From Yersinia rochesterensis (GTDB lineage: Bacteria; Pseudomonadota; Gammaproteobacteria; Enterobacterales; Enterobacteriaceae): 64,000 nucleotides of DNA. The number at the start of each line of letters is the position of its first letter. Within the stretch, counting starts at the first letter, position 1. Positions 1 through 64,000 of this stretch are shown here, in pieces. The position numbers and the translations under genes were made by a program. The stretch is from positions 3,906,001 through 3,970,000 of the forward strand of contig NZ_CP032482.1 of the NCBI RefSeq assembly GCF_003600645.1, written 5' to 3'. The notes beneath the pieces are model-generated. The model did not search any database and was not told the DNA's origin. It saw nothing but the letters and a program-made list of their open reading frames with translations.

Positions 1-484
1 CAACCTGGCCCACGACACCCCGGTCACTGATAACTGGCTGGCCTTCATACACGCCATTGTTAGAGCCTTTATCGATAACTACTTGGTCACTATAAGGGTC
101 TGTCCCGCTGGACATCACCTGAGTCACCATTTTTTGTTCATCCTGACGCAGCGGAGAACCGAGTAATTCACGTAACCGGTTGTTTTCCTGCTTAAACTGT
201 CCAAGCAACTGTAGGTCAGTATTTTTCAGCAATAGCTCTTGGCGTAACGCACGGTTTTCCAGCTCTAACTGCTTATGGGTAGCCAGAGTTTCAGAAACGT
301 TGTCGAGAACTTTACGTGGCCCATTGGCCAGAAAATAGAAAGGGCTAACGGCGGTGTCCATGTAGGTACGGATTTTAACAAATGTACCCAATCGGCTATC
401 CGCAATAACCAAAACAATGGCTGCAAGAACGGCAAAAAACAACCGCAGTTGCAGGGATGGACCCCGGCTAAAAATCGGCTTCAT
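1..484 (-). CDS. mreC: Rod shape-determining protein MreC, partial (C-terminus outside window)
   Basis: Only the first 161 codons are present. MreC is a bitopic inner-membrane protein of the elongasome that links cytoplasmic MreB to the periplasmic wall-synthesis machinery. The start at 484 reads MKPIFSRGPSLQLRLFF, followed by one hydrophobic segment (about residues 13-30) and a long coiled-coil-prone stretch (about 65-110, rich in L, E, Q and R). The beta domain begins near residue 120 and runs off the left edge. It lies directly downstream of mreB on the same strand, the usual mreBCD order. The family assignment is secure from sequence and synteny. Confidence 0.95.
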   Translation of the reverse strand, partial: MKPIFSRGPSLQLRLFFAVLAAIVLVIADSRLGTFVKIRTYMDTAVSPFYFLANGPRKVLDNVSETLATHKQLELENRALRQELLLKNTDLQLLGQFKQENNRLRELLGSPLRQDEQKMVTQVMSSGTDPYSDQVVIDKGSNNGVYEGQPVISDRGVVGQV

Positions 485-699
485 AAATTATGCGTATTCC
501 TTGGCGGCATGAAAGAAGAAGCGCCAAATCTGAATCATCCCTTCTCGTACTTGACGTTACAGCACTCTGCACGGCTTTCACTCACACGAATAACTGACCT
601 GTGTCAGCGCATCCGAATTCGTTCCTTTGCCTGGCTGCAACGCCAATGACTTTACCTTGGGTATAGATTTATCCGACCGGCCCTTCTCCCTTTGGCTAA

Positions 700-2077
<1,378 letters not shown>

Positions 2078-3997
2078 CTAATACGAATATTTTTTCTTTC
2101 CGGGGTTTAAAAGCGTTGGCGGAGCAAAAAAATTGCCCTGTCCACCATAAACACCCTTTTCTTTCAGCGTTTGCCATTCTTCACGGGTAAGAACTTCTGC
2201 TGCAAAAACTTTTACATGTGTTCCCGCACAGGCACCGGTCAGGCTTTCGACAAACAACTGATTTTCATAACGCAAATTAATGCTTCTGACTAATCCTGGA
2301 TGAAGTTTAATCATTTCAACCCGGAGAGACTTAATGTATGACGTACTGACAACTGTCAATCCGGCTTGTGACACCATAACCTTGCAGCCTACACCGAGTA
2401 ACAAACGCATCATCGGACGGATTTGGCTGATATATTGACACACATCTGCCTCTGCAAGTTCAAAGATAATTCGCTCTCGATCAGATTTTCTGCATTGCAA
2501 CAGCGTATCCCGCAGCCAGCGCTGGAAAGGACGCTGCAATAATGAATCAACGCTGATAGAAAATGCCAGAGTTTCGTCCGGCCATAAAGCTAATAAAGGA
2601 ATTATCCGATCAATTTTTTGACGGTCATATCGCTCACCCAGACCGAATAATTGTACCAGTGGTGTAAATTCAGCAGCCCGTAATTCTTGTTCACCATCAT
2701 ATATGCGGCTCATTATTTCACGATGGTGAATTTTACCATCAACGGTAACCGCCGGTTTCTGATAAAGCCGTGGGCCACCATTAGCCAGTGTTTGTTCTAA
2801 CAAAGTGCGCCATTTGACACTGCCACGCCCTTTTTCTGCTACTTTGGTATCGTACACATACCAGCCATTCCCCCCATACATCGCCGCATTTTTGGTCGCT
2901 TGTCCAGCATTATCCATTACTTGTTCGGCTGAATCGCCATTGCGATACGCCACAATACCAATATGCAGCAATGACTCACGGTCAATAACATGTGGCTCGG
3001 GTAACGACCCGACTGCATGGACTAATTGTGCGGCCATAACAGCGGCATCTTTTAGTGTTTTATGGGGCAGTAAAATCGCAATGTCACTCTGATGGTAACG
3101 CGCAAATAACGCAGAGGGATGGCGAGTAACAAAGGTAGAAAGCAGGTTAATCAGCGAATGCATCAGTTCTTGAACCTGCTGGTGATCGCCTGTTTCAATT
3201 AGGCTATCAAAGTCCGGCAACTGCACCATCATAACCACCCCATGAGCGCCGGATTCCTCCATTTGAGTCGTCAACTGATTATCAAAAAATTGGCGATTAC
3301 TGAAGCCGGTTTCGGCATCCTGCGCGGCAAAAGTACGAATCAAAGTATCAACGCGATTACGCTCTTCCCGAACTTCTATCAACTCAGCCAATAGATGATC
3401 AATAGCGCGGCTGGCGCAAAGTGGCCATTCATGACCTTCGCTATGAATAGCGTGTTCACGTTCGCCATTCAGAATACGTTTGGCTCGCCACTCAAGTTTT
3501 TCCTGACCTGCGGTCTGCTCACGCAGCCAACGGAAGCTTAGCAGGAGTGTCATCGCGACAATCACGGCCACCAATGACAAAATCGCGACAGCATAAAGTG
3601 AGCGAGCATAGCTACTCAAGGGGTCAATATAGCTGAAATGCATTGAAGTCCCTGGTTGATGCAGCATCGGTACCACCAGGCTACGATAGCGGCTTTGACT
3701 GTTCCAGGGAGCATAAATGGCGGGGAGTTTTAGTTGGTATAACGTGCTGTTTTCATTCTGGACGCTAACTTCCAACACGCCCAGGGTTCGCATCATTATA
3801 GGCAGCCATTCACGTTCTTTATCAGCAGGTTGTAGCAACAATGACTGATCATAAGCTGTTACGATGCTCTGGAGGCGATGCTCCATTTTTTTCTGACACA
3901 AATAAAAAAAACTGGCCGTGCTACCCAGTAACACTAAACACATAGCCAATACGACCAGCAAGGTCATAAACACAGAAAGTTTGGTTGTAAATCGCAT
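2078..3997 (-). CDS. csrD: CsrD, degenerate GGDEF/EAL regulator of CsrB/CsrC RNA decay
   Basis: A 639-residue membrane protein that targets the small RNAs CsrB/CsrC for RNase E decay in enterics, thereby raising free CsrA. Two transmembrane segments are visible (about residues 8-30 and 132-155) flanking a periplasmic region, followed by a HAMP-like linker, a GGDEF-like domain (about 220-380) and an EAL-like domain (about 395-630). The signature sites are degenerate: the GGDEF position reads HQSDI (HRSDF-type in the family), and the EAL domain lacks the canonical EAL triad at its start (QKPAVTVDG). It should therefore neither make nor hydrolyse c-di-GMP. Position next to mreB matches E. coli. 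Confidence 0.93.
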   Translation of the reverse strand: MRFTTKLSVFMTLLVVLAMCLVLLGSTASFFYLCQKKMEHRLQSIVTAYDQSLLLQPADKEREWLPIMMRTLGVLEVSVQNENSTLYQLKLPAIYAPWNSQSRYRSLVVPMLHQPGTSMHFSYIDPLSSYARSLYAVAILSLVAVIVAMTLLLSFRWLREQTAGQEKLEWRAKRILNGEREHAIHSEGHEWPLCASRAIDHLLAELIEVREERNRVDTLIRTFAAQDAETGFSNRQFFDNQLTTQMEESGAHGVVMMVQLPDFDSLIETGDHQQVQELMHSLINLLSTFVTRHPSALFARYHQSDIAILLPHKTLKDAAVMAAQLVHAVGSLPEPHVIDRESLLHIGIVAYRNGDSAEQVMDNAGQATKNAAMYGGNGWYVYDTKVAEKGRGSVKWRTLLEQTLANGGPRLYQKPAVTVDGKIHHREIMSRIYDGEQELRAAEFTPLVQLFGLGERYDRQKIDRIIPLLALWPDETLAFSISVDSLLQRPFQRWLRDTLLQCRKSDRERIIFELAEADVCQYISQIRPMMRLLLGVGCKVMVSQAGLTVVSTSYIKSLRVEMIKLHPGLVRSINLRYENQLFVESLTGACAGTHVKVFAAEVLTREEWQTLKEKGVYGGQGNFFAPPTLLNPGKKKYSY

Positions 3998-4290
3998 CCT
4001 TTAACCTTGCGAAGCGCAATTCAGTGAAAAAAATGCCTCTGTTCCTTTGAGGAAGACACTATATGACAAATTGCCACCATAATACTGATTTTTTACCTCA
4101 TAATACGACCATAACTCCATAACTCAGCCTTTTTCACAGAACTTCTGGTGAATCCTCTTTCAAGGATAGTCACGGACGAAATCATCGGCCTCATTTTTGT
4201 TCTTGATCAGGCTATAAGGTTGATGTTGTCGCTATATTGACTCACTCTTAATCTATACCTTTCTGCATTCATACTATCTATAGGTGTTAT

Positions 4291-5268
4291 ATGCGAGCGC
4301 TTGTACTTGAGCAAACTGAAGGCCGGACTACCGCAGAAGTGCGCGAAATATCCCCGTCACAATTGCCAGCCGGTAATGTCACCGTTGATGTTAATTGGTC
4401 CAGCTTGAATTATAAGGATGCACTGGCTATCACGGGCAAAGGGAAGATTATCCGTGAATTTCCCATGGTGCCGGGTATCGATTTTGCCGGCACCGTCCAC
4501 AGCAGTGAAGATCCGCGTTTTCATGTCGGCCAGTCAGTTTTACTGACGGGATGGGGCGTGGGGGAAAATCATTGGGGTGGGTTGGCAGAGCAAGCTCGTG
4601 TCAACGGCGACTGGCTAGTACCGATGCCTGAAGGGTTAGAGCCGCGTAAGGCCATGATTATCGGTACGGCTGGTTTTACCGCGATGCTGTGTGTCATGGC
4701 GTTGGAGGAAGGTGGCGTGACACCAGAAAGTGGCGAAGTGGTGGTCACCGGGGCCAGTGGTGGCGTCGGTAGCACAGCAATCGCCCTACTTGCAGCACTG
4801 GGTTATAAAATCGCCGCCATTTCTGGCCGTGACAGTAACAGTGACTATCTAAAAGGCCTCGGTGCTCATCGGGTATTGTCACGTAACGATTATCTTGATG
4901 CTTCCCGCCCATTGGAAAAACAGTTATGGGCGGGTGCCATTGATACTGTTGGCGACAAATTACTGGCTAAAGTGTTGGCTCAGATGAATTACAACGGCAC
5001 CGTGGCCGCTTGTGGTTTAGCTGGCGGCTATTCGCTCCCGACGACCGTGATGCCCTTTATTCTGCGCAATGTGCGGTTGCAAGGGATAGATTCAGTGATG
5101 ACACCGCAACAGCGCCGTCTACAAGCTTGGCAACGCTTACAGGAAATTTTGCCTGAAAGCTTCTATCAACAAGCTTCGCAAGCTATCACACTCGCCGATG
5201 CCCCGACCATCGCCGCTCGCCTATTGGCGAACGAAATTACCGGTAGAACCTTGGTAAAAGTTCGCTAA
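4291..5268 (+). CDS. acuI: Acrylyl-CoA reductase AcuI/YhdH, NADPH-dependent
   Basis: Medium-chain dehydrogenase/reductase of the AcuI (YhdH) subfamily that reduces acryloyl-CoA to propionyl-CoA using NADPH. It is 325 residues, the family length. The N-terminal GroES-like fold includes LNYKDALAITGKGKI, and the Rossmann motif VTGASGGVGSTAIALL lies near residue 150. No zinc-ligand cysteine pattern is seen, as expected for this zinc-independent group. It stands alone between csrD (divergent) and msrPQ, with its own terminator at 5278. The csrD-acuI-msrP neighbourhood is the same as in other Yersiniae and near that of E. coli yhdH. Confidence 0.93.
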   Translation: MRALVLEQTEGRTTAEVREISPSQLPAGNVTVDVNWSSLNYKDALAITGKGKIIREFPMVPGIDFAGTVHSSEDPRFHVGQSVLLTGWGVGENHWGGLAEQARVNGDWLVPMPEGLEPRKAMIIGTAGFTAMLCVMALEEGGVTPESGEVVVTGASGGVGSTAIALLAALGYKIAAISGRDSNSDYLKGLGAHRVLSRNDYLDASRPLEKQLWAGAIDTVGDKLLAKVLAQMNYNGTVAACGLAGGYSLPTTVMPFILRNVRLQGIDSVMTPQQRRLQAWQRLQEILPESFYQQASQAITLADAPTIAARLLANEITGRTLVKVR

Positions 5269-5277
5269 TTCACAGCC

Positions 5278-5310
5278 ACTGGGGAGAGTGTCATGCTCCC
5301 CAGTTTATTA
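5278..5310 (+). terminator. Intrinsic terminator after acuI
   Basis: Inverted repeat ACTGGGGAG / CTCCCCAGT (5278-5286 and 5296-5304) followed by TTATTA, ten bases after the acuI stop codon. Confidence 0.75.
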
Positions 5311-5427
5311 TCCGTATTGTAATGATTTTCAAATTTCTCTCCGCCCCCCTAGCACTTGTCCCTATAAGCCGCCATGATTAATATCAATAAGGCCGATATG
5401 CTTCCCCCTGTTTGATGGAGTCATTTT

Positions 5428-6462
5428 ATGCGCAACTTTTTATCCCATTCCCTGCGTAATGCTGCCACGCCACGCAAGCTAACCGAAGCAGATGTCACCC
5501 CAGAAAGTATTTTTTATCAGCGCCGTAAGGTGTTGCAAGCATTGGGGATTACTGCTGCTACACTGGCATTGCCCACATCTGCGCAAGCTGATTTGCTGGC
5601 ATGGTTTAAAGGGAATAATCGCCCCAAAGCCCCGTCTGGCAAGCCGCTGGATTTCACTCAATCAACGGTTTACCACCCAGATTTGGCGCTAACCCCGGAA
5701 GATAAAGTCACCGGCTATAATAATTTCTATGAATTCGGCTTGGATAAGGCCGATCCTGCCGCCAATGCTGGCACACTGAAAACCGAAGACTGGCAGATAA
5801 AGATCGACGGTGACGTCGCCAAGCCCATGACACTCGATATTGATGACCTGATAAAACGCTTCCCATTAGAAGAGCGCATTTATCGGATGCGCTGCGTAGA
5901 AGCCTGGTCGATGGTAGTGCCGTGGATTGGGTTTGAATTGGGCAAATTGCTTAAGCTGGTTGAACCCACCAGCAATGCTCGCTATGTCGCATTCCAGACA
6001 CTTTATGCACCGGATCAAATGCCGGGGCAGGAAGATCGTTTTATTGGCGGCGGCCTGAAATACCCTTATGTCGAAGGATTGCGACTGGATGAGGCAATGC
6101 ACCCATTGGCCTTTATGACACTGGGCGTGTATGGCAAGGCCCTACCGCCACAAAATGGCGCGCCGCTGCGGCTCATCACCCCATGGAAATACGGTTTTAA
6201 AGGCATAAAATCCATTGTTCATATTCGCCTGACTCATGATCAGCCACCGACTACCTGGAACCTGAGTGCGCCCAACGAATATGGTTTTTATGCCAATGTG
6301 AACCCTCATGTGAACCATCCGCGCTGGTCGCAAGCAACTGAGCGCTTTATCGGCTCAGGCGGTATCCTAGATGTTCAGCGCCAGCCAACACTGTTATTTA
6401 ACGGTTATGCCGATCAAGTCGCATCACTCTACCGTGGTTTGGATCTGCGGGAGAATTTCTGA
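5428..6462 (+). CDS. msrP: MsrP, periplasmic methionine sulfoxide reductase, molybdopterin subunit
   Basis: Catalytic subunit of the MsrPQ system (formerly YedY), which repairs methionine sulfoxide in envelope proteins with electrons from the respiratory chain through MsrQ. It is 344 residues. A twin-arginine signal is present ([13 protein letters not shown], then a hydrophobic stretch ending ALPTSAQA), so it is exported folded with its molybdenum cofactor. The molybdenum-ligating cysteine lies in [12 protein letters not shown] (about residue 155). Its stop overlaps the msrQ start (TGATG at 6460-6464), indicating translational coupling. Confidence 0.96.
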
Positions 6463-7061
6463 TGCGGCTCAGTTTACGGCAAATTAAGTGGCTAAAAGTG
6501 GCTATCTGGTTGGCGACCGCACTCCCCTTTTTGTGGCTAATTTTATCTGTAGATCAAGGTTGGTTCAGTGCCGACCCGGCTAAAGATATTCAGCATTTCA
6601 CCGGGCTAATGACCCTAAAATTATTATTGGCGACACTGCTGGTCACGCCACTGGCGCGCTATGGCAAACAGCCGTTGTTAATCCGCTGCCGCCGGTTGTT
6701 GGGTTTATGGTGTTTTGCCTGGGGAACACTACATTTGGTCAGCTACTCGGTACTGGAACTTGGGCTGAGTAATATTGATTTACTGGGGCGTGAGCTGGTC
6801 ACCCGCCCTTACCTGACATTGGGCATAATAAGTTGGCTATTGTTACTGTCACTGGCGGTGACATCCACCTTGTGGGCGCAACGAAAAATGGGAGCCAACT
6901 GGCAAAAATTGCATAATTTGGTGTATGTTGTCGCCATTCTTGCACCAATTCATTATCTTTGGTCGGTCAAAACGCTATCGCCATTCCCCATTATTTACGC
7001 GGTGATAGCAGCAATATTATTGGCGCTACGCTATAAAAAATTTCGCCAATGGTGCCGCTAA
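6462..7061 (+). CDS. msrQ: MsrQ, haem-binding membrane subunit of MsrPQ
   Basis: Inner-membrane b-type haem protein (formerly YedZ) that passes electrons from quinols to MsrP. It is 199 residues with about six hydrophobic segments. Candidate haem-ligand histidines sit in [18 protein letters not shown] and APIHYLWSV. It overlaps msrP by one base and shares its transcript. Family length and order are normal. Confidence 0.95.
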
Positions 7062-7269
7062 AAACCTGAGCTTTTCATCGGTCATTATCTTTTTCTATTG
7101 AATATCTTCGCTGATAAGACCAGTATTTAGCTGCTAATTGCTACGATATCATTATAATGCCCGACCTTAATGCCGATCGCAGTGTCAAATTCGTCGTAAA
7201 AAGGTGACAAATCGGTGACATCAGGTTATTTTTTACGATGATGGACTAATTGCCGGAGATACCAGCACA

Positions 7270-7722
7270 ATGTCGGATAAGTTTCACATTTTGCTTCTGA
7301 ATGGCCCTAACTTGAATCTGCTTGGAACACGTGAACCGGAAAAGTACGGTCACACTACATTGGCTGATATTGTCAGCCAATTAGAGACTCAAGCTCAGGG
7401 AATGGATGTGGTGCTATCCCATTTGCAGTCAAATGCAGAACATGTGCTGATTGATAGAATTCACCAAGCACGGGGTAATACCGATTTTATCCTGATCAAC
7501 CCGGCAGCGTTTACACATACCAGTGTTGCACTGCGCGATGCATTGTTAGGTGTGCAGATCCCGTTTATCGAGGTCCACTTATCTAATGTGCATGCCCGGG
7601 AGCCTTTCCGTCATCATTCATATCTCTCTGATATCGCGGTTGGCGTAATCTGTGGACTTGGCGCAGATGGCTATAACTTTGCTTTACAGGCAGCGGTAAA
7701 TCGCTTGTCAAAATCCAACTAA
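7270..7722 (+). CDS. aroQ: Type II 3-dehydroquinate dehydratase
   Basis: Third step of the shikimate pathway, 3-dehydroquinate to 3-dehydroshikimate, by the dodecameric type II enzyme. It is 150 residues. The active-site motifs are present: [18 protein letters not shown] (catalytic Tyr), NPAAFTHTS and [17 protein letters not shown] (catalytic His). E. coli uses the unrelated type I AroD, whereas Yersiniae carry aroQ upstream of accB, as here (32 bp apart). Probably co-transcribed with accBC. Confidence 0.97.
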
Positions 7723-7753
7723 TGCAACACAAAAAGAGTACGGAATCACACTC

Positions 7754-8218
7754 ATGGATATTCGTAAGATTAAGAAACTGATCGAACTGGTTGAAGAATC
7801 CGGCATTTCAGAGCTGGAAATCTCAGAAGGCGAAGAGTCAGTACGCATCAGTCGTGCTCCTGCCGCACCAAACTACCCAATGATGCAACAGCCGTATGCT
7901 TTTGCTGCGCCGCAGCAACAACCTGCTCTGGCCGCTGCTGTCGCTCCAGCACCTGCTGAAGCCGCTGCCCCTGCTGCTATCAGTGGCCATATCGTGCGCT
8001 CCCCAATGGTCGGTACTTTCTACCGCACCCCGAGCCCGGATGCTAAACCCTTCATTGAAGTAGGTCAGAAAGTTTCTGTTGGTGACACTCTTTGCATCGT
8101 TGAAGCGATGAAAATGATGAACCAAATCGAAGCAGATAAATCCGGTACTGTAAAAGCCATTCTGGTTGAAGACGGTCAACCGGTTGAATTCGACGAGCCT
8201 CTTGTCGTCATCGAATAA
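7754..8218 (+). CDS. accB: Biotin carboxyl carrier protein of acetyl-CoA carboxylase
   Basis: Carries the biotin that shuttles carboxyl groups between AccC and the AccAD carboxyltransferase, the committed step of fatty-acid synthesis. It is 154 residues: an N-terminal dimerisation region, an Ala/Pro/Gln-rich linker (about 35-76) and a biotinyl domain whose modified lysine is K120 in VEAMKMMNQ. The biotinyl domain thumb is present. accC follows after 11 bp in the standard accBC operon. Confidence 0.98.
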
Positions 8219-8229
8219 CGAGGCGTTCC

Positions 8230-9579
8230 ATGCTTGATAAAATCGTAATCGCTAACCGCGGTGAGATTGCGCTACGCATCCTGCGAGCTTGTAAAGAGCT
8301 GGGGATCAAAACTGTGGCAGTTCACTCTGTTGCAGACCGTGATCTTAAACACGTGTTATTGGCTGACGAGACTGTCTGTATCGGTCCCGCACCTTCTGTT
8401 AAAAGCTATCTGAACATTCCGGCAATCATTTCTGCTGCGGAGATCACCGGCGCGGTGGCTATTCACCCCGGCTATGGTTTCCTGTCTGAAAATGCTGATT
8501 TTGCCGAACAGGTAGAACGTTCAGGTTTCATCTTCATCGGCCCGCGTGCCGAAACCATTCGCCTGATGGGTGACAAGGTTTCGGCAATAAATGCCATGAA
8601 GAAAGCTGGTGTACCTTGTGTACCTGGCTCTGACGGCCCACTGGATGACGACACAACCAAGAATAAAGCCTTTGCCAAACGAATCGGTTATCCGGTCATT
8701 ATCAAGGCATCAGGTGGTGGTGGTGGTCGTGGTATGCGTGTGGTTCGTCACGACAAAGATCTGGAGCAATCCATTAACATGACCCGTGCGGAAGCCAAAG
8801 CGGCTTTCAATAACGACATGGTTTATATGGAGAAATACCTGGAAAACCCACGCCATATCGAAATTCAGATTTTGGCTGACGGTCAGGGTAATGCTATCTA
8901 TCTGGCTGAGCGCGACTGTTCTATGCAGCGCCGCCACCAGAAAGTGGTTGAAGAGGCACCAGCGCCAGGTATCACCAGCGAAATGCGCCGTTATATCGGT
9001 GAACGCTGCGCGAAAGCCTGTGTGGAAATCGGCTATCGTGGTGCGGGGACTTTCGAGTTCCTGTATGAAAACGGCGAGTTCTATTTCATCGAAATGAACA
9101 CCCGTATTCAGGTTGAACACCCGGTTACCGAAATGATCACCGGTGTTGATTTGATCAAAGAACAGCTGCGGATCGCTGCGGGCCAACCTCTCTCCATCAA
9201 ACAAGATGAAGTGAAAGTCCACGGCCACGCAGTAGAGTGCCGTATCAACGCCGAAGACCCGAATACCTTCCTGCCGAGTCCGGGTAAAATTACCCGTTTC
9301 CATGCGCCGGGCGGTTTTGGAGTGCGTTGGGAGTCTCATATTTACGCCGGCTATACCGTGCCGCCATATTATGACTCCATGATCGGCAAACTTATCACTT
9401 ACGGTGAAAACCGTGATGTTGCGATTGCCCGCATGAAAAACGCGCTGGCAGAACTCATTATCGATGGCATCAAGACCAACGTTGAGTTACAGCAACGCAT
9501 CATGAACGACGAAAACTTCCAGCATGGTGGCACCAATATCCACTATCTGGAGAAAAAACTCGGGTTGCAAGAAACCTGA
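8230..9579 (+). CDS. accC: Biotin carboxylase subunit of acetyl-CoA carboxylase
   Basis: ATP-dependent carboxylation of AccB-linked biotin. It is 449 residues with an ATP-grasp fold: N-terminal [18 protein letters not shown], glycine-rich ATP loop [14 protein letters not shown] (about residues 159-172) and catalytic segment [15 protein letters not shown] (about 288-302). It is the last gene of the aroQ-accBC unit and is followed by a strong terminator at 9617. Very close to the E. coli protein. Confidence 0.98.
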
Positions 9580-9616
9580 TTTTTTCGCCTTTCATGAGCT
9601 TTACCTTTTATATCAG

Positions 9617-9645
9617 GGCCGGTAAATTACCGGCCTTTTTCTTTT
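9617..9645 (+). terminator. Intrinsic terminator after accC
   Basis: Near-perfect palindrome GGCCGGTAA-A-TTACCGGCC (9617-9635) followed by TTTTTCTTTTC, 38 bases after the accC stop. Confidence 0.85.
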
Positions 9646-9731
9646 CATTTGATTAATTTTCTTTTGATTAATAGGGTCGGCATTTCGCATAGTGGTAGCT
9701 AATCACACTGCAAGGCTAAGATAAGAATGGG

Positions 9732-9857
9732 ATTTCCCAAATTAGTTGGCCTCGCAGCTAGGCAGCAAACAAATGAATCCCGATGAGCTGACTCAGGTCA
9801 GTGATTCGGGTGAATGAGTGCAGCTAACAACGCTGTTGTGCCAAGTACGAAGGGTAT
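9732..9857. repeat. ERIC element, full length
   Basis: About 126 bp with the ERIC core: AATCCCGATGAGCTGAC, then GTCAGTGATTCGGGTGA, the two arms of the central palindrome, and flanking GGCAGC / GCTAAC blocks. The right end (AAGTACGAAGGGTAT) stops 11 bp before the yhdT start, directly against its Shine-Dalgarno sequence. The left end is more diverged (TTTCCCAAATTAGTTGG). Confidence 0.8.
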
Positions 9858-9867
9858 TGGAGAGAAT

Positions 9868-10110
9868 ATGGACACAAGGTTCCTACAAGCCAATAAAGAA
9901 GCGCGCTGGGCCTTTGGCTTAACGCTGGCTTATCTGGCTGGGTGGATAATAACGGCTTATTTACCAGGCAATATTCCCGGTATAAGCGGCCTGCCCGCTT
10001 GGTTTGAAGCGGCCTGTATTGCGCTGCCACTGCTATTTATTGTGCTGTGCTGGTTAATGGTGCGTGTGATATTTCGCGATATTCCACTGGAGGATGACAA
10101 TGCAAACTGA
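9868..10110 (+). CDS. yhdT: YhdT family small membrane protein
   Basis: An 80-residue protein of unknown function with two hydrophobic segments (about 15-35 and 48-70) and the family ending VIFRDIPLEDD. The start MDTRFLQANKEARW at 9868 is preceded by GGAGAG. An open in-frame extension to 9814 lies inside the ERIC element and is not homologous to YhdT, so it is not used. It overlaps panF by 11 bp, as in E. coli, suggesting a role linked to the pantothenate transporter, though none is shown. Confidence 0.9.
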   Translation: MDTRFLQANKEARWAFGLTLAYLAGWIITAYLPGNIPGISGLPAWFEAACIALPLLFIVLCWLMVRVIFRDIPLEDDNAN

Positions 10111-11554
10111 TGTCATTCTGCCATTAGTGGGCTATCTGGCCATGGTATTTGGCTTATCCGTCTATGCTTATACCCGCCGTAAAACCGGGAATTTTCTTAA
10201 CGAATACTTCATCGGCAACCGTTCGATGGGCGGATTTGTCCTGGCAATGACCTTGACCGCCACTTATATCAGTGCCAGTTCATTTATTGGCGGGCCGGGT
10301 GCTGCTTATAAATACGGCCTGGGCTGGGTGTTATTGGCAATGATTCAATTGCCAGCGGTGTGGCTGTCTCTGGGAGTATTGGGTAAGAAATTTGCCATTC
10401 TGGCGCGACGTTATAATGCCGTGACCCTCAACGACATGCTGTATGCCCGCTATCAAAGCCGCCTATTGGTGTGGTTGGCCAGCATCAGCTTGTTGGTGGC
10501 GTTTGTCGGGGCCATGACAGTGCAGTTTATCGGTGGCGCGCGCTTGCTGGAAACCGCAGCGGGCATCCCTTATGACACTGGCTTGTTGATTTTCGGTATC
10601 AGTATCGCGCTGTATACCTCTTTTGGTGGTTTCCGTGCCAGCGTGCTAAATGATGCTTTACAAGGCATGGTGATGTTGGTCGGCACTATTTTACTGTTGG
10701 TGGCGGTTATCCATGCCGCAGGTGGGCTGCACAAAGCCGTCGAGACTCTACAGCATATAGATCCGGCGCTGGTCTCCCCTCAAGGGGGCGATCAAATCCT
10801 CGACTTGCCGTTTATGGCATCATTCTGGATCTTGGTGTGCTTTGGAGTTATTGGCCTACCGCATACCGCAGTGCGTTGCATTTCGTATCGTGATAGTAAA
10901 GCCGTGCATCGCGGCATCATCCTCGGCACCATTGTGGTGGCAATCTTGATGTTCGGTATGCATCTGGCTGGCGCATTAGGCCGGGCGATCCTGCCGGACC
11001 TGAAGATCCCGGATCAAGTGATCCCCACACTGATGATCACCGTGCTGCCGCCCTTTGCTGCTGGGATCTTTCTGGCCGCGCCGATGGCGGCGATTATGTC
11101 GACCATCAATGCCCAGTTACTGCAATCCTCCGCAACTATTGTGAAAGATTTATACCTCAATTTATGGCCAGAAGAGCTGAAAAATGAGCGTAAGTTAGCG
11201 CGTATTTCCAGCATGTCGACACTGATCCTCGGGCTATTATTGCTACTTGCCGCCTGGCGACCACCCGAAATGATTATCTGGTTGAATCTGTTGGCCTTTG
11301 GTGGTCTGGAGGCGGTATTCCTCTGGCCATTGGTGCTAGGATTATACTGGGAGCGCGCCAATGCCCATGGTGCCCTTAGCGCAATGATTGTCGGCGCGGT
11401 ATGCTATACCGTACTGGCCAGTTTCGATATTAAGATAGCCGGCCTGCACCCAATAGTGCCCTCGCTGGTGCTTAATCTGCTGGCGTTCTATATCGGGAAT
11501 CAGTTTGGCGACAGGGCGCGAACACGCCGGCCCGTGGTTGTCAGCACTGAATAA
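10100..11554 (+). CDS. panF: Sodium/pantothenate symporter PanF
   Basis: Sodium-coupled uptake of pantothenate, the coenzyme A precursor; SSS family, about 13 membrane segments, 484 residues. The start MQTDVILPLVGYL at 10100 is preferred over the ATG at 10094 because GGAGG (10089-10093) sits six bases before it and touches the earlier ATG. A sodium-site region MSTINAQLLQSSATI and the family segment LTATYISASSFIGGPGAAY are present. Expressed with yhdT (overlapping). Confidence 0.97.
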   Translation: MQTDVILPLVGYLAMVFGLSVYAYTRRKTGNFLNEYFIGNRSMGGFVLAMTLTATYISASSFIGGPGAAYKYGLGWVLLAMIQLPAVWLSLGVLGKKFAILARRYNAVTLNDMLYARYQSRLLVWLASISLLVAFVGAMTVQFIGGARLLETAAGIPYDTGLLIFGISIALYTSFGGFRASVLNDALQGMVMLVGTILLLVAVIHAAGGLHKAVETLQHIDPALVSPQGGDQILDLPFMASFWILVCFGVIGLPHTAVRCISYRDSKAVHRGIILGTIVVAILMFGMHLAGALGRAILPDLKIPDQVIPTLMITVLPPFAAGIFLAAPMAAIMSTINAQLLQSSATIVKDLYLNLWPEELKNERKLARISSMSTLILGLLLLLAAWRPPEMIIWLNLLAFGGLEAVFLWPLVLGLYWERANAHGALSAMIVGAVCYTVLASFDIKIAGLHPIVPSLVLNLLAFYIGNQFGDRARTRRPVVVSTE

Positions 11555-11595
11555 ATGACTATTTGCAGGTATTATTTACCGAAACCCTATTGATA

Positions 11596-11632
11596 AAAAC
11601 CGATCGTGAGACCTCAGTTGAAGATCGGTTTT
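11596..11632 (+). terminator. Hairpin between panF and prmA, touching the prmA ribosome-binding site
   Basis: Inverted repeat AAAACCGATC (11596-11605) / GATCGGTTTT (11623-11632) with a 17-base loop. It ends at the first base before the prmA Shine-Dalgarno GGAAGAGA (11633-11640). It may terminate panF transcription, or act in the prmA leader; there is no long T tract beyond the stem's own TTTT. Confidence 0.5.
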
Positions 11633-11645
11633 GGAAGAGAAAGCT

Positions 11646-12527
11646 ATGCCTTGGATCCAACTAAAACTAAACACCACCGGTAACCAAGCCGAATCTCTTG
11701 GTGATGCCCTAATAGAAAGTGGCGCGGTCTCTGTGACCTTCCAGGATACCCACGATAATCCGGTGTTTGAGCCGCTGCCGGGGGAAACCCGCCTGTGGGG
11801 CGATACCGACGTGATTGGCCTGTATGATGCAGAAACCGATATGGCGGAAGTGGTCGCTATGCTGGAATATAACCCGCAACTCGGTCAAGGTTTCATCCAT
11901 AAGATTGAGCAGTTGGAAGATAAAGATTGGGAACGTGAATGGATGGATAATTTCCACCCAATGCGTTTTGGTGAGCGCCTGTGGATCTGTCCGAGCTGGC
12001 GTGATGTTCCCGACCCAACAGCCGTGAACGTGATGCTCGACCCCGGTTTGGCGTTTGGTACCGGCACTCACCCGACAACCGCATTGTGTTTGCAATGGCT
12101 CGATAGCCTCAATCTACAGGATAAAACCGTTATCGATTTCGGTTGCGGCTCCGGCATCCTGGCGATTGCAGCTCTAAAACTCGGTGCTAAGCGCGCTATT
12201 GGCATTGATATTGATCCGCAAGCCATTCAGGCCAGTCGTGATAACGCACAGCGTAACGGCGTTTCAGAGCGTTTGGAGCTGTATCTTGCCAAAGATCAGC
12301 CAGCCGATTTATCCGCTGACGTGGTGGTCGCCAATATCCTGGCTGGCCCATTACGGGAACTCGCGCCGTTGATTAGTGTTTTACCGGTTGCGGGTGGCCA
12401 TCTTGGCTTGTCCGGTGTGCTGGCAACGCAGGCAGCGGGTGTTGCACAGGCTTATGAGGATAAATTCACTCTCGACCCGGTGGCTGAGAAAGAAGAGTGG
12501 TGCCGCATCACGGGTATCAAGAAGTAA
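11646..12527 (+). CDS. prmA: Ribosomal protein L11 methyltransferase
   Basis: SAM-dependent trimethylation of ribosomal protein L11. It is 293 residues. The N-terminal L11-recognition domain (about 1-60) is followed by the class I methyltransferase fold, with SAM motif [16 protein letters not shown] and the (D/N)PP-like motif replaced by ANILAGPL, as in the family. The start [12 protein letters not shown] matches E. coli; an upstream ATG in frame at 11631 adds five residues and overlaps the Shine-Dalgarno sequence, so it is rejected. Confidence 0.97.
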
Positions 12528-12968
12528 TATCGACCCCGCCAATAATGACTATCCATGTTATAGGCGTTGCAACACTCGCTGTTGTAACGCCAAATTCGCA
12601 GAGTCGCACTAGCATTTCCTGGCAGTAGCTAGCAATCCATCAAGCACTGTTTTTAACTGAAATGAGATGTCTGACTCATTTATATCTGCTCTTTATCATT
12701 GATTTGATGAATAAATCAGCATTTTCAACCTCCACCATGTTGCATAACTAGTCGAAAATTATGTTGTTTAGTAGAAAATACTAAAGCGCACAAATTAATC
12801 ATATTAACTTAACCTGATGTTATATATGAGAAAATAATTAATTACCCAAGATTAGTCTGTAATTTATCGCGTTTTTTTCATCAATTGGTCAAAGTTTGGC
12901 CTTTCATCTGAGCGCAAAAATGCGTAATATACGCGCCCTTACGGACACAGTGTGGTCATTCTTTGTCT
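12528..12968 (+). promoter_or_regulatory. dusB-fis promoter region
   Basis: A 440-bp gap holding the growth-rate-controlled fis promoter. The -35 TTTCAT (12902-12907) and -10 TAATAT (12925-12930) are 17 bp apart. The G+C-rich segment ACGCGCCC right after the -10 is the discriminator expected for stringent control. The stretch 12890-12950 closely resembles the E. coli fis promoter. The AT-rich DNA upstream (12650-12880) is where Fis and IHF sites lie in E. coli; I did not assign individual sites. No gene is seen here. Confidence 0.8.
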
Positions 12969-13934
12969 ATGCGTATTGGACACATCCAGCTTACAAATTG
13001 CCTGATTGCCGCCCCGATGGCGGGTATCACAGATCGCCCATTCAGAGCGCTATGTCATGGTATGGGGGCTGGGATGGCTGTATCTGAAATGCTCTCCTCT
13101 AATCCAGAGGTATGGCGGACGGATAAGTCGCGTTTGCGCATGGTTCATAGTGATGAGCCGGGGATTCGTGCCGTGCAGATTGCCGGTAATGACCCGGATG
13201 AGATGGCAGCAGCCGCCCAAATCAATGTGGCGAATGGTGCACAAATCATCGACATCAATATGGGATGTCCGGCCAAGAAAGTGAATCGCAAACTGGCAGG
13301 ATCAGCATTATTGCAGCATCCTGAATTGGTCAAACAGATCCTCTCCGCAGTCGTTAACGCGGTAGATGTACCAGTGACGTTGAAGATCCGGACGGGTTGG
13401 TCGCCAGAACACCGTAACTGTATAGAAATTGCCCAATTGGCCGAAAACTGTGGTATACAAGCCCTGACGATTCATGGCCGAACCCGTTCTTGTTTGTTTA
13501 ATGGTGAGGCGGAATACGACAGCATTCGGGCAGTTAAGCAGATTGTTTCCATTCCCGTTATCGCGAATGGCGACATCACTGACCCGCATAAAGCCAGAGC
13601 GGTACTCGACTACACTGGGGCTGATGCCCTGATGATAGGACGTGCCGCTCAGGGAAGACCTTGGATCTTCCGGGAAATCCAGCATTACCTGGACACTGGG
13701 GAGCTGCTGTCACCGATGCCACTTGGCGAAGTGCAGCGCTTGTTAAACGGGCATATACGGGAATTGCACGACTTTTATGGTCCAGGCAAGGGATTTCGTA
13801 TCGCACGTAAGCACGTCTCCTGGTATCTCCAGGAGCACGCCCCTAACGACCAGTTTCGGCGCACATTCAACGCCATTGAGGATGCCAGCGAACAGCTGGA
13901 GGCGTTGGAGGCATATTTCGAAAATCTTGCGTAA
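12969..13934 (+). CDS. dusB: tRNA-dihydrouridine synthase B
   Basis: FMN enzyme that reduces U17 of tRNA to dihydrouridine. It is 321 residues from ATG at 12969 ([10 protein letters not shown]). A TTG two codons upstream is possible but is not the family start. Motifs: [13 protein letters not shown] (FMN contact), [18 protein letters not shown] with the catalytic cysteine, and NGDITDP and GRAAQGRPW near the FMN phosphate. It is cotranscribed with fis, 24 bp downstream. Confidence 0.97.
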
Positions 13935-13958
13935 ACAGAAAAAAGAGCTGACAGAACT

Positions 13959-14255
13959 ATGTTCGAACAACGCGTAAATTCTGACGTACTGACCGTTGCA
14001 ACCGTAAACTCACAAGATCAGGTGACTCAAAAGCCTTTGCGTGACTCGGTAAAACAAGCACTGAAGAACTATTTTGCTCAACTGAATGGTCAGGATGTGA
14101 GTGACCTGTATGAGTTGGTACTGGCTGAAGTTGAACAGCCATTGTTGGACATGGTGATGCAATACACCCGTGGCAACCAAACCCGTGCTGCCCTGATGAT
14201 GGGCATTAACCGTGGCACGCTGCGTAAGAAATTGAAAAAATACGGCATGAACTGA
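13959..14255 (+). CDS. fis: Nucleoid-associated DNA-binding protein Fis
   Basis: A 98-residue dimeric DNA-bending protein that activates rRNA promoters and aids site-specific recombination. The beta-hairpin arm is N-terminal; the helix-turn-helix [20 protein letters not shown] is at the C-terminus. Apparently identical in design to E. coli Fis. Its last five codons and stop lie inside the 49-bp attachment repeat, so insertion of the element leaves the protein intact. Confidence 0.98.
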
Positions 14256-14289
14256 TACTAGTCAGTTAACTTGTTGTTTAAAAAGGCGT
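14241..14289. repeat. attL, left attachment repeat of the element
   Basis: A 49-bp copy running from the last codons of fis (TACGGCATGAACTGA) through the left arm of the fis terminator (AAAAAGGCGT). It matches 30265-30313 at 48 of 49 positions; the only difference is C at 14270 against G at 30294. Confidence 0.9.
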
Positions 14290-14316
14290 TACCCTTGATT
14301 GGTTAGCGCCTTTTTT
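14279..14316 (+). terminator. fis terminator, right half supplied by the element
   Basis: Stem AAAAGGCG-TTACC / GGTTAGCGCCTTTT, followed by TTTTTTATTG. The left arm AAAAAGGCG is within attL; everything from 14290 on is element DNA. Confidence 0.8.
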
Positions 14317-14385
14317 ATTGCTTGTTATATATATTGTTATACATAAAATCTCGCAAAAACCAGTAAACATACGAACAATAAGTAA

Positions 14386-14410
14386 GAAAAAAGACCGCCT
14401 GAGCGATCTT
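14386..14410 (-). terminator. Terminator of the element's late operon
   Basis: Read on the minus strand, stem AAGATCGC-TCAG-GCGGTCTT is followed by TTTTTTC, starting two bases after the stop codon of the last late gene. Confidence 0.8.
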
Positions 14411-14411
14411 C

Positions 14412-14675
14412 TTATTGGCTAATGTGACTGGCTGTAACCTGATACCCATTCCAGTATGCAGACCTGCCACTAACGGTAATCTTCTGGCCCAACGGGCAAA
14501 GCATTAACTCCAGCGCCAACATATCAAAGGCAATAACCCGCAACGGGTAATCACTGCGTTTATCGCTTGATGCAAGAATTGTTGCTACAGCCATCACCTT
14601 CCCTGTGCTGCTCTCTACCCGCCTAGGGGCTTTGGTTATATGCCCCATAACGGTCACTGTAGGTTTAGCGCTCAC
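14412..14675 (-). CDS. Small OB-fold (SSB-like) protein of the element
   Basis: An 87-residue protein. The pattern VTVMGHITKAPRRVES..GKVMAVATILAS..YPLRVIAFDMLA..KITVSGRSAYW..YQVTASHI is that of a minimal single-stranded-DNA-binding OB fold (the strand order of SSB/PriB-like proteins) without an acidic C-terminal tail. Its start overlaps the stop of the gpI-like gene (ATGA at 14672-14675), so the two are coupled. It is the last gene before attL and a terminator. Its role is unknown: DNA binding during packaging or replication, or a tail-module passenger, are both possible. The family call is inference from pattern only. Confidence 0.6.
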   Translation of the reverse strand: MSAKPTVTVMGHITKAPRRVESSTGKVMAVATILASSDKRSDYPLRVIAFDMLALELMLCPLGQKITVSGRSAYWNGYQVTASHISQ

Positions 14676-15289
14676 ATCTGGTCTTCGGCGTGGATGCCTG
14701 CGGATATTAACGCGCCACCTATCCGGCGCTTACCGTAACCCAGCGGTACTGGATTACCCTGAGCAATGGAGTTAACCGGCCCACCAAATGCGTAAGATGG
14801 TTTATTTTCCGGCGATTCACGCATTGCCAGCCCACCCTGTTGTGGTGATAGCATCTGCACTACACCGCCCAACACCATAGAAGCACCGGCCATCATCATG
14901 CCATTAGCAACACCCGCCGACATTAAAGCCGCTGTTGGGTTCCACAATGTTGCTGCAATAAGAATCGCTCCCAAGATAGTTTGAAACAGTCCGGCCTTTT
15001 TACTACCAATAATGATCGGAGCAATTCTTATTTCTTCATTGCCAATATTAAATTCCAGCTCGTCCTGAGAGATATTTCGCTTACCTTTAAAGACCGCAAA
15101 AGTAAGCCCCTTGTCCTTCGCATCATTAAGAAACCGCTCAAAGCCCGGTAATAACACACAACAGGCTTTAATCGCTTCCTGTGTCGTATTGGCCGCAAAA
15201 CGGAAAACACCGTCTTTATTTTCGGTGAACTGTTTCAGTGGGCCGTAAAGCCGGATTGTTTTTACCTGTTCGTTATTTAATGAGTTCAT
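14672..15289 (-). CDS. Lambda gpI-like tail assembly protein
   Basis: A 205-residue protein resembling the lambda tail-tip assembly protein I: an N-terminal ubiquitin-like part (TIRLYGPLKQF..), a hydrophobic Gly/Ala/Met-rich middle (about residues 103-148, TILGAILIAATLWNP.. and MMMAGASMVLGGVVQM) and the closing GNPVPLGYGKRRIGGALISAGI, typical of this family. In siphophages gpI sits between K and J and is needed for tail-tip assembly but is not in the virion. Here it is the only tail-related gene, placed after the large terminase. It may be a relic of recombination with a lambdoid phage, or it may act on the helper's tail. Confidence 0.8.
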   Translation of the reverse strand: MNSLNNEQVKTIRLYGPLKQFTENKDGVFRFAANTTQEAIKACCVLLPGFERFLNDAKDKGLTFAVFKGKRNISQDELEFNIGNEEIRIAPIIIGSKKAGLFQTILGAILIAATLWNPTAALMSAGVANGMMMAGASMVLGGVVQMLSPQQGGLAMRESPENKPSYAFGGPVNSIAQGNPVPLGYGKRRIGGALISAGIHAEDQM

Positions 15290-15303
15290 ACTGTTTTCTC
15301 CTG

Positions 15304-17019
15304 TTAGATACCGTCAAAGGCTTTAAGCCGCTGTTGTTGCTCTTCACTCAAGGTGTACGCAAAATCTTCATGCTCAATCTGGTAAGTGCCAAAGCTCATC
15401 AGGAAGGCAATAGCCGGGTCTATCTTGTTGGCGGCTTTCTTCTTGTTCGGCTTGATATTGGCGTTGGCGTCGGTTTCCATCACAACGTTGCTCATCGCCC
15501 AAGCCAAGACTGGATCGCCGTTGTGCTGTATCACCTTGCGGTTAACGAATACCTCGGCAGACTTGGCTACCGGGCTAAATTTCATATAGGTCTGCGGGAA
15601 CGGCTCGACATCCAGACCGGCACCCTGTAACTGTGTTCTAAGATGGGTAGCGTTCCACGTATCAAACCCTACCAACTTGATGCTGAACCGCTGACTGTCT
15701 GCCAACACATCATCACGGATGCGGTCGTAATCGATACAATCGCCCGGCGTGGTGCGTATCCAGCCACTTTTAACCCATTGCCGATATATGGCCCGGTTCT
15801 TATTGGCGGCATTATTCAACTGGGCTTCGGGGATATAGTGGCGGGTCAGCAGCAATACACGATTCTCAACCGGGAACGAGTAGCACACACTGGTAATATC
15901 GCTGGTTGATGACAGGTCTAACCCGGCGTAACACTCCAGCCCGACTAAATCATCCTCGCTGTAATCGGCTATACAGGCGTCCCATGCACCGGAACCCATC
16001 CACGGCGTCTCACCCTGACACCAGATATTAAAGCGCTTGGTCAGCATCTCAACCCATTGCGAGGGAATGCCCCGCGCCTTATTGATGGTGTCAGTCAGTG
16101 CCGTAACATCAACAGAAACACCCAGATTAGGGTTAGCCTTAATCCATTGTTCGGGCTGCTCAACTTCGCTTTCGTCGTCCAGTTCGTAGATCAGGGCAAA
16201 CAACGATTCGTTTTGCTCTTCACCGGCCAATATCTGGCAACAATAATCATAATGTTGCTTACAGGCTGAAACCACGTTGCTACCCGCCGTGGTGATGGCA
16301 AAGAGTATCCCTTCTGGCCGGGCACCCATTCCCAACTCAAGCGCCGAATAAACGGCGTTATCCGGATGAAGATGGTACTCATCCACCACCGCCAGACTGG
16401 GGTTCGTCCCTTCAATGGTCGAGGCTTTAGAGGCCAGAGGCTTTAACAGGCTGTTAGTCTTGGCATAAATCAGTTTGTGCTGCTGAATAGTGAGACGCTT
16501 TCGTAAGGGCTTTGAGATAAGGCTCATCTGACGGGCATCATCAAATACGATACGGGCCTGATCACGACTCACGGCGGCGGTATAGATATCTTGCTGGCCC
16601 GGCTCCATCACCAGAAACCAGTTAGCCAGAATAGCCGCTACCGTTGACTTGGCATTCTTGCGAGGTACCTGAATGTAAGCACTACGATACTTCCTGCGGC
16701 CTGTAGCTGCCACCTTGAACCCCAACAAACAGGCAAAGGCAAACTGTTGCCACGGCTCCAGCACGATAGGCTGACCCCGTAGAGGGCCTTTTACGTGAGG
16801 GCAGAGGTGAGAGAAGGCAATAAAGCGCTCTACAGTGGCCCCATCGAACGTATAAAGTGGGTTATTCAGGTCATTAAAGTACCGCTCAACGGCCTGTTTT
16901 AGCCGCATACAGGCCGGGATTTTGCCGCTTTGTACCTCCAGCGCGTACCGGTTATAGGCTGTCAAGGGCGTCTGCCTCATCAACTTCCACCGGATTACGG
17001 CGGCGAGATACTGGATCAA
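15304..17019 (-). CDS. Terminase large subunit (HK97-type, Terminase_1 family)
   Basis: DNA-packaging motor and cos-cleaving nuclease, 571 residues. The N-terminal ATPase has a deviant Walker A QVPRKNAKSTVAAIL (about residue 120) and Walker B SLAVVDEYHLH (about residue 220); the C-terminal RNase H-like nuclease begins near YAGLDLSSTSDITSV (about residue 360). It overlaps terS by 68 bp. It is intact and full length for HK97-type terminases. In this element it comes last in the packaging module, after the head genes. Confidence 0.93.
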   Translation of the reverse strand: MIQYLAAVIRWKLMRQTPLTAYNRYALEVQSGKIPACMRLKQAVERYFNDLNNPLYTFDGATVERFIAFSHLCPHVKGPLRGQPIVLEPWQQFAFACLLGFKVAATGRRKYRSAYIQVPRKNAKSTVAAILANWFLVMEPGQQDIYTAAVSRDQARIVFDDARQMSLISKPLRKRLTIQQHKLIYAKTNSLLKPLASKASTIEGTNPSLAVVDEYHLHPDNAVYSALELGMGARPEGILFAITTAGSNVVSACKQHYDYCCQILAGEEQNESLFALIYELDDESEVEQPEQWIKANPNLGVSVDVTALTDTINKARGIPSQWVEMLTKRFNIWCQGETPWMGSGAWDACIADYSEDDLVGLECYAGLDLSSTSDITSVCYSFPVENRVLLLTRHYIPEAQLNNAANKNRAIYRQWVKSGWIRTTPGDCIDYDRIRDDVLADSQRFSIKLVGFDTWNATHLRTQLQGAGLDVEPFPQTYMKFSPVAKSAEVFVNRKVIQHNGDPVLAWAMSNVVMETDANANIKPNKKKAANKIDPAIAFLMSFGTYQIEHEDFAYTLSEEQQQRLKAFDGI

Positions 17020-17305
17020 AGCCCATCAACGAGGACATTTTTATCATAATCTTCTCAGCGTCAGACTTGGCTTTCAACGCAGGGTTCGTGGTGGTCGCAC
17101 CGCGAGAACCTTCAACCGAAAACCCCCGCGCCGCGAGGTCTGCCACGGCTCGACGGTACATTGAGTAGTTGAGGCAATACAATTCAAGGTTACGCCAATC
17201 AGCATCAATCAGATCGCCGCGCTCCATCAACTGCCTTGCCCTTGCCTTCCACTCTGCGGTAGCAATCTCATCTAAATAAGTGGGGGCTTTGGGTGGTCTA
17301 GCCAT
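16952..17305 (-). CDS. Terminase small subunit (P27 family)
   Basis: A 117-residue DNA-recognition subunit of the packaging terminase. N-terminal MARPPKAPTYLDEIATAEWKAR and the middle ADWRNLELYCLNYSMYRRAVADL match the phage P27/HK97 small-terminase pattern. It should define which cos site is cut, and therefore which DNA the element's own capsids take up. Overlaps terL. Confidence 0.88.
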   Translation of the reverse strand: MARPPKAPTYLDEIATAEWKARARQLMERGDLIDADWRNLELYCLNYSMYRRAVADLAARGFSVEGSRGATTTNPALKAKSDAEKIMIKMSSLMGFDPVSRRRNPVEVDEADALDSL

Positions 17306-17434
17306 AAATTACTGTTTCCTGTGCCTTTACTGCTACGAAAAAAAGTGCCGCGCGTAAAAATTTGAGGAGGCGGGTGGTGCCAGCGGTCTTGGGCTTTGTC
17401 CTCAAACCTCCCCCACCCCTTGCCCTGCGCCTCG
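17306..17434. other. Non-coding gap before terS; candidate cos region
   Basis: 129 bp without a convincing gene, between terS and the small gene upstream. It has a GC-rich block (GAGGAGGCGGGTGGTGCC, 17362-17379) and a C-rich strand (CAAACCTCCCCCACCCC). HNH/HK97-type phages usually carry cos next to terS. Placement is the only evidence. Confidence 0.3.
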
Positions 17435-17602
17435 TCACCGGTTTCGGAACGCATCCATTAGCTCACGGTCACGCTTCGTCATACGCTTGCCTGTGGCTTG
17501 CTTAGACGCCTTGCTATGGCTCTGTATAAAACCATCGCGACTACGCTGTAACTCGTTGATTAATCGCTGCATCTCTTCTTCACGCATTTTTGTTGTACTC
17601 AT
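17435..17602 (-). CDS. Small charged protein of the packaging module, function unknown
   Basis: 55 residues from ATG at 17602 (MSTTKMREEEMQRLINELQ). It is strongly basic/acidic and helical (a short coiled coil) and ends GKRMTKRDRELMDAFRNR. It overlaps the end of the HNH gene by 23 bp and precedes terS. I do not recognise a family. Small charged proteins near terS can be packaging cofactors, but nothing here shows that. Confidence 0.55.
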   Translation of the reverse strand: MSTTKMREEEMQRLINELQRSRDGFIQSHSKASKQATGKRMTKRDRELMDAFRNR

Positions 17603-18026
17603 GTATCCAATCATTGCGGTGCTTGGCGGCCTCCTCTTGCTCATGGAACTTACCCGCTTTGCGCTGCTGCTTTGTCACAGGGTCTTGCGTAGTGGTCTTA
17701 CGACTGTGGCAACTGACACACAAACCTTGATGATTACTCTCCGGCCAGAACAGAACATCTTCACCACCATCAATCGGGATAATGTGATCGACTATCTTGG
17801 CGGGGGTATAGATGCCTTGCTTCTCACAGCGGACACAAAGCGGGTGAGCCTTGAGATACATCAGGCGGTACTTATCCCATCTGGGCGTATAGCCACGTTC
17901 ACGACGAGAACCACGTTGCGAATCCTGTTGCACTCTGGCTTCCCGCTTATGTTCAGCACAACGGCCAGCTTTCACACGTGCGCGACATCCGGGATAGCTA
18001 CAACGTTTCAATGGATGGACTGGCAT
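17580..18026 (-). CDS. HNH endonuclease of the packaging module
   Basis: 148 residues from MPVHPLKRCSYPG at 18026; the upstream open extension to 18059 lacks homologous character. A zinc knuckle CSYPGCRARVKAGRCAEH is N-terminal; the HNH core is HPLCVRCEKQG, then VDHIIPIDGG, then NHQGLCVSCHSRKT, with the metal-binding Cys pairs intact. HNH proteins of HK97-type phages and cf-PICIs work with TerS/TerL for cos cleavage. Its ATG overlaps the upstream stop (TGATG at 18024-18028). Confidence 0.9.
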   Translation of the reverse strand: MPVHPLKRCSYPGCRARVKAGRCAEHKREARVQQDSQRGSRRERGYTPRWDKYRLMYLKAHPLCVRCEKQGIYTPAKIVDHIIPIDGGEDVLFWPESNHQGLCVSCHSRKTTTQDPVTKQQRKAGKFHEQEEAAKHRNDWIHEYNKNA

Positions 18027-18310
18027 CAGTACACCCCCGGATCGCGATAAGTACTCCACAATGCAGAAATGGTCAGTGGCACCTCTTTAGCCTCAACCTC
18101 ACTGACCATCGTCCGGCCGTCATACAATTGAGATACATACATCAGGCACCCCACACGAATAGCAGGATTGAACTCCAGACCGGCATCAAACCGTTTACCG
18201 ATATGCTGCTGACAGACCTCCATCGCGGCATCGATATAAATCTGAATAAGTGAATCTTCATAATCACCATCAACACGACAATGTAGCTTTGCCTCATCCA
18301 GCGTTATCAT
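18026..18310 (-). CDS. Head-tail connector (gp6-like adaptor)
   Basis: 94 residues, MITLDEAKLHCRVDGDYEDS.. to ..ISALWSTYRDPGVY. This is the standard pattern of the phage gp6-like head-tail connector (N-terminal helix LDEAKLHCRVDGDYEDSLI, conserved closing region I..LW..YR). It forms a ring under the portal. Coupled to neighbours by ATGA (18307-18310) and TGATG overlaps. In a tail-stealing satellite this ring must fit a foreign tail. Confidence 0.88.
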   Translation of the reverse strand: MITLDEAKLHCRVDGDYEDSLIQIYIDAAMEVCQQHIGKRFDAGLEFNPAIRVGCLMYVSQLYDGRTMVSEVEAKEVPLTISALWSTYRDPGVY

Positions 18311-18642
18311 TGGCTCACACCTCCCTTACACAGCAGCTCTAACCGGGTGGCTTTCTCATCGGGTATCACTGCGGTAATGTCATAATTCATGGGCTTGCCA
18401 CCCCTGACGGTAAAGCGAATGCGGTTCGCAGAACTCACGTCAGCCCGGTAACGCATCCAGATCCGAATAGTGATTTCTGACATTTCCGCACCAGAGGCTA
18501 TCAACTCACGGCCACTGATTGCTTTCACTTCGGCCCAGACTGTGGCGACATCGTTCCATTGCTTTAATGGCTGACCGGACGGTAGCTGAGTCGTGGTAAA
18601 CGTCTGTATCGTCACTTTGTGTCGTAAGCCGCCAGCTCTCAT
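18307..18642 (-). CDS. Phage head closure protein (SPP1 gp16-like adaptor)
   Basis: 111 residues. It starts MRAGGLRHKVTIQ and has the family core WNDVATVWAEVKAISGRE and ITIRIWMRYRADV, the beta-barrel of head-closure/adaptor proteins that seal the DNA-filled capsid and receive the tail. Overlaps the portal stop by ATGA (18639-18642). Intact. Confidence 0.88.
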   Translation of the reverse strand: MRAGGLRHKVTIQTFTTTQLPSGQPLKQWNDVATVWAEVKAISGRELIASGAEMSEITIRIWMRYRADVSSANRIRFTVRGGKPMNYDITAVIPDEKATRLELLCKGGVSQ

Positions 18643-19841
18643 AGGTCGTCCTTAGCATCGTCGGATTTCACCTGTACAGTCTGTTTCCATGCCTGACTGA
18701 ATTCCTCACCACCGGCATACGCTGGCATCCCCTCACGCTCACGCGCTTCATTCGGAGACATCACGCCTGATTTAATGGCGGTTTCGTAACTGCGGAAACG
18801 TTCTTGAGGATTGGCCCGTAGCAAGTCGGCAGTGTCAAACTCCACCTGATAGCGAACCTGAACCGGGTGACTGGCCACCAGAAGAGAGGCTTTAACCTGT
18901 TGCTCAAAATTTGTTAGCCAGGGGCGCAAGGTCTGAGACAGAAAAGCGCGACTCGCCTCGCTGAAATTGCTGTAGGTGCTGTTGGAATACTCTTGCAGGA
19001 ATATCGGGCTGATATTGAATATCCGGGCAATGTCTTCAATGGTGAAGCGACGAGAGGCCAACCACTCAGCATCCTGATTGCTCATGCCTAACTGCTCGTA
19101 CTTCATGCCGCCTTCGATAATCGGCGTTTTACCGGCATTGCGTGCGCCTTTGTAACGCTCCAGTGCTTCCAGTGCCTTAGCGCCTTTTGGCCCGTCTAAC
19201 CAGTCACCGGTTGTCAATACGCCGGAAGCCATCAGGCCGTTATTCATCACCGACGAGCCATGACGTTGTTGAGCCAGTCCAAGTCCAACAGTTTCACGAC
19301 AGACAGTGATCGGAGAACGCCCAAGGAAACCATCTTCAGTAGCATGTCGCAGGTGTAAGATTTCTTCCTGAAGGTACGTTTTTACCGTTCCGTCCGGGTG
19401 TGTAATGGTGTAGGCGAATCGGTGATTGCTCAGGCGCTTGGGTACCACGGCACGAGGTGGGTAAGAATGCAGTGATTGCGGCTTGCCATCCTTACCCCAT
19501 TCGATAACCGCATAAGCGTTACCATTCAGCAGACAATGACGCATCATCGTGCGCTTGAACTGGTAAGGGGTCTGGCAATCATTCGGGTATTCATTCAGCA
19601 GGTAATCAACCGGATGCTCCGATAACCATTCTCTTTTATCATTCTGAACTCTGTACAGGTAACACGGCATCGAGGCCACCGCTTCGCTGATAACGGTCAC
19701 AGCATTCATAACCGCCGGCAGAGATTCAGCAGTAGCAGCAGACACATGTTCACCGGCCCCCGTATTGGGGATGCCAGCCAGCGCCATAAACTCATCAATG
19801 GTCATTGAACGGCTTTCGGTCTTGCGTTTGAACGGCCACAT
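18639..19841 (-). CDS. Portal protein (HK97 family)
   Basis: 400-residue portal that forms the dodecameric DNA channel at one capsid vertex. The start is MWPFKRKTESRSMTIDEF. The family core includes LPAVMNAVTVISEAVASMPCYLYR, given here as positions about 43-66, GNAYAVIEWGKDGKP, LHLRHATEDGFLGRSPI and IFNISPIFLQE. Full length for HK97-type portals. It is one base from the protease gene (19843). Confidence 0.93.
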   Translation of the reverse strand: MWPFKRKTESRSMTIDEFMALAGIPNTGAGEHVSAATAESLPAVMNAVTVISEAVASMPCYLYRVQNDKREWLSEHPVDYLLNEYPNDCQTPYQFKRTMMRHCLLNGNAYAVIEWGKDGKPQSLHSYPPRAVVPKRLSNHRFAYTITHPDGTVKTYLQEEILHLRHATEDGFLGRSPITVCRETVGLGLAQQRHGSSVMNNGLMASGVLTTGDWLDGPKGAKALEALERYKGARNAGKTPIIEGGMKYEQLGMSNQDAEWLASRRFTIEDIARIFNISPIFLQEYSNSTYSNFSEASRAFLSQTLRPWLTNFEQQVKASLLVASHPVQVRYQVEFDTADLLRANPQERFRSYETAIKSGVMSPNEAREREGMPAYAGGEEFSQAWKQTVQVKSDDAKDDL

Positions 19842-19842
19842 A

Positions 19843-20400
19843 TCACAACCCCGCCAGATAAGCCCAATGGGAACGCAGAGACAGATCCACCAGCTCCGGG
19901 TGTTGGGCTAACAGTGAACGCTTGGCTATCTGAACATCCGTTTCACGGTAGGCCGGTAAGCTGGTCACGGTGATTTCCCGTAGTTCAGCCGCCAACACAG
20001 TACGGATATAAGGCTGTTTGGTACTGTCCCACTGGTCTTTTAATGCCCTAAACCCGAATGACATGCCGGAAATGTCACCACGTTCAACCATGGTCAGCAC
20101 ATCACGGCCTAACTGGGTATCGGGTGGGGTCAATTCAAAACGCAGACCGGTAGCATCCTCACTCAATACGAGGGTGTTTGACTGGGTGCGGCCTAACAGC
20201 GCGGTATAGTCATGCTCAAACAAAGCGCGAACATCGGTACCAGCTGCAAGGCTGGCTTTAAAGGCATTTGGGGCAAACTGCTCTACAAACTCATCCCACA
20301 GCACCTCTGAGCGGCTATTCCATTTCACGGCATAACCCACTAACTTTTTATCGCTGGTGGATAAGCTGGCGGTGCGGATCTCAAAATCGGTATCTTTCAT
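19843..20400 (-). CDS. Prohead maturation protease (HK97 U35 family)
   Basis: 185-residue serine protease that cleaves the scaffold domain of the capsid protein. The catalytic histidine lies in RALFEHDYTALLGRT and the serine in GDISGMSFGFRAL. N-terminal AVKWNSRSEVLWDEFVEQF is characteristic. Together with the N-terminal delta domain on the capsid protein, this makes a self-sufficient procapsid system. 42 bp downstream of the capsid gene. Confidence 0.92.
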   Translation of the reverse strand: MKDTDFEIRTASLSTSDKKLVGYAVKWNSRSEVLWDEFVEQFAPNAFKASLAAGTDVRALFEHDYTALLGRTQSNTLVLSEDATGLRFELTPPDTQLGRDVLTMVERGDISGMSFGFRALKDQWDSTKQPYIRTVLAAELREITVTSLPAYRETDVQIAKRSLLAQHPELVDLSLRSHWAYLAGL

Positions 20401-20442
20401 TGGTAAACTCCCTGATAAGAAAGGGGCCGTAGCCCCTGTTGC

Positions 20443-21615
20443 TTACTCTGCGATTTCGAGAACTTTAATCGCGTTGGAGTCCACCAGCCCACCCCCCAGA
20501 TACTTATCAGTGTGAACCTTGTAGAAGCCCGGTTCGGTGATATTGTCAGGACGGGTGCGGGTGCCTGTTTCATGATCGACGATGAAATAGCCGCGCTTGA
20601 AGTCACCTATAGCAATTACTGGTTTACCCGGTTCAGCATCGGGCATGTTTTCCAGATAGCGCACTGGATGGCCCAGCAACATATCCGGATCGCCAGCTTG
20701 CAGACGGTCACGCCAGATATAATCCCCATTGCCGTTTTTAATCTTTTGCAGCATGGCGGCACTGTTAGAGTTCATCACCCAAACAGCATTTTTGCGGTAG
20801 CGGCGGCGGAGTTTGAAGACCAGATCAATCAGTTCGTCAGCGGTAGGGTCATCACCGGCAGCAACCATTTTTTCCAGCGTTCCGAATGGGCGAGTACGGT
20901 CACCGGTTGCAGCACGAGGGTATGACAGGAAGCCTTTAGCCTTTTTAGTACCGTCACCGTTAACAAGGTCGGTTTCTTCGGTTTCAATAAAGGTGTCGCT
21001 GATCTCTTCGGTCAACCAGCCCAAGATATCTACGTCACTAAAGTCGAGGATTTCCTGCGTGGTTTTCGGGTAAGCATAGATAGGGTTCAGCTTGATACTG
21101 ACCTCTTCCAGCTTAGGCGTCGCGGTTTCGGTACGGGCTGCACCTTCTACACCTCGACCTACCGCCGCGCCGCCCACGGACACAAGTTTTTTATACTCGT
21201 TGGATTTGGTGGTTTTGACGGTGCAAATTTGGCGCATTTCTGACTCATCAGCCAACATGCGCATAATTTCACTGTCAAGCTCAGGGATAACAGAATAGCC
21301 GCCGCTCTCATTCACGGTAGTGGATAACATGCGGGTTTCGCCGGTCATGATGTAATGGCGTAACTCGTCGTTGGTCACTTTCTTACCATCGTCTACAGGC
21401 TTGGCTTTGCCGCCCTGAGTGCGTTCTTCATCAGCAAGGGATTCATAACGGGTGATATCAGTAACCAGAGCATCTGCCTGAGCACGGATTTCATCAAACT
21501 GGGTGGCTTCTTCGGGGGTAAGGCTGCGTTTTTCATCTTCGGCCTTGGTCAGCAGTGAGCGCATTTGCGTGGCTAACTCGGCTTTCTTCTGGCGTAACTC
21601 TAACAATTTTTTCAT
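20443..21615 (-). CDS. Major capsid protein (HK97 fold)
   Basis: 390 residues. The N-terminal 1-75 is a charged helical delta/scaffold domain (MKKLLELRQKKAELATQMRS..) expected to be removed by the protease. The HK97 shell domain follows, including MRQICTVKTTKSNEYKKL, YAYPKTTQEILDFSDVDI, ETDLVNGDGTKKAKGFL and DFKRGYFIVDHETG. It is first in the late operon and preceded by a structured leader (21641-21730). Intact and full length. Confidence 0.93.
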   Translation of the reverse strand: MKKLLELRQKKAELATQMRSLLTKAEDEKRSLTPEEATQFDEIRAQADALVTDITRYESLADEERTQGGKAKPVDDGKKVTNDELRHYIMTGETRMLSTTVNESGGYSVIPELDSEIMRMLADESEMRQICTVKTTKSNEYKKLVSVGGAAVGRGVEGAARTETATPKLEEVSIKLNPIYAYPKTTQEILDFSDVDILGWLTEEISDTFIETEETDLVNGDGTKKAKGFLSYPRAATGDRTRPFGTLEKMVAAGDDPTADELIDLVFKLRRRYRKNAVWVMNSNSAAMLQKIKNGNGDYIWRDRLQAGDPDMLLGHPVRYLENMPDAEPGKPVIAIGDFKRGYFIVDHETGTRTRPDNITEPGFYKVHTDKYLGGGLVDSNAIKVLEIAE

Positions 21616-21640
21616 AGTGGCTTCCGTAAGTGTGAATACA

Positions 21641-21730
21641 GACGGGAAACCAACTTAAAAGGTAAAGCCGTTTAACAGAATTCCAGTGCGGAAAGGTGGG
21701 CGCTAAACGGCTAAAGTGACGGCTCCCGTC
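21641..21730 (-). promoter_or_regulatory. Structured leader of the capsid operon
   Basis: Nested inverted repeats upstream of the capsid start: outer GACGGGA (21641-21647) with TCCCGTC (21724-21730), inner AGCCGTTTA (21666-21674) with TAAACGGCT (21704-21712). On the minus strand the outer part also folds locally (GACGG-GAG-CCGTC). It may be an RNA control element or a protein-binding site for late-gene activation. Confidence 0.5.
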
Positions 21731-21767
21731 GGAGTGTCACTGACCAATATATGACTGAAAATAATAA

Positions 21768-21792
21768 AGAAAACCCCTCAGATATCGAGGGG
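21768..21792 (-). terminator. Terminator upstream of the capsid operon
   Basis: Minus-strand stem CCCCTCG-ATATC-TGAGGGG followed by TTTTCTTTATT. It separates the 80-residue early gene from the late operon. Confidence 0.75.
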
Positions 21793-21838
21793 TAAACACG
21801 GATAAGCATGAGAACAAAACATTTACAAAACTATTTAT

Positions 21839-22081
21839 TTAAACATACCGCTTATCATGCTCCGACATCTCTTCTCTCTGTTTCTGCAAATAAGCGATCA
21901 GCAAGTCAAGTTGCTCTTGGCTAGCGGCAAAACGCCGCCCTGTAAAATCATCAACCAGAAAACCATGCCCCTCGACAAATAAAAAATGCTCATGCTCCAG
22001 ATGATATTTATATTCATCAAGAGACATTGTCTCAAGATTTCCCATGTTTCGATCATCAAGATATTCTGCTATCTCACTCAT
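21839..22081 (-). CDS. Hypothetical protein of the element, 80 residues
   Basis: Acidic, His- and Glu-rich protein: MSEIAEYLDDRNMGNL.., EHEHFLFVEGHGFLVDDFTG and a C-terminal helix SQEQLDLLIAYLQKQREEM. I do not recognise a family. It has its own terminator (21768) and lies between the iteron array and the late operon, the slot where satellites often keep regulators of late expression or of the helper. The function is unknown; coding status is supported by a clean frame and upstream GGAGAG. Confidence 0.65.
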   Translation of the reverse strand: MSEIAEYLDDRNMGNLETMSLDEYKYHLEHEHFLFVEGHGFLVDDFTGRRFAASQEQLDLLIAYLQKQREEMSEHDKRYV

Positions 22082-22251
22082 ATTTCACTCTCCGATTACT
22101 ATATTAATTAGTTGGCTTGAATTTAAGCCAGCCAGAAAGAAGCATCAATACTGACGGGTTAACTTTCGGACAGCTATTTAACAGTTGATTATGGATTTTG
22201 TCAGTTCCTACCCCCCCCTACTAAAAGTTTTGGCTGTTTTATGTCTACTGT

Positions 22252-22489
22252 ATCTACCAATCATGCCAAACCCAGTAATGACGTGGCCTACAGCTTGGTA
22301 GAGAACACAAAAACACTACCTACTGGCTATCTACTACTATCTACCTGTCTACCAAAAGTCACTCAGTGGAGTTAGTGCATAATTTGGTAGATAAGGTAGA
22401 TAATAGGTAGACAATAAAAAATCACTATCTACCAAGCTGTAACCCTTGTCCTGTCTGGCTTTGAAGTCATTTGGTAGATAGAGTAGATA
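22252..22489. repeat. Iteron array TTGGTAGAT; candidate replication origin
   Basis: Repeats of TTGGTAGAT or its complement ATCTACCAA, with variants: complement at 22252, forward 22295 (TTGGTAGAG), complement-type 22327-22345 (two partial) and 22347 (GTCTACCAA), forward 22384, 22393 (AAGGTAGAT) and 22404 (TAGGTAGAC), complement 22427, forward 22471 and 22481 (GAGTAGATA). It fills the gene-free stretch directly downstream of the primase-helicase gene. Iterons bound by the alpha-type primase are known for P4; that this is the origin here is inference. Confidence 0.6.
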
Positions 22490-22518
22490 GTAATAGATAA
22501 AACTTTATATGTAGGGAC

Positions 22519-24879
22519 TTAATCCGGCGTATCCAGCCCCCACACATGAGGAAGGAAGCCGTTCACTTTTTCCGTTAACCCCACATTGGTTTGTTTGCGC
22601 CCGTTGATTTCCCGTGTTTTGTACTCCTTGCCGTATTCATTCGCCGCATTTTTCATCGCCTTACCGAATGACGTTACAGCCAGCGGCTTACCTAACCCCT
22701 GAAACTCAAGAAATTCTTTGTAAAGGTGATACAGGTATTTTTTAGGCTCGGATTCAATGCTTTTTCCACCCCCCATGAGCAACCCTCGAGCTTCACTCAT
22801 GAAATACAGTGCCGCGCATAAATCAATAACTGGATCTGTGCCTCGCTTTACCTCTAATGCCTCATCAGAATTACGCTGCTCCAGTAGAAGCAATTTAGCT
22901 TTATCTTGGCTGGCAAACTCAGTTAACAGGTGACGGATAATGACAGGTAATTCCACGCTAATTTTCTCACTCAAAAGTGGATCTTTCTCATCATCACTGA
23001 CAGGGTTATTGAAAGAGAAAATAACCCTGCGCCGGGCTATCCCTCCCTGACGTTCAGTAAAGTTCATAGGTTCGTTATTCGTTGCAAGTACTACCGACTG
23101 TAAAATAATACTAAATTGCTTCTCATACTTGCCGTCAATCTCAAGCAAGTCACCGCCGGTAATAGCCTTAATTCCCGTTCCCTCGCCCACGTATTTAGAC
23201 TGGTCAGGAAGCAAGATTAGGCTTTTCCCGACAAACTGCGCTCGGCCTCTGGCGCTATCCAGCGCCGCCATATTGCCACTGGCGGTGTTATGTTCCCCGG
23301 TCAATAATGTAGCAATATGAGTAAATACGCTTTTTCCGCTACCTCCCTCACCGGTTATCTCAAGAAATAGCTGCCAGTCATAACGGTTCGCCAGCACCAT
23401 GAATAACCCAGCCTTAATGCGTTCCATCTTCCCGGCGTCACGACCCGCCGCATGAGATAGCCATTTGTAGAAATTACTCGCGTGTACCTCAAGACATTCA
23501 TTTGCCGCCAGTGGTTGGGTGAACGTGATGCCATTATGATTAAGTAGCCAATCCTCCGGCTTATGTGCTCTGAATGCGTTTTCTCGCAGGTCATACACGC
23601 CATTCTTGAAACCAATTAAGTAGCGCGGCTGAGTTGTCATAACTGGCACTTGCAGCTTCATGGCTTCAATCGCGTTTTTAATTCCGGTAGGAGAATAAGG
23701 TGTTTCATTCTCATTGAAGATAGCGACCATTTCGCGCTGTAGCTCGCTGTCAGGGACTTTTTCCCACCGCTCACCGTTATAACGATAAACCGTCTCACTT
23801 TCTGGGTTGACGGTGATCTGCCCATAACGTTCTGCTAGTAGCTCTCCCCGCTGACTTGCTGCCATCTGAGACAACGCCGGGCGAGAGTTTTTATCATTGT
23901 GTATAGCGGTAACGGTAGCTTTCATTTTCGCCCCCTTTGGTTGATACAGTGATTCAGTAAAAGCGCGCGTAGTGGCCTCTGTGCCGTTTTGTTGGCGGTA
24001 GTCGTCCCAGTCGGCTTTATGGTGAGTCGGTGGCGTGGCTACCCAGCCAGAAACGGAAATGGCGGCTTTTTCAGCGGAGATAACACCAATATTCAGTTTG
24101 AGTTTACCTTTTTCGTCACATTCTCCCGATTCGTGCCAGTCGTTATCTGCGGCAATGATGATTTTTGCCAGTGGCCACCGTTCACGGCAGACCTTCGCGA
24201 CGTGAATTAGGTTGCCTTCGTCCAGTGCGGCCAGTACCACCCCATCATCCAGTAACGAAACGGTAACGCCGGTTGCGTAACCCTCGGCGATCAGCACCGT
24301 TACAGGCTGTTCGTCCTCTGTTGGTGATTGGAGCCTTACCGGAATAAATGAACCTTTTTTTGTGGTACCCGCTAATAACCGTTTTGAACCGTCAGGGTTA
24401 ATCACCTGTGCGCCGATGGTGGTGCCGTCCATTGCTTGCAGTATCAGCAACAGAGAGCCGTCACTGAGTAAGGCATTGGAGGGGCTTGGAAGGCCCTTAT
24501 TGTGTAGGTACTGAGATTCACCCGATACTGTTTTAGCCACCAGCACCGCCACCTTGTCAGCTATAGCGATGTTGGGTTGAGGCTTCTCTCTGGCTGGCTT
24601 CGGCTCTGGCAAGGGCAGCGCCATTACACCCGCGACCATTTCCGCCGCTGAACGAGCGTCACACTGGTTAACCTTCATTACTAAATCCAAGCCGGTACCC
24701 GCGCCACAGTGTGAGCAATAGTAGGTTCCGCGCCCCTCCCGATCATCAAATCGATAGCGGGTTTTACCGCCACAGCTTGGACACTCACCCTCGCCGCGAT
24801 TGGTCGGAATATCCAGACGTTGGAAAATAGCTTCCCAGTGGCCTTTAGCTTTGCTGCGAACGTCCTCAACGAATGTCAT
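22519..24879 (-). CDS. P4-alpha-type primase-helicase
   Basis: A 786-residue multifunctional replication initiator. Zinc ribbon with Cys33, 36, 55 and 58 (CPSCGGKTRY..YYCSHC); TOPRIM primase region with IAEGYATG (198-205) and AADND (243-247); helicase superfamily 3/D5 part with Walker A GEGGSGKS (510-517), Walker B-like SLILLPDQSK (553-562) and LATNNEPM (598-605). In P4 the equivalent protein primes, unwinds and binds origin iterons. An iteron array lies just past its 3' end. Its start overlaps the upstream small gene by ATGA (24876-24879). Intact, so autonomous replication after excision is plausible. Confidence 0.93.
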   Translation of the reverse strand: MTFVEDVRSKAKGHWEAIFQRLDIPTNRGEGECPSCGGKTRYRFDDREGRGTYYCSHCGAGTGLDLVMKVNQCDARSAAEMVAGVMALPLPEPKPAREKPQPNIAIADKVAVLVAKTVSGESQYLHNKGLPSPSNALLSDGSLLLILQAMDGTTIGAQVINPDGSKRLLAGTTKKGSFIPVRLQSPTEDEQPVTVLIAEGYATGVTVSLLDDGVVLAALDEGNLIHVAKVCRERWPLAKIIIAADNDWHESGECDEKGKLKLNIGVISAEKAAISVSGWVATPPTHHKADWDDYRQQNGTEATTRAFTESLYQPKGAKMKATVTAIHNDKNSRPALSQMAASQRGELLAERYGQITVNPESETVYRYNGERWEKVPDSELQREMVAIFNENETPYSPTGIKNAIEAMKLQVPVMTTQPRYLIGFKNGVYDLRENAFRAHKPEDWLLNHNGITFTQPLAANECLEVHASNFYKWLSHAAGRDAGKMERIKAGLFMVLANRYDWQLFLEITGEGGSGKSVFTHIATLLTGEHNTASGNMAALDSARGRAQFVGKSLILLPDQSKYVGEGTGIKAITGGDLLEIDGKYEKQFSIILQSVVLATNNEPMNFTERQGGIARRRVIFSFNNPVSDDEKDPLLSEKISVELPVIIRHLLTEFASQDKAKLLLLEQRNSDEALEVKRGTDPVIDLCAALYFMSEARGLLMGGGKSIESEPKKYLYHLYKEFLEFQGLGKPLAVTSFGKAMKNAANEYGKEYKTREINGRKQTNVGLTEKVNGFLPHVWGLDTPD

Positions 24880-25070
24880 TTTTGTACAGCCTCCCGTTCG
24901 AGCAAATGAACCGCCACAGGCCCGGCGAGATCCAGTGCTAACCCGATTAACTCTTTTTCGTCAGTAATATCTAAATCAACATTGGATTCGAACATCAGCA
25001 GCAAGAGAGCGTTTAATTGACCAGCTTTATGAGTAGCAACATCCAGAGGTACGGATTCGTTGGTTTTCAT
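24876..25070 (-). CDS. Small protein of the early operon, 64 residues
   Basis: MKTNESVPLDVATHKAGQLN.., mostly helical and acidic, ending AGPVAVHLLEREAVQK. It is coupled to the primase start by ATGA. Two other small proteins nearby share a loose pattern (charged, helical, about 63 residues, N-terminal PLD(V/L)A). Similarity between this one and 25411-25602 (PLDVATHKAGQLNALL against PLDLALYRTGLACSLY) suggests an old duplication. Function unknown. Confidence 0.65.
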   Translation of the reverse strand: MKTNESVPLDVATHKAGQLNALLLLMFESNVDLDITDEKELIGLALDLAGPVAVHLLEREAVQK

Positions 25071-25072
25071 AG

Positions 25073-25243
25073 CTACGCTCTCCCGGTAAAAGTGAATTCA
25101 GCAACGAAACGCGCCTGAGGCATGATGCAAGGTGCCGGATATCCATCACGGCTAAAGGTGACCCGGTTAAACGCCACGGACTGTACAGTGACGAGTAAGC
25201 CGTGATTGTCTTTATAGCGGTCATTAGGCAGCGGTTCGCGCAT
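25073..25243 (-). CDS. DUF4222-like small protein, 56 residues
   Basis: MREPLPNDRYKDNHGLLVTV.., then NRVTFSRDGYPAPCIMPQ and a closing FVAEFTFTGRA. This matches the pattern of short prophage proteins classed as DUF4222 (RYKD..G..V.V, RVTF.RDGY..PC, RF...F). It starts inside the end of the upstream gene (20-bp overlap) and stops two bases before the next start. Function unknown. The family call is from memory of the pattern. Confidence 0.7.
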   Translation of the reverse strand: MREPLPNDRYKDNHGLLVTVQSVAFNRVTFSRDGYPAPCIMPQARFVAEFTFTGRA

Positions 25244-25418
25244 AGTTCACCCCCTCGATATTATTTGCGGCTTTTGCTGCACGTTGCTGTGCAAATCCAA
25301 GAAGTTCATAGCCGATGTCTTCACCTTCTGGATCACATATCAGCATTTGAGCAACTTCCAGCAGGCGAGAGAGGTTAAAGAGCACATCGGCTACTTCGCA
25401 GGGGGCTAACTTATCCAT
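25224..25418 (-). CDS. Small protein of the early operon, 64 residues
   Basis: MDKLAPCEVADVLFNLSRLL.. to ..EGVNYARTAA. The start at 25418 is chosen because GGAGG lies six bases upstream; an open extension to 25472 lacks this. Predominantly helical with an acidic centre (ICDPEGEDIGYELLG). Overlaps its upstream neighbour by 8 bp and the DUF4222-like gene by 20 bp. No family recognised with confidence. Confidence 0.65.
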   Translation of the reverse strand: MDKLAPCEVADVLFNLSRLLEVAQMLICDPEGEDIGYELLGFAQQRAAKAANNIEGVNYARTAA

Positions 25419-25602
25419 GAGTGGCCTCCATTGCGGCGCTGAGGGAACGGTTAACTTCACTATTGATGTCACAAGCTAGGGATATCAGGTCGAGTAGTTG
25501 CTTCGAACATTCATCACTCGCCTTCTCCAAAATGGTTTCATAAAGCGAACAGGCTAAACCGGTGCGATAGAGCGCTAAATCTAATGGGATAGGCTTACGC
25601 AT
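25411..25602 (-). CDS. Small protein of the early operon, 63 residues
   Basis: MRKPIPLDLALYRTGLACSL.., helical, ending EVNRSLSAAMEATHG. Overlaps the Icd-like gene by 8 bp and the next gene by 8 bp in a tightly packed operon. Function unknown; a weak resemblance to the 64-residue protein at 24876 is noted there. Confidence 0.65.
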   Translation of the reverse strand: MRKPIPLDLALYRTGLACSLYETILEKASDECSKQLLDLISLACDINSEVNRSLSAAMEATHG

Positions 25603-25777
25603 GGTTCACCTCCGGCAGACGTCCAGCGAAGGAAAGCACGAACTGACCGGCCAAAGAGCGGCGGGCATCTTGTTCAGAATGGGCGGTTGCTGATTCACGG
25701 TGCGGCTTGGCGTTCAGGTCAGAACGGTGCACGGCGAGAAAGAGAAATTTAAAGCGAGTTGGGGTATGATTTAACAT
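25595..25777 (-). CDS. Icd-like (host cell-division inhibitor family) small protein
   Basis: 60 residues from ATG at 25777 with GAGGT five bases upstream. The pattern FKFLFLAVHRSDLNAKPHR.. SEQDARRSLAGQFVLSFAGRLP is the C-terminal signature of proteins annotated as Icd-like in P1/P4-type elements, whose founding member blocks host cell division. Whether this one inhibits division is unproven. The reading frame remains open for 352 more codons upstream (see the long frame entry), so a longer form is possible. Confidence 0.65.
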   Translation of the reverse strand: MLNHTPTRFKFLFLAVHRSDLNAKPHRESATAHSEQDARRSLAGQFVLSFAGRLPEVNHA

Positions 25778-25994
25778 AGCTACCTCGATATCTAATCTAT
25801 CGTTGGTGGTAAGAGGCCCTGCCGGTGTTGCAAGCACTCGCGGGGCTTCGCTGTTTTTACTGTGCTTGAATTGGTAAATAACACGCATCCCAAACACTCG
25901 ATTCACAATAAACATAAGTGAATCGCAATACAAGTCTTTTGTGGTATTCGTTTTTATGACATACTGAATACCACCTAAAAGAAGAGGACGCAGA

Positions 25995-26306
25995 ATGTCA
26001 ACCAGTTCAACTAACAACAAGTCACAACAACTTAATGCTCGTTTCCCACATGAGGTCGTAAATGATATGGAAGCGTCACTGAAAGCTGGCGAGACAAAGG
26101 CACAGTTCATCGTCACTGCGGTTCGCGGGGAAATAGCCAGACGCCAGACAGAGGGTGCTACAGAGAACCCCTTGCTTTCGTCGCTCGATGCGCTGGAGCA
26201 GGTAGAAGCGATTGGCATTACGGCCAGTGAGGAAATTAACCGGCTGGTCAGCGTGGCGCGTGAGGAACTACAGCGGCGCAAAGCCAAGGAAGCACCAACG
26301 GGCTGA
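25995..26306 (+). CDS. YlcI/YnfO-like protein, candidate DNA-binding regulator
   Basis: 103 residues, the only convincing plus-strand gene in the element. The pattern MSTSSTNNKSQQLNARFPHE, VVNDMEASLKAGET and FIVTAVRGEIARRQ resembles the short YlcI/YnfO prophage proteins, with ribbon-helix-helix-like character in the first 50 residues. AGAAGAGGACG precedes the ATG. It diverges from the replication operon, so it may repress that promoter. The C-terminal half (EQVEAIGITASEEINRLV) is helical. Regulatory function is inference. Confidence 0.7.
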   Translation: MSTSSTNNKSQQLNARFPHEVVNDMEASLKAGETKAQFIVTAVRGEIARRQTEGATENPLLSSLDALEQVEAIGITASEEINRLVSVAREELQRRKAKEAPTG

Positions 26307-26340
26307 CCTACGAAAATTTCGCAGGTACGGATATGCTGAT

Positions 26341-26540
26341 CTGCAAGATGTTGATTTTCCTCATGACTCAGATTTGAGTAATCATTTAGCATGTGTGGGT
26401 TTTGCGAATAGTTTCTAACTAGCTGCAAATCCTGCCGCGCTGCAAGATGTTGATTTAACTCATGATGGAAAAAACCATAACCCCAAAGGGCGGTATTCTC
26501 AGTACCTCCCTTTTCTTTGCCTGTAACCTGCTGATTTTCG
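26341..26540. repeat. Three degenerate direct repeats in the early leader
   Basis: Copies CTGCAAGATGTTGATTTTCC (26341-26360), CTGCAAGATGTTGATTTAAC (26440-26459) and CTGTAACCTGCTGATTTTCG (26521-26540), all in one orientation. The first two also share TCATGA just after. They lie in the leader of the replication operon, the position of the P4 immunity region; I found no inverted copy that would act like the P4 CI RNA. Confidence 0.5.
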
Positions 26541-26829
26541 TTGTTACATCCGTTTCGAATGACTACCGAACCTAAGCAATGTTTATGTTCAGCCGAACCC
26601 GAATACTGTTCGTCTTTGTTTACTCGACTCCCTGCGCGGCAGGTTTGTGCAAGAATCAATGAGTTAGCTAATTCCATTTCAGCACAATTAAGTTTAATCA
26701 ACAGGTTACGCCGTACCGGTAAACTCGGTGAAATGCGGTGTTTAGTATGCGACTCGCTCAAAGATAGTCGGTTCGGGATGCCAGCCAAGGGAAAGGCTTT
26801 ATTCTGGCTGGCTGCTGGAGTTGTGAGCA

Positions 26830-27348
26830 TCATGCCACCACCTCCACACGCAGACCTTTAGCTGTGTAGCCCTGAACCTGCTTACCATTCACACGAACCC
26901 GCTTTTTAGTCAGTAAACGGATGTGGTCGCCATACACATGAAGTAATATCCCATCTAAAGCGACCTCGTTATAACCATATCGAGGCTTGTGTGACACCTG
27001 CACAAATGGGCCGCAAGCCTTGCTATTAGCGGGAACTGGTGCGACAACCCCCTTATCTTTTCCGGTTACTCGATACAACCAGAAACGCCCGTCTTTCCCT
27101 GTCAGCTTTCGCGTACGAACCGGCACATAACCAGCTTTGTGCATGGCTACACTGAACGCTGAATCATCCGGGTAATACTGGCGACGAATAATAGCAGGCA
27201 CTGAAATGGCGAAACTTTGCTTAGTCCAATACTCTGTCCACTGACTAACAAACTCGATAGGCAAGCCATTAACGTTAATACCGCTGAGTACTATTTTAGG
27301 CTGAGTTTGGGTACTGCCAGCCAAGGCAGTTATTTTCTTAGATACCAT
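26830..27348 (-). CDS. Hypothetical protein of the element, 172 residues
   Basis: MVSKKITALAGSTQTQPKIV.. to ..KGLRVEVVA, with GGAG seven bases upstream. Basic and beta-rich; segments TEYWTKQSFAISVPAIIRRQ and HVYGDHIRLLTKKRVRVNGK suggest a nucleic-acid-contacting fold, but I recognise no family. It follows the AlpA-like gene and precedes the replication operon, so it is part of the early regulatory unit. Confidence 0.65.
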   Translation of the reverse strand: MVSKKITALAGSTQTQPKIVLSGINVNGLPIEFVSQWTEYWTKQSFAISVPAIIRRQYYPDDSAFSVAMHKAGYVPVRTRKLTGKDGRFWLYRVTGKDKGVVAPVPANSKACGPFVQVSHKPRYGYNEVALDGILLHVYGDHIRLLTKKRVRVNGKQVQGYTAKGLRVEVVA

Positions 27349-27487
27349 TTTATTGCTCCAATAAGTTCATTATTTAGAGCCGCCGCGACAGCATTTCAGA
27401 TACTGCTATTTACTTTGTGCAATTGCTCGCAAGTTAATTTCTTTTCGCTGATCAGGCGATCTTGCGTGAATTTGCATTGACATTCTG

Positions 27488-27769
27488 TTAGGCCAATTTG
27501 CGACCACATGGAGTATTAACGTTATTTACAGCCGGGGGATTGCGAACCCAGCAAAGTAAGTCACTGAGCAACCATGCACATGAGTTGCGGCCAAGAGGCT
27601 TACGGGCAGGGAAGCGGCCTTCATTCTCAAGAAGCCATGCAGTTGAGCGGGAAATAGAAGTAATGCGCTGACGTTCCTTTTCACGCACAAGGCGATCATA
27701 AGGTTCGGCATATTCGGCTAGAACAACTCGGCGCTGTTCTGGGGTAGGGTTGAAGTGATTAATAGTCAT
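27488..27769 (-). CDS. AlpA-family transcriptional regulator
   Basis: 93 residues. The C-terminal part has the AlpA/excisionase helix-turn-helix pattern RITSISRSTAWLLENEGRFP followed by RKPLGRNSCAWLLSDLLCWV. AlpA proteins activate int/excision in P4-like elements and are the master activator in Gram-negative PICIs, where phage induction acts through alpA. The N-terminal 35 residues (TPEQRRVVLAEYAEPYDRLV) are an extension common in phage-borne forms. The flanking gaps (27349-27487 and 27770-27871) should hold its regulatory sites. Confidence 0.85.
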   Translation of the reverse strand: MTINHFNPTPEQRRVVLAEYAEPYDRLVREKERQRITSISRSTAWLLENEGRFPARKPLGRNSCAWLLSDLLCWVRNPPAVNNVNTPCGRKLA

Positions 27770-27871
27770 GCTGCTCTCTACTGTTCGGGGGTGATAGAGA
27801 GCATTCTGATTAAATCAATACTGCGATTCTGGTAAGTAGAATAAATTTATTTTAACTTACGTAAGCTGAAT

Positions 27872-28771
27872 TTAGTTCCCAGACCATTTCTTCGGGTCAA
27901 ACACCTTGCTCAATAACCGCTCAATACCATCAATTTCTAGTGGCGGCTTACCCGTATCGGGCCAAAAACTAATAGCAGAAATATCTATTTGTTTAGCCCA
28001 ATCAACATAAGTTTTACATTTCTCAGGGTATTCTTTTTGTATGTACATAGCAGCCATAAGTATTTGTTCTCTTTTGGCGGCAAAGCGCTCTACATTTCCA
28101 TGATTTGGCTTATCGTTACATTTATCTTGCGCTAAAACACTATGCGTTTTTCCACTGATTAAGCGTTCCAATTCAACGTTAGTAATATATAAATTATTTA
28201 TTGACACAGGATAGTTAAGACCTGAAATACCAGTAGGTGTATATTTTATTCCATCCCCACCGGATCTAGAGGTAATATCATATACTGAGAAATCATTTGC
28301 TCTTGGTAGCTTCAGTGTTTTTTCATAAAAAATACCACCGTCGATTAAGGCTTTCTCAGAAAAAGAAAACAATTCACTAGATACAGCAAACATCCCTTTT
28401 ATTTCAACAGGGATATGAATTAAATCCTTTGGCTCTCCGATATATATTATTTGCTCTTCAAAAACAGTAATATCTGTTTCGTAAGCAACCTCAAGATACG
28501 ACAACTCTGGATGCCCCGTATAATCAGTCTCGGTTAATGCTTTCCTGGCTTTTTCATAGTCATAGCGCGAAAATATTCTAATATCATCGGTGGCAATGGA
28601 GTCAGGATCAAAATATCTTTGCCAATTTATTTTTACGCATAGCTCAACCTCACCGATAGCTGCAAAATGAATCAAGTCCTCAACATCACAAGCGATGCCA
28701 ATTTCTCTTTCCACTCTATTTAGCGGGAAATACTTCTTCTCAGGAAGGCTGATAACTTTTTTCGTTGACAT
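27872..28771 (-). CDS. Unrecognised cargo protein between integrase and AlpA, 299 residues
   Basis: Start MSTKKVISLPEKKYFPLNRV at 28771 with AAGG nine bases upstream; a GTG three codons earlier is possible. The N-terminal region (REIGIACDVEDLIHFAAIGE) resembles a small helical reader domain; the centre is beta-rich (ITVFEEQIIYIGEPKD, DIPVEIKGMF-like); the C-terminal third is helical (AAKREQILMAAMYIQKEYPE). It is AT-rich compared with the packaging genes, a sign of a different origin. I do not recognise a family. In satellites this slot often carries accessory or anti-phage genes; that is positional inference only. Confidence 0.7.
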   Translation of the reverse strand: MSTKKVISLPEKKYFPLNRVEREIGIACDVEDLIHFAAIGEVELCVKINWQRYFDPDSIATDDIRIFSRYDYEKARKALTETDYTGHPELSYLEVAYETDITVFEEQIIYIGEPKDLIHIPVEIKGMFAVSSELFSFSEKALIDGGIFYEKTLKLPRANDFSVYDITSRSGGDGIKYTPTGISGLNYPVSINNLYITNVELERLISGKTHSVLAQDKCNDKPNHGNVERFAAKREQILMAAMYIQKEYPEKCKTYVDWAKQIDISAISFWPDTGKPPLEIDGIERLLSKVFDPKKWSGN

Positions 28772-28869
28772 TCTCGTCACCCTTAACGCCCCTATATTAA
28801 AGTTTAGCGAGACAGGCGGGTAGGGTTTCCCGCTTTTCGGTTGGCCGACCTAGCCCCGCTATTTACAGT

Positions 28870-30099
28870 TTACGCCGTTTTGTTTGGTGATAGCAAAACC
28901 ACGTTTTCATGATTACCGGCCATCACATCCAGCCGTTCTATCCACTTGTTCAGTGCGTCCAGCTTCTCAGGCAAATACTGACTGCGGTTGTACACTGCCA
29001 TAACGCCGGGCAGAGCGTGACCAAGTAGTAGCTCCACGATATGCGGAGGTATACCCATATCATTCATACCTGTTGATAGCGTTCTGCGTAAATCGTGGAG
29101 TGTCCATAATTCACTATGCCCCAATCTTTTCCAAATACCACGCCCAGTTTGGCTAACAGCGGATGAATCTTTTTCTTCACCTAATAAATAACCGCTCTTT
29201 TTATTCTGCTCTTTAAGGCTTTCTAGCCATCCATATATTGCATCTGGTATTGGTCTTATTATTTTATCTCCCGTCTTACTGTGTTCTTTCGGGACAATCC
29301 ATAATTTGGAATCAAAATCCCATTCATTCCAAGTAGAAAGACGAACTTCATGAGTACGAGCACCAAATACCACCAGCAATCGAACTAAATTTCGATAATA
29401 TGGCAACATGTTATTTTCTTCGGTAGCAAGCCATACATCACGTAATTCTTTATCAGAAAGCACTCTTGAGCGTTTACTCTGCCTTTTCCCGACATCAGGT
29501 ATAGATAACCAATCAAGGGCGTCACAGATTGCGTAGCGCCTCACTCGGCAATATTTCAATGCTTGTTTACACATCTGCAATACATAACCGGCTGCAACTG
29601 GTGAGTTTTTTTTCATGCGGTCAAAGCATTGCAACCAATATCTAGTTTCACAATCTGACAGCGCCATATGGCCTATGTAGGGGTAAATATGCTTATTAAG
29701 CTGGGCTTTATGTCTCTCCACATTCGCCCTATGTTCTGTAGCATATTCAATAACCCAATAATCCAGAGCCTCTTTTACCGTTACCGGCTTTAAAGACTCA
29801 GTAAGAGTAAGGTTTAACTGATGCTTAGGATCTTTCCCTGATGCCAGCCAAGAACGACATTTATCCCGTAATTCTCTGGCTTGTTTCAAAGTCACATCAG
29901 GATATCGACCAAGGGTAACCCTATGCAATTTAGCGCCACCGCCAGTGATTCGATAAGTGTATGTCCAGCTAATCCCACCAGTAGTGGAAACCCGGATGCT
30001 CAATCCTGCCCCATCAGCAAAAAACTCATATTTCGCCCTGGTAGTTCCAAGCAGATTTTTAAGTTTTTTATCTGTTAGCTTGTTCAGTTCACCGGCCAT
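28870..30099 (-). CDS. int: P4-type tyrosine integrase
   Basis: 409 residues from MAGELNKLTDKKLKNLLGTT at 30099; an open upstream extension to 30195 is rejected as non-homologous. The N-terminal arm-binding domain is of the DUF4102 type (YRITGGGAKLHRVTLGRYPD), then a core-binding domain (about 110-200) and the catalytic domain with ARTHEVR (Arg), HDLRRTLST (His-x-x-Arg) and LLGHALPGVMAVYNR (His and nucleophile Tyr). It lies next to attR and is transcribed into the element. Apparently functional. Confidence 0.93.
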   Translation of the reverse strand: MAGELNKLTDKKLKNLLGTTRAKYEFFADGAGLSIRVSTTGGISWTYTYRITGGGAKLHRVTLGRYPDVTLKQARELRDKCRSWLASGKDPKHQLNLTLTESLKPVTVKEALDYWVIEYATEHRANVERHKAQLNKHIYPYIGHMALSDCETRYWLQCFDRMKKNSPVAAGYVLQMCKQALKYCRVRRYAICDALDWLSIPDVGKRQSKRSRVLSDKELRDVWLATEENNMLPYYRNLVRLLVVFGARTHEVRLSTWNEWDFDSKLWIVPKEHSKTGDKIIRPIPDAIYGWLESLKEQNKKSGYLLGEEKDSSAVSQTGRGIWKRLGHSELWTLHDLRRTLSTGMNDMGIPPHIVELLLGHALPGVMAVYNRSQYLPEKLDALNKWIERLDVMAGNHENVVLLSPNKTA

Positions 30100-30264
30100 G
30101 ACAACCCCATTTCTGTTATACAAATTGTTATACACTATTTGTCGCAAGAACCCAAAAGCAGTGAATAACATAAAAACAGAAAGCAACGTAACCAATTGAA
30201 CTTAAATATAAAAAATGCATTAACACGAATGAATAAAAAAGCACAAAAACCATATATGCCATTC

Positions 30265-30313
30265 TACGGCATGAACTGATACTAGTCAGTTAAGTTGTTG
30301 TTTAAAAAGGCGT
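30265..30313. repeat. attR, right attachment repeat of the element
   Basis: 49-bp copy of attL (one mismatch). It reproduces the last five codons and stop of fis and the left arm of the ancestral fis terminator. Confidence 0.9.
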
Positions 30314-30340
30314 ACTCCACACGGAGCGCGCCTTTTTTGT
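30304..30340. terminator. Ancestral fis terminator left beyond attR
   Basis: AAAAGGCG-TA-CTCC-ACAC-GGAG-CG-CGCCTTTT, T-rich on the right and A-rich on the left, so bidirectional. It now serves the leftward diguanylate cyclase gene (stop at 30351). Confidence 0.75.
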
Positions 30341-30350
30341 TAGGTGATTT

Positions 30351-31910
30351 CTAGGCAACTTCCACTCGATTACGGCCTTTCTGTTTCGCTCGGTATAAAG
30401 CTTCATCCGCCCGCTTCAGCGCATCCTCCGGCACCCCGACCCCATTCCAAAACGCCACACCCAATGAAATCGTGATAGGTCGGATACCCGGCATCGCCAT
30501 CATTTCTACATTGTGCCGCAGCCGGTTAGCAACCTGTATGGCAACATCCGGCACCGTGCTCGGCAGCAACATCAGAAACTCTTCACCGCCACTGCGGCAC
30601 AGAATATCGCTGTCACGGGAGCTATCACGAATTTGTATTGCCAATTGCTTGATAACCTCATCACCGACATCATGACCATAAGAGTCATTAATTGATTTAA
30701 AGTGGTCAATATCCAGAGCAATGACAGAAAAATGCTGCCCGAGCTGGGCGATAGGTTCGAGCGTCATCGCCAGCCCGCGCCGGTTATACAGACCAGTCAT
30801 GGGGTCGGTATGCGCTTCGAACCTCAATTTGCCGATTTTCTTTTGCAATAGACTGATACCTATCAACAAGGCCCGTTTAAGCTGCGTCGCCTCGAAATAC
30901 CATGAGGGAATTTCTTTGATGCTACTGGCAATATCCGGTTTATCCATATCATTGGCGCTGCCTGCCAGTAACCACAGCGGGCGAGCAATTAACCGCGATA
31001 ATAACCAAACGCCCAACAATGTGAGTAACGCCAGCGGCGCAATATGCCCCAGCCCTTTCAGCATCAACCCTTCCAACGGCTTCAAAGTAGAGGATTCTGG
31101 CCGCAGGGTAATAATTTCCCAACCTGACGGATCCACAACGGCATAGCCCGCCAGCATCGATTCGCCATTGGTGCTGGTCACCATCAAGCTACCATTGTCA
31201 TTTTTTTTGGCTGCCTCTGTAATCGGCTTTGGCTCTAGTATCTCCCCGATACGATTAACATCTCGGTGATAAAGAATGCGCCGCTCGCCGTCGAGCACCA
31301 CAATGTAAGAACCATCGCGATAGTAATGTTCACCCAGTAACTCATTTAAAATACTTTGCTTACGCAGATAAATAGTCCCGCCTATGTATCCGCGATAGTG
31401 TCCATCCGGCGTGATAATGGGTGTCGATATATTGATAACCAGATTGTTAGCTGCTGACACATATGGCTTGCTGATAATGGGGCGGCGGAGCTTGAGTGCC
31501 TCTGCCGACCCAGGTGATGTCAGAGTGTGGCCCAATAGTTGGAGGCTGTCTGGCGATGTGGCGCGGATAATACCCTGAGCATCGGTTATCACTACCGAGT
31601 TAAAACTATCCGTCTGATATTTGAGTCGTGCGGTTTCCGCTTTCAGAACGCCCTGATCGTCAAAATGCTTTGCGGCGATCATGCTGCTGTAGTGAAGCTG
31701 CTTTTGCGCACTCCGCAAAAAAATCTCCGTACTGGACGCCAGCTTAGCGGCATAAACACGGTTAGCTTCCAGTGTATTATCGATCAATAGCTGCCGTTGA
31801 ACCCGATAACTGGCATAGAAACTGTTTGCCAGCGTCACAAAGGCGCTCATGACAGCCAGAATAAGAATTAAACGACCTAAGTCGAGACGGAAAATCTTGG
31901 TTGAAATCAT
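30351..31910 (-). CDS. Membrane diguanylate cyclase (dCache-GGDEF)
   Basis: About 519 residues from MISTKIFRLDLGRLILILAV; a TTG four codons earlier (31922) has the better-spaced AGGA. First membrane segment about 9-30, extracytoplasmic sensory domain (about 35-285, dCache-like with NIST and GYIGGTIYL motifs), second membrane segment about 290-310, then GGDEF. The active-site motif is SGGEEF, with an inhibitory RDSD site five residues before it, so it should make c-di-GMP with product feedback. It resembles DgcJ (YeaJ) of E. coli in layout. Ligand unknown. Originally convergent with fis. Confidence 0.88.
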   Translation of the reverse strand: MISTKIFRLDLGRLILILAVMSAFVTLANSFYASYRVQRQLLIDNTLEANRVYAAKLASSTEIFLRSAQKQLHYSSMIAAKHFDDQGVLKAETARLKYQTDSFNSVVITDAQGIIRATSPDSLQLLGHTLTSPGSAEALKLRRPIISKPYVSAANNLVINISTPIITPDGHYRGYIGGTIYLRKQSILNELLGEHYYRDGSYIVVLDGERRILYHRDVNRIGEILEPKPITEAAKKNDNGSLMVTSTNGESMLAGYAVVDPSGWEIITLRPESSTLKPLEGLMLKGLGHIAPLALLTLLGVWLLSRLIARPLWLLAGSANDMDKPDIASSIKEIPSWYFEATQLKRALLIGISLLQKKIGKLRFEAHTDPMTGLYNRRGLAMTLEPIAQLGQHFSVIALDIDHFKSINDSYGHDVGDEVIKQLAIQIRDSSRDSDILCRSGGEEFLMLLPSTVPDVAIQVANRLRHNVEMMAMPGIRPITISLGVAFWNGVGVPEDALKRADEALYRAKQKGRNRVEVA

Positions 31911-32128
31911 CGAGCGTAACAAGACAACATTCCTGAAGATATAAATGGGTCGTATTTAGCCATGACGGTAACATGAAAAGTCAGCAGGAACTCGTCTATA
32001 TCTATATCTGCTCATTATTTATCTCCTCAAATGAATCATTATCACGCTATAGTCATTGTTAACAGTTATCTATAGTTTGGGTGATAGCTAGCTGACATCG
32101 GACTTGTACTGATAATTAGGGGTTAATT

Positions 32129-32599
32129 ATGAATAAAATGATCATTGCCGTAGCACTCGCAGCTACTGTATTAAGTGGATGCGCCAACAACAGAACAGCG
32201 TCGGGTGATACCTTTACCGCCGCTCAAGCACGGCAGGTACAAACCGTCACCTATGGCACCGTGGTTTCCGCACGTCCGGTCACTATTCAAGGTGGTAGTG
32301 AAAATAATGTAGCTGGCGCTATCGGCGGGGCTGTAGTCGGTGGCTTCTTGGGCAATACTATCGGCGGGGGCCGTGGTAATAGCTTGGCAACCGCAGGTGG
32401 TGCCGTTGCCGGTGGTGTAGCGGGTCAGGGCATACAAAGCGCCATGAACCGCAGTGAAGGTGTACAACTGGAAATTCGTCGTGATGATGGCAGCAGCATT
32501 GTTGTCGTGCAGGCGCAAGGGCCAACCCGTTTCAGCGCAGGTCAACGCGTCATTATTGCTAGCGATCGCAGCGGTACTGTGACAGTTTCTCCTCGTTAA
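32129..32599 (+). CDS. slyB: Outer-membrane lipoprotein SlyB (PCP family)
   Basis: 156 residues. Lipoprotein signal with lipobox LSGC (Cys18), then QVQTVTYGTVVSARPVTIQG and a glycine-zipper pair (AIGGAVVGGFLGNTIGGG, ATAGGAVAGGVAGQGIQSAM), then a C-terminal beta domain ending TVSPR. Very similar to E. coli SlyB, a PhoP-regulated envelope-stress lipoprotein, and to the Y. enterocolitica PCP-like lipoprotein. Monocistronic with a strong terminator (32604). Confidence 0.94.
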   Translation: MNKMIIAVALAATVLSGCANNRTASGDTFTAAQARQVQTVTYGTVVSARPVTIQGGSENNVAGAIGGAVVGGFLGNTIGGGRGNSLATAGGAVAGGVAGQGIQSAMNRSEGVQLEIRRDDGSSIVVVQAQGPTRFSAGQRVIIASDRSGTVTVSPR

Positions 32600-32603
32600 A
32601 CTC

Positions 32604-32632
32604 AAATGCCGGGGGATTCACCCCGGCATTTA
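32604..32632 (+). terminator. Terminator after slyB
   Basis: AAATGCCGGGG (32604-32614) / CCCCGGCATTT (32621-32631), five bases after the slyB stop. Perfect 11-bp stem, short T run. Confidence 0.75.
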
Positions 32633-32789
32633 GCGCTTGAATACAAAAAAAATGGACTATTTTTTTATTGCCCTAATTGACTGTTTCGTAACATTAAAAT
32701 GACCTCGATTTATACAATTTTAGCGTAAAAAACCATTGACATTGGTTATGACAGTCAAATATTAGGTTGCCACGGGGAATGTGTTGTGG

Positions 32790-32981
32790 TTAAATAGCGT
32801 CATCGGTTTGGAACACAGACCTTATGAAAGCAGTTTTAGTAAAGCAGTCCTCAGTTCAAGCGCTATCCATAGATATCCCTTCTCCGTGAGTCTCCTCCTA
32901 AGTGCCCAATAAGTTATCCTCTGAAAACAGACCACGTTCGCTACGTTATTGTGGCAAAAAATAATTGAAGGAAGTATCTCT
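32790..32981 (+). promoter_or_regulatory. Long cold-shock 5' UTR of the first cspA-type gene
   Basis: About 160-190 bases before the start codon, homologous in order and wording to the E. coli cspA thermosensor leader (GAAAGCAGTTTTAGTAAAGCAGT, then AAGTGCCC) and to the second copy here (33301-33458). It contains AGTAAA, the sequence described as the cold-shock cut box in Y. enterocolitica csp mRNA. The ribosome-binding site is TTGAAGGAAGTATCTCT. Confidence 0.75.
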
Positions 32982-33194
32982 ATGTCTAATAAAATGACTG
33001 GTTTAGTAAAATGGTTTGACGCTGGTAAAGGTTTTGGTTTCATCACTCCTGCTGATGGCAGCAAAGACGTGTTCGTTCACTTCTCTGCTATCCAGAGCAA
33101 TGATTTCAAAACCTTAGATGAAGGCCAAAAAGTGGAGTTCTCTATCGAGAGCGGCGCTAAAGGCCCATCAGCGGTAAACGTAGTCGCTCTGTAA
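32982..33194 (+). CDS. cspA: CspA-type cold-shock protein (first of tandem pair)
   Basis: 70-residue RNA chaperone with one cold-shock OB fold; RNP1 KGFGFITP and RNP2 VFVHFSAI are intact. It differs from the second copy mainly at [10 protein letters not shown] ([10 protein letters not shown] there), so it lacks the usual asparagine after WF, plus a few conservative changes (S57/N, V68/I). Start chosen at [12 protein letters not shown]. Corresponds to the tandem cspA1/cspA2 arrangement known in Y. enterocolitica, which can be read as one bicistronic message. Confidence 0.92.
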
Positions 33195-33207
33195 TTCAGT
33201 GTGATTA

Positions 33208-33264
33208 GGGGAGTTGGCTACCGACAGCGATGACGGCCAGACCCGAGCAGTGTAGCCGCTCCCC
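33208..33264 (+). promoter_or_regulatory. Conserved 3' hairpin after the first cspA-type gene
   Basis: Stem GGGGAG..GGCTAC / GTAGCC..CTCCCC enclosing a conserved loop CGACAGCGATGACGG..GAGCAGT. The second gene has the same loop on a different stem (33732-33781). An inner CGG/CCG pair also covaries with AGG/CCT there. AGTAAA follows at 33266. Confidence 0.65.
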
Positions 33265-33300
33265 AAGTAAATGAACAAGCAGTACCCGGTTGACAGTAAC

Positions 33301-33458
33301 ATTTATGCAAGCAGTTTTAGTAAAGCAGTTCCCCGTATTAGCGTTATCAGACAGATACCTCTTCTCCGCGAAATTCCTTCTAAGTGCCCCATAAGTTGTG
33401 CCCAAGCCTATTCGCTCGCCTATGGCGGCAATCAAAAATAATTGAAGGAAGTATCTCT
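33301..33458 (+). promoter_or_regulatory. Long 5' UTR of the second cspA-type gene
   Basis: A duplicated leader: CAAGCAGTTTTAGTAAAGCAGT, CTTCTCCG and CTAAGTGCCCCATAAGTTG match the first leader, and the last 25 bases before the start are nearly identical. Confidence 0.7.
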
Positions 33459-33671
33459 ATGTCTAATAAAATGACTGGTTTAGTAAAATGGTTTAACGCT
33501 GACAAAGGTTTTGGTTTCATCACTCCTGCTGATGGCAGCAAAGATGTGTTCGTTCACTTCTCTGCTATCCAGAGCAATGATTTCAAAACCTTAGATGAAG
33601 GCCAAAAAGTTGAATTCTCTATTGAGAATGGCGCTAAAGGCCCATCAGCGGTAAACGTTATTGCTCTGTAA
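33459..33671 (+). CDS. cspA: CspA-type cold-shock protein (second of tandem pair)
   Basis: 70 residues, [20 protein letters not shown] then [21 protein letters not shown]1, RNP2 and the aromatic patch are complete, closer to canonical CspA than the first copy. The coding sequence, leader and 3' hairpin were all duplicated as a unit of about 480 bp. Its own terminator 117 bp downstream is split by an insertion sequence. Confidence 0.92.
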
Positions 33672-33731
33672 GAGTCAATAATAAATACCTAGGTCTTCGA
33701 CGCTATAGCTTCAAGACCTCAGGTATATCGG

Positions 33732-33781
33732 AATGATTTACGATAGCGATGAAGGTGATAGTCCTGAGCAGTTAAATCATT
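33732..33781 (+). promoter_or_regulatory. Conserved 3' hairpin after the second cspA-type gene
   Basis: Stem AATGATTTA / TAAATCATT around the loop CGATAGCGATGAAGG..CCTGAGCAGT, equivalent to 33208-33264. A further hairpin lies just upstream (ATACCTAGGTCTT / AAGACCTCAGGTAT). Confidence 0.65.
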
Positions 33782-33787
33782 TTGAAT

Positions 33788-33808
33788 AAAAAAACCCGCC
33801 TTTGTGCG
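33788..33808 (+). terminator. Left half of the second cspA terminator, disrupted by the IS
   Basis: AAAAAAACCCGCCTTTGTGCG; the partner GCGGGTTTTTT is now at 35119-35129 beyond the insertion. Rejoined without the IS and one target copy it makes AAAAAACCCGC-CTTTGT-GCGGGTTTTTT, a perfect terminator. Confidence 0.8.
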
Positions 33809-35109
33809 CTGGTGAATCCCCAGAAAAAAGGACAGGCATAGAGAAAATATGATCTACTGATTGTGCAACCAATTCAGCGAGATCAACTCTATGCCTGCCC
33901 GTAAAGTATGCCAGAACTTTTTCCGGGGCGCTTTAGCCCCGTTTCATCAATATCGTCAAAATGCCCTGATTGATGCAACCGTTGCATTGACGCGTGGCGC
34001 TTCTCTGACCCTGACCAGTATCGGACGCCATCTGCCGGGAACCGCTCAGGTAAAACACAAGATAAAACGGGTTGACCGGCTGTTAGGTAATACGGCTCTT
34101 CACCATGACATCCCTCTGATATTTCGTAATATTACTTCGTTACTTACGCGCCGACTTCCCTGGTGTGTTATTGCTGTTGACTGGAGTGGTTATCCCTCAC
34201 AGGCATTCCACGTCTTACGCGCCAGCCTGATTTGTGATGGTCGTTCCATCCCGTTAATGAGCCAAATTGTTCCCTCGCATAACCAACAGAATGCATTGAT
34301 ACAAAAAGAGTTCCTGAATTCTATCGCCACCGCTATTGCGCCTGATAAAAAGGTACTCATCGTCACTGACGCCGGTTTTCAAAATGCCTGGTTTCACCAT
34401 ATTAAATCATTGGGTTGGGATTTTATCGGGCGAGTCAGAGGCAATATCCAGCTCCGGCTGGATAAAAAAGGTGAGCACTGGTTCAGGCGGCAGGAATTAT
34501 CGGCCAGTGGCCAACCTGAATATCTGGGGCCGGGGACACTCGCACGTGCAGAATATGCCCGCTGTGATGGTCACTTTTACCTGCATAAAAAGGAACCCAA
34601 AGGGCGGCAGAATAAACGTGCCCGTTGCCGGATATCTCGCTATTCGCAAGAGCGGGACGGACGCGCCGCAGCAAAAGAACCGTGGCTTATCTTTAGCAGT
34701 ACAGAGGAGTTTAAACCACGTGAAGTCATGAAGTTATACAGTCGCAGGATGCAGATAGAGCAGAATTTTCGCGATGAGAAAAGTGAACGTTTTGGCTTTG
34801 GGCTTCGCGCCAGTCACAGCCGCACAGCGGGGCGTATACTGGTGTTAAGTCTTCTGGCAACGTTAAGCACGGCAGTATTATGGTTACTTGGCTATCATGC
34901 TGAAAATAAAGGGTTACATCTGAGGTATCAGGCTAACAGCCTTAAGTCACGACGGGTTATATCTTATCTGACATTAGCGGAGAATATCTTGCGACACTCT
35001 CCGCTAATTTTAACGCGAACAGCACTGGATGCAGTTCTTAATCACCTCGCCAAAACCTACCGAAGTATGGTGTTGGTTTATTAGCGCTGAATTAGTGGGG
35101 ATCCCTCAG
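33809..35109 (+). mobile_element. IS4-family insertion sequence, IS10-related
   Basis: 1,301 bp. The terminal inverted repeats CTGGTGAATCCCCA (left) and CTGAGGGATCCCCA (right, complement) match at 11 of 14 positions and resemble IS10 ends (CTGAGAGATCCCC). It is flanked by 12-bp direct repeats CGCCTTTGTGCG (33797-33808 and 35110-35121). Intact target repeats and an intact transposase suggest recent insertion. Confidence 0.9.
33891..35084 (+). CDS. IS4/IS10-group transposase
   Basis: 397 residues from MPARKVCQNFFRGALAPF. The DDE triad is visible: first Asp in VIAVDWSGY, second in VLIVTDAGFQNAW, and Glu in the YREK-type motif YSRRMQIEQNFRDEKSERFG. Alignable by eye with IS10 transposase (HNIKRIDRLLGN corresponds to HKIKRVDRLLGN). 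It is intact and reads in the same direction as the csp genes, whose terminator it broke. Confidence 0.93.
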   Translation: MPARKVCQNFFRGALAPFHQYRQNALIDATVALTRGASLTLTSIGRHLPGTAQVKHKIKRVDRLLGNTALHHDIPLIFRNITSLLTRRLPWCVIAVDWSGYPSQAFHVLRASLICDGRSIPLMSQIVPSHNQQNALIQKEFLNSIATAIAPDKKVLIVTDAGFQNAWFHHIKSLGWDFIGRVRGNIQLRLDKKGEHWFRRQELSASGQPEYLGPGTLARAEYARCDGHFYLHKKEPKGRQNKRARCRISRYSQERDGRAAAKEPWLIFSSTEEFKPREVMKLYSRRMQIEQNFRDEKSERFGFGLRASHSRTAGRILVLSLLATLSTAVLWLLGYHAENKGLHLRYQANSLKSRRVISYLTLAENILRHSPLILTRTALDAVLNHLAKTYRSMVLVY

Positions 35110-35121
35110 CGCCTTTGTGCG

Positions 35122-35573
35122 GGTTTTTTGTTATAGAAAAATAAAGTTTTATTCTTAATAAAATAAAAATCTGCCCAAACAAAAATGAAATAGTTCATAA
35201 TAAAGTTTATACGTTATGCATTATTTCTTAACTGATGCATTTAATTTATACAAGCTATGTTTATCTCCCTAACCTGCCCTACTATCTTATCTATTAAGAC
35301 AAAATCACGTTATTTTAATAGATGAAAACTCGCCAATTATAATTAATAAAGTAAAGTAATCGACAAACTTTGTCTGAATTACTCAGATCAGAACAATATA
35401 TTTCTCTCGCCACGCCCCTCACTCCGTATAATACAAGAGTAACGTTAAAAAGAATGATGGAATTACTTTCTGTATACAGTTACCTCATGTAATTACAACA
35501 TTAATAATGTTAATTATTTCTATTCCTGCTGGCGAAGATTACTGCATATAAAATAACATCAGGGTAAATAATC
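35122..35573. other. AT-rich intergenic region upstream of the DASS transporter
   Basis: About 450 bp, strongly AT-rich, with the remaining half terminator at its left end (35119-35130). It should contain the transporter promoter; I see no clear gene, operator or repeat in it. Confidence 0.4.
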
Positions 35574-36986
35574 ATGTTGATACTCAAAACACGAATAGGA
35601 AAAATGCTGCTTATCCTATTAATTGGGATAAGCATCTGGTTTAGCCCAGTACCAGAATCTGTTGACCCACGCGCCTGGCACCTCATGGCGGTCTTTGCCG
35701 CGACAGTGATTGGTGTGATTCTCTCACCTTATCCGTTAGGTGCCATGGCAGTATTCGGTCTGACAGCCGCCACCGCCACCGGCTTGCTGAGCATTAAAGA
35801 AGTGCTCGCTGGTTTTTCTGATCCCATCATCTGGATGATAGCCTGCGCTTTCTTTATCTCACGCAGTTTTATTAAAACAGGTTTTGGCCGCCGGGTCGGT
35901 TACTTATTTATCAGTAAGTTAGGCCATAGTTCATTGGGTCTGGCTTACGGTTTGGTGCTCACCGATTTACTGTTCGCACCCGCGATGCCATCTACTGCTG
36001 CTCGTTGTGGTGGCATCATTACACCGCTATTTCGCTCGATATCTGATGTATATGAATCAAACCCCGAGCAAAGCACTGAACGCAAAATCGGGGCTTTTTT
36101 GGTGCAATGTATCGTCCAGTGTAATGCCATTATTTGTGCCATGTTTCTGACGTCAATGGCCGGTAACCCGATGATAGGTAAGCTGGCTGGCGAGATGGGA
36201 ATAACCATTACCTGGGCCAGTTGGGCGCTGGCCGCGATTGTCCCGGGTTTAATCTCTCTCACGGTCATCCCATTGCTACTGTATCGCTTTTATCCGCCGG
36301 AATTGAAAAAAACCCCAGAAATGCGCGCACAGGCCATTGTAAAACTGAAGGAAATGGGGCGAATGAGCCGCAATGAATGGATCGTGTTATCAGTATTCAT
36401 TGGGCTGGTAACCCTGTGGGTGTGTGGCACTATGCTAAATATTGATGCCACCATAACCGCCTTTATTGGTCTGGCTATCTTGCTGCTGAGCGGCGTACTG
36501 ACTTGGGATGATGTCATTGCCGAGAAAGAAGCATGGCATACTATGATTTGGTTTGCGGTGCTGCTAACACTCGCTAGCCAACTGAATAAGCTGGGGTTTA
36601 TTCGCTGGTTTGGAGCCTCAATGGCAGGTTCGGTACAGGGCATGAATTGGGTACCGATGATGGGGATTCTACTGCTGGCGTACTATTACAGCCACTATAT
36701 GATGGCCAGCGCCATTGCCCATATCAGCGCCATGTATACGATTTTTGTTTCTATCACTATATCGGCAGGCGCACCGCCAATGCTGACAGGATTGGTGTTT
36801 GGCATGTTCAGTAACTTGTATATGGCGACCACACATTACTCCGGTGGCCCTGCTGCTATCCTATTTGGTTGCAACTTTATCCCCCTCACAACCTGGTGGA
36901 AAATCGGTTTTCTAATCAGTTTGGTGGTCATTCCTATCTGGCTAATTATCGGCAGCGTATGGTGGAAAGTATTGGGTTTCTGGTAA
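35574..36986 (+). CDS. DASS-family anion:sodium symporter (dicarboxylate-type)
   Basis: 470 residues, about 12 membrane segments, of the SLC13/DASS family (2-oxoglutarate/malate translocator, TtdT/CitT/YbhI group). The family motifs are present: LTDLLFAPAMPSTAARCGGI (first SNT-type loop) and MFSNLYMATTHYSGGPAAIL near the C-terminus. The substrate cannot be read from sequence; C4-dicarboxylates, tartrate or citrate are plausible. It stands alone, with no metabolic enzymes beside it to fix the substrate. Confidence 0.85.
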   Translation: MLILKTRIGKMLLILLIGISIWFSPVPESVDPRAWHLMAVFAATVIGVILSPYPLGAMAVFGLTAATATGLLSIKEVLAGFSDPIIWMIACAFFISRSFIKTGFGRRVGYLFISKLGHSSLGLAYGLVLTDLLFAPAMPSTAARCGGIITPLFRSISDVYESNPEQSTERKIGAFLVQCIVQCNAIICAMFLTSMAGNPMIGKLAGEMGITITWASWALAAIVPGLISLTVIPLLLYRFYPPELKKTPEMRAQAIVKLKEMGRMSRNEWIVLSVFIGLVTLWVCGTMLNIDATITAFIGLAILLLSGVLTWDDVIAEKEAWHTMIWFAVLLTLASQLNKLGFIRWFGASMAGSVQGMNWVPMMGILLLAYYYSHYMMASAIAHISAMYTIFVSITISAGAPPMLTGLVFGMFSNLYMATTHYSGGPAAILFGCNFIPLTTWWKIGFLISLVVIPIWLIIGSVWWKVLGFW

Positions 36987-37170
36987 GAAGACCAAACAGA
37001 TAACCGCACTGTTACACTGGCACGGTGTATAAACAACATCTTCGCCATCCATCTTTTTATATCATTTACCGTGATTATGATATAATTGATGGAAAGCTCA
37101 CCTCGCTTACCGATAGCCTCTCTTTTGTGACCATTCACTACGCGAACACCGCTTTTAATGTAAATATTGC

Positions 37171-37283
37171 GTCAATTATCGTATTCACGAAAACGATAAT
37201 TGACCTACGGTGTCTGAAGATATGTATCGCTATCGAGTTATATCCTTATGCGTTACAAGCTCGCACTTAACGCATAACGATAG
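37171..37283 (+). promoter_or_regulatory. Structured leader upstream of lpxP
   Basis: Two inverted repeats. First, GTCAATTATCG (37171-37181) / CGATAATTGAC (37194-37204), 11 bp perfect. Second, TTATGCGTTA (37246-37255) / TAACGCATAA (37268-37277), extended past a bulge by CTATCG (37230-37235) / CGATAG (37278-37283). The second ends seven bases before the start codon. The rest of the 36987-37290 gap has no gene. Confidence 0.55.
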
Positions 37284-37290
37284 AGTTCAT

Positions 37291-38211
37291 ATGATAAAAC
37301 CGCAGAAATTCCATATTTCACTGCTCCACCCGCGCTATTGGCTAACTTGGTTTGGCCTTGGTGTGCTATTTCTATTAGTCCAACTGCCCTACCCGCTGAT
37401 AAATAAATTGGGGATTTGGCTCGGACGTACCTCAATGCGCTTTCTCAAGCGACGGGTTTCCATCGCCCGACGTAACCTCGAACTGTGCTTCCCTGATATG
37501 GACAAAACCACCCTCGAGCAGACGATTGTGGGTAATTTTGAATCCTTGGGTATGGGGTTGCTGGAAACAGGTATGGCGTGGTTTTGGCCCGATGCGCGCG
37601 TCAAGCGCTGGTTTACCGTCTCCGGTCTGAATAACCTGAAAAAAGCGCAGGAAGGCAAACGCGGTGTCTTGGTGATTGGCGTACATTTTATGTCGCTGGA
37701 ACTGGGTGGCCGAGTCATGGGCCAATGCCAACCGATGATGGCAATGTACCGCCCACACAATAATAAAGTGATGGAATTAGTACAGACTTGGGGCCGAATG
37801 CGCTCCAATAAGGCGATGTTGGATCGTAAAGACCTACGCGGTATGGTGCACGCATTGAAGAAAGGTGAAGCCGTTTGGTTCGCCCCAGATCAAGATTACG
37901 GCCCGCGAGGCAGTGTTTTTGCACCCTTTTTTGCCGTTGATCAAGCCGCCACCACAAGCGGTACCTTTATGTTGGCCCGCCTGGCAAAACCGGCGTTGCT
38001 GCCATTAGTGTTACTGCGCAAAACAGATGGCAGCGGCTATGACCTGCTTATCCAACCAGCATTGGAAGATTATCCAATAGATGACGAATTAGCCGCCGCC
38101 CGTTACATGAATAAAGTGATTGAAAAAGAAATCATGCGCGCACCCGAGCAATATCTTTGGTTGCACCGCCGCTTTAAAACGCGCCCAGCGGGTGAAGCAT
38201 CACTCTATTAA
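37291..38211 (+). CDS. lpxP: Cold-type lipid A palmitoleoyl acyltransferase LpxP
   Basis: 306 residues. Transfers an unsaturated C16 acyl chain to lipid A at low temperature in place of laurate. Start MIKPQKFHISLLHPRYWLTW; the long upstream open extension (to 37210) is leader sequence. A membrane anchor lies at about 18-40, catalytic HX4E-type motif VGVHFMSLELGG (about 133-144) and WFAPDQDYGPRGSVFAPFF. It is closer to LpxP than LpxL (HPRYWLTWFGLGVL, FKTRPAGEASLY ending). Convergent with the PqaA-like gene; terminator at 38228. Confidence 0.9.
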   Translation: MIKPQKFHISLLHPRYWLTWFGLGVLFLLVQLPYPLINKLGIWLGRTSMRFLKRRVSIARRNLELCFPDMDKTTLEQTIVGNFESLGMGLLETGMAWFWPDARVKRWFTVSGLNNLKKAQEGKRGVLVIGVHFMSLELGGRVMGQCQPMMAMYRPHNNKVMELVQTWGRMRSNKAMLDRKDLRGMVHALKKGEAVWFAPDQDYGPRGSVFAPFFAVDQAATTSGTFMLARLAKPALLPLVLLRKTDGSGYDLLIQPALEDYPIDDELAAARYMNKVIEKEIMRAPEQYLWLHRRFKTRPAGEASLY

Positions 38212-38227
38212 GCACAGCATAAATATG

Positions 38228-38256
38228 AAAAACCCGGCATTCACCGGGTTTTTTAT
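38228..38256 (+). terminator. Bidirectional terminator after lpxP
   Basis: AAAAACCCGG-CATTCA-CCGGGTTTTTT between the convergent genes lpxP and the PqaA-like gene. Confidence 0.85.
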
Positions 38257-38276
38257 TATCTAAAATTGCCCCAATG

Positions 38277-39821
38277 CTATTTGTTTACCACTGTATTTTC
38301 TGTTTCCACTGGACTGTTTGTGGACTCAGTGTCTTCTATTACTTCGGCCTGACGCCCCTCCAACGTTTTGCAAGCAGTCCCGATGGTAGGTGGTGCCGAC
38401 GTCGGGAAACTCTCTTTCGGCAAGATATATACCGGTGTCGTGGCCACGAAGCCATCACTGAAAGTGGCCTCAATAAAAGTCGCCTGCCAGCCGGAAGCTG
38501 GTGTAATAAACGCAATTTCAATGGTATTTTCCGGTGTTACCGCCAGTGGGAATTCGGCGTAGCGCACATCACAGGCATAGCGGAAATCCCGCGCATCATT
38601 ATTTGCCGCAGCCCATAGCAGCACTTTATTCGGCGTCTCGGACAGCGTTACCTTCATTGTTTGCACCTTTTCTTTCATTCCGATGCTGACATCCACTTGC
38701 GGCAAGGCAGTGGATTGCCGTAGGCGATTAACCAAGGGAATCAAAGACTGTTCGCTGAAAGCCTTAATACCATAGTGGCTGGAATTGGGTGCCACCCTCA
38801 AGACTTTTTCACCCGGTAATTTATCGTAATAAAAATCTGTATTATCAGGCACATAAAAATCGTCGCCACTGGCATTGATAATATATTTAGGAATACTCAG
38901 CCGGGATTGATACTCAGTTCCCATATATTGCATGGGATCAATAATCTGCATCAATTTAGAAAAGCCGACAGTCTCCAACTTTTTATCAATTTCGTCCTGA
39001 TAATAAGGGGCGAAAGCAATGGGCCAGTTCCCACCATAAGATTTATACATATGTTCCAATGCAGCGCGGGTATCAAGCAGATCAATAACAAAGGGCACCA
39101 TGGCCACAACCCGGGTATCAGCAAGCGACGTGAGCCAGGTTGTCCAGCCCCGTTTGGATAAGCCGGTGACAATAAAACTGTCTAATGCTTTTTCCGGCAA
39201 AGCTTGTTGGGCTAGGGTCATGACCTGAGAAACTGCCGCCGCCATGGGGACGTGCAAGGGCAAGGTAGAACGAGACTCCGGTGCATCCATAAATAAAGTC
39301 CAGCTACGGGCGACACTGTAATCCTCCTTGCGTGGTACACCATCCTGTTGATATTCAAGATATTGATTGGGAATAGTGCTGATTGATATCACCACGGTAT
39401 TCGTTTCCCGGGCAATATTTTTTAATGAGTCGATGGAGAAATCAGTCGGGCCAGAGGCAGGAACCGTGCTGGTTGCGTGGTTAATACCATTATTAATAAC
39501 AACCAAACCTTGCGTCGAGGTACTGTCACTTGGAATAAAGATCTCAACCTCATGCTGCCAGGCAGCAGGGGAGACCAAATTCTCAGGTGCCCACTGTTGA
39601 GAAGTCAGTTGGTAACGACGCCATTCTAGCCCCGGTAAATCCTCCTGACTCAGCAAATTGTAAATAAGCGGCTCGCTGGACAATTTATCCTTATAACAGG
39701 ATAAAACCTGAGAAAAATCCGTATTGCTGCATTTTGTTGTTTCGACATCCGCTTGTGCCAGACAACTGGCGGTGAACAACCAGGGTAACCCACAAATCAA
39801 AGCCGTTAAATAATGAGGCAT
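38277..39821 (-). CDS. PqaA-like PhoPQ-activated pathogenicity-related protein
   Basis: 514 residues from MPHYLTALICGLPWLFTASC, preceded by AAGGAAAGGG; the open upstream extension (to 39911) is rejected. A cleavable signal peptide ends near CLAQA, so it is exported. It is an alpha/beta-hydrolase-like PhoPQ-related family member with a nucleophile-elbow-like FIVTGLSKRGWTTWL. In Salmonella PqaA is PhoP-controlled and linked to antimicrobial peptide resistance; substrate unknown. C-terminal beta domain about 380-490. Confidence 0.82.
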   Translation of the reverse strand: MPHYLTALICGLPWLFTASCLAQADVETTKCSNTDFSQVLSCYKDKLSSEPLIYNLLSQEDLPGLEWRRYQLTSQQWAPENLVSPAAWQHEVEIFIPSDSTSTQGLVVINNGINHATSTVPASGPTDFSIDSLKNIARETNTVVISISTIPNQYLEYQQDGVPRKEDYSVARSWTLFMDAPESRSTLPLHVPMAAAVSQVMTLAQQALPEKALDSFIVTGLSKRGWTTWLTSLADTRVVAMVPFVIDLLDTRAALEHMYKSYGGNWPIAFAPYYQDEIDKKLETVGFSKLMQIIDPMQYMGTEYQSRLSIPKYIINASGDDFYVPDNTDFYYDKLPGEKVLRVAPNSSHYGIKAFSEQSLIPLVNRLRQSTALPQVDVSIGMKEKVQTMKVTLSETPNKVLLWAAANNDARDFRYACDVRYAEFPLAVTPENTIEIAFITPASGWQATFIEATFSDGFVATTPVYILPKESFPTSAPPTIGTACKTLEGRQAEVIEDTESTNSPVETENTVVNK

Positions 39822-40074
39822 AATCCCTTTCCTTTTATCTAATATACGAGGTAAAAACTTTCTCAGAGGAATTAGATAACGAATTGGGAATTCAAAAAAT
39901 CCGAATTTCACCGGTATATGCAGTTTTTTATATTACTACCCTGATAAAATATGGGCCGCAATATCATTCAACCTTTCTGTTTATATGGCTATTTTATACA
40001 TCGCAGGAAATTATTGAGTAAACATCAGTGATTTTGGCACCGATTATTCACTCATCCAGAATGCGTTATTATCA

Positions 40075-40764
40075 TTACCACAGAACATGGCCAATCAGCG
40101 GTGCGCTGATGACTGTAATAATACCGGCCAGCATCATCACCAAGCTGGATACTACGCCCTCTTGTTGCCCCATTTCATAGGCTTTGGCAGTACCCGCCCC
40201 GTGAGAGGAGGCCCCAAGGCCCGCGCCTTTTGCCAATCCGCTGCGCACAGAAAGGCGCAGAAACAGCAAATCCCCGACCGCCATGCCGAAGACCCCGGTA
40301 ATCACCACAAACAGCGCGACTAAGTCCGGCTGCCCGCCCAACTGCTTTGCGGCTTCCAGGGCAAAAGGTGTGGTAATCGAGCGCACCGCTAAACTGCGCT
40401 GCACTTCTTCCGAGAGAGTTAATAACTTCGCCAGCCACACCGAACTGACTACCGCCACAGTAATCGCGGTGATAACGCCCGCAGTGAGAGACAACCAGTG
40501 ACGGCGGATAATCGACAGATTCTCATAAACCGGCACAGCAAACGCGATAGTCGCCGGCCCCAAAAGCCACAGTAACCAATGCGTCTCACCAATATAATCC
40601 TGATAAGAGATATGGGTGACCACCAGCAGCAACACCAGCACCATCGGGGTTAACACCAAGGGCATCAGCAGCAATGACCGGCGGCGGCGATAGAGTTTTT
40701 TGTTGGCAAAGTAAAGTATCAGTGTTGCCAGGAAACACGCGATGCTGATAATAAAATCATTCAT
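40075..40764 (-). CDS. CidB/LrgB family membrane protein
   Basis: 229 residues, about seven membrane segments, LrgB fold. Start MNDFIISIACFLATLILYFA; the open upstream part overlaps the cidA-like gene further and is rejected. Family core VRSITTPFALEAAKQLGG and GASSHGAGTAKAYEMG are present. The partner of the CidA-like holin-type protein (8-bp overlap). Cid/Lrg systems affect murein hydrolase activity, cell lysis and, in other bacteria, pyruvate or organic acid transport under fermentation. Confidence 0.85.
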   Translation of the reverse strand: MNDFIISIACFLATLILYFANKKLYRRRRSLLLMPLVLTPMVLVLLLVVTHISYQDYIGETHWLLWLLGPATIAFAVPVYENLSIIRRHWLSLTAGVITAITVAVVSSVWLAKLLTLSEEVQRSLAVRSITTPFALEAAKQLGGQPDLVALFVVITGVFGMAVGDLLFLRLSVRSGLAKGAGLGASSHGAGTAKAYEMGQQEGVVSSLVMMLAGIITVISAPLIGHVLW

Positions 40765-41182
40765 GATGATTAGACTTGCGGCGTTGCAGCCACACCTCAA
40801 AACGGTAAACCCGGTCAACCACTAAGCCCGTCGCCGCGAGTGTCAGTGTGGTACTGACCGCGATAACAGCAAAAATTTTCCAACCATCTACCATAATTAA
40901 TTGCGCGTAATTCACCACCGCCACCACTGCAGGAACAAAGAACAGCAGCATTTCAGCCAACAGCCAGCGCGAACCGGCTTGAACCCAACGCACCGGCAGA
41001 ATCCGCAGCATAATCATAGCCAGCAGCAATAACATGCCGACGATATTGGCGGGCAACGGCAGGTGAAAGAGACTCACCAGTTGGTCAGCAATAATAAACA
41101 GCCCGGCATACAGCGCCACCTGAACCGGCACTTGTAAACGCGAGAGAACAGACGGCGCAAAACTGCGTAACGCCAATGACAT
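40757..41182 (-). CDS. CidA/LrgA family holin-like protein
   Basis: 141 residues with four membrane segments, LrgA family: IADQLVSLFHLPLPANIVGM is the signature, and the cytoplasmic tail is RVYRFEVWLQRRKSNHHE. Overlaps cidB-like gene by 8 bp, one operon. A LysR gene diverges 140 bp upstream, the same arrangement as cidR-cidAB, so control by that regulator is likely. Confidence 0.85.
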   Translation of the reverse strand: MSLALRSFAPSVLSRLQVPVQVALYAGLFIIADQLVSLFHLPLPANIVGMLLLLAMIMLRILPVRWVQAGSRWLLAEMLLFFVPAVVAVVNYAQLIMVDGWKIFAVIAVSTTLTLAATGLVVDRVYRFEVWLQRRKSNHHE

Positions 41183-41322
41183 GAGAAACCCCAGTGGGAA
41201 ATTTTACCAGTGCTCAGTATAGGCCGCAGGAAACCTTGCGAAAAATGAATTAAAATCATTGGAATCATGCCTAAATGGCATACTTTGCACCGCCACTCTC
41301 TCACTCATTGATAGGAAAGCTG

Positions 41323-42249
41323 ATGGATATCAGAACATTGCGTTATTTCGTCGAAGTGGTGCGCCAGCAAAGCTTCACTCGGGCGGCGGAGAAACTTTTT
41401 GTCACCCAGCCCACCATCAGCAAAATGCTACGCAATTTGGAAAATGAATTGGAGTGCAGTTTACTGACTCGTGAAGGGCGACGCCTGCATTTGACTGACA
41501 GCGGGCAGGCGGTTTATCAGCGCGGACTGGCTATTCTCGACCAATTTCAACAGTTGGAAGCGGAGCTGGAAGACATCAGTTCATTGAAGAAAGGCAAGTT
41601 ACGGCTGGGCATTCCGCCGATGGTCGGCACGCAAATGGCGGTACTTATCAGTGAATTTCGCCGAAGTTACCCCGGTATTGAGCTACAAATTGCCGAATTT
41701 GGTGGTTTGACCGTGCAACAAGCGGTGTTATCCGGTGAGCTTGATTTAGCCCTGACCGCCCTTCCTGCAGATATCAATTTGCCGCTGACATCATTGCCGC
41801 TGTTCAGCCACCCACTGTGTGTGGTGGTGCCGCGCACTGCATTTTGGCTTAACCGTACCACCATTAGTATTCCTGAGTTGGCGGACCTTCCCATCCTGAT
41901 TTATAACGAAGATTTCGCCCTTTACCGCCAGTTAATGGATGCTTTTACCACCGGTGGTTTTACGCCCCAAATCGCCGTGCGTAGCGGTCAATGGGACTTT
42001 CTCGCCGCCATGGTGCAAGCCAATATTGGTATCGCCATTCTGCCGGAACCTATTTGCCAGCGGCTGGATAAAAACGCGCTGTTATGGCTACCATTAGAAC
42101 CGCTGATGCCCTGGCAGTTAGGATTGATATGGCGTCAAGGAAGTTATCTTTCTCACAGCGCTCAAGCATGGATTAGCCGCTGCCGTGAATTTTGGCCCAA
42201 TGGTTCATTGGTTGAAATAAAACCGGCCACTGATGAGTCACCGGTTTAA
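41323..42249 (+). CDS. LysR-type regulator, CidR-like
   Basis: 308 residues from MDIRTLRYFVEVVRQQSFTR; the open extension upstream is leader. N-terminal winged helix-turn-helix (AAEKLFVTQPTISKMLRNLE), C-terminal effector-binding fold from about residue 90. It diverges from the cidA/cidB-like genes, matching CidR, which activates cidAB in response to acetate or weak acid in other bacteria. The 41183-41322 gap should carry its binding site. Confidence 0.85.
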   Translation: MDIRTLRYFVEVVRQQSFTRAAEKLFVTQPTISKMLRNLENELECSLLTREGRRLHLTDSGQAVYQRGLAILDQFQQLEAELEDISSLKKGKLRLGIPPMVGTQMAVLISEFRRSYPGIELQIAEFGGLTVQQAVLSGELDLALTALPADINLPLTSLPLFSHPLCVVVPRTAFWLNRTTISIPELADLPILIYNEDFALYRQLMDAFTTGGFTPQIAVRSGQWDFLAAMVQANIGIAILPEPICQRLDKNALLWLPLEPLMPWQLGLIWRQGSYLSHSAQAWISRCREFWPNGSLVEIKPATDESPV

Positions 42250-42255
42250 GGCGAA

Positions 42256-43905
42256 TTAACCTTCTTTTTCGATTAACAGCGCTTCCAGTAAATCTAAATC
42301 ATGCAGCAATTTTTGCAGGGTTTCGTTGCTGATTTTCTGCGTAGCGCGCAAGTGATACAGCTCGCCACGTTCGGCCCGCAGCGCAGTTAAGCGGAAACGC
42401 CGCTCCAGATTTTCTATCAATAACCTGTTCTCGATTTCATCTTTGCTACCAGTTCGCCGTCGCAGAGTACCAATCACCCGTGAACTGACTTCTTTCAGTA
42501 ATTCAGGGTCGATATTCTCCTCACTGCTGGCGGCCAGGCGCTCTTCCATCTTATTCAAGCTGACAATCGCCACCTCCGCCGCCGCCGCCCGCGCCAAACG
42601 AATTTCTTCGCGGCTGGCACTTTTATCGGCCATCACTACACCGCGCAGCAATGGTGGCAAAGCAATGACCCCGACAATGACTGATAGCAAAATCACGCCG
42701 GTGGCGATAAATACCAATTGGTAACGGGATGGGAAAGCCGAGCCATCACTGAGGAATAACGGAATGGACAGCACACCGGCCAATGTAATTGCCCCGCGCA
42801 CCCCGGCGAACGAAGCAACCCATAGCTCGCGGGTGGTGTAATTGCCAAATTCCAATGGCCGCTTGGTCAACACTCGCTTGCTGATTTTCTTCATCGACCA
42901 CAACCAGCTAAACCGCAGCACCAGCAAGGCACCATAAATGATGGCGACATCGGCGAACAGGTTCCAGGTTTGAATCGTCGGGTCCAGTTCGGCCTGCACG
43001 ATCGAGGTTTCCAGAATGCCCGGTAATTGCAGGCCCAGCAGGATAAACACCATGCCGTTAAACACAAATTCTAGCATCGACCATACACTGTCGGCGCGTA
43101 ACCGCATGGTCAGTGGCGCGTTACGGATCACGCCAGACTGACTGATGGTCATCCCCGCAGCCACCGCAGCCAAAATGCCGGAAACCCCAATATGCTCGGC
43201 AATCAAGTAAGAGGCGAACGGCAACAGCAGCAGCAAGACGATTTGTGTTGCCGGGTCATCACCACTCCAGCGGCTCATCAAACGCAGCGATTTACTGTAT
43301 AGCCAGGTAACAGCCACACCGGCCAACAGCCCACCAATCGCCACTTTCAGGAATTCTAGCGTCGCGCCGGAAACCGTAAACACCATGGTGCCCATCGCCA
43401 CGGCAATGGCAAATTTCAGCGCCACCAGACCGGAAGCATCATTCATCAATGCCTCCCCTTCCAGTACGCCCATAATCGATTTAGGTATGCGCCCTTTCCC
43501 CACAATACCGGACAACGCCACCGCATCAGTTGGCGACAATACCGCCGCCAGCGCAAAGGCGGCGACCAGCGGAATACCCGGCACCATCCAGTAAATCAGG
43601 TAGCCGACGCCCACAATCGTGACCAACACCAAAGCCAGGGCTAGACCAAATATTTCCCGCCCATGGTGGATAAATTCCCGTGTCGGTGTTTTCCAGCCGT
43701 CAGCAAATAACAGCGGCGGAATAAACAGCACCAAGAATAATTCAGGGTCAAAATCAACATGCAAACCAAAGTGGGGGAAAGCCAATAAGGCACCAAAAAC
43801 AATCTGCATTAATGGGAGAGGGATTTGAAACGGCAACATCCGGGTGACGACGCCGGAAAGCGACACCACCAAAATCAGGATGAGGATTGTAAAAAAGATT
43901 TCCAT
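42256..43905 (-). CDS. yjcE: CPA1 sodium/proton antiporter YjcE
   Basis: 549 residues, about 12 membrane segments and a cytoplasmic C-terminal tail (about 420-549). CPA1 family: ion-site region LSPTDAVALSGIVGKGRIPK and GEALMNDASGLVALK. Length equals E. coli YjcE. It lies next to ghxP, the yjcD-yjcE pair of E. coli. Convergent with the LysR gene with only six bases between stops. Confidence 0.92.
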   Translation of the reverse strand: MEIFFTILILILVVSLSGVVTRMLPFQIPLPLMQIVFGALLAFPHFGLHVDFDPELFLVLFIPPLLFADGWKTPTREFIHHGREIFGLALALVLVTIVGVGYLIYWMVPGIPLVAAFALAAVLSPTDAVALSGIVGKGRIPKSIMGVLEGEALMNDASGLVALKFAIAVAMGTMVFTVSGATLEFLKVAIGGLLAGVAVTWLYSKSLRLMSRWSGDDPATQIVLLLLLPFASYLIAEHIGVSGILAAVAAGMTISQSGVIRNAPLTMRLRADSVWSMLEFVFNGMVFILLGLQLPGILETSIVQAELDPTIQTWNLFADVAIIYGALLVLRFSWLWSMKKISKRVLTKRPLEFGNYTTRELWVASFAGVRGAITLAGVLSIPLFLSDGSAFPSRYQLVFIATGVILLSVIVGVIALPPLLRGVVMADKSASREEIRLARAAAAEVAIVSLNKMEERLAASSEENIDPELLKEVSSRVIGTLRRRTGSKDEIENRLLIENLERRFRLTALRAERGELYHLRATQKISNETLQKLLHDLDLLEALLIEKEG

Positions 43906-44081
43906 GCTTTCCTTAGACTCGACTCAACTTAATTTATCTCAACTTAAAACCTGAGCGCCCCCCCATAGACAGGGCCGAAGCGTAGCTTTTGATAGTAGAT
44001 CAATTTTTTGCGCAGCGGGGAAAAAAATCGGTAATTGATGGCAGGAAAAACAAAGAAAATAGGGATATTAGTCTGGTGACA

Positions 44082-44108
44082 ATATTGGGGGCAGGATACC
44101 CCCAATAT
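44082..44108 (-). terminator. Hairpin after ghxP
   Basis: ATATTGGGGG-CAGGATA-CCCCCAATAT, 10-bp perfect stem, nine bases past the ghxP stop; no long T tract. Confidence 0.55.
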
Positions 44109-44116
44109 CAGAGAGC

Positions 44117-45484
44117 TTAGATTGCCCAGCCACCAGCATAGAATGCCACCAGCGCAACCGCGATAATCACGGTGCCGAGGTTCAATTTACGCCATTCACC
44201 AGAGAAAATGCGGCCAATCACCAGTGAACTGAAGCCCAGCATAATACCGGTGACGATATTACAAGTCAGCACGATAAACACCGCGCAGAGTAGGCCGGAC
44301 ATTGCATCAACGAAATCTTCGAAATCCAATTTAGCGACATTGCTCAACATCAACAAACCGACATACATCAGCGCAGGTGCCGTCGCATATGCCGGAACCA
44401 AATAGGAAAGCGGAGAAAGGAACAGCATAAACAGGAACAAAATACCGACGACAGTGGCCGTCATACCGGTTTTGCCGCCAGCCGCCGTGCCAGCAGCGGA
44501 TTCAATGTAAACTGCCGCTGGTGCCGCGCCGACCAAACCGGCGAAGATGCTGCTGACCGAGTCAGAGGTCAGCGCTTTGCCGCCACTGATAATCTGGCCG
44601 TCTTTATCCAGCAAGTTGGCTTGCCCAGCTACCGCGCGAATGGTGCCGGTAGCATCAAAGACTGCCGTCATCACCAACGCCAACACACTTGGCAGCACCA
44701 CAGGATTCAGTGCGCCCATGATATCAAGACTGAAAATCAATGAGTTACCGTTAGCATCTGCCAGGCTTGGCATGGCAAACAGCCCTTGGTAAGTCACACT
44801 TGGGTCAAAAATCAGGCCGATAATTGAGATGGCAATAATCACCAACAGAATACCACCCGGTACCCGCAGTTTTTCCAGCCCGAAAATCACCGCCAAGCCC
44901 AATAACGTCATAATAACCGGGAAAGAAGTAAAAGCGCCCAGCGCGACTGGCAAACCTTCAATCGGGTTTTTGATTACCAAGCCGACACCATTCGCGGCAA
45001 TGAGCAGCAAAAACAAACCAATACCAATGCCGGTACCGTGTGCTACGCCCATCGGCAAGTTACGCAATATCCACGAGCGGATACCGGTGACGGAGATAAT
45101 AGTAAACAGCACGCCCATCAGGAATACCGCGCCCAAGGCGACAGGAATACTGATATGCTGGCCCAATACCAAGCTAAATGCTGTAAACGCCGTCAATGAG
45201 ATGGCGCAGCCAATGGCCATTGGCAAATTCGCCCACAACCCCATCAACAAAGAACCCAAGCCAGCAACCAGACAGGTAGCAACAAACACTGCGGTTGGGG
45301 GGAAGCCCGCTTTACCTAACATACTCGGCACAACAATGACCGAATAAACCATGGCAAGAAAAGTCGTCAGGCCAGCCAGCACTTCCTGGCGTACATTACT
45401 GCCACGTTCACTAAGCTTGAAAAACGCATCAAGCGAACCTTTTGGCTTGACTGCCTGGTTCCCCTGAGGATTGGTGCTAGACAT
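44117..45484 (-). CDS. ghxP: Guanine/hypoxanthine permease GhxP
   Basis: 455 residues, about 13-14 membrane segments, AzgA-like NCS2 purine permease. The start [20 protein letters not shown] is followed by [20 protein letters not shown]. Motifs [17 protein letters not shown] and [17 protein letters not shown] lie in the substrate region. Synteny with yjcE identifies it as GhxP (YjcD) rather than GhxQ or AdeP. Upstream DNA has PurR-like sites. Confidence 0.88.
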
Positions 45485-45540
45485 GGTTATGTCCCCTGTG
45501 TGTCATTTTAAAGTAGTCAGCAAGCCCGCGCCCTTTCCAA

Positions 45541-45801
45541 ACGTAATCGTTTCCGTCTCTGCCGATTAACTCGTCAATTCTCCCAACGCCGATATGACGG
45601 AGAAAATAGCAAACGATTAGCTGGAAACACGCATGACTGAAAAAAAATCGAAGAAAAACTACAATAAGCGTCATTGTTGCAGGCAGTTTGGACGCGGCCA
45701 GCGCGCAAAAACCGGAGCGTACACTCGGTACGTGAGGATTTTTAGCACTGCCCAAGTTCAAAATGGCAAATAAAATAGCCTTATTGTAAGGCAAACGATT
45801 A
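45541..45801 (-). promoter_or_regulatory. PurR-box-like sites upstream of ghxP
   Basis: ACGTAATCGTTTCCGT (45541-45556) matches the PurR consensus ACGCAAACGTTTGCGT at 13 of 16. The core AAACGATTA recurs at 45611-45619 and 45793-45801. PurR control would suit a purine permease. The 45485-45903 gap holds no gene. Confidence 0.45.
45672..45778. repeat. Candidate dispersed intergenic repeat
   Basis: GC-rich block GCAGTTTGGACGCGGCC..GGAGCGTACACTCGGTACGT..GCACTGCCCAAGTTC in an otherwise AT-rich gap. The wording matches repeats I remember from Yersinia and Serratia intergenic DNA; only one copy is in this window. Confidence 0.35.
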
Positions 45802-45903
45802 TCTAGCTATTCGTAGCGACTAATCAACATCAGAAAGCGACATTTAATGCATTTTCTTACATTAATTTGTCTGGGAGACATTAATTAGGGAACCCATGTA
45901 GAT

Positions 45904-46575
45904 TTATCCATTTTCTAATTTGAAAGCGCCGCCCTTTTCAATCGCCTGCTGATAAGCCGGGCGCTGATGGATACGCACCAAGAAATTTTGCAGTTTTGGC
46001 AAGCCCTCAAGCCCATTACGGGTGTTGATTGCCTCGATAGGAAAACTCATTTGAATATCTGCGGCACTGAAATCACTGCCGGCAAACCATTGATTCTTTG
46101 CTAAATGTTGTTCCAGATAATCGCGATGAGTGGCTATTTGCTTATTCAAATAACTTTTTTGTACCCCATCACCCAATGCCTTGGCTACCGGGCGAATAAT
46201 CCACGGCACTGGCGGCCCACCGAAGCGGCTGAAAATAAGCTTCATCACCAGCAACGGCATCAATGACCCTTCAGCATAATGCATCCAATAACGGAATTGT
46301 TGGCGATCATAATGGCCAGTGGGCTTAAACAAGCCCTGTGCATCATAGGTTTCCTGTAGATACTCGATAATGGCTCCTGATTCCGCCAGTGTCAGGTCGC
46401 CATCAGTAATCACTGGCGATTTCCCCAACGGGTGGATTTTTTTCAACTCCGGTGGTGCCAACAAGCTGCTGGGGTCGCGCTGATAGCGCTTCAACTCGTA
46501 GGGAACTTGTAACTCTTCCAGCATCCACAAGATTCGTTGTGAACGTGAATTATTCAGATGGTGAACAATGACCAT
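45904..46575 (-). CDS. Glutathione S-transferase family protein
   Basis: 223 residues from the second ATG (46575, MVIVHHLNNSRSQRILWM), because GGAG is seven bases before it but only one base before the ATG at 46581. N-terminal thioredoxin-like domain with the glutathione-site cis-Pro region SPVITDGDLTLAESGAI, C-terminal helical domain from about residue 85 including NQWFAGSDFSAADIQMSF. Substrate unknown. It stands alone; the next upstream region belongs to hipB. Confidence 0.88.
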   Translation of the reverse strand: MVIVHHLNNSRSQRILWMLEELQVPYELKRYQRDPSSLLAPPELKKIHPLGKSPVITDGDLTLAESGAIIEYLQETYDAQGLFKPTGHYDRQQFRYWMHYAEGSLMPLLVMKLIFSRFGGPPVPWIIRPVAKALGDGVQKSYLNKQIATHRDYLEQHLAKNQWFAGSDFSAADIQMSFPIEAINTRNGLEGLPKLQNFLVRIHQRPAYQQAIEKGGAFKLENG

Positions 46576-46676
46576 AACCATGCTCCATATGATAAGCGAC
46601 CGAGAAAGTTACAATGCTAAAGAAGTTATTATAGTCGAGAGCCAGATAACGTTATTTATTCTGATATTATCATAAA

Positions 46677-46802
46677 AACAGCCTTTAGATTGTAATCCAC
46701 CATAACAATCTAAAAGCTGTACTATCAAATCACAACTTATAGTCTGTATTTCTTCTTTACAGCTTATTCGTTGTATTGTGAGATTACAGTTTATATGCTG
46801 TA
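46677..46802 (+). promoter_or_regulatory. Five HipB-type operators at exact 27-bp spacing
   Basis: 18-bp sites starting at 46677, 46704, 46731, 46758 and 46785: AACAGCCTTTAGATTGTA, AACAATCTAAAAGCTGTA, CACAACTTATAGTCTGTA, TACAGCTTATTCGTTGTA and TACAGTTTATATGCTGTA. Consensus TACA(G/A)-N8-(C/T)TGTA, the same half-site/8-bp-spacer design as the E. coli HipB operator TATCC-N8-GGATA. The last copy is a perfect inverted repeat, 36 bp before the hipB start. Confidence 0.75.
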
Positions 46803-46838
46803 TTATGTTATTGCGCACCATTCCCTGAGGAGGTCTTG

Positions 46839-47153
46839 ATGGATTATCCTATTAAAATTTTGAGTCAATTGCGCCCTACATTAATTGGCTTTCGAAAGAA
46901 TAAAGGGCTGACTCAGGCCAGCTTGGCCCAACTATTAGGCATTACCCAACAGTCCTATGCAAAGCTTGAGGCTAATCCTGCATCGGCCAGTGTTGAACGG
47001 CTTTTTAAAATATTGCATCTTTTAGATATCGAGCTGATCCTTGGTGAGAAAAAAAACGTCAGCTCGCATCCCAGTAAAACGCACCCGTCAGAAAAAAGTC
47101 AGGCGATAAATTTACCGTCAAAACATTTACCATCAAAACAAGAGGATTGGTGA
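46839..47153 (+). CDS. hipB: HipB-type antitoxin/repressor
   Basis: 104 residues from ATG at 46839 (MDYPIKILSQLRPTLIGF), with GAGGAGG upstream. The Xre-type helix-turn-helix is LTQASLAQLLGITQQSYAKL. The C-terminal 35 residues are a Ser/Pro/Lys tail with repeated (L)PSK-type units (HPSKTHPSEK, LPSKHLPSK). It should bind the five upstream sites and repress itself. Its toxin partner, one base after its stop, is destroyed. Confidence 0.88.
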   Translation: MDYPIKILSQLRPTLIGFRKNKGLTQASLAQLLGITQQSYAKLEANPASASVERLFKILHLLDIELILGEKKNVSSHPSKTHPSEKSQAINLPSKHLPSKQEDW

Positions 47154-47154
47154 T

Positions 47155-47709
47155 ATGACTCGTCGAACTCAACGGCTCAATATCTGGATGAACGGCCAGC
47201 GAGTTGGTTATTGGGAAAAAAAACGAGGCGAAGAATCACTGAGTTATGCCCAAGAATGGTTAGCAAACGAACAAGGCCGCCCGCTGTGAAATTGGCCGGT
47301 TTGAAGACCAAAAGGCATTGATTGTTGAACGCTTTGACCGACGACTATCGAATGATAGCCGCTGGATTGTCAGGTTACCGCAAGAGGATATGTGCCAACC
47401 CATCCGATTATCGGGACGGGCCGTAATCAAATTGCGGCCCAGAAAACCAAGTTAGCGATGGCGGTGCGAGGGAGTAAAAATTACTATTTAATTAACCAGA
47501 TACAGCGACGCCATTGGCGAAAACAGGCCGAGATTGTTGGATTGGGAGCCGCTCTCGCTGACACTATTATTGACGAAGTTATTGCCGCAACACCACGAGT
47601 TATCACCCAGGTACAGGCTCGACTTCCCGCTGATTTTCCGGCTGACTTAGCAGAAAGTATCCTGACAGGTCTTCAGCGACAATGTGATAAAATAGCGTCA
47701 ATGCCTTGA
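47155..47709 (+). pseudogene. hipA: hipA toxin kinase remnant, two internal deletions
   Basis: Three pieces in HipA order. 47155-47289: MTRRTQRLNIWMNGQRVGYW.. to SYAQEWLANEQGRPL, then TGA. About 47290-47390: ALIVERFDRRLSNDSRW..RLPQEDMCQP, the piece containing the catalytic-core start (VERFDRR..LPQEDMCQ of HipA). 47392-47709: the C-terminal part KLAMAVRGSKNYYLINQI.. to LPADFPADLAES. The intervening N-lobe and the catalytic Asp/DGHAKN region are gone, leaving about 550 bp of a normal 1.3-kb gene. It cannot be an active kinase. Confidence 0.88.
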
Positions 47710-47720
47710 CTGGTCAGTAT

Positions 47721-47747
47721 AAAAAACCCAGCTATTACACTGGGTTT
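47721..47747. terminator. Bidirectional terminator between hipA remnant and ssb
   Basis: AAAAAACCCAG-CTATTACA-CTGGGTTT, 26 bases before the ssb stop on the minus strand. Confidence 0.7.
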
Positions 47748-47773
47748 GATTTCTCAGTCTTGAATTACCGGGA

Positions 47774-48322
47774 TCAGAACGGAATATCGTCGTCAAAATC
47801 CATTGGTGGCTCATTGCCGCCTTGTGGTTGTGCTGCTGGAGCAGGCTGAGCTGGGCGCGAAGTCTGGCCGCCACTGAACTGATTGCCACCTTGTGGCTGC
47901 TGAGGTTGACCCCAACCGCCTTGTGCACCACCCTCTTGTGGTGCGCCACCACCCGCTGGAGCACCACCGCCTTGACGGCCACCCAGCATTTGCATGGTGC
48001 CACCCACGTTAACCACAACTTCTGTGGTATATTTCTCAACACCAGCCTGATCTGTCCACTTACGGGTCTGTAGAGCACCCTCAATATAGACCTGAGAGCC
48101 TTTGCGCAGATATTCACCCGCGACTTCTGCCAGCTTGCCGAACAACACTACACGGTGCCATTCCGTCTTTTCTTTCTGCTCGCCAGTGGCTTTATCACGC
48201 CAGCTTTCGGAAGTCGCCAGGGTGATATTGGCAACAGCGCCGCCGTTCGGCATGTAGCGGACTTCCGGGTCTTGGCCCAAATTCCCGACCAAAATCACTT
48301 TGTTTACGCCTCTGCTGGCCAT
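47774..48322 (-). CDS. ssb: Single-stranded DNA-binding protein
   Basis: 182 residues. OB fold 1-112 ([40 protein letters not shown]), a Gly/Gln-rich disordered linker (about 113-170) and the acidic protein-recruiting tip MDFDDDIPF. Divergent from uvrA, as in E. coli, sharing a LexA site at 48528. Full length. Confidence 0.98.
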
Positions 48323-48356
48323 GTGAACTCTCCTGATGAAATAAATTTTGTACAGT

Positions 48357-48426
48357 ACATACTCTAAATAATTCGAGTTGCAGGAAGGCGGTCAACGCAC
48401 ATGCAACTTAAAGTATGACGAGTATA
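48357..48426. repeat. Short ERIC-like element upstream of ssb
   Basis: About 70 bp: ATACTCTAAATAATTCGAGTTGCAGGAAGGCGG joined to CAACGCACATGCAACTTAAAGTATGACGAGTATA (terminal blocks, described in parts). The central palindrome is missing. Ends are inverted (TACTC / GAGTA). Confidence 0.65.
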
Positions 48427-48527
48427 AGCGAGTAAGTTTAACACGCTAATAGGCAAAGGGCACAACTGATCATAACTGCGGAATGTATAGCAGATTTATC
48501 GCAATAACAGCCTTAATTGCACCCGGA

Positions 48528-48547
48528 TACTGGATATCCATTCAGGT
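48528..48547. promoter_or_regulatory. LexA (SOS) box between ssb and uvrA
   Basis: TACTGGATATCCATTCAGGT: CTG-N10-CAG, 18 of 20 positions like the E. coli uvrA box. It should control uvrA and one ssb promoter. Confidence 0.9.
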
Positions 48548-48614
48548 TTTTTTGTGTCATAATTATCCGTTTCGTACTGGCTATGTCCTTTTGGGGTGTT
48601 GCAAAATGCACCTA

Positions 48615-48697
48615 TATATCACCCAAAGTAATTGGAATTGCAGGTAGGCAGCAAGCTAACAACTCTGTAGTTTCAAGTACGAAAGGTGAAAGGGATA
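48615..48697. repeat. Short ERIC-like element in the uvrA leader
   Basis: About 83 bp: TATATCACCCAAAGTAATTGG, given as its left end, GCAGGTAGGCAGCAAGCTAAC in the middle and TTTCAAGTACGAAAGGTGA on the right. It lacks the central palindrome present in the full elements at 9732 and 54662. It ends 37 bp before the uvrA start. Confidence 0.65.
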
Positions 48698-48734
48698 CGC
48701 TGAGAGGCTCAGTTTACATCCGGGAAATGTTTGA

Positions 48735-51566
48735 ATGGATAATATCGAAGTTCGGGGCGCTCGCACCCATAATCTTAAGAATATCAACCTGATTATCCCG
48801 CGCGACAAACTGATCGTGGTCACCGGTCTATCGGGTTCAGGCAAATCCTCACTGGCTTTTGACACCCTGTATGCCGAGGGGCAACGCCGCTATGTTGAGT
48901 CTCTCTCCGCCTATGCGCGCCAATTTCTGTCGCTGATGGAAAAACCGGATGTCGACCATATTGAAGGTCTCTCTCCGGCCATCTCCATCGAGCAAAAATC
49001 AACCTCCCATAACCCGCGCTCCACCGTGGGAACTATCACTGAAATCCATGATTACCTGCGTTTGCTGTTTGCCCGTGTCGGCGAGCCGCGCTGCCCGGAT
49101 CATGATGTCCCGCTGGCGGCCCAAACGGTCAGCCAGATGGTGGATAACGTCATCAGTCAGCCCGAGGGCCGCCGCCTGATGTTACTGGCGCCAGTGGTAA
49201 AAGATCGCAAAGGCGAACATACCAAAACGCTGGAAAATCTGGCGATGCAGGGCTATATCCGGGCGCGGATCGATGGCGAAGTTTGCGATCTGTCTGATCC
49301 ACCGAAATTAGAGCTGCAAAAGAAACACACCATTGAAGTGGTGGTCGATCGCTTTAAAGTACGCGAAGATCTGGCACAGCGCCTGGCCGAATCATTTGAA
49401 ACAGCATTGGAGCTTTCCGGCGGTACTGCCGTGGTCGCCGATATGGACGATCCACACGCCGAAGAGTTGTTATTCTCCGCCAACTTTGCTTGCCCAATTT
49501 GCGGCTATAGCATGAGTGAGCTGGAACCACGCCTGTTTTCCTTTAACAACCCAGCCGGTGCTTGCCCGACCTGTGATGGTCTGGGCGTGCAACAATTCTT
49601 TGACCCAGACCGTGTGCTGCAAAACCCGGAGCTGTCACTGGCGGGTGGCGCAATTCGTGGCTGGGATCGCCGCAACTTCTATTACTTCCAGATGCTACGT
49701 TCATTGGCGGATCATTATAAGTTTGATATCGAAGCGCCATTTAACTCGCTAGATGCCGCAACACAGAAAGCTGTGTTATACGGTTCTGGCAAAGATACTA
49801 TTGAATTCAAATACATAAATGACCGCGGTGATACCACCGTGCGCCGCCATCCTTTCGAGGGGGTGCTGCACAATATGGAACGCCGTTATAAAGAGACCGA
49901 ATCTAGTGCGGTGCGCGAAGAGCTGGCTAAATTTATCAGCAACCGCTCTTGTACCTCATGCAACGGCACCCGCCTGCGCCGCGAAGCGCGTTATGTCTTT
50001 GTTGAAAAAACTACATTGCCGGAAATCTCGGAACTGAGTATCGGCCATGCGCTGAGTTTCTTCCAGAATATGAAACTGAGCGGCCAGCGGGCGCAAATTG
50101 CCGAGAAAATACTGAAAGAAATTGGCGACCGGCTAAAATTCCTGGTGAACGTCGGGCTAAATTATCTGTCACTGTCCCGCTCGGCGGAAACCCTCTCCGG
50201 TGGCGAAGCGCAGCGTATCCGCCTGGCCAGCCAGATTGGGGCCGGTTTGGTTGGCGTCATGTATGTGCTCGATGAGCCGTCCATCGGCTTGCATCAGCGC
50301 GATAATGAACGTTTGCTGGAAACATTGATTCACCTGCGAAATCTGGGTAATACCGTGATTGTGGTGGAGCATGATGAAGATGCTATTCGGGCCGCCGACC
50401 ATGTGATTGATATCGGCCCAGGTGCCGGAGTGCATGGCGGTGAAGTGGTCGCAGAAGGGACGGTTGATGACATTATGGCCGCTCCTAAGTCACTCACCGG
50501 CCAGTTCCTCAGCGGCAAGAGGGAAATTGCCATCCCAGCCCAACGGGTCGCGGGTGACCCAAGCAAAGTATTGAAGTTAATTGGTGCCAGCGGCAATAAC
50601 CTGAAAGATGTGACGCTAACACTGCCGGTCGGGCTATTTAGCTGCATTACCGGGGTTTCTGGCTCGGGTAAGTCCACTCTTATCAATGATACTTTATATA
50701 GTATTGCGCAGCGCCAGTTGAACGGGGCGACCAGTAATGAGCCGGCTCCGTATCGTGATATCCAAGGGCTAGAGCATTTCGATAAAGTTATCGATATTGA
50801 CCAAAGCCCGATTGGCCGGACTCCGCGCTCTAACCCGGCAACTTATACCGGCATATTTACCCCCATTCGCGAGCTATTTGCGGGCGTACCTGAGTCACGC
50901 GCTCGAGGTTATACTCCGGGCCGCTTTAGCTTTAACGTGAAAGGCGGCCGTTGCGAAGCCTGTCAGGGTGACGGGGTGATTAAAGTTGAAATGCACTTCC
51001 TGCCAGACATTTATGTCCCTTGCGATCAATGTAAAGGTAAGCGCTATAACCGCGAAACACTGGAAGTGAAATACAAAGGCAAAAGTATTCACGAAGTGTT
51101 GGCGATGACTATCGAAGAGGCGCGCGAGTTCTTTGATGCGGTGCCAGCATTGGCGCGTAAGCTGCAAACCTTGATGGATGTGGGCCTGTCATATATTTGT
51201 CTCGGCCAGTCAGCGACCACCTTATCGGGCGGGGAAGCGCAGCGAGTCAAATTATCTCGCGAACTGTCAAAACGCGGCACCGGCCAGACACTCTATATTC
51301 TGGATGAACCGACCACCGGCCTGCACTTTGCTGATATTCAGCAGCTATTGGCGGTGTTGCATCAGCTGCGCGATCAAGGCAATACCATTGTGGTCATTGA
51401 GCATAATCTGGATGTGATTAAGACCGCAGACTGGATTGTCGATTTGGGGCCAGAGGGCGGCAGTGGCGGCGGCGAGATTTTAGTTTCCGGCACACCAGAG
51501 ACGGTCGCAGAATGCGCGGCATCACACACGGCCCGATTCCTCAAACCGATGTTGCAACGTAAATAA
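48735..51566 (+). CDS. uvrA: UvrA, damage-recognition ATPase of excision repair
   Basis: 943 residues. Two ABC-type ATPase modules: Walker [19 protein letters not shown] (about 25-42) and [17 protein letters not shown] (about 638-654); ABC signatures [16 protein letters not shown] and [16 protein letters not shown]. Zinc modules CPICGYS..CPTC and [12 protein letters not shown]. It scans DNA with UvrB. SOS-induced through the box at 48528. Followed by a terminator (51582). Close to E. coli throughout. Confidence 0.98.
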
Positions 51567-51581
51567 AACATCAAACTAGCA

Positions 51582-51620
51582 CTCTGGGGCAGGAAACTCT
51601 CTGTCCCAGAGGCTCTTTTT
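51582..51620 (+). terminator. Terminator after uvrA
   Basis: CTCTGGGGCAG (51582-51592) / CTGTCCCAGAG (51601-51611), then GCTCTTTTT. Confidence 0.8.
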
Positions 51621-51625
51621 AGCCC

Positions 51626-51979
51626 TCAGACGACCAACCCCTGTCTTCTATGTTCCGGTAATCCCTGCAAAACCAATTGATAAGAGCGGTCAATTAGCGA
51701 ATAGAACTGTGAATTCGGTAATTTTCCATCCAGAAACACCGTGTTCCAGTGCGCTTTATTCAAGTGTTCACTCGGCACGATCTCTGGATGTTGCTCTCTT
51801 AGGCTTTCTGCCAATTCAGGGCTAGTTTTCAATGAGATAGAGGGCCGCCCGTGGGTCTCACCCACCATAGCAAACATGACATCGGCCACTTTAATCTGAT
51901 TTGCCTGCCACTCCTCGTGGTCACTCTGCTCTGCCCCCGGTTTGGACATGCAGTATTCCAGTAATGCCGAATGATTCAT
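51626..51979 (-). CDS. yjbR: YjbR (MmcQ/YjbR family, CyaY-like fold)
   Basis: 117 residues. Starts MNHSALLEYCMSKPGAEQSD and has the family core KVADVMFAMVGE, SISLKTSPELAESLRE and KAHWNTVFLDGKLP. Proposed to bind DNA from its double-wing fold; cellular role not established. Convergent with uvrA, as in E. coli. About 315 bp separate it from tyrB upstream, with no gene but a tyrB terminator at 52250. Confidence 0.92.
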   Translation of the reverse strand: MNHSALLEYCMSKPGAEQSDHEEWQANQIKVADVMFAMVGETHGRPSISLKTSPELAESLREQHPEIVPSEHLNKAHWNTVFLDGKLPNSQFYSLIDRSYQLVLQGLPEHRRQGLVV

Positions 51980-52249
51980 GGGGATATCTCCTGTAATGGG
52001 CCGGTAGCGTCTCGCGACAGGGCCTCATAAGTTATTTATTCCATAATCAGTGATACATGCCATCAGTGACATATTCTTAGTGACTAGCTTGCGCCTATGA
52101 CAACAGATTTACTGTGAGCAATGAATGATCGTTTGGCATGCGTCCGCCGTATTTATTAGTATATTCTTTAATCAACATACAACCATTGGCCATGGGTCAA
52201 ACAAGCGGGATATAGAGATAAGTCGCGGAAAGGTGGCGAAAAAAACAAA

Positions 52250-52276
52250 TAAAAAAGGCGATATCGCTATCGCCTT
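52250..52276 (-). terminator. Terminator after tyrB
   Basis: Minus strand: AAGGCGATA-GCGA-TATCGCCTT followed by TTTTATTTG; 19 bases beyond the tyrB stop. Confidence 0.85.
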
Positions 52277-52294
52277 AGAAACTAGAAGCTCGAC

Positions 52295-53488
52295 TTACTG
52301 CACCGCAGCAAAAGCCGCCGCGACGCGCTGAACATTGCTGTGATTGACGCCCGCCATACACATCCTGCCGCTGGCAATCAGATACACACCAAACTCTTCA
52401 CGCAGACGGTCCACTTGTGCTGCGCTGAAACCGGTGTAGCTGAACATACCGCGCTGTTGCAGCAAATAGTCAAAATTACGATTAGGCAATGAAGCTTTCA
52501 AAGCATCGACTAACCTGCTGCGCATTTCAATAATACGCAAACGCATTTGCTCTACTTCAGCTTGCCATTGTGCTTGTAATTCAGTGTCGTGCAGCACTTT
52601 TGAAACCACTTGCGCACCAAAGTTGGGTGGGCTGGAATAGTTACGGCGAACAGTGGCTTTCAGTTGCCCTAATACACGGCCTGCCGCTTCTTCACTTTCA
52701 CACACGACAGACAAACCACCGACCCGCTCGTTATACAGAGAGAAAATTTTAGAGAAGGAGTTACTGACCAAACAGGGCAATTCTGCTGCCGCCATCGCGC
52801 GGATAGCATAGGCATCTTCATTCAGCCCGACACCAAAACCTTGATAAGCAATATCCAGGAACGGGATCAGATCCCGGCCCTTAGCCACTTCAATCACCTG
52901 ATCCCATTGCGCATTAGTGAGATCCGATCCCGTAGGGTTGTGGCAACAAGGGTGTAATAACACAATGCTTTTGGCCGGTAACTGCTGGAGTGTTGCCAGC
53001 ATTTGATCAAACTTTACGCCCAGCTTGTCATGATCAAAATACGGATAGGTATTCACTTTAAAACCTGCGCCGCTAAAGATAGCAACATGGTTTTCCCAAG
53101 TAGGGTCACTGACCCAAACCTGCGAATCTGGGAAATAATGATTGAGGAAATCAGCACCGACTTTCAATGCACCAGAGCCACCCACGGTTTGAATTGTCGC
53201 CACCCGCTTCTGTGCCAACATAGGATGTTCTGCACCAAATAATAGCTGCTGGATAGCGCTACGATAAGGTTGCAAACCTTCCATCGGCAGATAGACCGGT
53301 GTACCGTGTGGCTGAGCGCTCAATTGCGCTTCGGCAGCTTTTACTGCCTGCATCAATGGGATTTCGCCCAGCTCATTGTAATAAAGCCCAATGCTCAAAT
53401 TCACTTTATGTGCGCGGTCATCGGCTTTAAAACTTTCCATCAGCGACAGGATCGGATCACCTGCATAGGCGTCAACATTTTGGAACAC
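52295..53488 (-). CDS. tyrB: Aromatic amino-acid aminotransferase TyrB
   Basis: 397 residues, class I PLP aminotransferase making phenylalanine, tyrosine and leucine from their keto acids. PLP lysine in [18 protein letters not shown], phosphate-binding [16 protein letters not shown], substrate arginine in [10 protein letters not shown]. Start [20 protein letters not shown]. It lies 66 bp downstream of alr, as in E. coli alr-tyrB, so possibly cotranscribed. No clear TyrR box was found in the short gap. Confidence 0.95.
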
Positions 53489-53554
53489 GGCGCTGCTCTC
53501 CTTTATCGGTAATAATTGTCTACGGCGGGTATCTTTATGCAGCTTACCTTATTA

Positions 53555-54634
53555 TTATTCGCCTAAATATTCCATCGCAACACGGGAGGTCAGCTTAGTA
53601 ATCAATTCATAGGCGCTGATACCGGTCTGTGCAGCAATTTTTTCAACCGGCAGTTCAGCCCCCCACAGCAACACTTCGTCACCCACTTTGTCCGTGGCGT
53701 CCGGCCCCAGATCAACAGAAATCATATCCATTGAAACCCGGCCAACAATGCCAACTTCGCGGCCATTCAGCCACATTGGTGTGCCCGAAGGGGCGCTGCG
53801 TGGATAACCATCGCCATAACCAATCGCCACCACGCCGAGACGCGTGTCCCGCTCACTGACCCAAGTACCGCCATAGCCAACAGGTTCACCAGCTTTATGC
53901 TCACGAACCGCAATCAGGCTGGATTTCAATGCCATTGCGGGCAACAAATCAAAGTGGCTGGCATAGGGTTCGTCCATCGGCGAAACCCCATACAGTATGA
54001 TACCGGGGCGCACCCAATCACGGTGCGCCTCTGGCCACAGCAAAATACCGCCAGATGCTGCGATGGACTTCATCCCCGGTTTGCCGGTGATGAAGGTATC
54101 AAAACAGTCAAGTTGCTGGCGGGTGGTCTCCACTTGCGGCTCATCTGCACGGCTAAAGTGGCTCATAATATTGACTGGTTGGATGATATTGCGGCACGCG
54201 CTTAAACGCTGGTAAAAAGCCTCCGCTTGTTCCGGGCGCACGCCCAGGCGGTGCATGCCGGTATCCAGTTTCATCCAAACATTAATGGGGGCAGAAAGAT
54301 TAGCCGTTTCCAGCGCTTCCAGTTGTTCAATGCTGTGTACTGCGGTTTCAATGCGGTTAGCCACCAGAATCGGAAGATCTTCGGCGGCAAAGAACCCTTC
54401 CAACAGCAAAATCGGTTTAACAATTCCGCCAGATCGCAACATTAGCGCTTCGCCGATCCGCGCAACACCATAGCAATCTGCATCCTGTAAGGTATGCGCT
54501 GTTTCTAATAACCCGTGGCCATAAGCGTTTGCTTTCACAACAGCAATCAGGCGACTTTGCGGCGCCATGCGCCGAACCTGTTGCAAGTTATGTCGCAGAG
54601 CGCGGCGGTCGATTACTGCTGTTGCCGCTTTCAT
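53555..54634 (-). CDS. alr: Alanine racemase, biosynthetic
   Basis: 359 residues. Provides D-alanine for peptidoglycan. PLP lysine in [15 protein letters not shown] (K34), catalytic tyrosine region [15 protein letters not shown] and closing domain [17 protein letters not shown]. Order dnaB-alr-tyrB is conserved. An ERIC element separates it from dnaB (54662-54787). Confidence 0.97.
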
Positions 54635-54661
54635 TTCTTATCCTTAATACTTAATAGATGT

Positions 54662-54787
54662 TATGCCCAATGTCATTGGAGTTGCAGGTAGGCAGCAAGC
54701 GAACAAATCCCGATGAACTGACACAAGTCAGTGATTCGGGTGCGTGAGCGTAGCTAACAACCCTGCGGCTTCAAGTACGAAGGGATA
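54662..54787. repeat. ERIC element, full length, abutting the dnaB stop
   Basis: 126 bp from TATGCCCAATGTCATTGG to AAGTACGAAGGGATA, with central arms AAATCCCGATGAACTGAC and GTCAGTGATTCGGGTGC. The dnaB stop codon (54788-54790) is the first base past it. Confidence 0.85.
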
Positions 54788-56194
54788 CTATTCGTCGTCG
54801 TATTGCGGGCCGGCATAATTATCAAAGCGCGACCATTGACCATTAAACTTCAGTCGGACAGAACCGATCGGGCCGTTACGCTGTTTACCCAAAATAATTT
54901 GCGCAATCCCTTTTTCATCACTGTTTTCGTGATAAACCTCATCACGATAAATAAACATGATTAAGTCAGCATCCTGCTCAATAGAACCTGATTCACGTAA
55001 GTCGGAGTTGACCGGCCGTTTATCGGCACGTTGCTCCAAACTACGGTTAAGCTGAGACAGCGCCACCACCGGCACTTGTAGCTCTTTTGCCAATGCTTTC
55101 AGGGAACGTGAGATTTCGGCGATTTCCAAGGTGCGGTTATCCGAAAGCGACGGCACCCGCATCAATTGCAGGTAGTCGATCATAATCAAGCTCAACCCGC
55201 CGTGTTCGCGGAAAATACGCCGCGCACGGGAACGCACTTCAGTCGGGGTCAGGCCGGAGGAGTCATCGATGTACATATTGCGCTTTTCCATCAATATGCC
55301 CATGGTGCTGGAAATCCGCGCCCAATCCTCATCATCAAGCTGGCCGGTACGAATGCGGGTCTGATCGACATGTGATAAGGACGCCAACATACGCATCATT
55401 ATCTGATCGCCGGGCATTTCCAAACTGAAGATTAATACCGGTTTTTCCTGCATCATCGCGGCGTTTTCACATAAGTTCATCGCAAAGGTGGTTTTCCCCA
55501 TTGATGGACGCGCGGCGACAATGATCAAATCCGACTTTTGCAGCCCGGCGGTCTTTTTATCGAGGTCAGTAAAACCGGTCGAAACCCCGGTAACACCATC
55601 ATGTGGCCGCTGATAAAGCTGTTCGATCCGCGCGACTGTAGCTTCGAGGATCTGATCGACACTTTTCGGCCCTTCATCTTTACTGGCGCGGCTTTCGGCA
55701 ATTTGGAATACTTTAGATTCCGCCAGATCCAGCAGATCTTCACTGCTACGCCCTTGCGGATCATAGCCGGCATCAGCAATTTCATTAGCCACCGAGATCA
55801 TTTCACGGACGACTGCACGTTCGCGGACGATATCAGCATAAGCCCCGATATTCGCGGCACTTGGCGTATTTTTTGATAACTCGGCCAGATAGGCAAAGCC
55901 CCCCACCGAATCCAAATCACCTTTTTGCTCGAGCGATTCGGACAAGGTGATCAAGTCGATCGGCTTGCTATTTTCCAGCAAGCGCTGCATTTCAGTAAAG
56001 ATCCGGCGATGTGGGCGGCTGAAAAAATCATTGCTGGCTACGCGCTCAGAGACGTTATCCCAGCGCTCATTATCCAGCATCAAACCGCCCAACACGGACT
56101 GCTCTGCCTCCAGCGAATGAGGCGGGAGTTTCAGCCCTTCCATCTGGCGATCGCGTGGCTCTGTCATCTTGTTGGTTGGTTTTTTTGCTGCCAT
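54788..56194 (-). CDS. dnaB: Replicative DNA helicase DnaB
   Basis: 468 residues; hexameric 5'-3' helicase of the replisome. N-terminal primase-binding domain (about 25-130), linker, RecA-like motor with Walker A VAARPSMGKTTFAMNL and Walker B LIMIDYLQLMRVP, and LSQLNRSLEQRADKRPVNSD. Ends FDNYAGPQYDDE, as in E. coli. The stop is at the edge of an ERIC element. Divergent from qorA. Confidence 0.98.
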   Translation of the reverse strand: MAAKKPTNKMTEPRDRQMEGLKLPPHSLEAEQSVLGGLMLDNERWDNVSERVASNDFFSRPHRRIFTEMQRLLENSKPIDLITLSESLEQKGDLDSVGGFAYLAELSKNTPSAANIGAYADIVRERAVVREMISVANEIADAGYDPQGRSSEDLLDLAESKVFQIAESRASKDEGPKSVDQILEATVARIEQLYQRPHDGVTGVSTGFTDLDKKTAGLQKSDLIIVAARPSMGKTTFAMNLCENAAMMQEKPVLIFSLEMPGDQIMMRMLASLSHVDQTRIRTGQLDDEDWARISSTMGILMEKRNMYIDDSSGLTPTEVRSRARRIFREHGGLSLIMIDYLQLMRVPSLSDNRTLEIAEISRSLKALAKELQVPVVALSQLNRSLEQRADKRPVNSDLRESGSIEQDADLIMFIYRDEVYHENSDEKGIAQIILGKQRNGPIGSVRLKFNGQWSRFDNYAGPQYDDE

Positions 56195-56380
56195 GAAAAG
56201 TGCTCTTTACCTCTGTTGCGATAGGATAATTGTAACGATAGGAAAATAGTGCCGCCTAGTATACGCGATGATACCCGATGGGTAATTATGAATTCCCTAT
56301 TACTTATCGGTATTAGCAAGAAGTGGGCACCTCGTGTAGAACTCTGTAAGGTGAAAATACACTTATTGTGAGGAGCTAAC

Positions 56381-57364
56381 ATGGCAAAGCATATTCAATT
56401 TAGCATCCCTGGCGGGCCGGAAGTATTGCAATACCTTGATTTCACGCCGGTGAACCCTGCGGCACATGAAGTTCAGGTAGAAAACAAAGCTATTGGGATT
56501 AACTATATTGATACCTATGTTCGTACCGGACTCTATCCACCGCCACAGTTCCCCAGCGGCTTAGGGAGTGAGGCTGCCGGGTTGGTCACCAAAGTCGGTT
56601 CGGCGGTTAACACGATAAAAGTCGGTGACCGAGTAGTATACGCCCAATCAGCCCTTGGCGCTTACAGCGAAGTCCATAATGTCGACGCGAATAAAATCGC
56701 CCTGCTCCCTGCGGAAATCTCTTTCGAACAAGCTGCGGCCTCTTTTCTTAAGGGGCTGACAGTGCAGTATTTATTACGCCAAACCCATGAAATCAAACCC
56801 GGCGAAGTATTCTTATTCCACGCGGCGGCAGGCGGTGTCGGGTTGATAGCCTGCCAATGGGCAAAAGCTTTGGGTGCAAAACTGATTGGCACCGTCGGCT
56901 CCGATGAAAAAGCTGAATTGGCAAAATCCAAGGGAGCTTGGGCCACCATAAACTATCGCACCGAAAATATCGCCGAGCGAGTGGCGGAGCTGACCAATGG
57001 TGAAAAAGTGGGTGTGGTATATGATTCGGTTGGGAAAAGTACCTGGTTGGATTCGCTTAATAGCCTTAAACGCAGAGGGTTGATGGTGAGCTTTGGTAAT
57101 GCCTCTGGCCCAGTAACCGGGGTAGACCTTGCCATACTCAACCAAAAAGGCTCACTGTTTGTGACTCGCGCTTCCTTAAACGCCTATGTGACTAATCGGC
57201 AAGAGTTGGAAAGTGCTAGCCGTGAGCTATTCTCATTAATTATCAGTGGTGACATTAGTGTGGATGTTGCTAAAGCCCAACAATTCCCGCTAAGTGATGC
57301 TCGCCGTGCCCATAAAATATTAGAAAGCCGCCAGACAACCGGCTCCAGTCTGTTGATCCCTTAA
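56381..57364 (+). CDS. qorA: NADPH:quinone oxidoreductase QorA
   Basis: 327 residues, zeta-crystallin-type medium-chain reductase. N-terminal GroES-like domain (IGINYIDTYVRTGLYPPP), Rossmann motif HAAAGGVGLIACQWAKALG, NADPH site near SDEKAELAKSKGA. Zinc ligands absent, as expected. Divergent from dnaB as in E. coli. Start after GAGGAGCTAAC. Confidence 0.95.
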   Translation: MAKHIQFSIPGGPEVLQYLDFTPVNPAAHEVQVENKAIGINYIDTYVRTGLYPPPQFPSGLGSEAAGLVTKVGSAVNTIKVGDRVVYAQSALGAYSEVHNVDANKIALLPAEISFEQAAASFLKGLTVQYLLRQTHEIKPGEVFLFHAAAGGVGLIACQWAKALGAKLIGTVGSDEKAELAKSKGAWATINYRTENIAERVAELTNGEKVGVVYDSVGKSTWLDSLNSLKRRGLMVSFGNASGPVTGVDLAILNQKGSLFVTRASLNAYVTNRQELESASRELFSLIISGDISVDVAKAQQFPLSDARRAHKILESRQTTGSSLLIP

Positions 57365-57546
57365 TTTCCTGCTGCAATAATGGATAATAAATATTATTAT
57401 CCATTATAAATTATTAAAAAGTTATTTTTTTATTATTTTCAGACCGCTGACTACTGAAGCCCAATTGCTCTGATTGCATTATCTATATACTCTCAATGTG
57501 TAATACTGAAGCAACATTATTCATTACATATACTGAGGTTTTAATT

Positions 57547-57873
57547 ATGCATGATTCAGAAATTAATAGAGATATAAAAACACTATTGAATGCTTTTTAT
57601 TGCGATAATAAAATTAACAATGAAGAATTCCAAATACTGCGAGATTTCGCTGATCAAAAATTTGATTTGTTACTTGATAAATTCAATAAAAACAATAATA
57701 TGTCAGCATTTCAAAAATCTGCTGATGTTACCGTTCAATTGATGCAACAAAGTTTTTTTGATGTAAAAGAAAAATGTCAAAATGAAGAAGATAAGAAGTT
57801 GGCCCAAGAAGCATTTGTCGCACAAATAGTTTATATTATCGCCAACTACAATCGATTTTTTACTAACCTTTAA
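57547..57873 (+). CDS. Unrecognised small acidic protein, 108 residues
   Basis: MHDSEINRDIKTLLNAFYCD.., helical throughout, Asn/Lys/Asp-rich, ending IVYIIANYNRFFTNL. TGAGG lies upstream of ATG at 57547; an open extension to 57496 is rejected. The coding sequence is far more AT-rich than qorA or pspG, suggesting acquisition. I do not recognise a family; the short helical acidic form would suit an immunity protein or a small regulator, but nothing nearby supports either. A terminator follows at 57991. Confidence 0.7.
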   Translation: MHDSEINRDIKTLLNAFYCDNKINNEEFQILRDFADQKFDLLLDKFNKNNNMSAFQKSADVTVQLMQQSFFDVKEKCQNEEDKKLAQEAFVAQIVYIIANYNRFFTNL

Positions 57874-57990
57874 TATTAGTGATTGAACCTTTCATTTATG
57901 TCGTTAAATTATTCAATATTTTGACTCTTAATTATTTGATATTTTATATACTGAGTATCTAATCATCTATCTTACGCTATAAAAGTAAGA

Positions 57991-58024
57991 ATCAGAGCCT
58001 CTATTATTCGAGGCTCTGATTTTA
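57991..58024 (+). terminator. Terminator after the 108-residue gene
   Basis: ATCAGAGCCTC-TATTATTC-GAGGCTCTGAT followed by TTTACTG, 11-bp perfect stem. Confidence 0.7.
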
Positions 58025-58064
58025 CTGTTTCATTGATGCATTTGTAGGGGTACGGCTAGGTATT

Positions 58065-58127
58065 CTGTCAGAGCCATGTTCACTTAAATGAACCTGCCGT
58101 TTATACGGCTATTTTTACCTCTGACAG
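58065..58127. other. Three-way-junction inverted-repeat structure
   Basis: Closing stem CTGTCAGAG (58065-58073) / CTCTGACAG (58119-58127) enclosing two hairpins, GTTCA-CTTAAA-TGAAC (58078-58093) and GCCGT-TTAT-ACGGC (58096-58109). A further hairpin, TTAGGAAAA / TTTTCCTAA, lies at about 58179-58202. Either a small RNA or a miniature palindromic element; the rest of 57874-58258 has no gene. Confidence 0.5.
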
Positions 58128-58258
58128 GGATGAAAATGTGATAACAAATCGTGTTGGGTAGCATCCTAGCAAGCCCGTTTAGGAAAAAACACGTTTTCCT
58201 AACAATTCATGCAACTAAACTTTCAGCCTGTGATCACTCCCGCAAGAAAGCAAAATAA

Positions 58259-58477
58259 TCAGTAGCGGCGTATTACCGGTTTCTGCATTGAGCACCAGAT
58301 CCAGACCACCACCACGGCTAAAATCAACCATGGCAACAACTTAATCATCATCACAAATAAGCCGCCCAACATCATAAAAGCAGCGGCCACCAATAATGCA
58401 GCGAAGATACCCAACAAGGAGATGCCGGTTGCCATCAACATGATGAAAAAACCGATAACAAAGAAAATTTCTAACAT
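58259..58477 (-). CDS. pspG: Phage-shock protein G
   Basis: 72 residues, two or three hydrophobic segments, MLEIFFVIGFFIMLMATGIS and IKLLPWLILAVVVVW. PspG is the unlinked member of the PspF/sigma-54 envelope-stress regulon. It is slightly shorter at the C-terminus than in E. coli. A matching sigma-54 promoter lies upstream (58572). GGAGCC precedes the ATG. Confidence 0.92.
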   Translation of the reverse strand: MLEIFFVIGFFIMLMATGISLLGIFAALLVAAAFMMLGGLFVMMIKLLPWLILAVVVVWIWCSMQKPVIRRY

Positions 58478-58571
58478 GGCTGGCTCCTTAATTGCTGTTT
58501 AATCCCCTGTAAATGCATCACTTACACAGTGATCTCGACAGAGATTTTATCAACGGTTTACCAAGATACAG

Positions 58572-58587
58572 TACAAGAAACGTGCCA
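58572..58587 (-). promoter_or_regulatory. Sigma-54 promoter of pspG
   Basis: Minus strand TGGCACGTTTCTTGTA: TGGCACG-N4-TTGTA against consensus TGGCACG-N4-TTGCA, about 100 bp before the pspG start. PspF sites should lie just upstream (about 58600-58640); I did not identify them. Confidence 0.8.
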
Positions 58588-58631
58588 ACCCAGAGCAAGC
58601 AGATAACATATTGAATTTATTACTTATAGAC

Positions 58632-58663
58632 AAAAAATTGCCTGCCAGGGAAATAGGCAGGCA
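58632..58663 (-). terminator. Terminator after dusA
   Basis: Minus strand TGCCTGCC-TATTTCCCT-GGCAGGCA followed by ATTTTTTG. Confidence 0.8.
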
Positions 58664-58694
58664 TGGTCAATTTCGCTAACTTGTAGTTAATTTA

Positions 58695-59726
58695 TTACAG
58701 TGAACTGTGCTGCGGGCGGATGACCAGCGCTAGCGCCTGTTCTACCACAGATACATCAGCACCGGGCTTATGCGCATTTTCACTCAGATGACGACGCCAT
58801 TGGCGCGCGCCAGGAATTCCCTGGAAAATACCCAGAATATGGCGGGTTATATGGCCTAGATAAGCGCCGCGTGACAGCTCTTGTTCAATGTAAGGATAAA
58901 GCGCTTCGATGGCTTTCACACTGTCAACCACTGGCGCATTCGGATCAAACAGTTCGCGATCCACTTGGGTCAAAATGCTGGGGTTTTGGTAAGCTTCGCG
59001 CCCCATCATCACCCCATCAAGATGCTTGAGATGTTCTTTGGCTTCAGCCAGCGTTTTGACCCCACCATTAATGGCAATGGTCAGTGCCGGGAAATCACGT
59101 TTAAGCTGATAAACTCGCTCATAATCCAGTGGCGGTACTTCGCGATTTTCTTTCGGGCTGAGTCCTGAAAGCCAAGCTTTACGAGCATGAATAGTGAAAA
59201 TATCACACTCACCACGGCCTGCGACGGTTTGCACGAATTCACACAAGAACTCATAGCTATCCAACTCATCAATACCAATGCGGGTTTTCACCGTTACCGG
59301 AATAGAAACCACATCACGCATTGCTTTAATGCAATCAGCGACCAGATTGGCCTCCGCCATCAGGCAAGCCCCAAAACGGCCATTTTGCACCCGATCAGAG
59401 GGGCAACCGACATTAAGATTTATTTCATTATACCCACGAAGCTCTGCCTGTTTGGCACAATGCGCTAAGGCCTGCGGATCACTGCCACCCAGCTGTAATG
59501 CCACGGGATGGTCTTGCTCACTATAAGCCAGATAATCCCCTTTGCCGTGGATAATGGCACCGGTGGTCACCATTTCGGTGTACAACAAAGTCTGTTTAGT
59601 TAACAAGCGATGGAAATAACGGCAATGGCGATCTGTCCAGTCGAGCATCGGCGCGACGGAAAAACGTTGCAGGGGATAACTTGGCTTTTCGGCCTGAGTG
59701 CTGGAAAAAGTCTGAGCTTCGTGCAT
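58695..59726 (-). CDS. dusA: tRNA-dihydrouridine synthase A
   Basis: 343 residues; FMN enzyme for dihydrouridine 20/20a in tRNA. Motifs: [16 protein letters not shown], catalytic cysteine in [52 protein letters not shown]. Synteny zur-dusA-pspG as in E. coli. dusA is a known integration site of other mobile elements, but here the gene is intact and no att repeat is seen. Confidence 0.96.
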
Positions 59727-59996
59727 TTACTGTGGTTTCATCGGTTATGACTGCATCAATTGCCCATTGATATTACTTATTGAGCAAACTAAACAATGGG
59801 AAGGAATCAGGGATTATAACATAGAACTTTACGATGACTGCCTGAGTGATAGTTGTAGCGCAAAGAGTGAAAATTTACCGCTAACTGCTGCGACTTGCCA
59901 AAATATTGACACTCCGTGGCTCCTCATTTTTTCATCTATCGGCGATTATTAGTAAATATGATAAAATCGATACTATTCGAATGCTGCGGGATGTAT

Positions 59997-60509
59997 ATGA
60001 TGAACCCTATCAATCAGGAAAAGCTGCTTGCCCAGGCGGAGAGCCTGTGCCAACAACGTAACGTCCGCCTGACACCGCAACGTCTTGAAGTATTACGATT
60101 AATGGCACAGCAGCCCGGTGCAATCAGCGCTTATGACCTGTTAGATCTGCTGCGTATTTCTGAGCCGCAAGCAAAACCACCCACAGTTTATCGCGCTTTG
60201 GATTTCTTGTTGGAACAAGGGTTTATTCACCGCGTAGAATCAGCGAACAGCTATGTGTTGTGTCATCATTTTGAAGAACCAACTCATACTTCTGCGCTTT
60301 TTATCTGCGATCGCTGCAAGATTGTGACAGAACGCACCACAGTCGGCATCGAAGAAGCCTTGGCGCTGTTAGCAAAACAGTCGGGTTTTACCCTACGTCA
60401 TAGTGTGGTTGAGGCTCATGGTTTATGTGCGGAATGTGGAGAAGTTGAAGCCTGTGAAAGTCATGAACATTGTGACCACGACCATTCTATTGTGACGAAA
60501 AAGAAATAA
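59997..60509 (+). CDS. zur: Zinc uptake regulator Zur (Fur family)
   Basis: 170 residues from ATG at 59997 (a second ATG follows directly at 60000); longer open extension upstream is not Zur-like. Winged helix RNVRLTPQRLEVLRLMAQ and PPTVYRALDFLLEQG; structural zinc cysteines CDRCKIV and CAECGEVEACESHEHC; His-rich end CDHDHS. Represses zinc importers in the presence of zinc. Divergent from dusA. The 60510-60820 gap downstream has an AAACTGTCGC / GGCGGCAGTTT hairpin and no gene. Confidence 0.94.
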   Translation: MMNPINQEKLLAQAESLCQQRNVRLTPQRLEVLRLMAQQPGAISAYDLLDLLRISEPQAKPPTVYRALDFLLEQGFIHRVESANSYVLCHHFEEPTHTSALFICDRCKIVTERTTVGIEEALALLAKQSGFTLRHSVVEAHGLCAECGEVEACESHEHCDHDHSIVTKKK

Positions 60510-60820
60510 CCTTCTGGTGATAAAATCAAACTGTCGCTAGAAAGGCGGCAGTTTCGAAGGGAACCCACTTATAAAAAATTTACCGCCTATATCCAATATA
60601 ATGGATGCGGTTCATAATATATAGAATAGGTGGAGAGTAATAAAGTATAAATAAGACACTTCCTTGTGTCCATATCGATATAAATACAGGAGTAGCAGAA
60701 CATCCTCATTAAAATAATCATCACTCTACGAATAGAATGTGCCATTTAATAAAATGCATTCTGAAAAATGAGAGCCCCGATAGATTTATATCAATATCAG
60801 TTTAAATCCATTTAACGCTG

Positions 60821-61030
60821 TTACCAGCGATATTTACTGTGGTCTTCCCAGGCTTTAACTTCTTTCTCGGCTTGCTCTTTCTGATAGCCGTATTTCTCCT
60901 GGATTTTACCCACCAACTGGTCACGCTTACCTTCAATGACGGTCAGGTCATCATCAGTCAGCTTGCCCCAATTCTCTTTAACTTTACCTTTAAACTGCTT
61001 CCAGTTACCGTCGACTTGATCTTTATTCAT
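60821..61030 (-). CDS. yjbJ: CsbD family stress protein YjbJ
   Basis: 69 residues, MNKDQVDGNWKQFKGKVKEN.., then KLTDDDLTVIEGKRDQLVGK and YGYQKEQAEKEVKAW. Highly expressed stress/stationary-phase protein of unknown function. In E. coli dinF lies between lexA and yjbJ; here the 61031-61388 gap has no gene, only AT-rich DNA and the lexA terminator. Confidence 0.95.
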   Translation of the reverse strand: MNKDQVDGNWKQFKGKVKENWGKLTDDDLTVIEGKRDQLVGKIQEKYGYQKEQAEKEVKAWEDHSKYRW

Positions 61031-61344
61031 AATATCTCCGTTACCTTAAGATTCGTCAGTTTATTTAATTCAACACGGTAAGTATATTTACTCCCTAAAA
61101 ACAAATTTAATTTAAATGAGTTATTCACAGTCATAATTTAAATTAAATATTGTTGCTTCGCTTACCGTATGAATAACTATAGCAAAGGATACTGACAATT
61201 AAAGTAAGGTTAATATTAATCACTGTCATCATAGCAATAAACAGGAAATAAAAACTCGTAATTTTCAGTTAAAACAGCAATTAATAAGTTATTATCAGAA
61301 TATTCTCAAACTAGATTGAGTTAAGTATTAGAGGAATTAAATGC

Positions 61345-61376
61345 TTTATATACCCTTCCATTGAAGGGTATATAAA
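61345..61376 (-). terminator. Hairpin after lexA
   Basis: TTTATATACCCTTC-CATT-GAAGGGTATATAAA, 14-bp perfect stem 13 bases beyond the lexA stop; AT-rich base instead of a T tract. Confidence 0.6.
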
Positions 61377-61388
61377 TAAACGTTAAAA

Positions 61389-61997
61389 TCAGATCCAGTC
61401 GCCATTGCGGATGACACCAACAGCCAAACCTTCAATAGTGAAACTTTGCTCACGCAGATCGACAACAATCGGCTGAAACTCACTATTTTCTGGGAGAAGT
61501 TGTACGATATTACCTTGTTTTTTCAAACGTTTTACCGTCACTTCATCATCAATTCGCGCAACAACCACTTGCCCATTACGCACATCTTGAGTCTTATGTA
61601 CCGCCAATAAGTCACCGTCCAGAATACCGATATCTCTCATCGACATCCCATTAACCCGCAACAAAAAATCTGCACTCGGCTTAAACATGGAAGGATCAAC
61701 TTTGTAATGCCCTTCGATATGTTGTTGGGCTAACAGCGGCTCACCTGCGGCAACCCGACCAATCAGTGGCAGGCCATCTTCTTCTTCCATCAATAAACGG
61801 ATACCACGGGAAGCGCCGGAAACAATCTCAATAACGCCCTTACGGGCCAGTGCTTTTAAATGCTCTTCAGCGGCGTTAGGAGAGCGAAACCCCAGACGCT
61901 GCGCAATTTCGGCACGGGTCGGTGGCATACCTGTTTGCGCTAGGTGGTCGCGCACCAGGTCATAAACCTCTTGCTGTCTGGTAGTAAGTGCTTTCAT
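61389..61997 (-). CDS. lexA: LexA, SOS repressor
   Basis: 202 residues. Winged helix-turn-helix 1-70 ([20 protein letters not shown]), self-cleavage site A84-G85 in RVAAGEPL, catalytic S119 in VNGMSMRD and K156 in [11 protein letters not shown]. Two SOS boxes upstream (62006 and 62027) show autoregulation. Genome order dgkA-lexA is conserved, but dinF is missing downstream. Confidence 0.98.
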
Positions 61998-62005
61998 TCC
62001 GCCCC

Positions 62006-62042
62006 CTGTTTGTTTATACAGTCTTGCTGTGAGTATATACAG
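62006..62042 (-). promoter_or_regulatory. Two LexA boxes of lexA
   Basis: CTGTTTGTTTATACAG (62006-62021) and CTGTGAGTATATACAG (62027-62042), both CTG-N10-CAG, spaced 21 bp centre to centre as in E. coli lexA. Confidence 0.92.
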
Positions 62043-62113
62043 GTAAGCAGGTATTGGGAACCAAAGAGTGAATAAAAACAGGGATTAATCACTGTTTACA
62101 TCAACAGCATTGA

Positions 62114-62482
62114 TTAACCAGCATGTTGCCAAAGCACAGTTATCCATATAAATAGCGCCAACAAGATGGCCAGAGACACGGCGGCAGAGCCCATATCTTT
62201 AGCCCGGCCTGATAGTTCGTGGAATTCACTGCCGATGCGGTCCACCACGGCTTCGATGGCACTATTAATGATTTCGATAATAATCACTAAAACAACACTG
62301 CCAATCAATAAAATCCGTGTGATTGCATCTACATCCAGCCAGAAGGCCAGTATGATAGCGAGTATGGCGGCCACCATTTCTTGCCGAAATGCGGCTTCAT
62401 TTTTCCAAGCTGCGGTTAAGCCTTTAACAGAATAACCCGCTGCTTTATAGATTCGGATTAACCCTGTTGATTGGTTCGCCAT
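62114..62482 (-). CDS. dgkA: Diacylglycerol kinase
   Basis: 122 residues, three membrane segments; recycles diacylglycerol from membrane-derived oligosaccharide synthesis to phosphatidic acid. Motifs: KGLTAAWKNEAAFRQEM near the N-terminus and active-site EIINSAIEAVVDRIGSEFHE. Divergent from plsB as in E. coli. Full length. Confidence 0.96.
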   Translation of the reverse strand: MANQSTGLIRIYKAAGYSVKGLTAAWKNEAAFRQEMVAAILAIILAFWLDVDAITRILLIGSVVLVIIIEIINSAIEAVVDRIGSEFHELSGRAKDMGSAAVSLAILLALFIWITVLWQHAG

Positions 62483-62608
62483 ATTTTATTGCCTTTATCT
62501 TAAGTTAATGATGATTTTTGCCGTTTTCTGTTGTCTCATCACCACAGATCTCAAAACCACTTTCTGGTATCCTTGCGACGAATTGCTAACAAGAGGCTTC
62601 ATGTAGTT

Positions 62609-64000
62609 ATGTCAGGTTGGCGTAAAATATATTATAAGTTGTTGAATTTACCACTTAAACTGTTGGTAAAAAGCAAGGTTATTCCGGCAGATCCTGTGAC
62701 TGAGTTAGGGTTAGACCCGTCTCGTCCTATTCTGTACGTTTTACCTTACAATTCTAAGGCTGATTTGCTGACTTTGCGAGCGCAATGTCTGGCGCAGGAT
62801 CTGCCCGACCCATTGATTCCATTGGAAATCGATGGCGTAAGCCTTCCCAGCCATGTCTTTATCGATAACGGCCCGCGGGTGTTTCGCTATTACGCCCCGA
62901 AACAGGAGTCGGTCAAGCTATTCCACGATTATCTGGATCTGCATCGCAATAATCCGGAGCTGGATATCCAAATGCTGCCGGTCTCGGTAATGTTTGGCCG
63001 CTCTCCGGGGCGTGAAGGCCATGGTACGCCACATCTGCGCGTGCTAAACGGCGTGCAGAAATTCTTTGCTGTATTGTGGCTGGGCCGCGATAGTTTTGTG
63101 CGCTTTTCGACCACGGTATCACTGCGTCGAATGGCCAGTGAGCATGGTACCGATAAAACCATCGCCCATAAATTGGCACGCGTAGCGCGGATGCATTTCT
63201 CGCGTCAGCGGTTAGCTGCGGTTGGCCCGAGCCTACCGGCCCGTCAGGATTTGTTCAAAAAACTGTTAACGTCCAAAGCAATTGAAAAAGCAGTCGCCGA
63301 TGAAGCGCGAACCAAAAAAATCTCTCACGAGAAAGCGCAACAAAACGCCATTACGCTAATGGAAGAAATAGCCGCCGACTTCTCTTATGAAGCTGTGCGT
63401 CTGTCCGACCGAGTCTTGAGCTGGACGTGGAACCGTTTGTATCAGGGCATCAATGTCCACAATGCAGAGCGCGTGCGGCAATTGGCACAAGATGGCCATG
63501 AAATCGTCTATGTGCCTTGCCATCGCAGCCATATGGACTATCTGCTGCTCTCCTATGTGCTTTATCATCAAGGGCTGGTGCCGCCGCATATTGCTGCCGG
63601 TATTAACTTGAATTTCTGGCCAGCTGGCCCGATTTTCCGCCGTCTGGGTGCGTTCTTTATTCGCCGTACCTTTAAAGGCAATAAACTTTATTCAACTGTG
63701 TTTCGTGAATATCTGGGCGAATTATTCACCCGTGGTTATTCAGTGGAATACTTTGTTGAAGGTGGGCGCTCACGGACTGGCCGCCTGCTGGAGCCTAAAA
63801 CCGGCACACTGTCGATGACAATACAGGCCATGTTGCGTGGCGGTTCGCGCCCAATCACCTTAGTGCCGATTTATATCGGCTACGAACATGTGATGGAAGT
63901 GGGAACTTACGCCAAAGAATTACGTGGCGCGACCAAAGAGAAAGAGAGCCTGTTGCAGATGCTGCGGGGCTTGCGCAAGCTGCGTAATCTCGGCCAGGGC
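62609..64000 (+). CDS. plsB: Glycerol-3-phosphate acyltransferase PlsB, partial (C-terminus outside window)
   Basis: First 464 codons of about 820. Acylates sn-1 of glycerol-3-phosphate, the first step of phospholipid synthesis. Start [20 protein letters not shown] at 62609; the ATG at 62601 runs straight into a stop. HX4D catalytic motif in [12 protein letters not shown] (about residue 305), then [20 protein letters not shown] and [18 protein letters not shown]. Open to the end of the window. Confidence 0.95.

What the first reader, a model, noticed from the sequence alone, without database searches (positions are those of the whole stretch)
14241..30313. A complete capsid-forming satellite (cf-PICI-like) integrated at fis
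Seen: integrase, AlpA-like regulator, primase-helicase with iterons, and an intact HK97 head plus packaging set (capsid, protease, portal, closure, connector, HNH, TerS, TerL), but no lysis genes and no tail operon. Late genes run capsid to terminase. Known: cf-PICIs have just this content and order and mature by borrowing helper tails. Inference: this element is a Yersinia member, likely inducible, using the 3' end of fis as its site.
Basis: partly seen in the sequence, partly recalled or inferred. Interest (0 to 1): 0.9.

Follow-up and report, generated by a model that had tools for sequence, protein, structure and literature searches.

The report
Yersinia phage satellite with orphan tail-plug gene
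A 16-kb parasite of bacterial viruses sits in a Yersinia chromosome with its own head-making genes and one stolen tail gene, which suggests that such parasites do not just borrow whole tails but put a part of their own into them.

Summary
The island is real: 14241-30313 is bounded by a 49-nt repeat of the fis 3' end (48/49) and carries integrase, AlpA regulator, primase-helicase with iterons and eight full-length HK97-type head and packaging genes. On sequence it is a capsid-forming satellite (cf-PICI). The genome holds a second one at tRNA-Met. On a tree the satellite gpIs lie scattered among phage gpIs (at least 7 label changes forced by well-supported branches), and they evolve under purifying selection. 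I conclude, at about even odds, that these satellites build chimeric tails with one part of their own. Chimeric tails are published for PLEs, putative tape measures for some cf-PICIs, and a gpI in the satellite phiAH14b; the recurrent slot, and gpI in cf-PICIs, I did not find in the open papers searched. Induction, particles and function are untested.

The parts
14241..14289 (.). attachment repeat, 3' end of fis (first copy)
   Evidence: direct repeat, 48/49 identical to 30265-30313
14388..14413 (-). terminator-like hairpin at the end of the late gene run
   Evidence: 11-pair stem and T-rich tail; such sites in the region are no more frequent than in shuffles (7 against 7.3)
14412..14675 (-). 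small ORF, SSB-like by eye, start overlaps the stop of gpI
   Evidence: ORF; related ORFs behind terL or gpI in 12 held loci (cluster 5); no family match
14672..15289 (-). orphan lambda-type tail assembly protein I (gpI/TAPI, tail-tip plug)
   Evidence: phrog_32 E=1e-69; phmmer to lambda gpI 8iyk_I E=2.8e-20 and to 25vf_9 E=6.3e-61; no Pfam match above cut-off
15304..17019 (-). terminase large subunit
   Evidence: PF20441, PF03354
16952..17305 (-). terminase small subunit (P27 type)
   Evidence: PF05119
17435..17644 (-). small ORF, phrog_3173
17580..18059 (-). HNH endonuclease
   Evidence: PF01844
18026..18310 (-). head-tail connector (Ad1)
   Evidence: PF05135, phrog_40
18307..18642 (-). head closure (Hc1)
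   Evidence: PF05521, phrog_25
18639..19841 (-). portal
   Evidence: PF04860 E=4.7e-98
19843..20400 (-). prohead protease
   Evidence: PF04586
20443..21615 (-). HK97 major capsid protein
   Evidence: PF05065
21839..22081 (-). small ORF, phrog_1957
22253..22478 (.). iteron-like GGTAGA repeats, likely replication origin
   Evidence: 9 copies against 0.32 expected
22519..24879 (-). primase-helicase (D5 type)
   Evidence: PF08273, PF13362, PF08706
24876..25070 (-). small ORF, phrog_8959
25411..25602 (-). small ORF, phrog_35285
25995..26306 (+). divergent small ORF, phrog_6522
26830..27348 (-). ORF of unknown function
   Evidence: no family match
27488..27769 (-). AlpA-like regulator
   Evidence: PF05930 E=1.4e-12
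27872..28780 (-). ORF of unknown function
   Evidence: no family match
28870..30195 (-). tyrosine integrase (ORF as listed; the true start is probably near 30099, by eye)
   Evidence: phrog_1 E=3.4e-70; PF00589, PF13356
30265..30313 (.). attachment repeat (second copy)

Best explanation
The island is a capsid-forming phage satellite. When a helper phage grows in the cell (inferred), it excises at fis, replicates from its iterons with its own primase-helicase, builds its own HK97-type head and packages its DNA with its own terminase (gene content shown, steps inferred). It lacks lysis genes and nearly all tail genes and must take tails from a siphophage with a lambda-type tail tip (inferred). 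It does not take the tail unchanged: with the late genes it makes its own gpI. In lambda, gpI is the trimeric plug in the tail tip that supports the end of the tape measure and sits between the domains of J. The island's gpI would enter the growing tip in place of the helper's and give a chimeric tail (inferred). Other islands put a tape measure, a fibre or a neck protein in the same slot. The likely gain (speculative) is control over which tails fit, or over how DNA leaves the tail, for instance past exclusion by a prophage of the recipient.
For: Island content and boundaries. Second island in the same genome with a 99% identical gpI, bounded by a 48-nt tRNA-Met repeat. Of 219 gpI hits in held loci, 54 lie behind a satellite TerL with no J or K found, 160 have J and/or K, 5 have neither, none has both TerL and J/K (only 24 of the 54 have the 1500 nt behind gpI in which J was sought in full). 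gpI starts within 60 nt of the TerL match in 43 of 54. In a TerL-based scan 19 of 66 distinct loci carry gpI within 2.4 kb behind TerL, 1 a tape measure and 3 a tail fibre; 26 other slot ORFs of that set match no tail family. The cf-PICI gpIs lie scattered among phage gpIs: 11 changes, at least 7 forced by starred branches. The window's gpI is nearest to a phage contig of unnamed host (88%), in one starred group with Yersinia proxima; the Pectobacterium island's is nearest to a Pectobacterium prophage (91%). dN/dS is 0.045-0.168 in 7 satellite-satellite pairs. The gly at the end of the Ub-like domain is kept in 36 of 36 distinct cf-PICI gpIs; the C-terminal part averages 96% in 48 satellite-phage pairs of 80-92% overall identity. 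gpI is a structural plug in the lambda virion (PMC10721106, PMC11101478; passages). PLEs make chimeric tails, and a sampling of cf-PICIs carry putative tmp genes (PMC12987554; passages). The same genome has a lambda-like prophage with tape measure, K (JAB and NlpC/P60 domains), I and J, whose gpI is 83-85% identical.
Against: No experiment: no proof of excision, particles or gpI in a tail. 47 of 66 loci of the TerL scan have no gpI, and in 10 of 13 E. coli regions read no tail gene is annotated behind terL, so gpI is dispensable for the kind. One of the 19 gpIs is broken (L173). In a congener (G002) the same site has the island without DNA similarity to gpI. The slot also holds defence-like and regulatory genes. 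The order-wide TerL search found gpI only in the own genome (2 of 18 distinct loci, with only 1.5 kb of flank). Label changes on the tree may be gains or losses. The resident prophage has a transposase gene between K and I and may not make tails.
Confidence: 0.5

Rival explanations
1. gpI is a weapon: a mismatched plug that enters the tails of other phages and makes them fail, a tail-assembly blocker in the manner of Tai, Tab or Rta.
For: Satellites and prophages carry such blockers (PMC11364771, PMC10884400, PMC12987554; passages). Relatives hold defence-like genes beside or in the slot (abi in L008, FRG in L227, a weak SIR2-like match below cut-off in L185). Particles of phiAH14a/b, a helper-satellite pair with three gpI genes, were tail-less (PMC4936722; passages).
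Against: gpI lies 14 nt behind terL in the late direction, with no room for a promoter in the gap; the nearest promoter-like match on that strand is inside terL (16052-16025, 9 of 12), and such matches are fewer than in shuffles (6 against 9.2). So it is probably made late and would not guard the resting cell. It keeps the conserved positions of a working gpI; slot alternatives are structural (tape measure, fibre, neck); no PADLOC match.
Confidence: 0.2
2. gpI makes up for a helper that lacks a working one, for example the resident prophage with a transposase gene in front of its gpI, so that whole tails of the helper's kind are made.
For: A DDE transposase gene lies between K and I in the resident prophage; the two gpIs are nearly identical in the C-terminal part.
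Against: 148 of 219 gpI hits have both J and K nearby, so most phages have their own set; repeated capture across genera needs a general reason.
Confidence: 0.1
3. gpI and the other slot genes are passive cargo, picked up by chance beside the attachment site, and have no role for the satellite.
For: The slot is next to the attachment site; most loci of the TerL scan lack gpI (47 of 66).
Against: dN/dS 0.045-0.168 in 7 satellite-satellite pairs (dS saturated in several); scattered places on the gpI tree; 15-37 nt spacing behind the TerL match in 43 of 54.
Confidence: 0.12
4. The island is a decayed prophage that lost its tail and lysis genes, with gpI as a remnant.
For: HK97 head genes and one tail gene are present.
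Against: The same compact order, capsid to terL and then the slot, is found in several genera; no J or K was found beside a satellite gpI (one J and one K query, E 1e-5; 24 of 54 with full flank).
Confidence: 0.03

Closest known systems
cf-PICI (capsid-forming PICI; Alqurainy et al. 2023, not held; known from citing papers and recall)
   Same: integrase, AlpA, primase, full HK97 head and terminase set, capsid-to-terminase order, no lysis, no tail operon
   Different: carries an orphan gpI behind terL; a sampling of cf-PICIs with putative tmp genes is shown in PMC12987554 (legend)
phiAH14b, Pseudomonas satellite (KU708005, PMC4936722)
   Same: 16.8 kb, integrase, AlpA, primase, one tail assembly protein I and no other tail gene annotated
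   Different: no head or terminase genes annotated; proposed by its authors to use its helper's capsids; different genus
PLE of Vibrio cholerae
   Same: satellite that supplies some tail parts (tape measure, chaperone, hub) and makes chimeric tails with its helper (PMC12987554, passages)
   Different: unrelated satellite family, contractile tails, virulent helper
vB_KppS-Ant (LR881103)
   Same: 16.5-kb relative with the same head and terminase genes; over 99% identical to a region of its host's genome (PMC8006926, passages)
   Different: a tape measure gene in the slot instead of gpI

Membership tests
cf-PICI | integrase and flanking direct repeats | tested here: met
cf-PICI | AlpA-type regulator and primase/replication genes | tested here: met
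cf-PICI | own complete HK97 head and packaging set (capsid, protease, portal, closure, connector, HNH, TerS, TerL) | tested here: met
cf-PICI | no lysis genes, no tail operon | tested here: met
   one tail gene (gpI) present, no K, J, tape measure or tube among the ORFs scanned
cf-PICI | same family as other islands of this layout | tested here: met
   TerL 79-87% in E. coli, LR881103, Serratia and Hafnia loci, 95-100% in the closest viral contigs; direct comparison with the EDL933 prototype was not possible
cf-PICI | induction, own small capsids, transfer with helper tails | not testable with these tools
   sequence only
lambda gpI (tail-tip plug) | Ub-like N-domain ending in gly, hydrophobic helices, C-terminal part that contacts J | tested here: met
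   full-length phrog_32 match and alignment to lambda gpI; G95 in 36/36; by sequence only, the structure prediction was not collected
Tai/Tab/Rta tail-assembly blockers | sequence kin and expression in the resting lysogen | tested here: inconclusive
   no PADLOC match for gpI, but its models date from 2023, before those papers; no direct comparison made; expression not tested

The most novel reading that the evidence does not exclude
Capsid-forming satellites have a dedicated tail-part slot behind terL. Into it single tail genes of local helpers (plug gpI, tape measure, fibre, neck) are captured again and again, so that each island tunes the stolen tail, either which tails fit or how DNA is let out, with one part of its own. 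Chimeric tails would then be a rule of satellite biology and the slot would tell the helper's kind.
Probability: 0.45. Interest if true: 0.85.

Novelty: new variant of a known kind. Interest (0 to 1): 0.62.

Why it matters
cf-PICIs are described as taking helper tails, which bears on their host range. A recurrent slot for a single tail part would mean that they rebuild the tail tip or the ejection path, and the slot gene would predict the helper. The plug gpI and the tape measure touch each other in lambda, so these two alternatives point to DNA ejection as the thing being tuned. It is directly testable by gene removal in laboratory E. coli.

Tried and rejected
1. Decayed prophage: rejected (no full phage kin among the records searched, no J or K found beside satellite gpIs).

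2. Idea that satellite gpIs differ from phage gpIs mainly in the membrane helices (window residues 108-146): dropped. Among pairs of 80-92% overall identity that segment averages 0.59 between phages (480 pairs) and 0.55 between satellite and phage (48 pairs).

3. E. coli searches: 42 of 5426 genomes hold DNA like the SCU-125 TerL-gpI pair, 4 of them with at least 80% of it. A diverged gpI is missed by this DNA search (21AR0133), so 4 is a lower bound.

Alqurainy et al. 2023 is not held; He et al. 2025 (title from recall) was sought, which listed only citing papers. So I cannot say that these did not mention gpI. Literature searches; none of the passages that I saw mentions gpI in a cf-PICI.

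5. The SSB-like label of 14412-14675 rests on reading and on a sub-threshold match of one relative.

6. AlphaFold job was not finished and is not used.

7. L324 was fetched and not used; L015, a 106-kb phage record with part of such an island, was not resolved.
Full report
The observation. The island 14241-30313 is bounded by a 49-nt direct repeat (48 of 49 identical) that starts in the last codons of fis. From right to left it holds an integrase, an ORF of unknown function, an AlpA-like regulator, small ORFs, a D5-type primase-helicase, an iteron-like stretch (GGTAGA nine times in 22081-22525; mean 0.32, highest 3, in 500 Markov resamples), and capsid, protease, portal, closure, connector, HNH, TerS and TerL. 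The eight head and packaging proteins match their Pfam families above cut-off and without frameshift. No lysis gene was seen among the ORFs scanned.

What was missed. Behind TerL (stop at 15304), starting at 15289 in the same direction, is a 205-aa homologue of lambda tail assembly protein I (phrog_32, 1e-69; lambda gpI 8iyk_I, 2.8e-20). Its stop overlaps the start of a small ORF (14412-14675), and a terminator-like hairpin follows at 14413-14388 (such sites are no commoner here than in shuffles). No K, J, tape measure or tube gene was found.

The same genome. A second island (G000:C1:3758978-3774410, between 48-nt repeats of the tRNA-Met 3' end) has the same late genes (portal and capsid 98%) and a 99% identical gpI, with another integrase and primase. 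[quoted passage not shown] lambda letters by recall). It is a candidate helper; a DDE transposase gene lies between its K and I.

Relatives. Islands of the same TerL family lie at fis in E. coli and occur in other genera. A gpI scan of named reference genomes (best 80 of 128 kept) put gpI behind a satellite TerL in eight loci: Serratia (two), Pectobacterium, Xenorhabdus, Enterobacter, Kosakonia, Intestinirhabdus and Hafnia. Over the loci then held, 219 gpI hits of at least 150 aligned residues divide as: 54 (51 loci) behind a satellite TerL without J or K, 148 with J and K, 9 with J only, 3 with K only, 5 with neither, none with both. These include near-copies and overlapping loci, and J was sought in the 1500 nt behind gpI, which only 24 of the 54 hold in full. 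The gpI starts within 60 nt of the TerL match in 43 of the 54. Three loci hold two gpIs in tandem (L071, L171, L172).

A count not biased by gpI. A scan of viral contigs with TerL alone kept 80 of 415 loci; 66 are distinct and have at least 600 nt behind TerL. Of these, 19 carry gpI within 2.4 kb behind TerL, one of them in two frames (L173), 1 a P2-like tape measure (L156, at fis, TerL 96% to the window's) and 3 a tail fibre (L184, L208, L209; head genes of L184 and L208 look shortened). Of the other 43, 26 slot ORFs match no tail family, 2 were tested apart and match none (L212, L227), 9 were not tested (mostly very short ORFs) and 6 had none. Only the longest co-directed ORF of each slot was tested. 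Of the loci of the order-wide TerL search (19 of 394 genomes), 18 have TerL at 60% or more and are distinct; 2 have gpI, both in the own genome (flanks of 1.5 kb). Two others of that search (L108 = L322, L110 = L323) have a Neck1-type protein behind TerL and a tail terminator before the capsid gene. In LR881103 a tape measure fills the slot. In 13 E. coli regions read, 3 have an annotated tail assembly protein behind TerL (chosen by me, not at random).

Origin and selection. On a quick tree of 114 gpI clusters the cf-PICI label needs 11 changes, at least 7 of them forced by starred branches, against 18.7 in shuffles: clustered, but not one clade. Changes may be captures or losses, so 7 is not a count of captures. 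The window's gpI joins phage contigs of unnamed host (88% at best) and a Yersinia proxima prophage in one starred group; the Pectobacterium island's joins Pectobacterium and Brenneria prophages (91% to the nearest). A set of Enterobacter, Kosakonia, Intestinirhabdus and viral contigs forms a starred satellite-only group. Pairwise dN/dS (Nei-Gojobori) is 0.045-0.168 in 7 satellite-satellite pairs and 0.044-0.256 in 7 satellite-phage pairs (pairs chosen by me, dS saturated in several).

How it may work. In lambda, gpI residues form a trimeric plug in the tail tip that carries the end of the tape measure and threads through J; on opening, two hydrophobic helices are thought to enter the membrane (PMC10721106, PMC11101478; passages). 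An older paper had placed it outside the mature tail and described a Ub-like domain that K may cleave (PMC1779556; passages). The island's gpI aligns with lambda gpI over its length and keeps the conserved positions. A satellite that makes its own plug with its late genes could put it into the tips of tails made beside it. PLEs do this with a tape measure, a chaperone and a hub protein, and a sampling of cf-PICIs have putative tmp genes (PMC12987554; passages). The tape measure and the plug touch each other, which points to tail fit or DNA ejection. What the satellite gains is not known; passing a recipient prophage's exclusion is my speculation.

What speaks against. Most islands do without gpI. 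Defence-like genes occur in or beside the slot, and tail-assembly blockers are known (PMC11364771, PMC10884400; passages), so a blocking role stays open. The late position behind terL speaks against a standing defence.

Known or new. The island is a new member of the cf-PICI kind with an extra gene. A gpI in a satellite was noted in 2016 for phiAH14b (PMC4936722; passages; map). gpI in cf-PICIs and the recurrent slot were not found in the searches listed under Tried and rejected, but the two main cf-PICI papers could not be read.

Noticed in passing
L016 7589-10875; L066 7934-10594; L091 7673-10588: Near rpoD in Yersinia artesiana, Kluyvera georgiana and Buttiauxella izardii lie elements with integrase, primase, a capsid gene of three different kinds (protease-capsid fusion with a small TerS-like ORF; major head protein phrog_29; scaffold plus major head protein phrog_247) and an orphan gpI, but no match to this TerL family. 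They may be a separate kind of partly capsid-coding satellite.
   Followed up: partly
L071, L171, L172: Two gpI genes in tandem behind terL in one island; those of L172 fall in different parts of the tree.
   Followed up: no
   Followed up: partly
L147 4847-6561: In the resident lambda-like prophage a small lipoprotein-like ORF (by eye, no Pfam match) and a DDE transposase gene lie between K and I; an annotated lipoprotein also lies near gpI in E. coli SCU-125 (L008 10309-10644) and behind it in phiAH14b.
   Followed up: no
L173: A metagenomic island in which gpI lies in two frames (broken copy or sequencing error).
   Followed up: no
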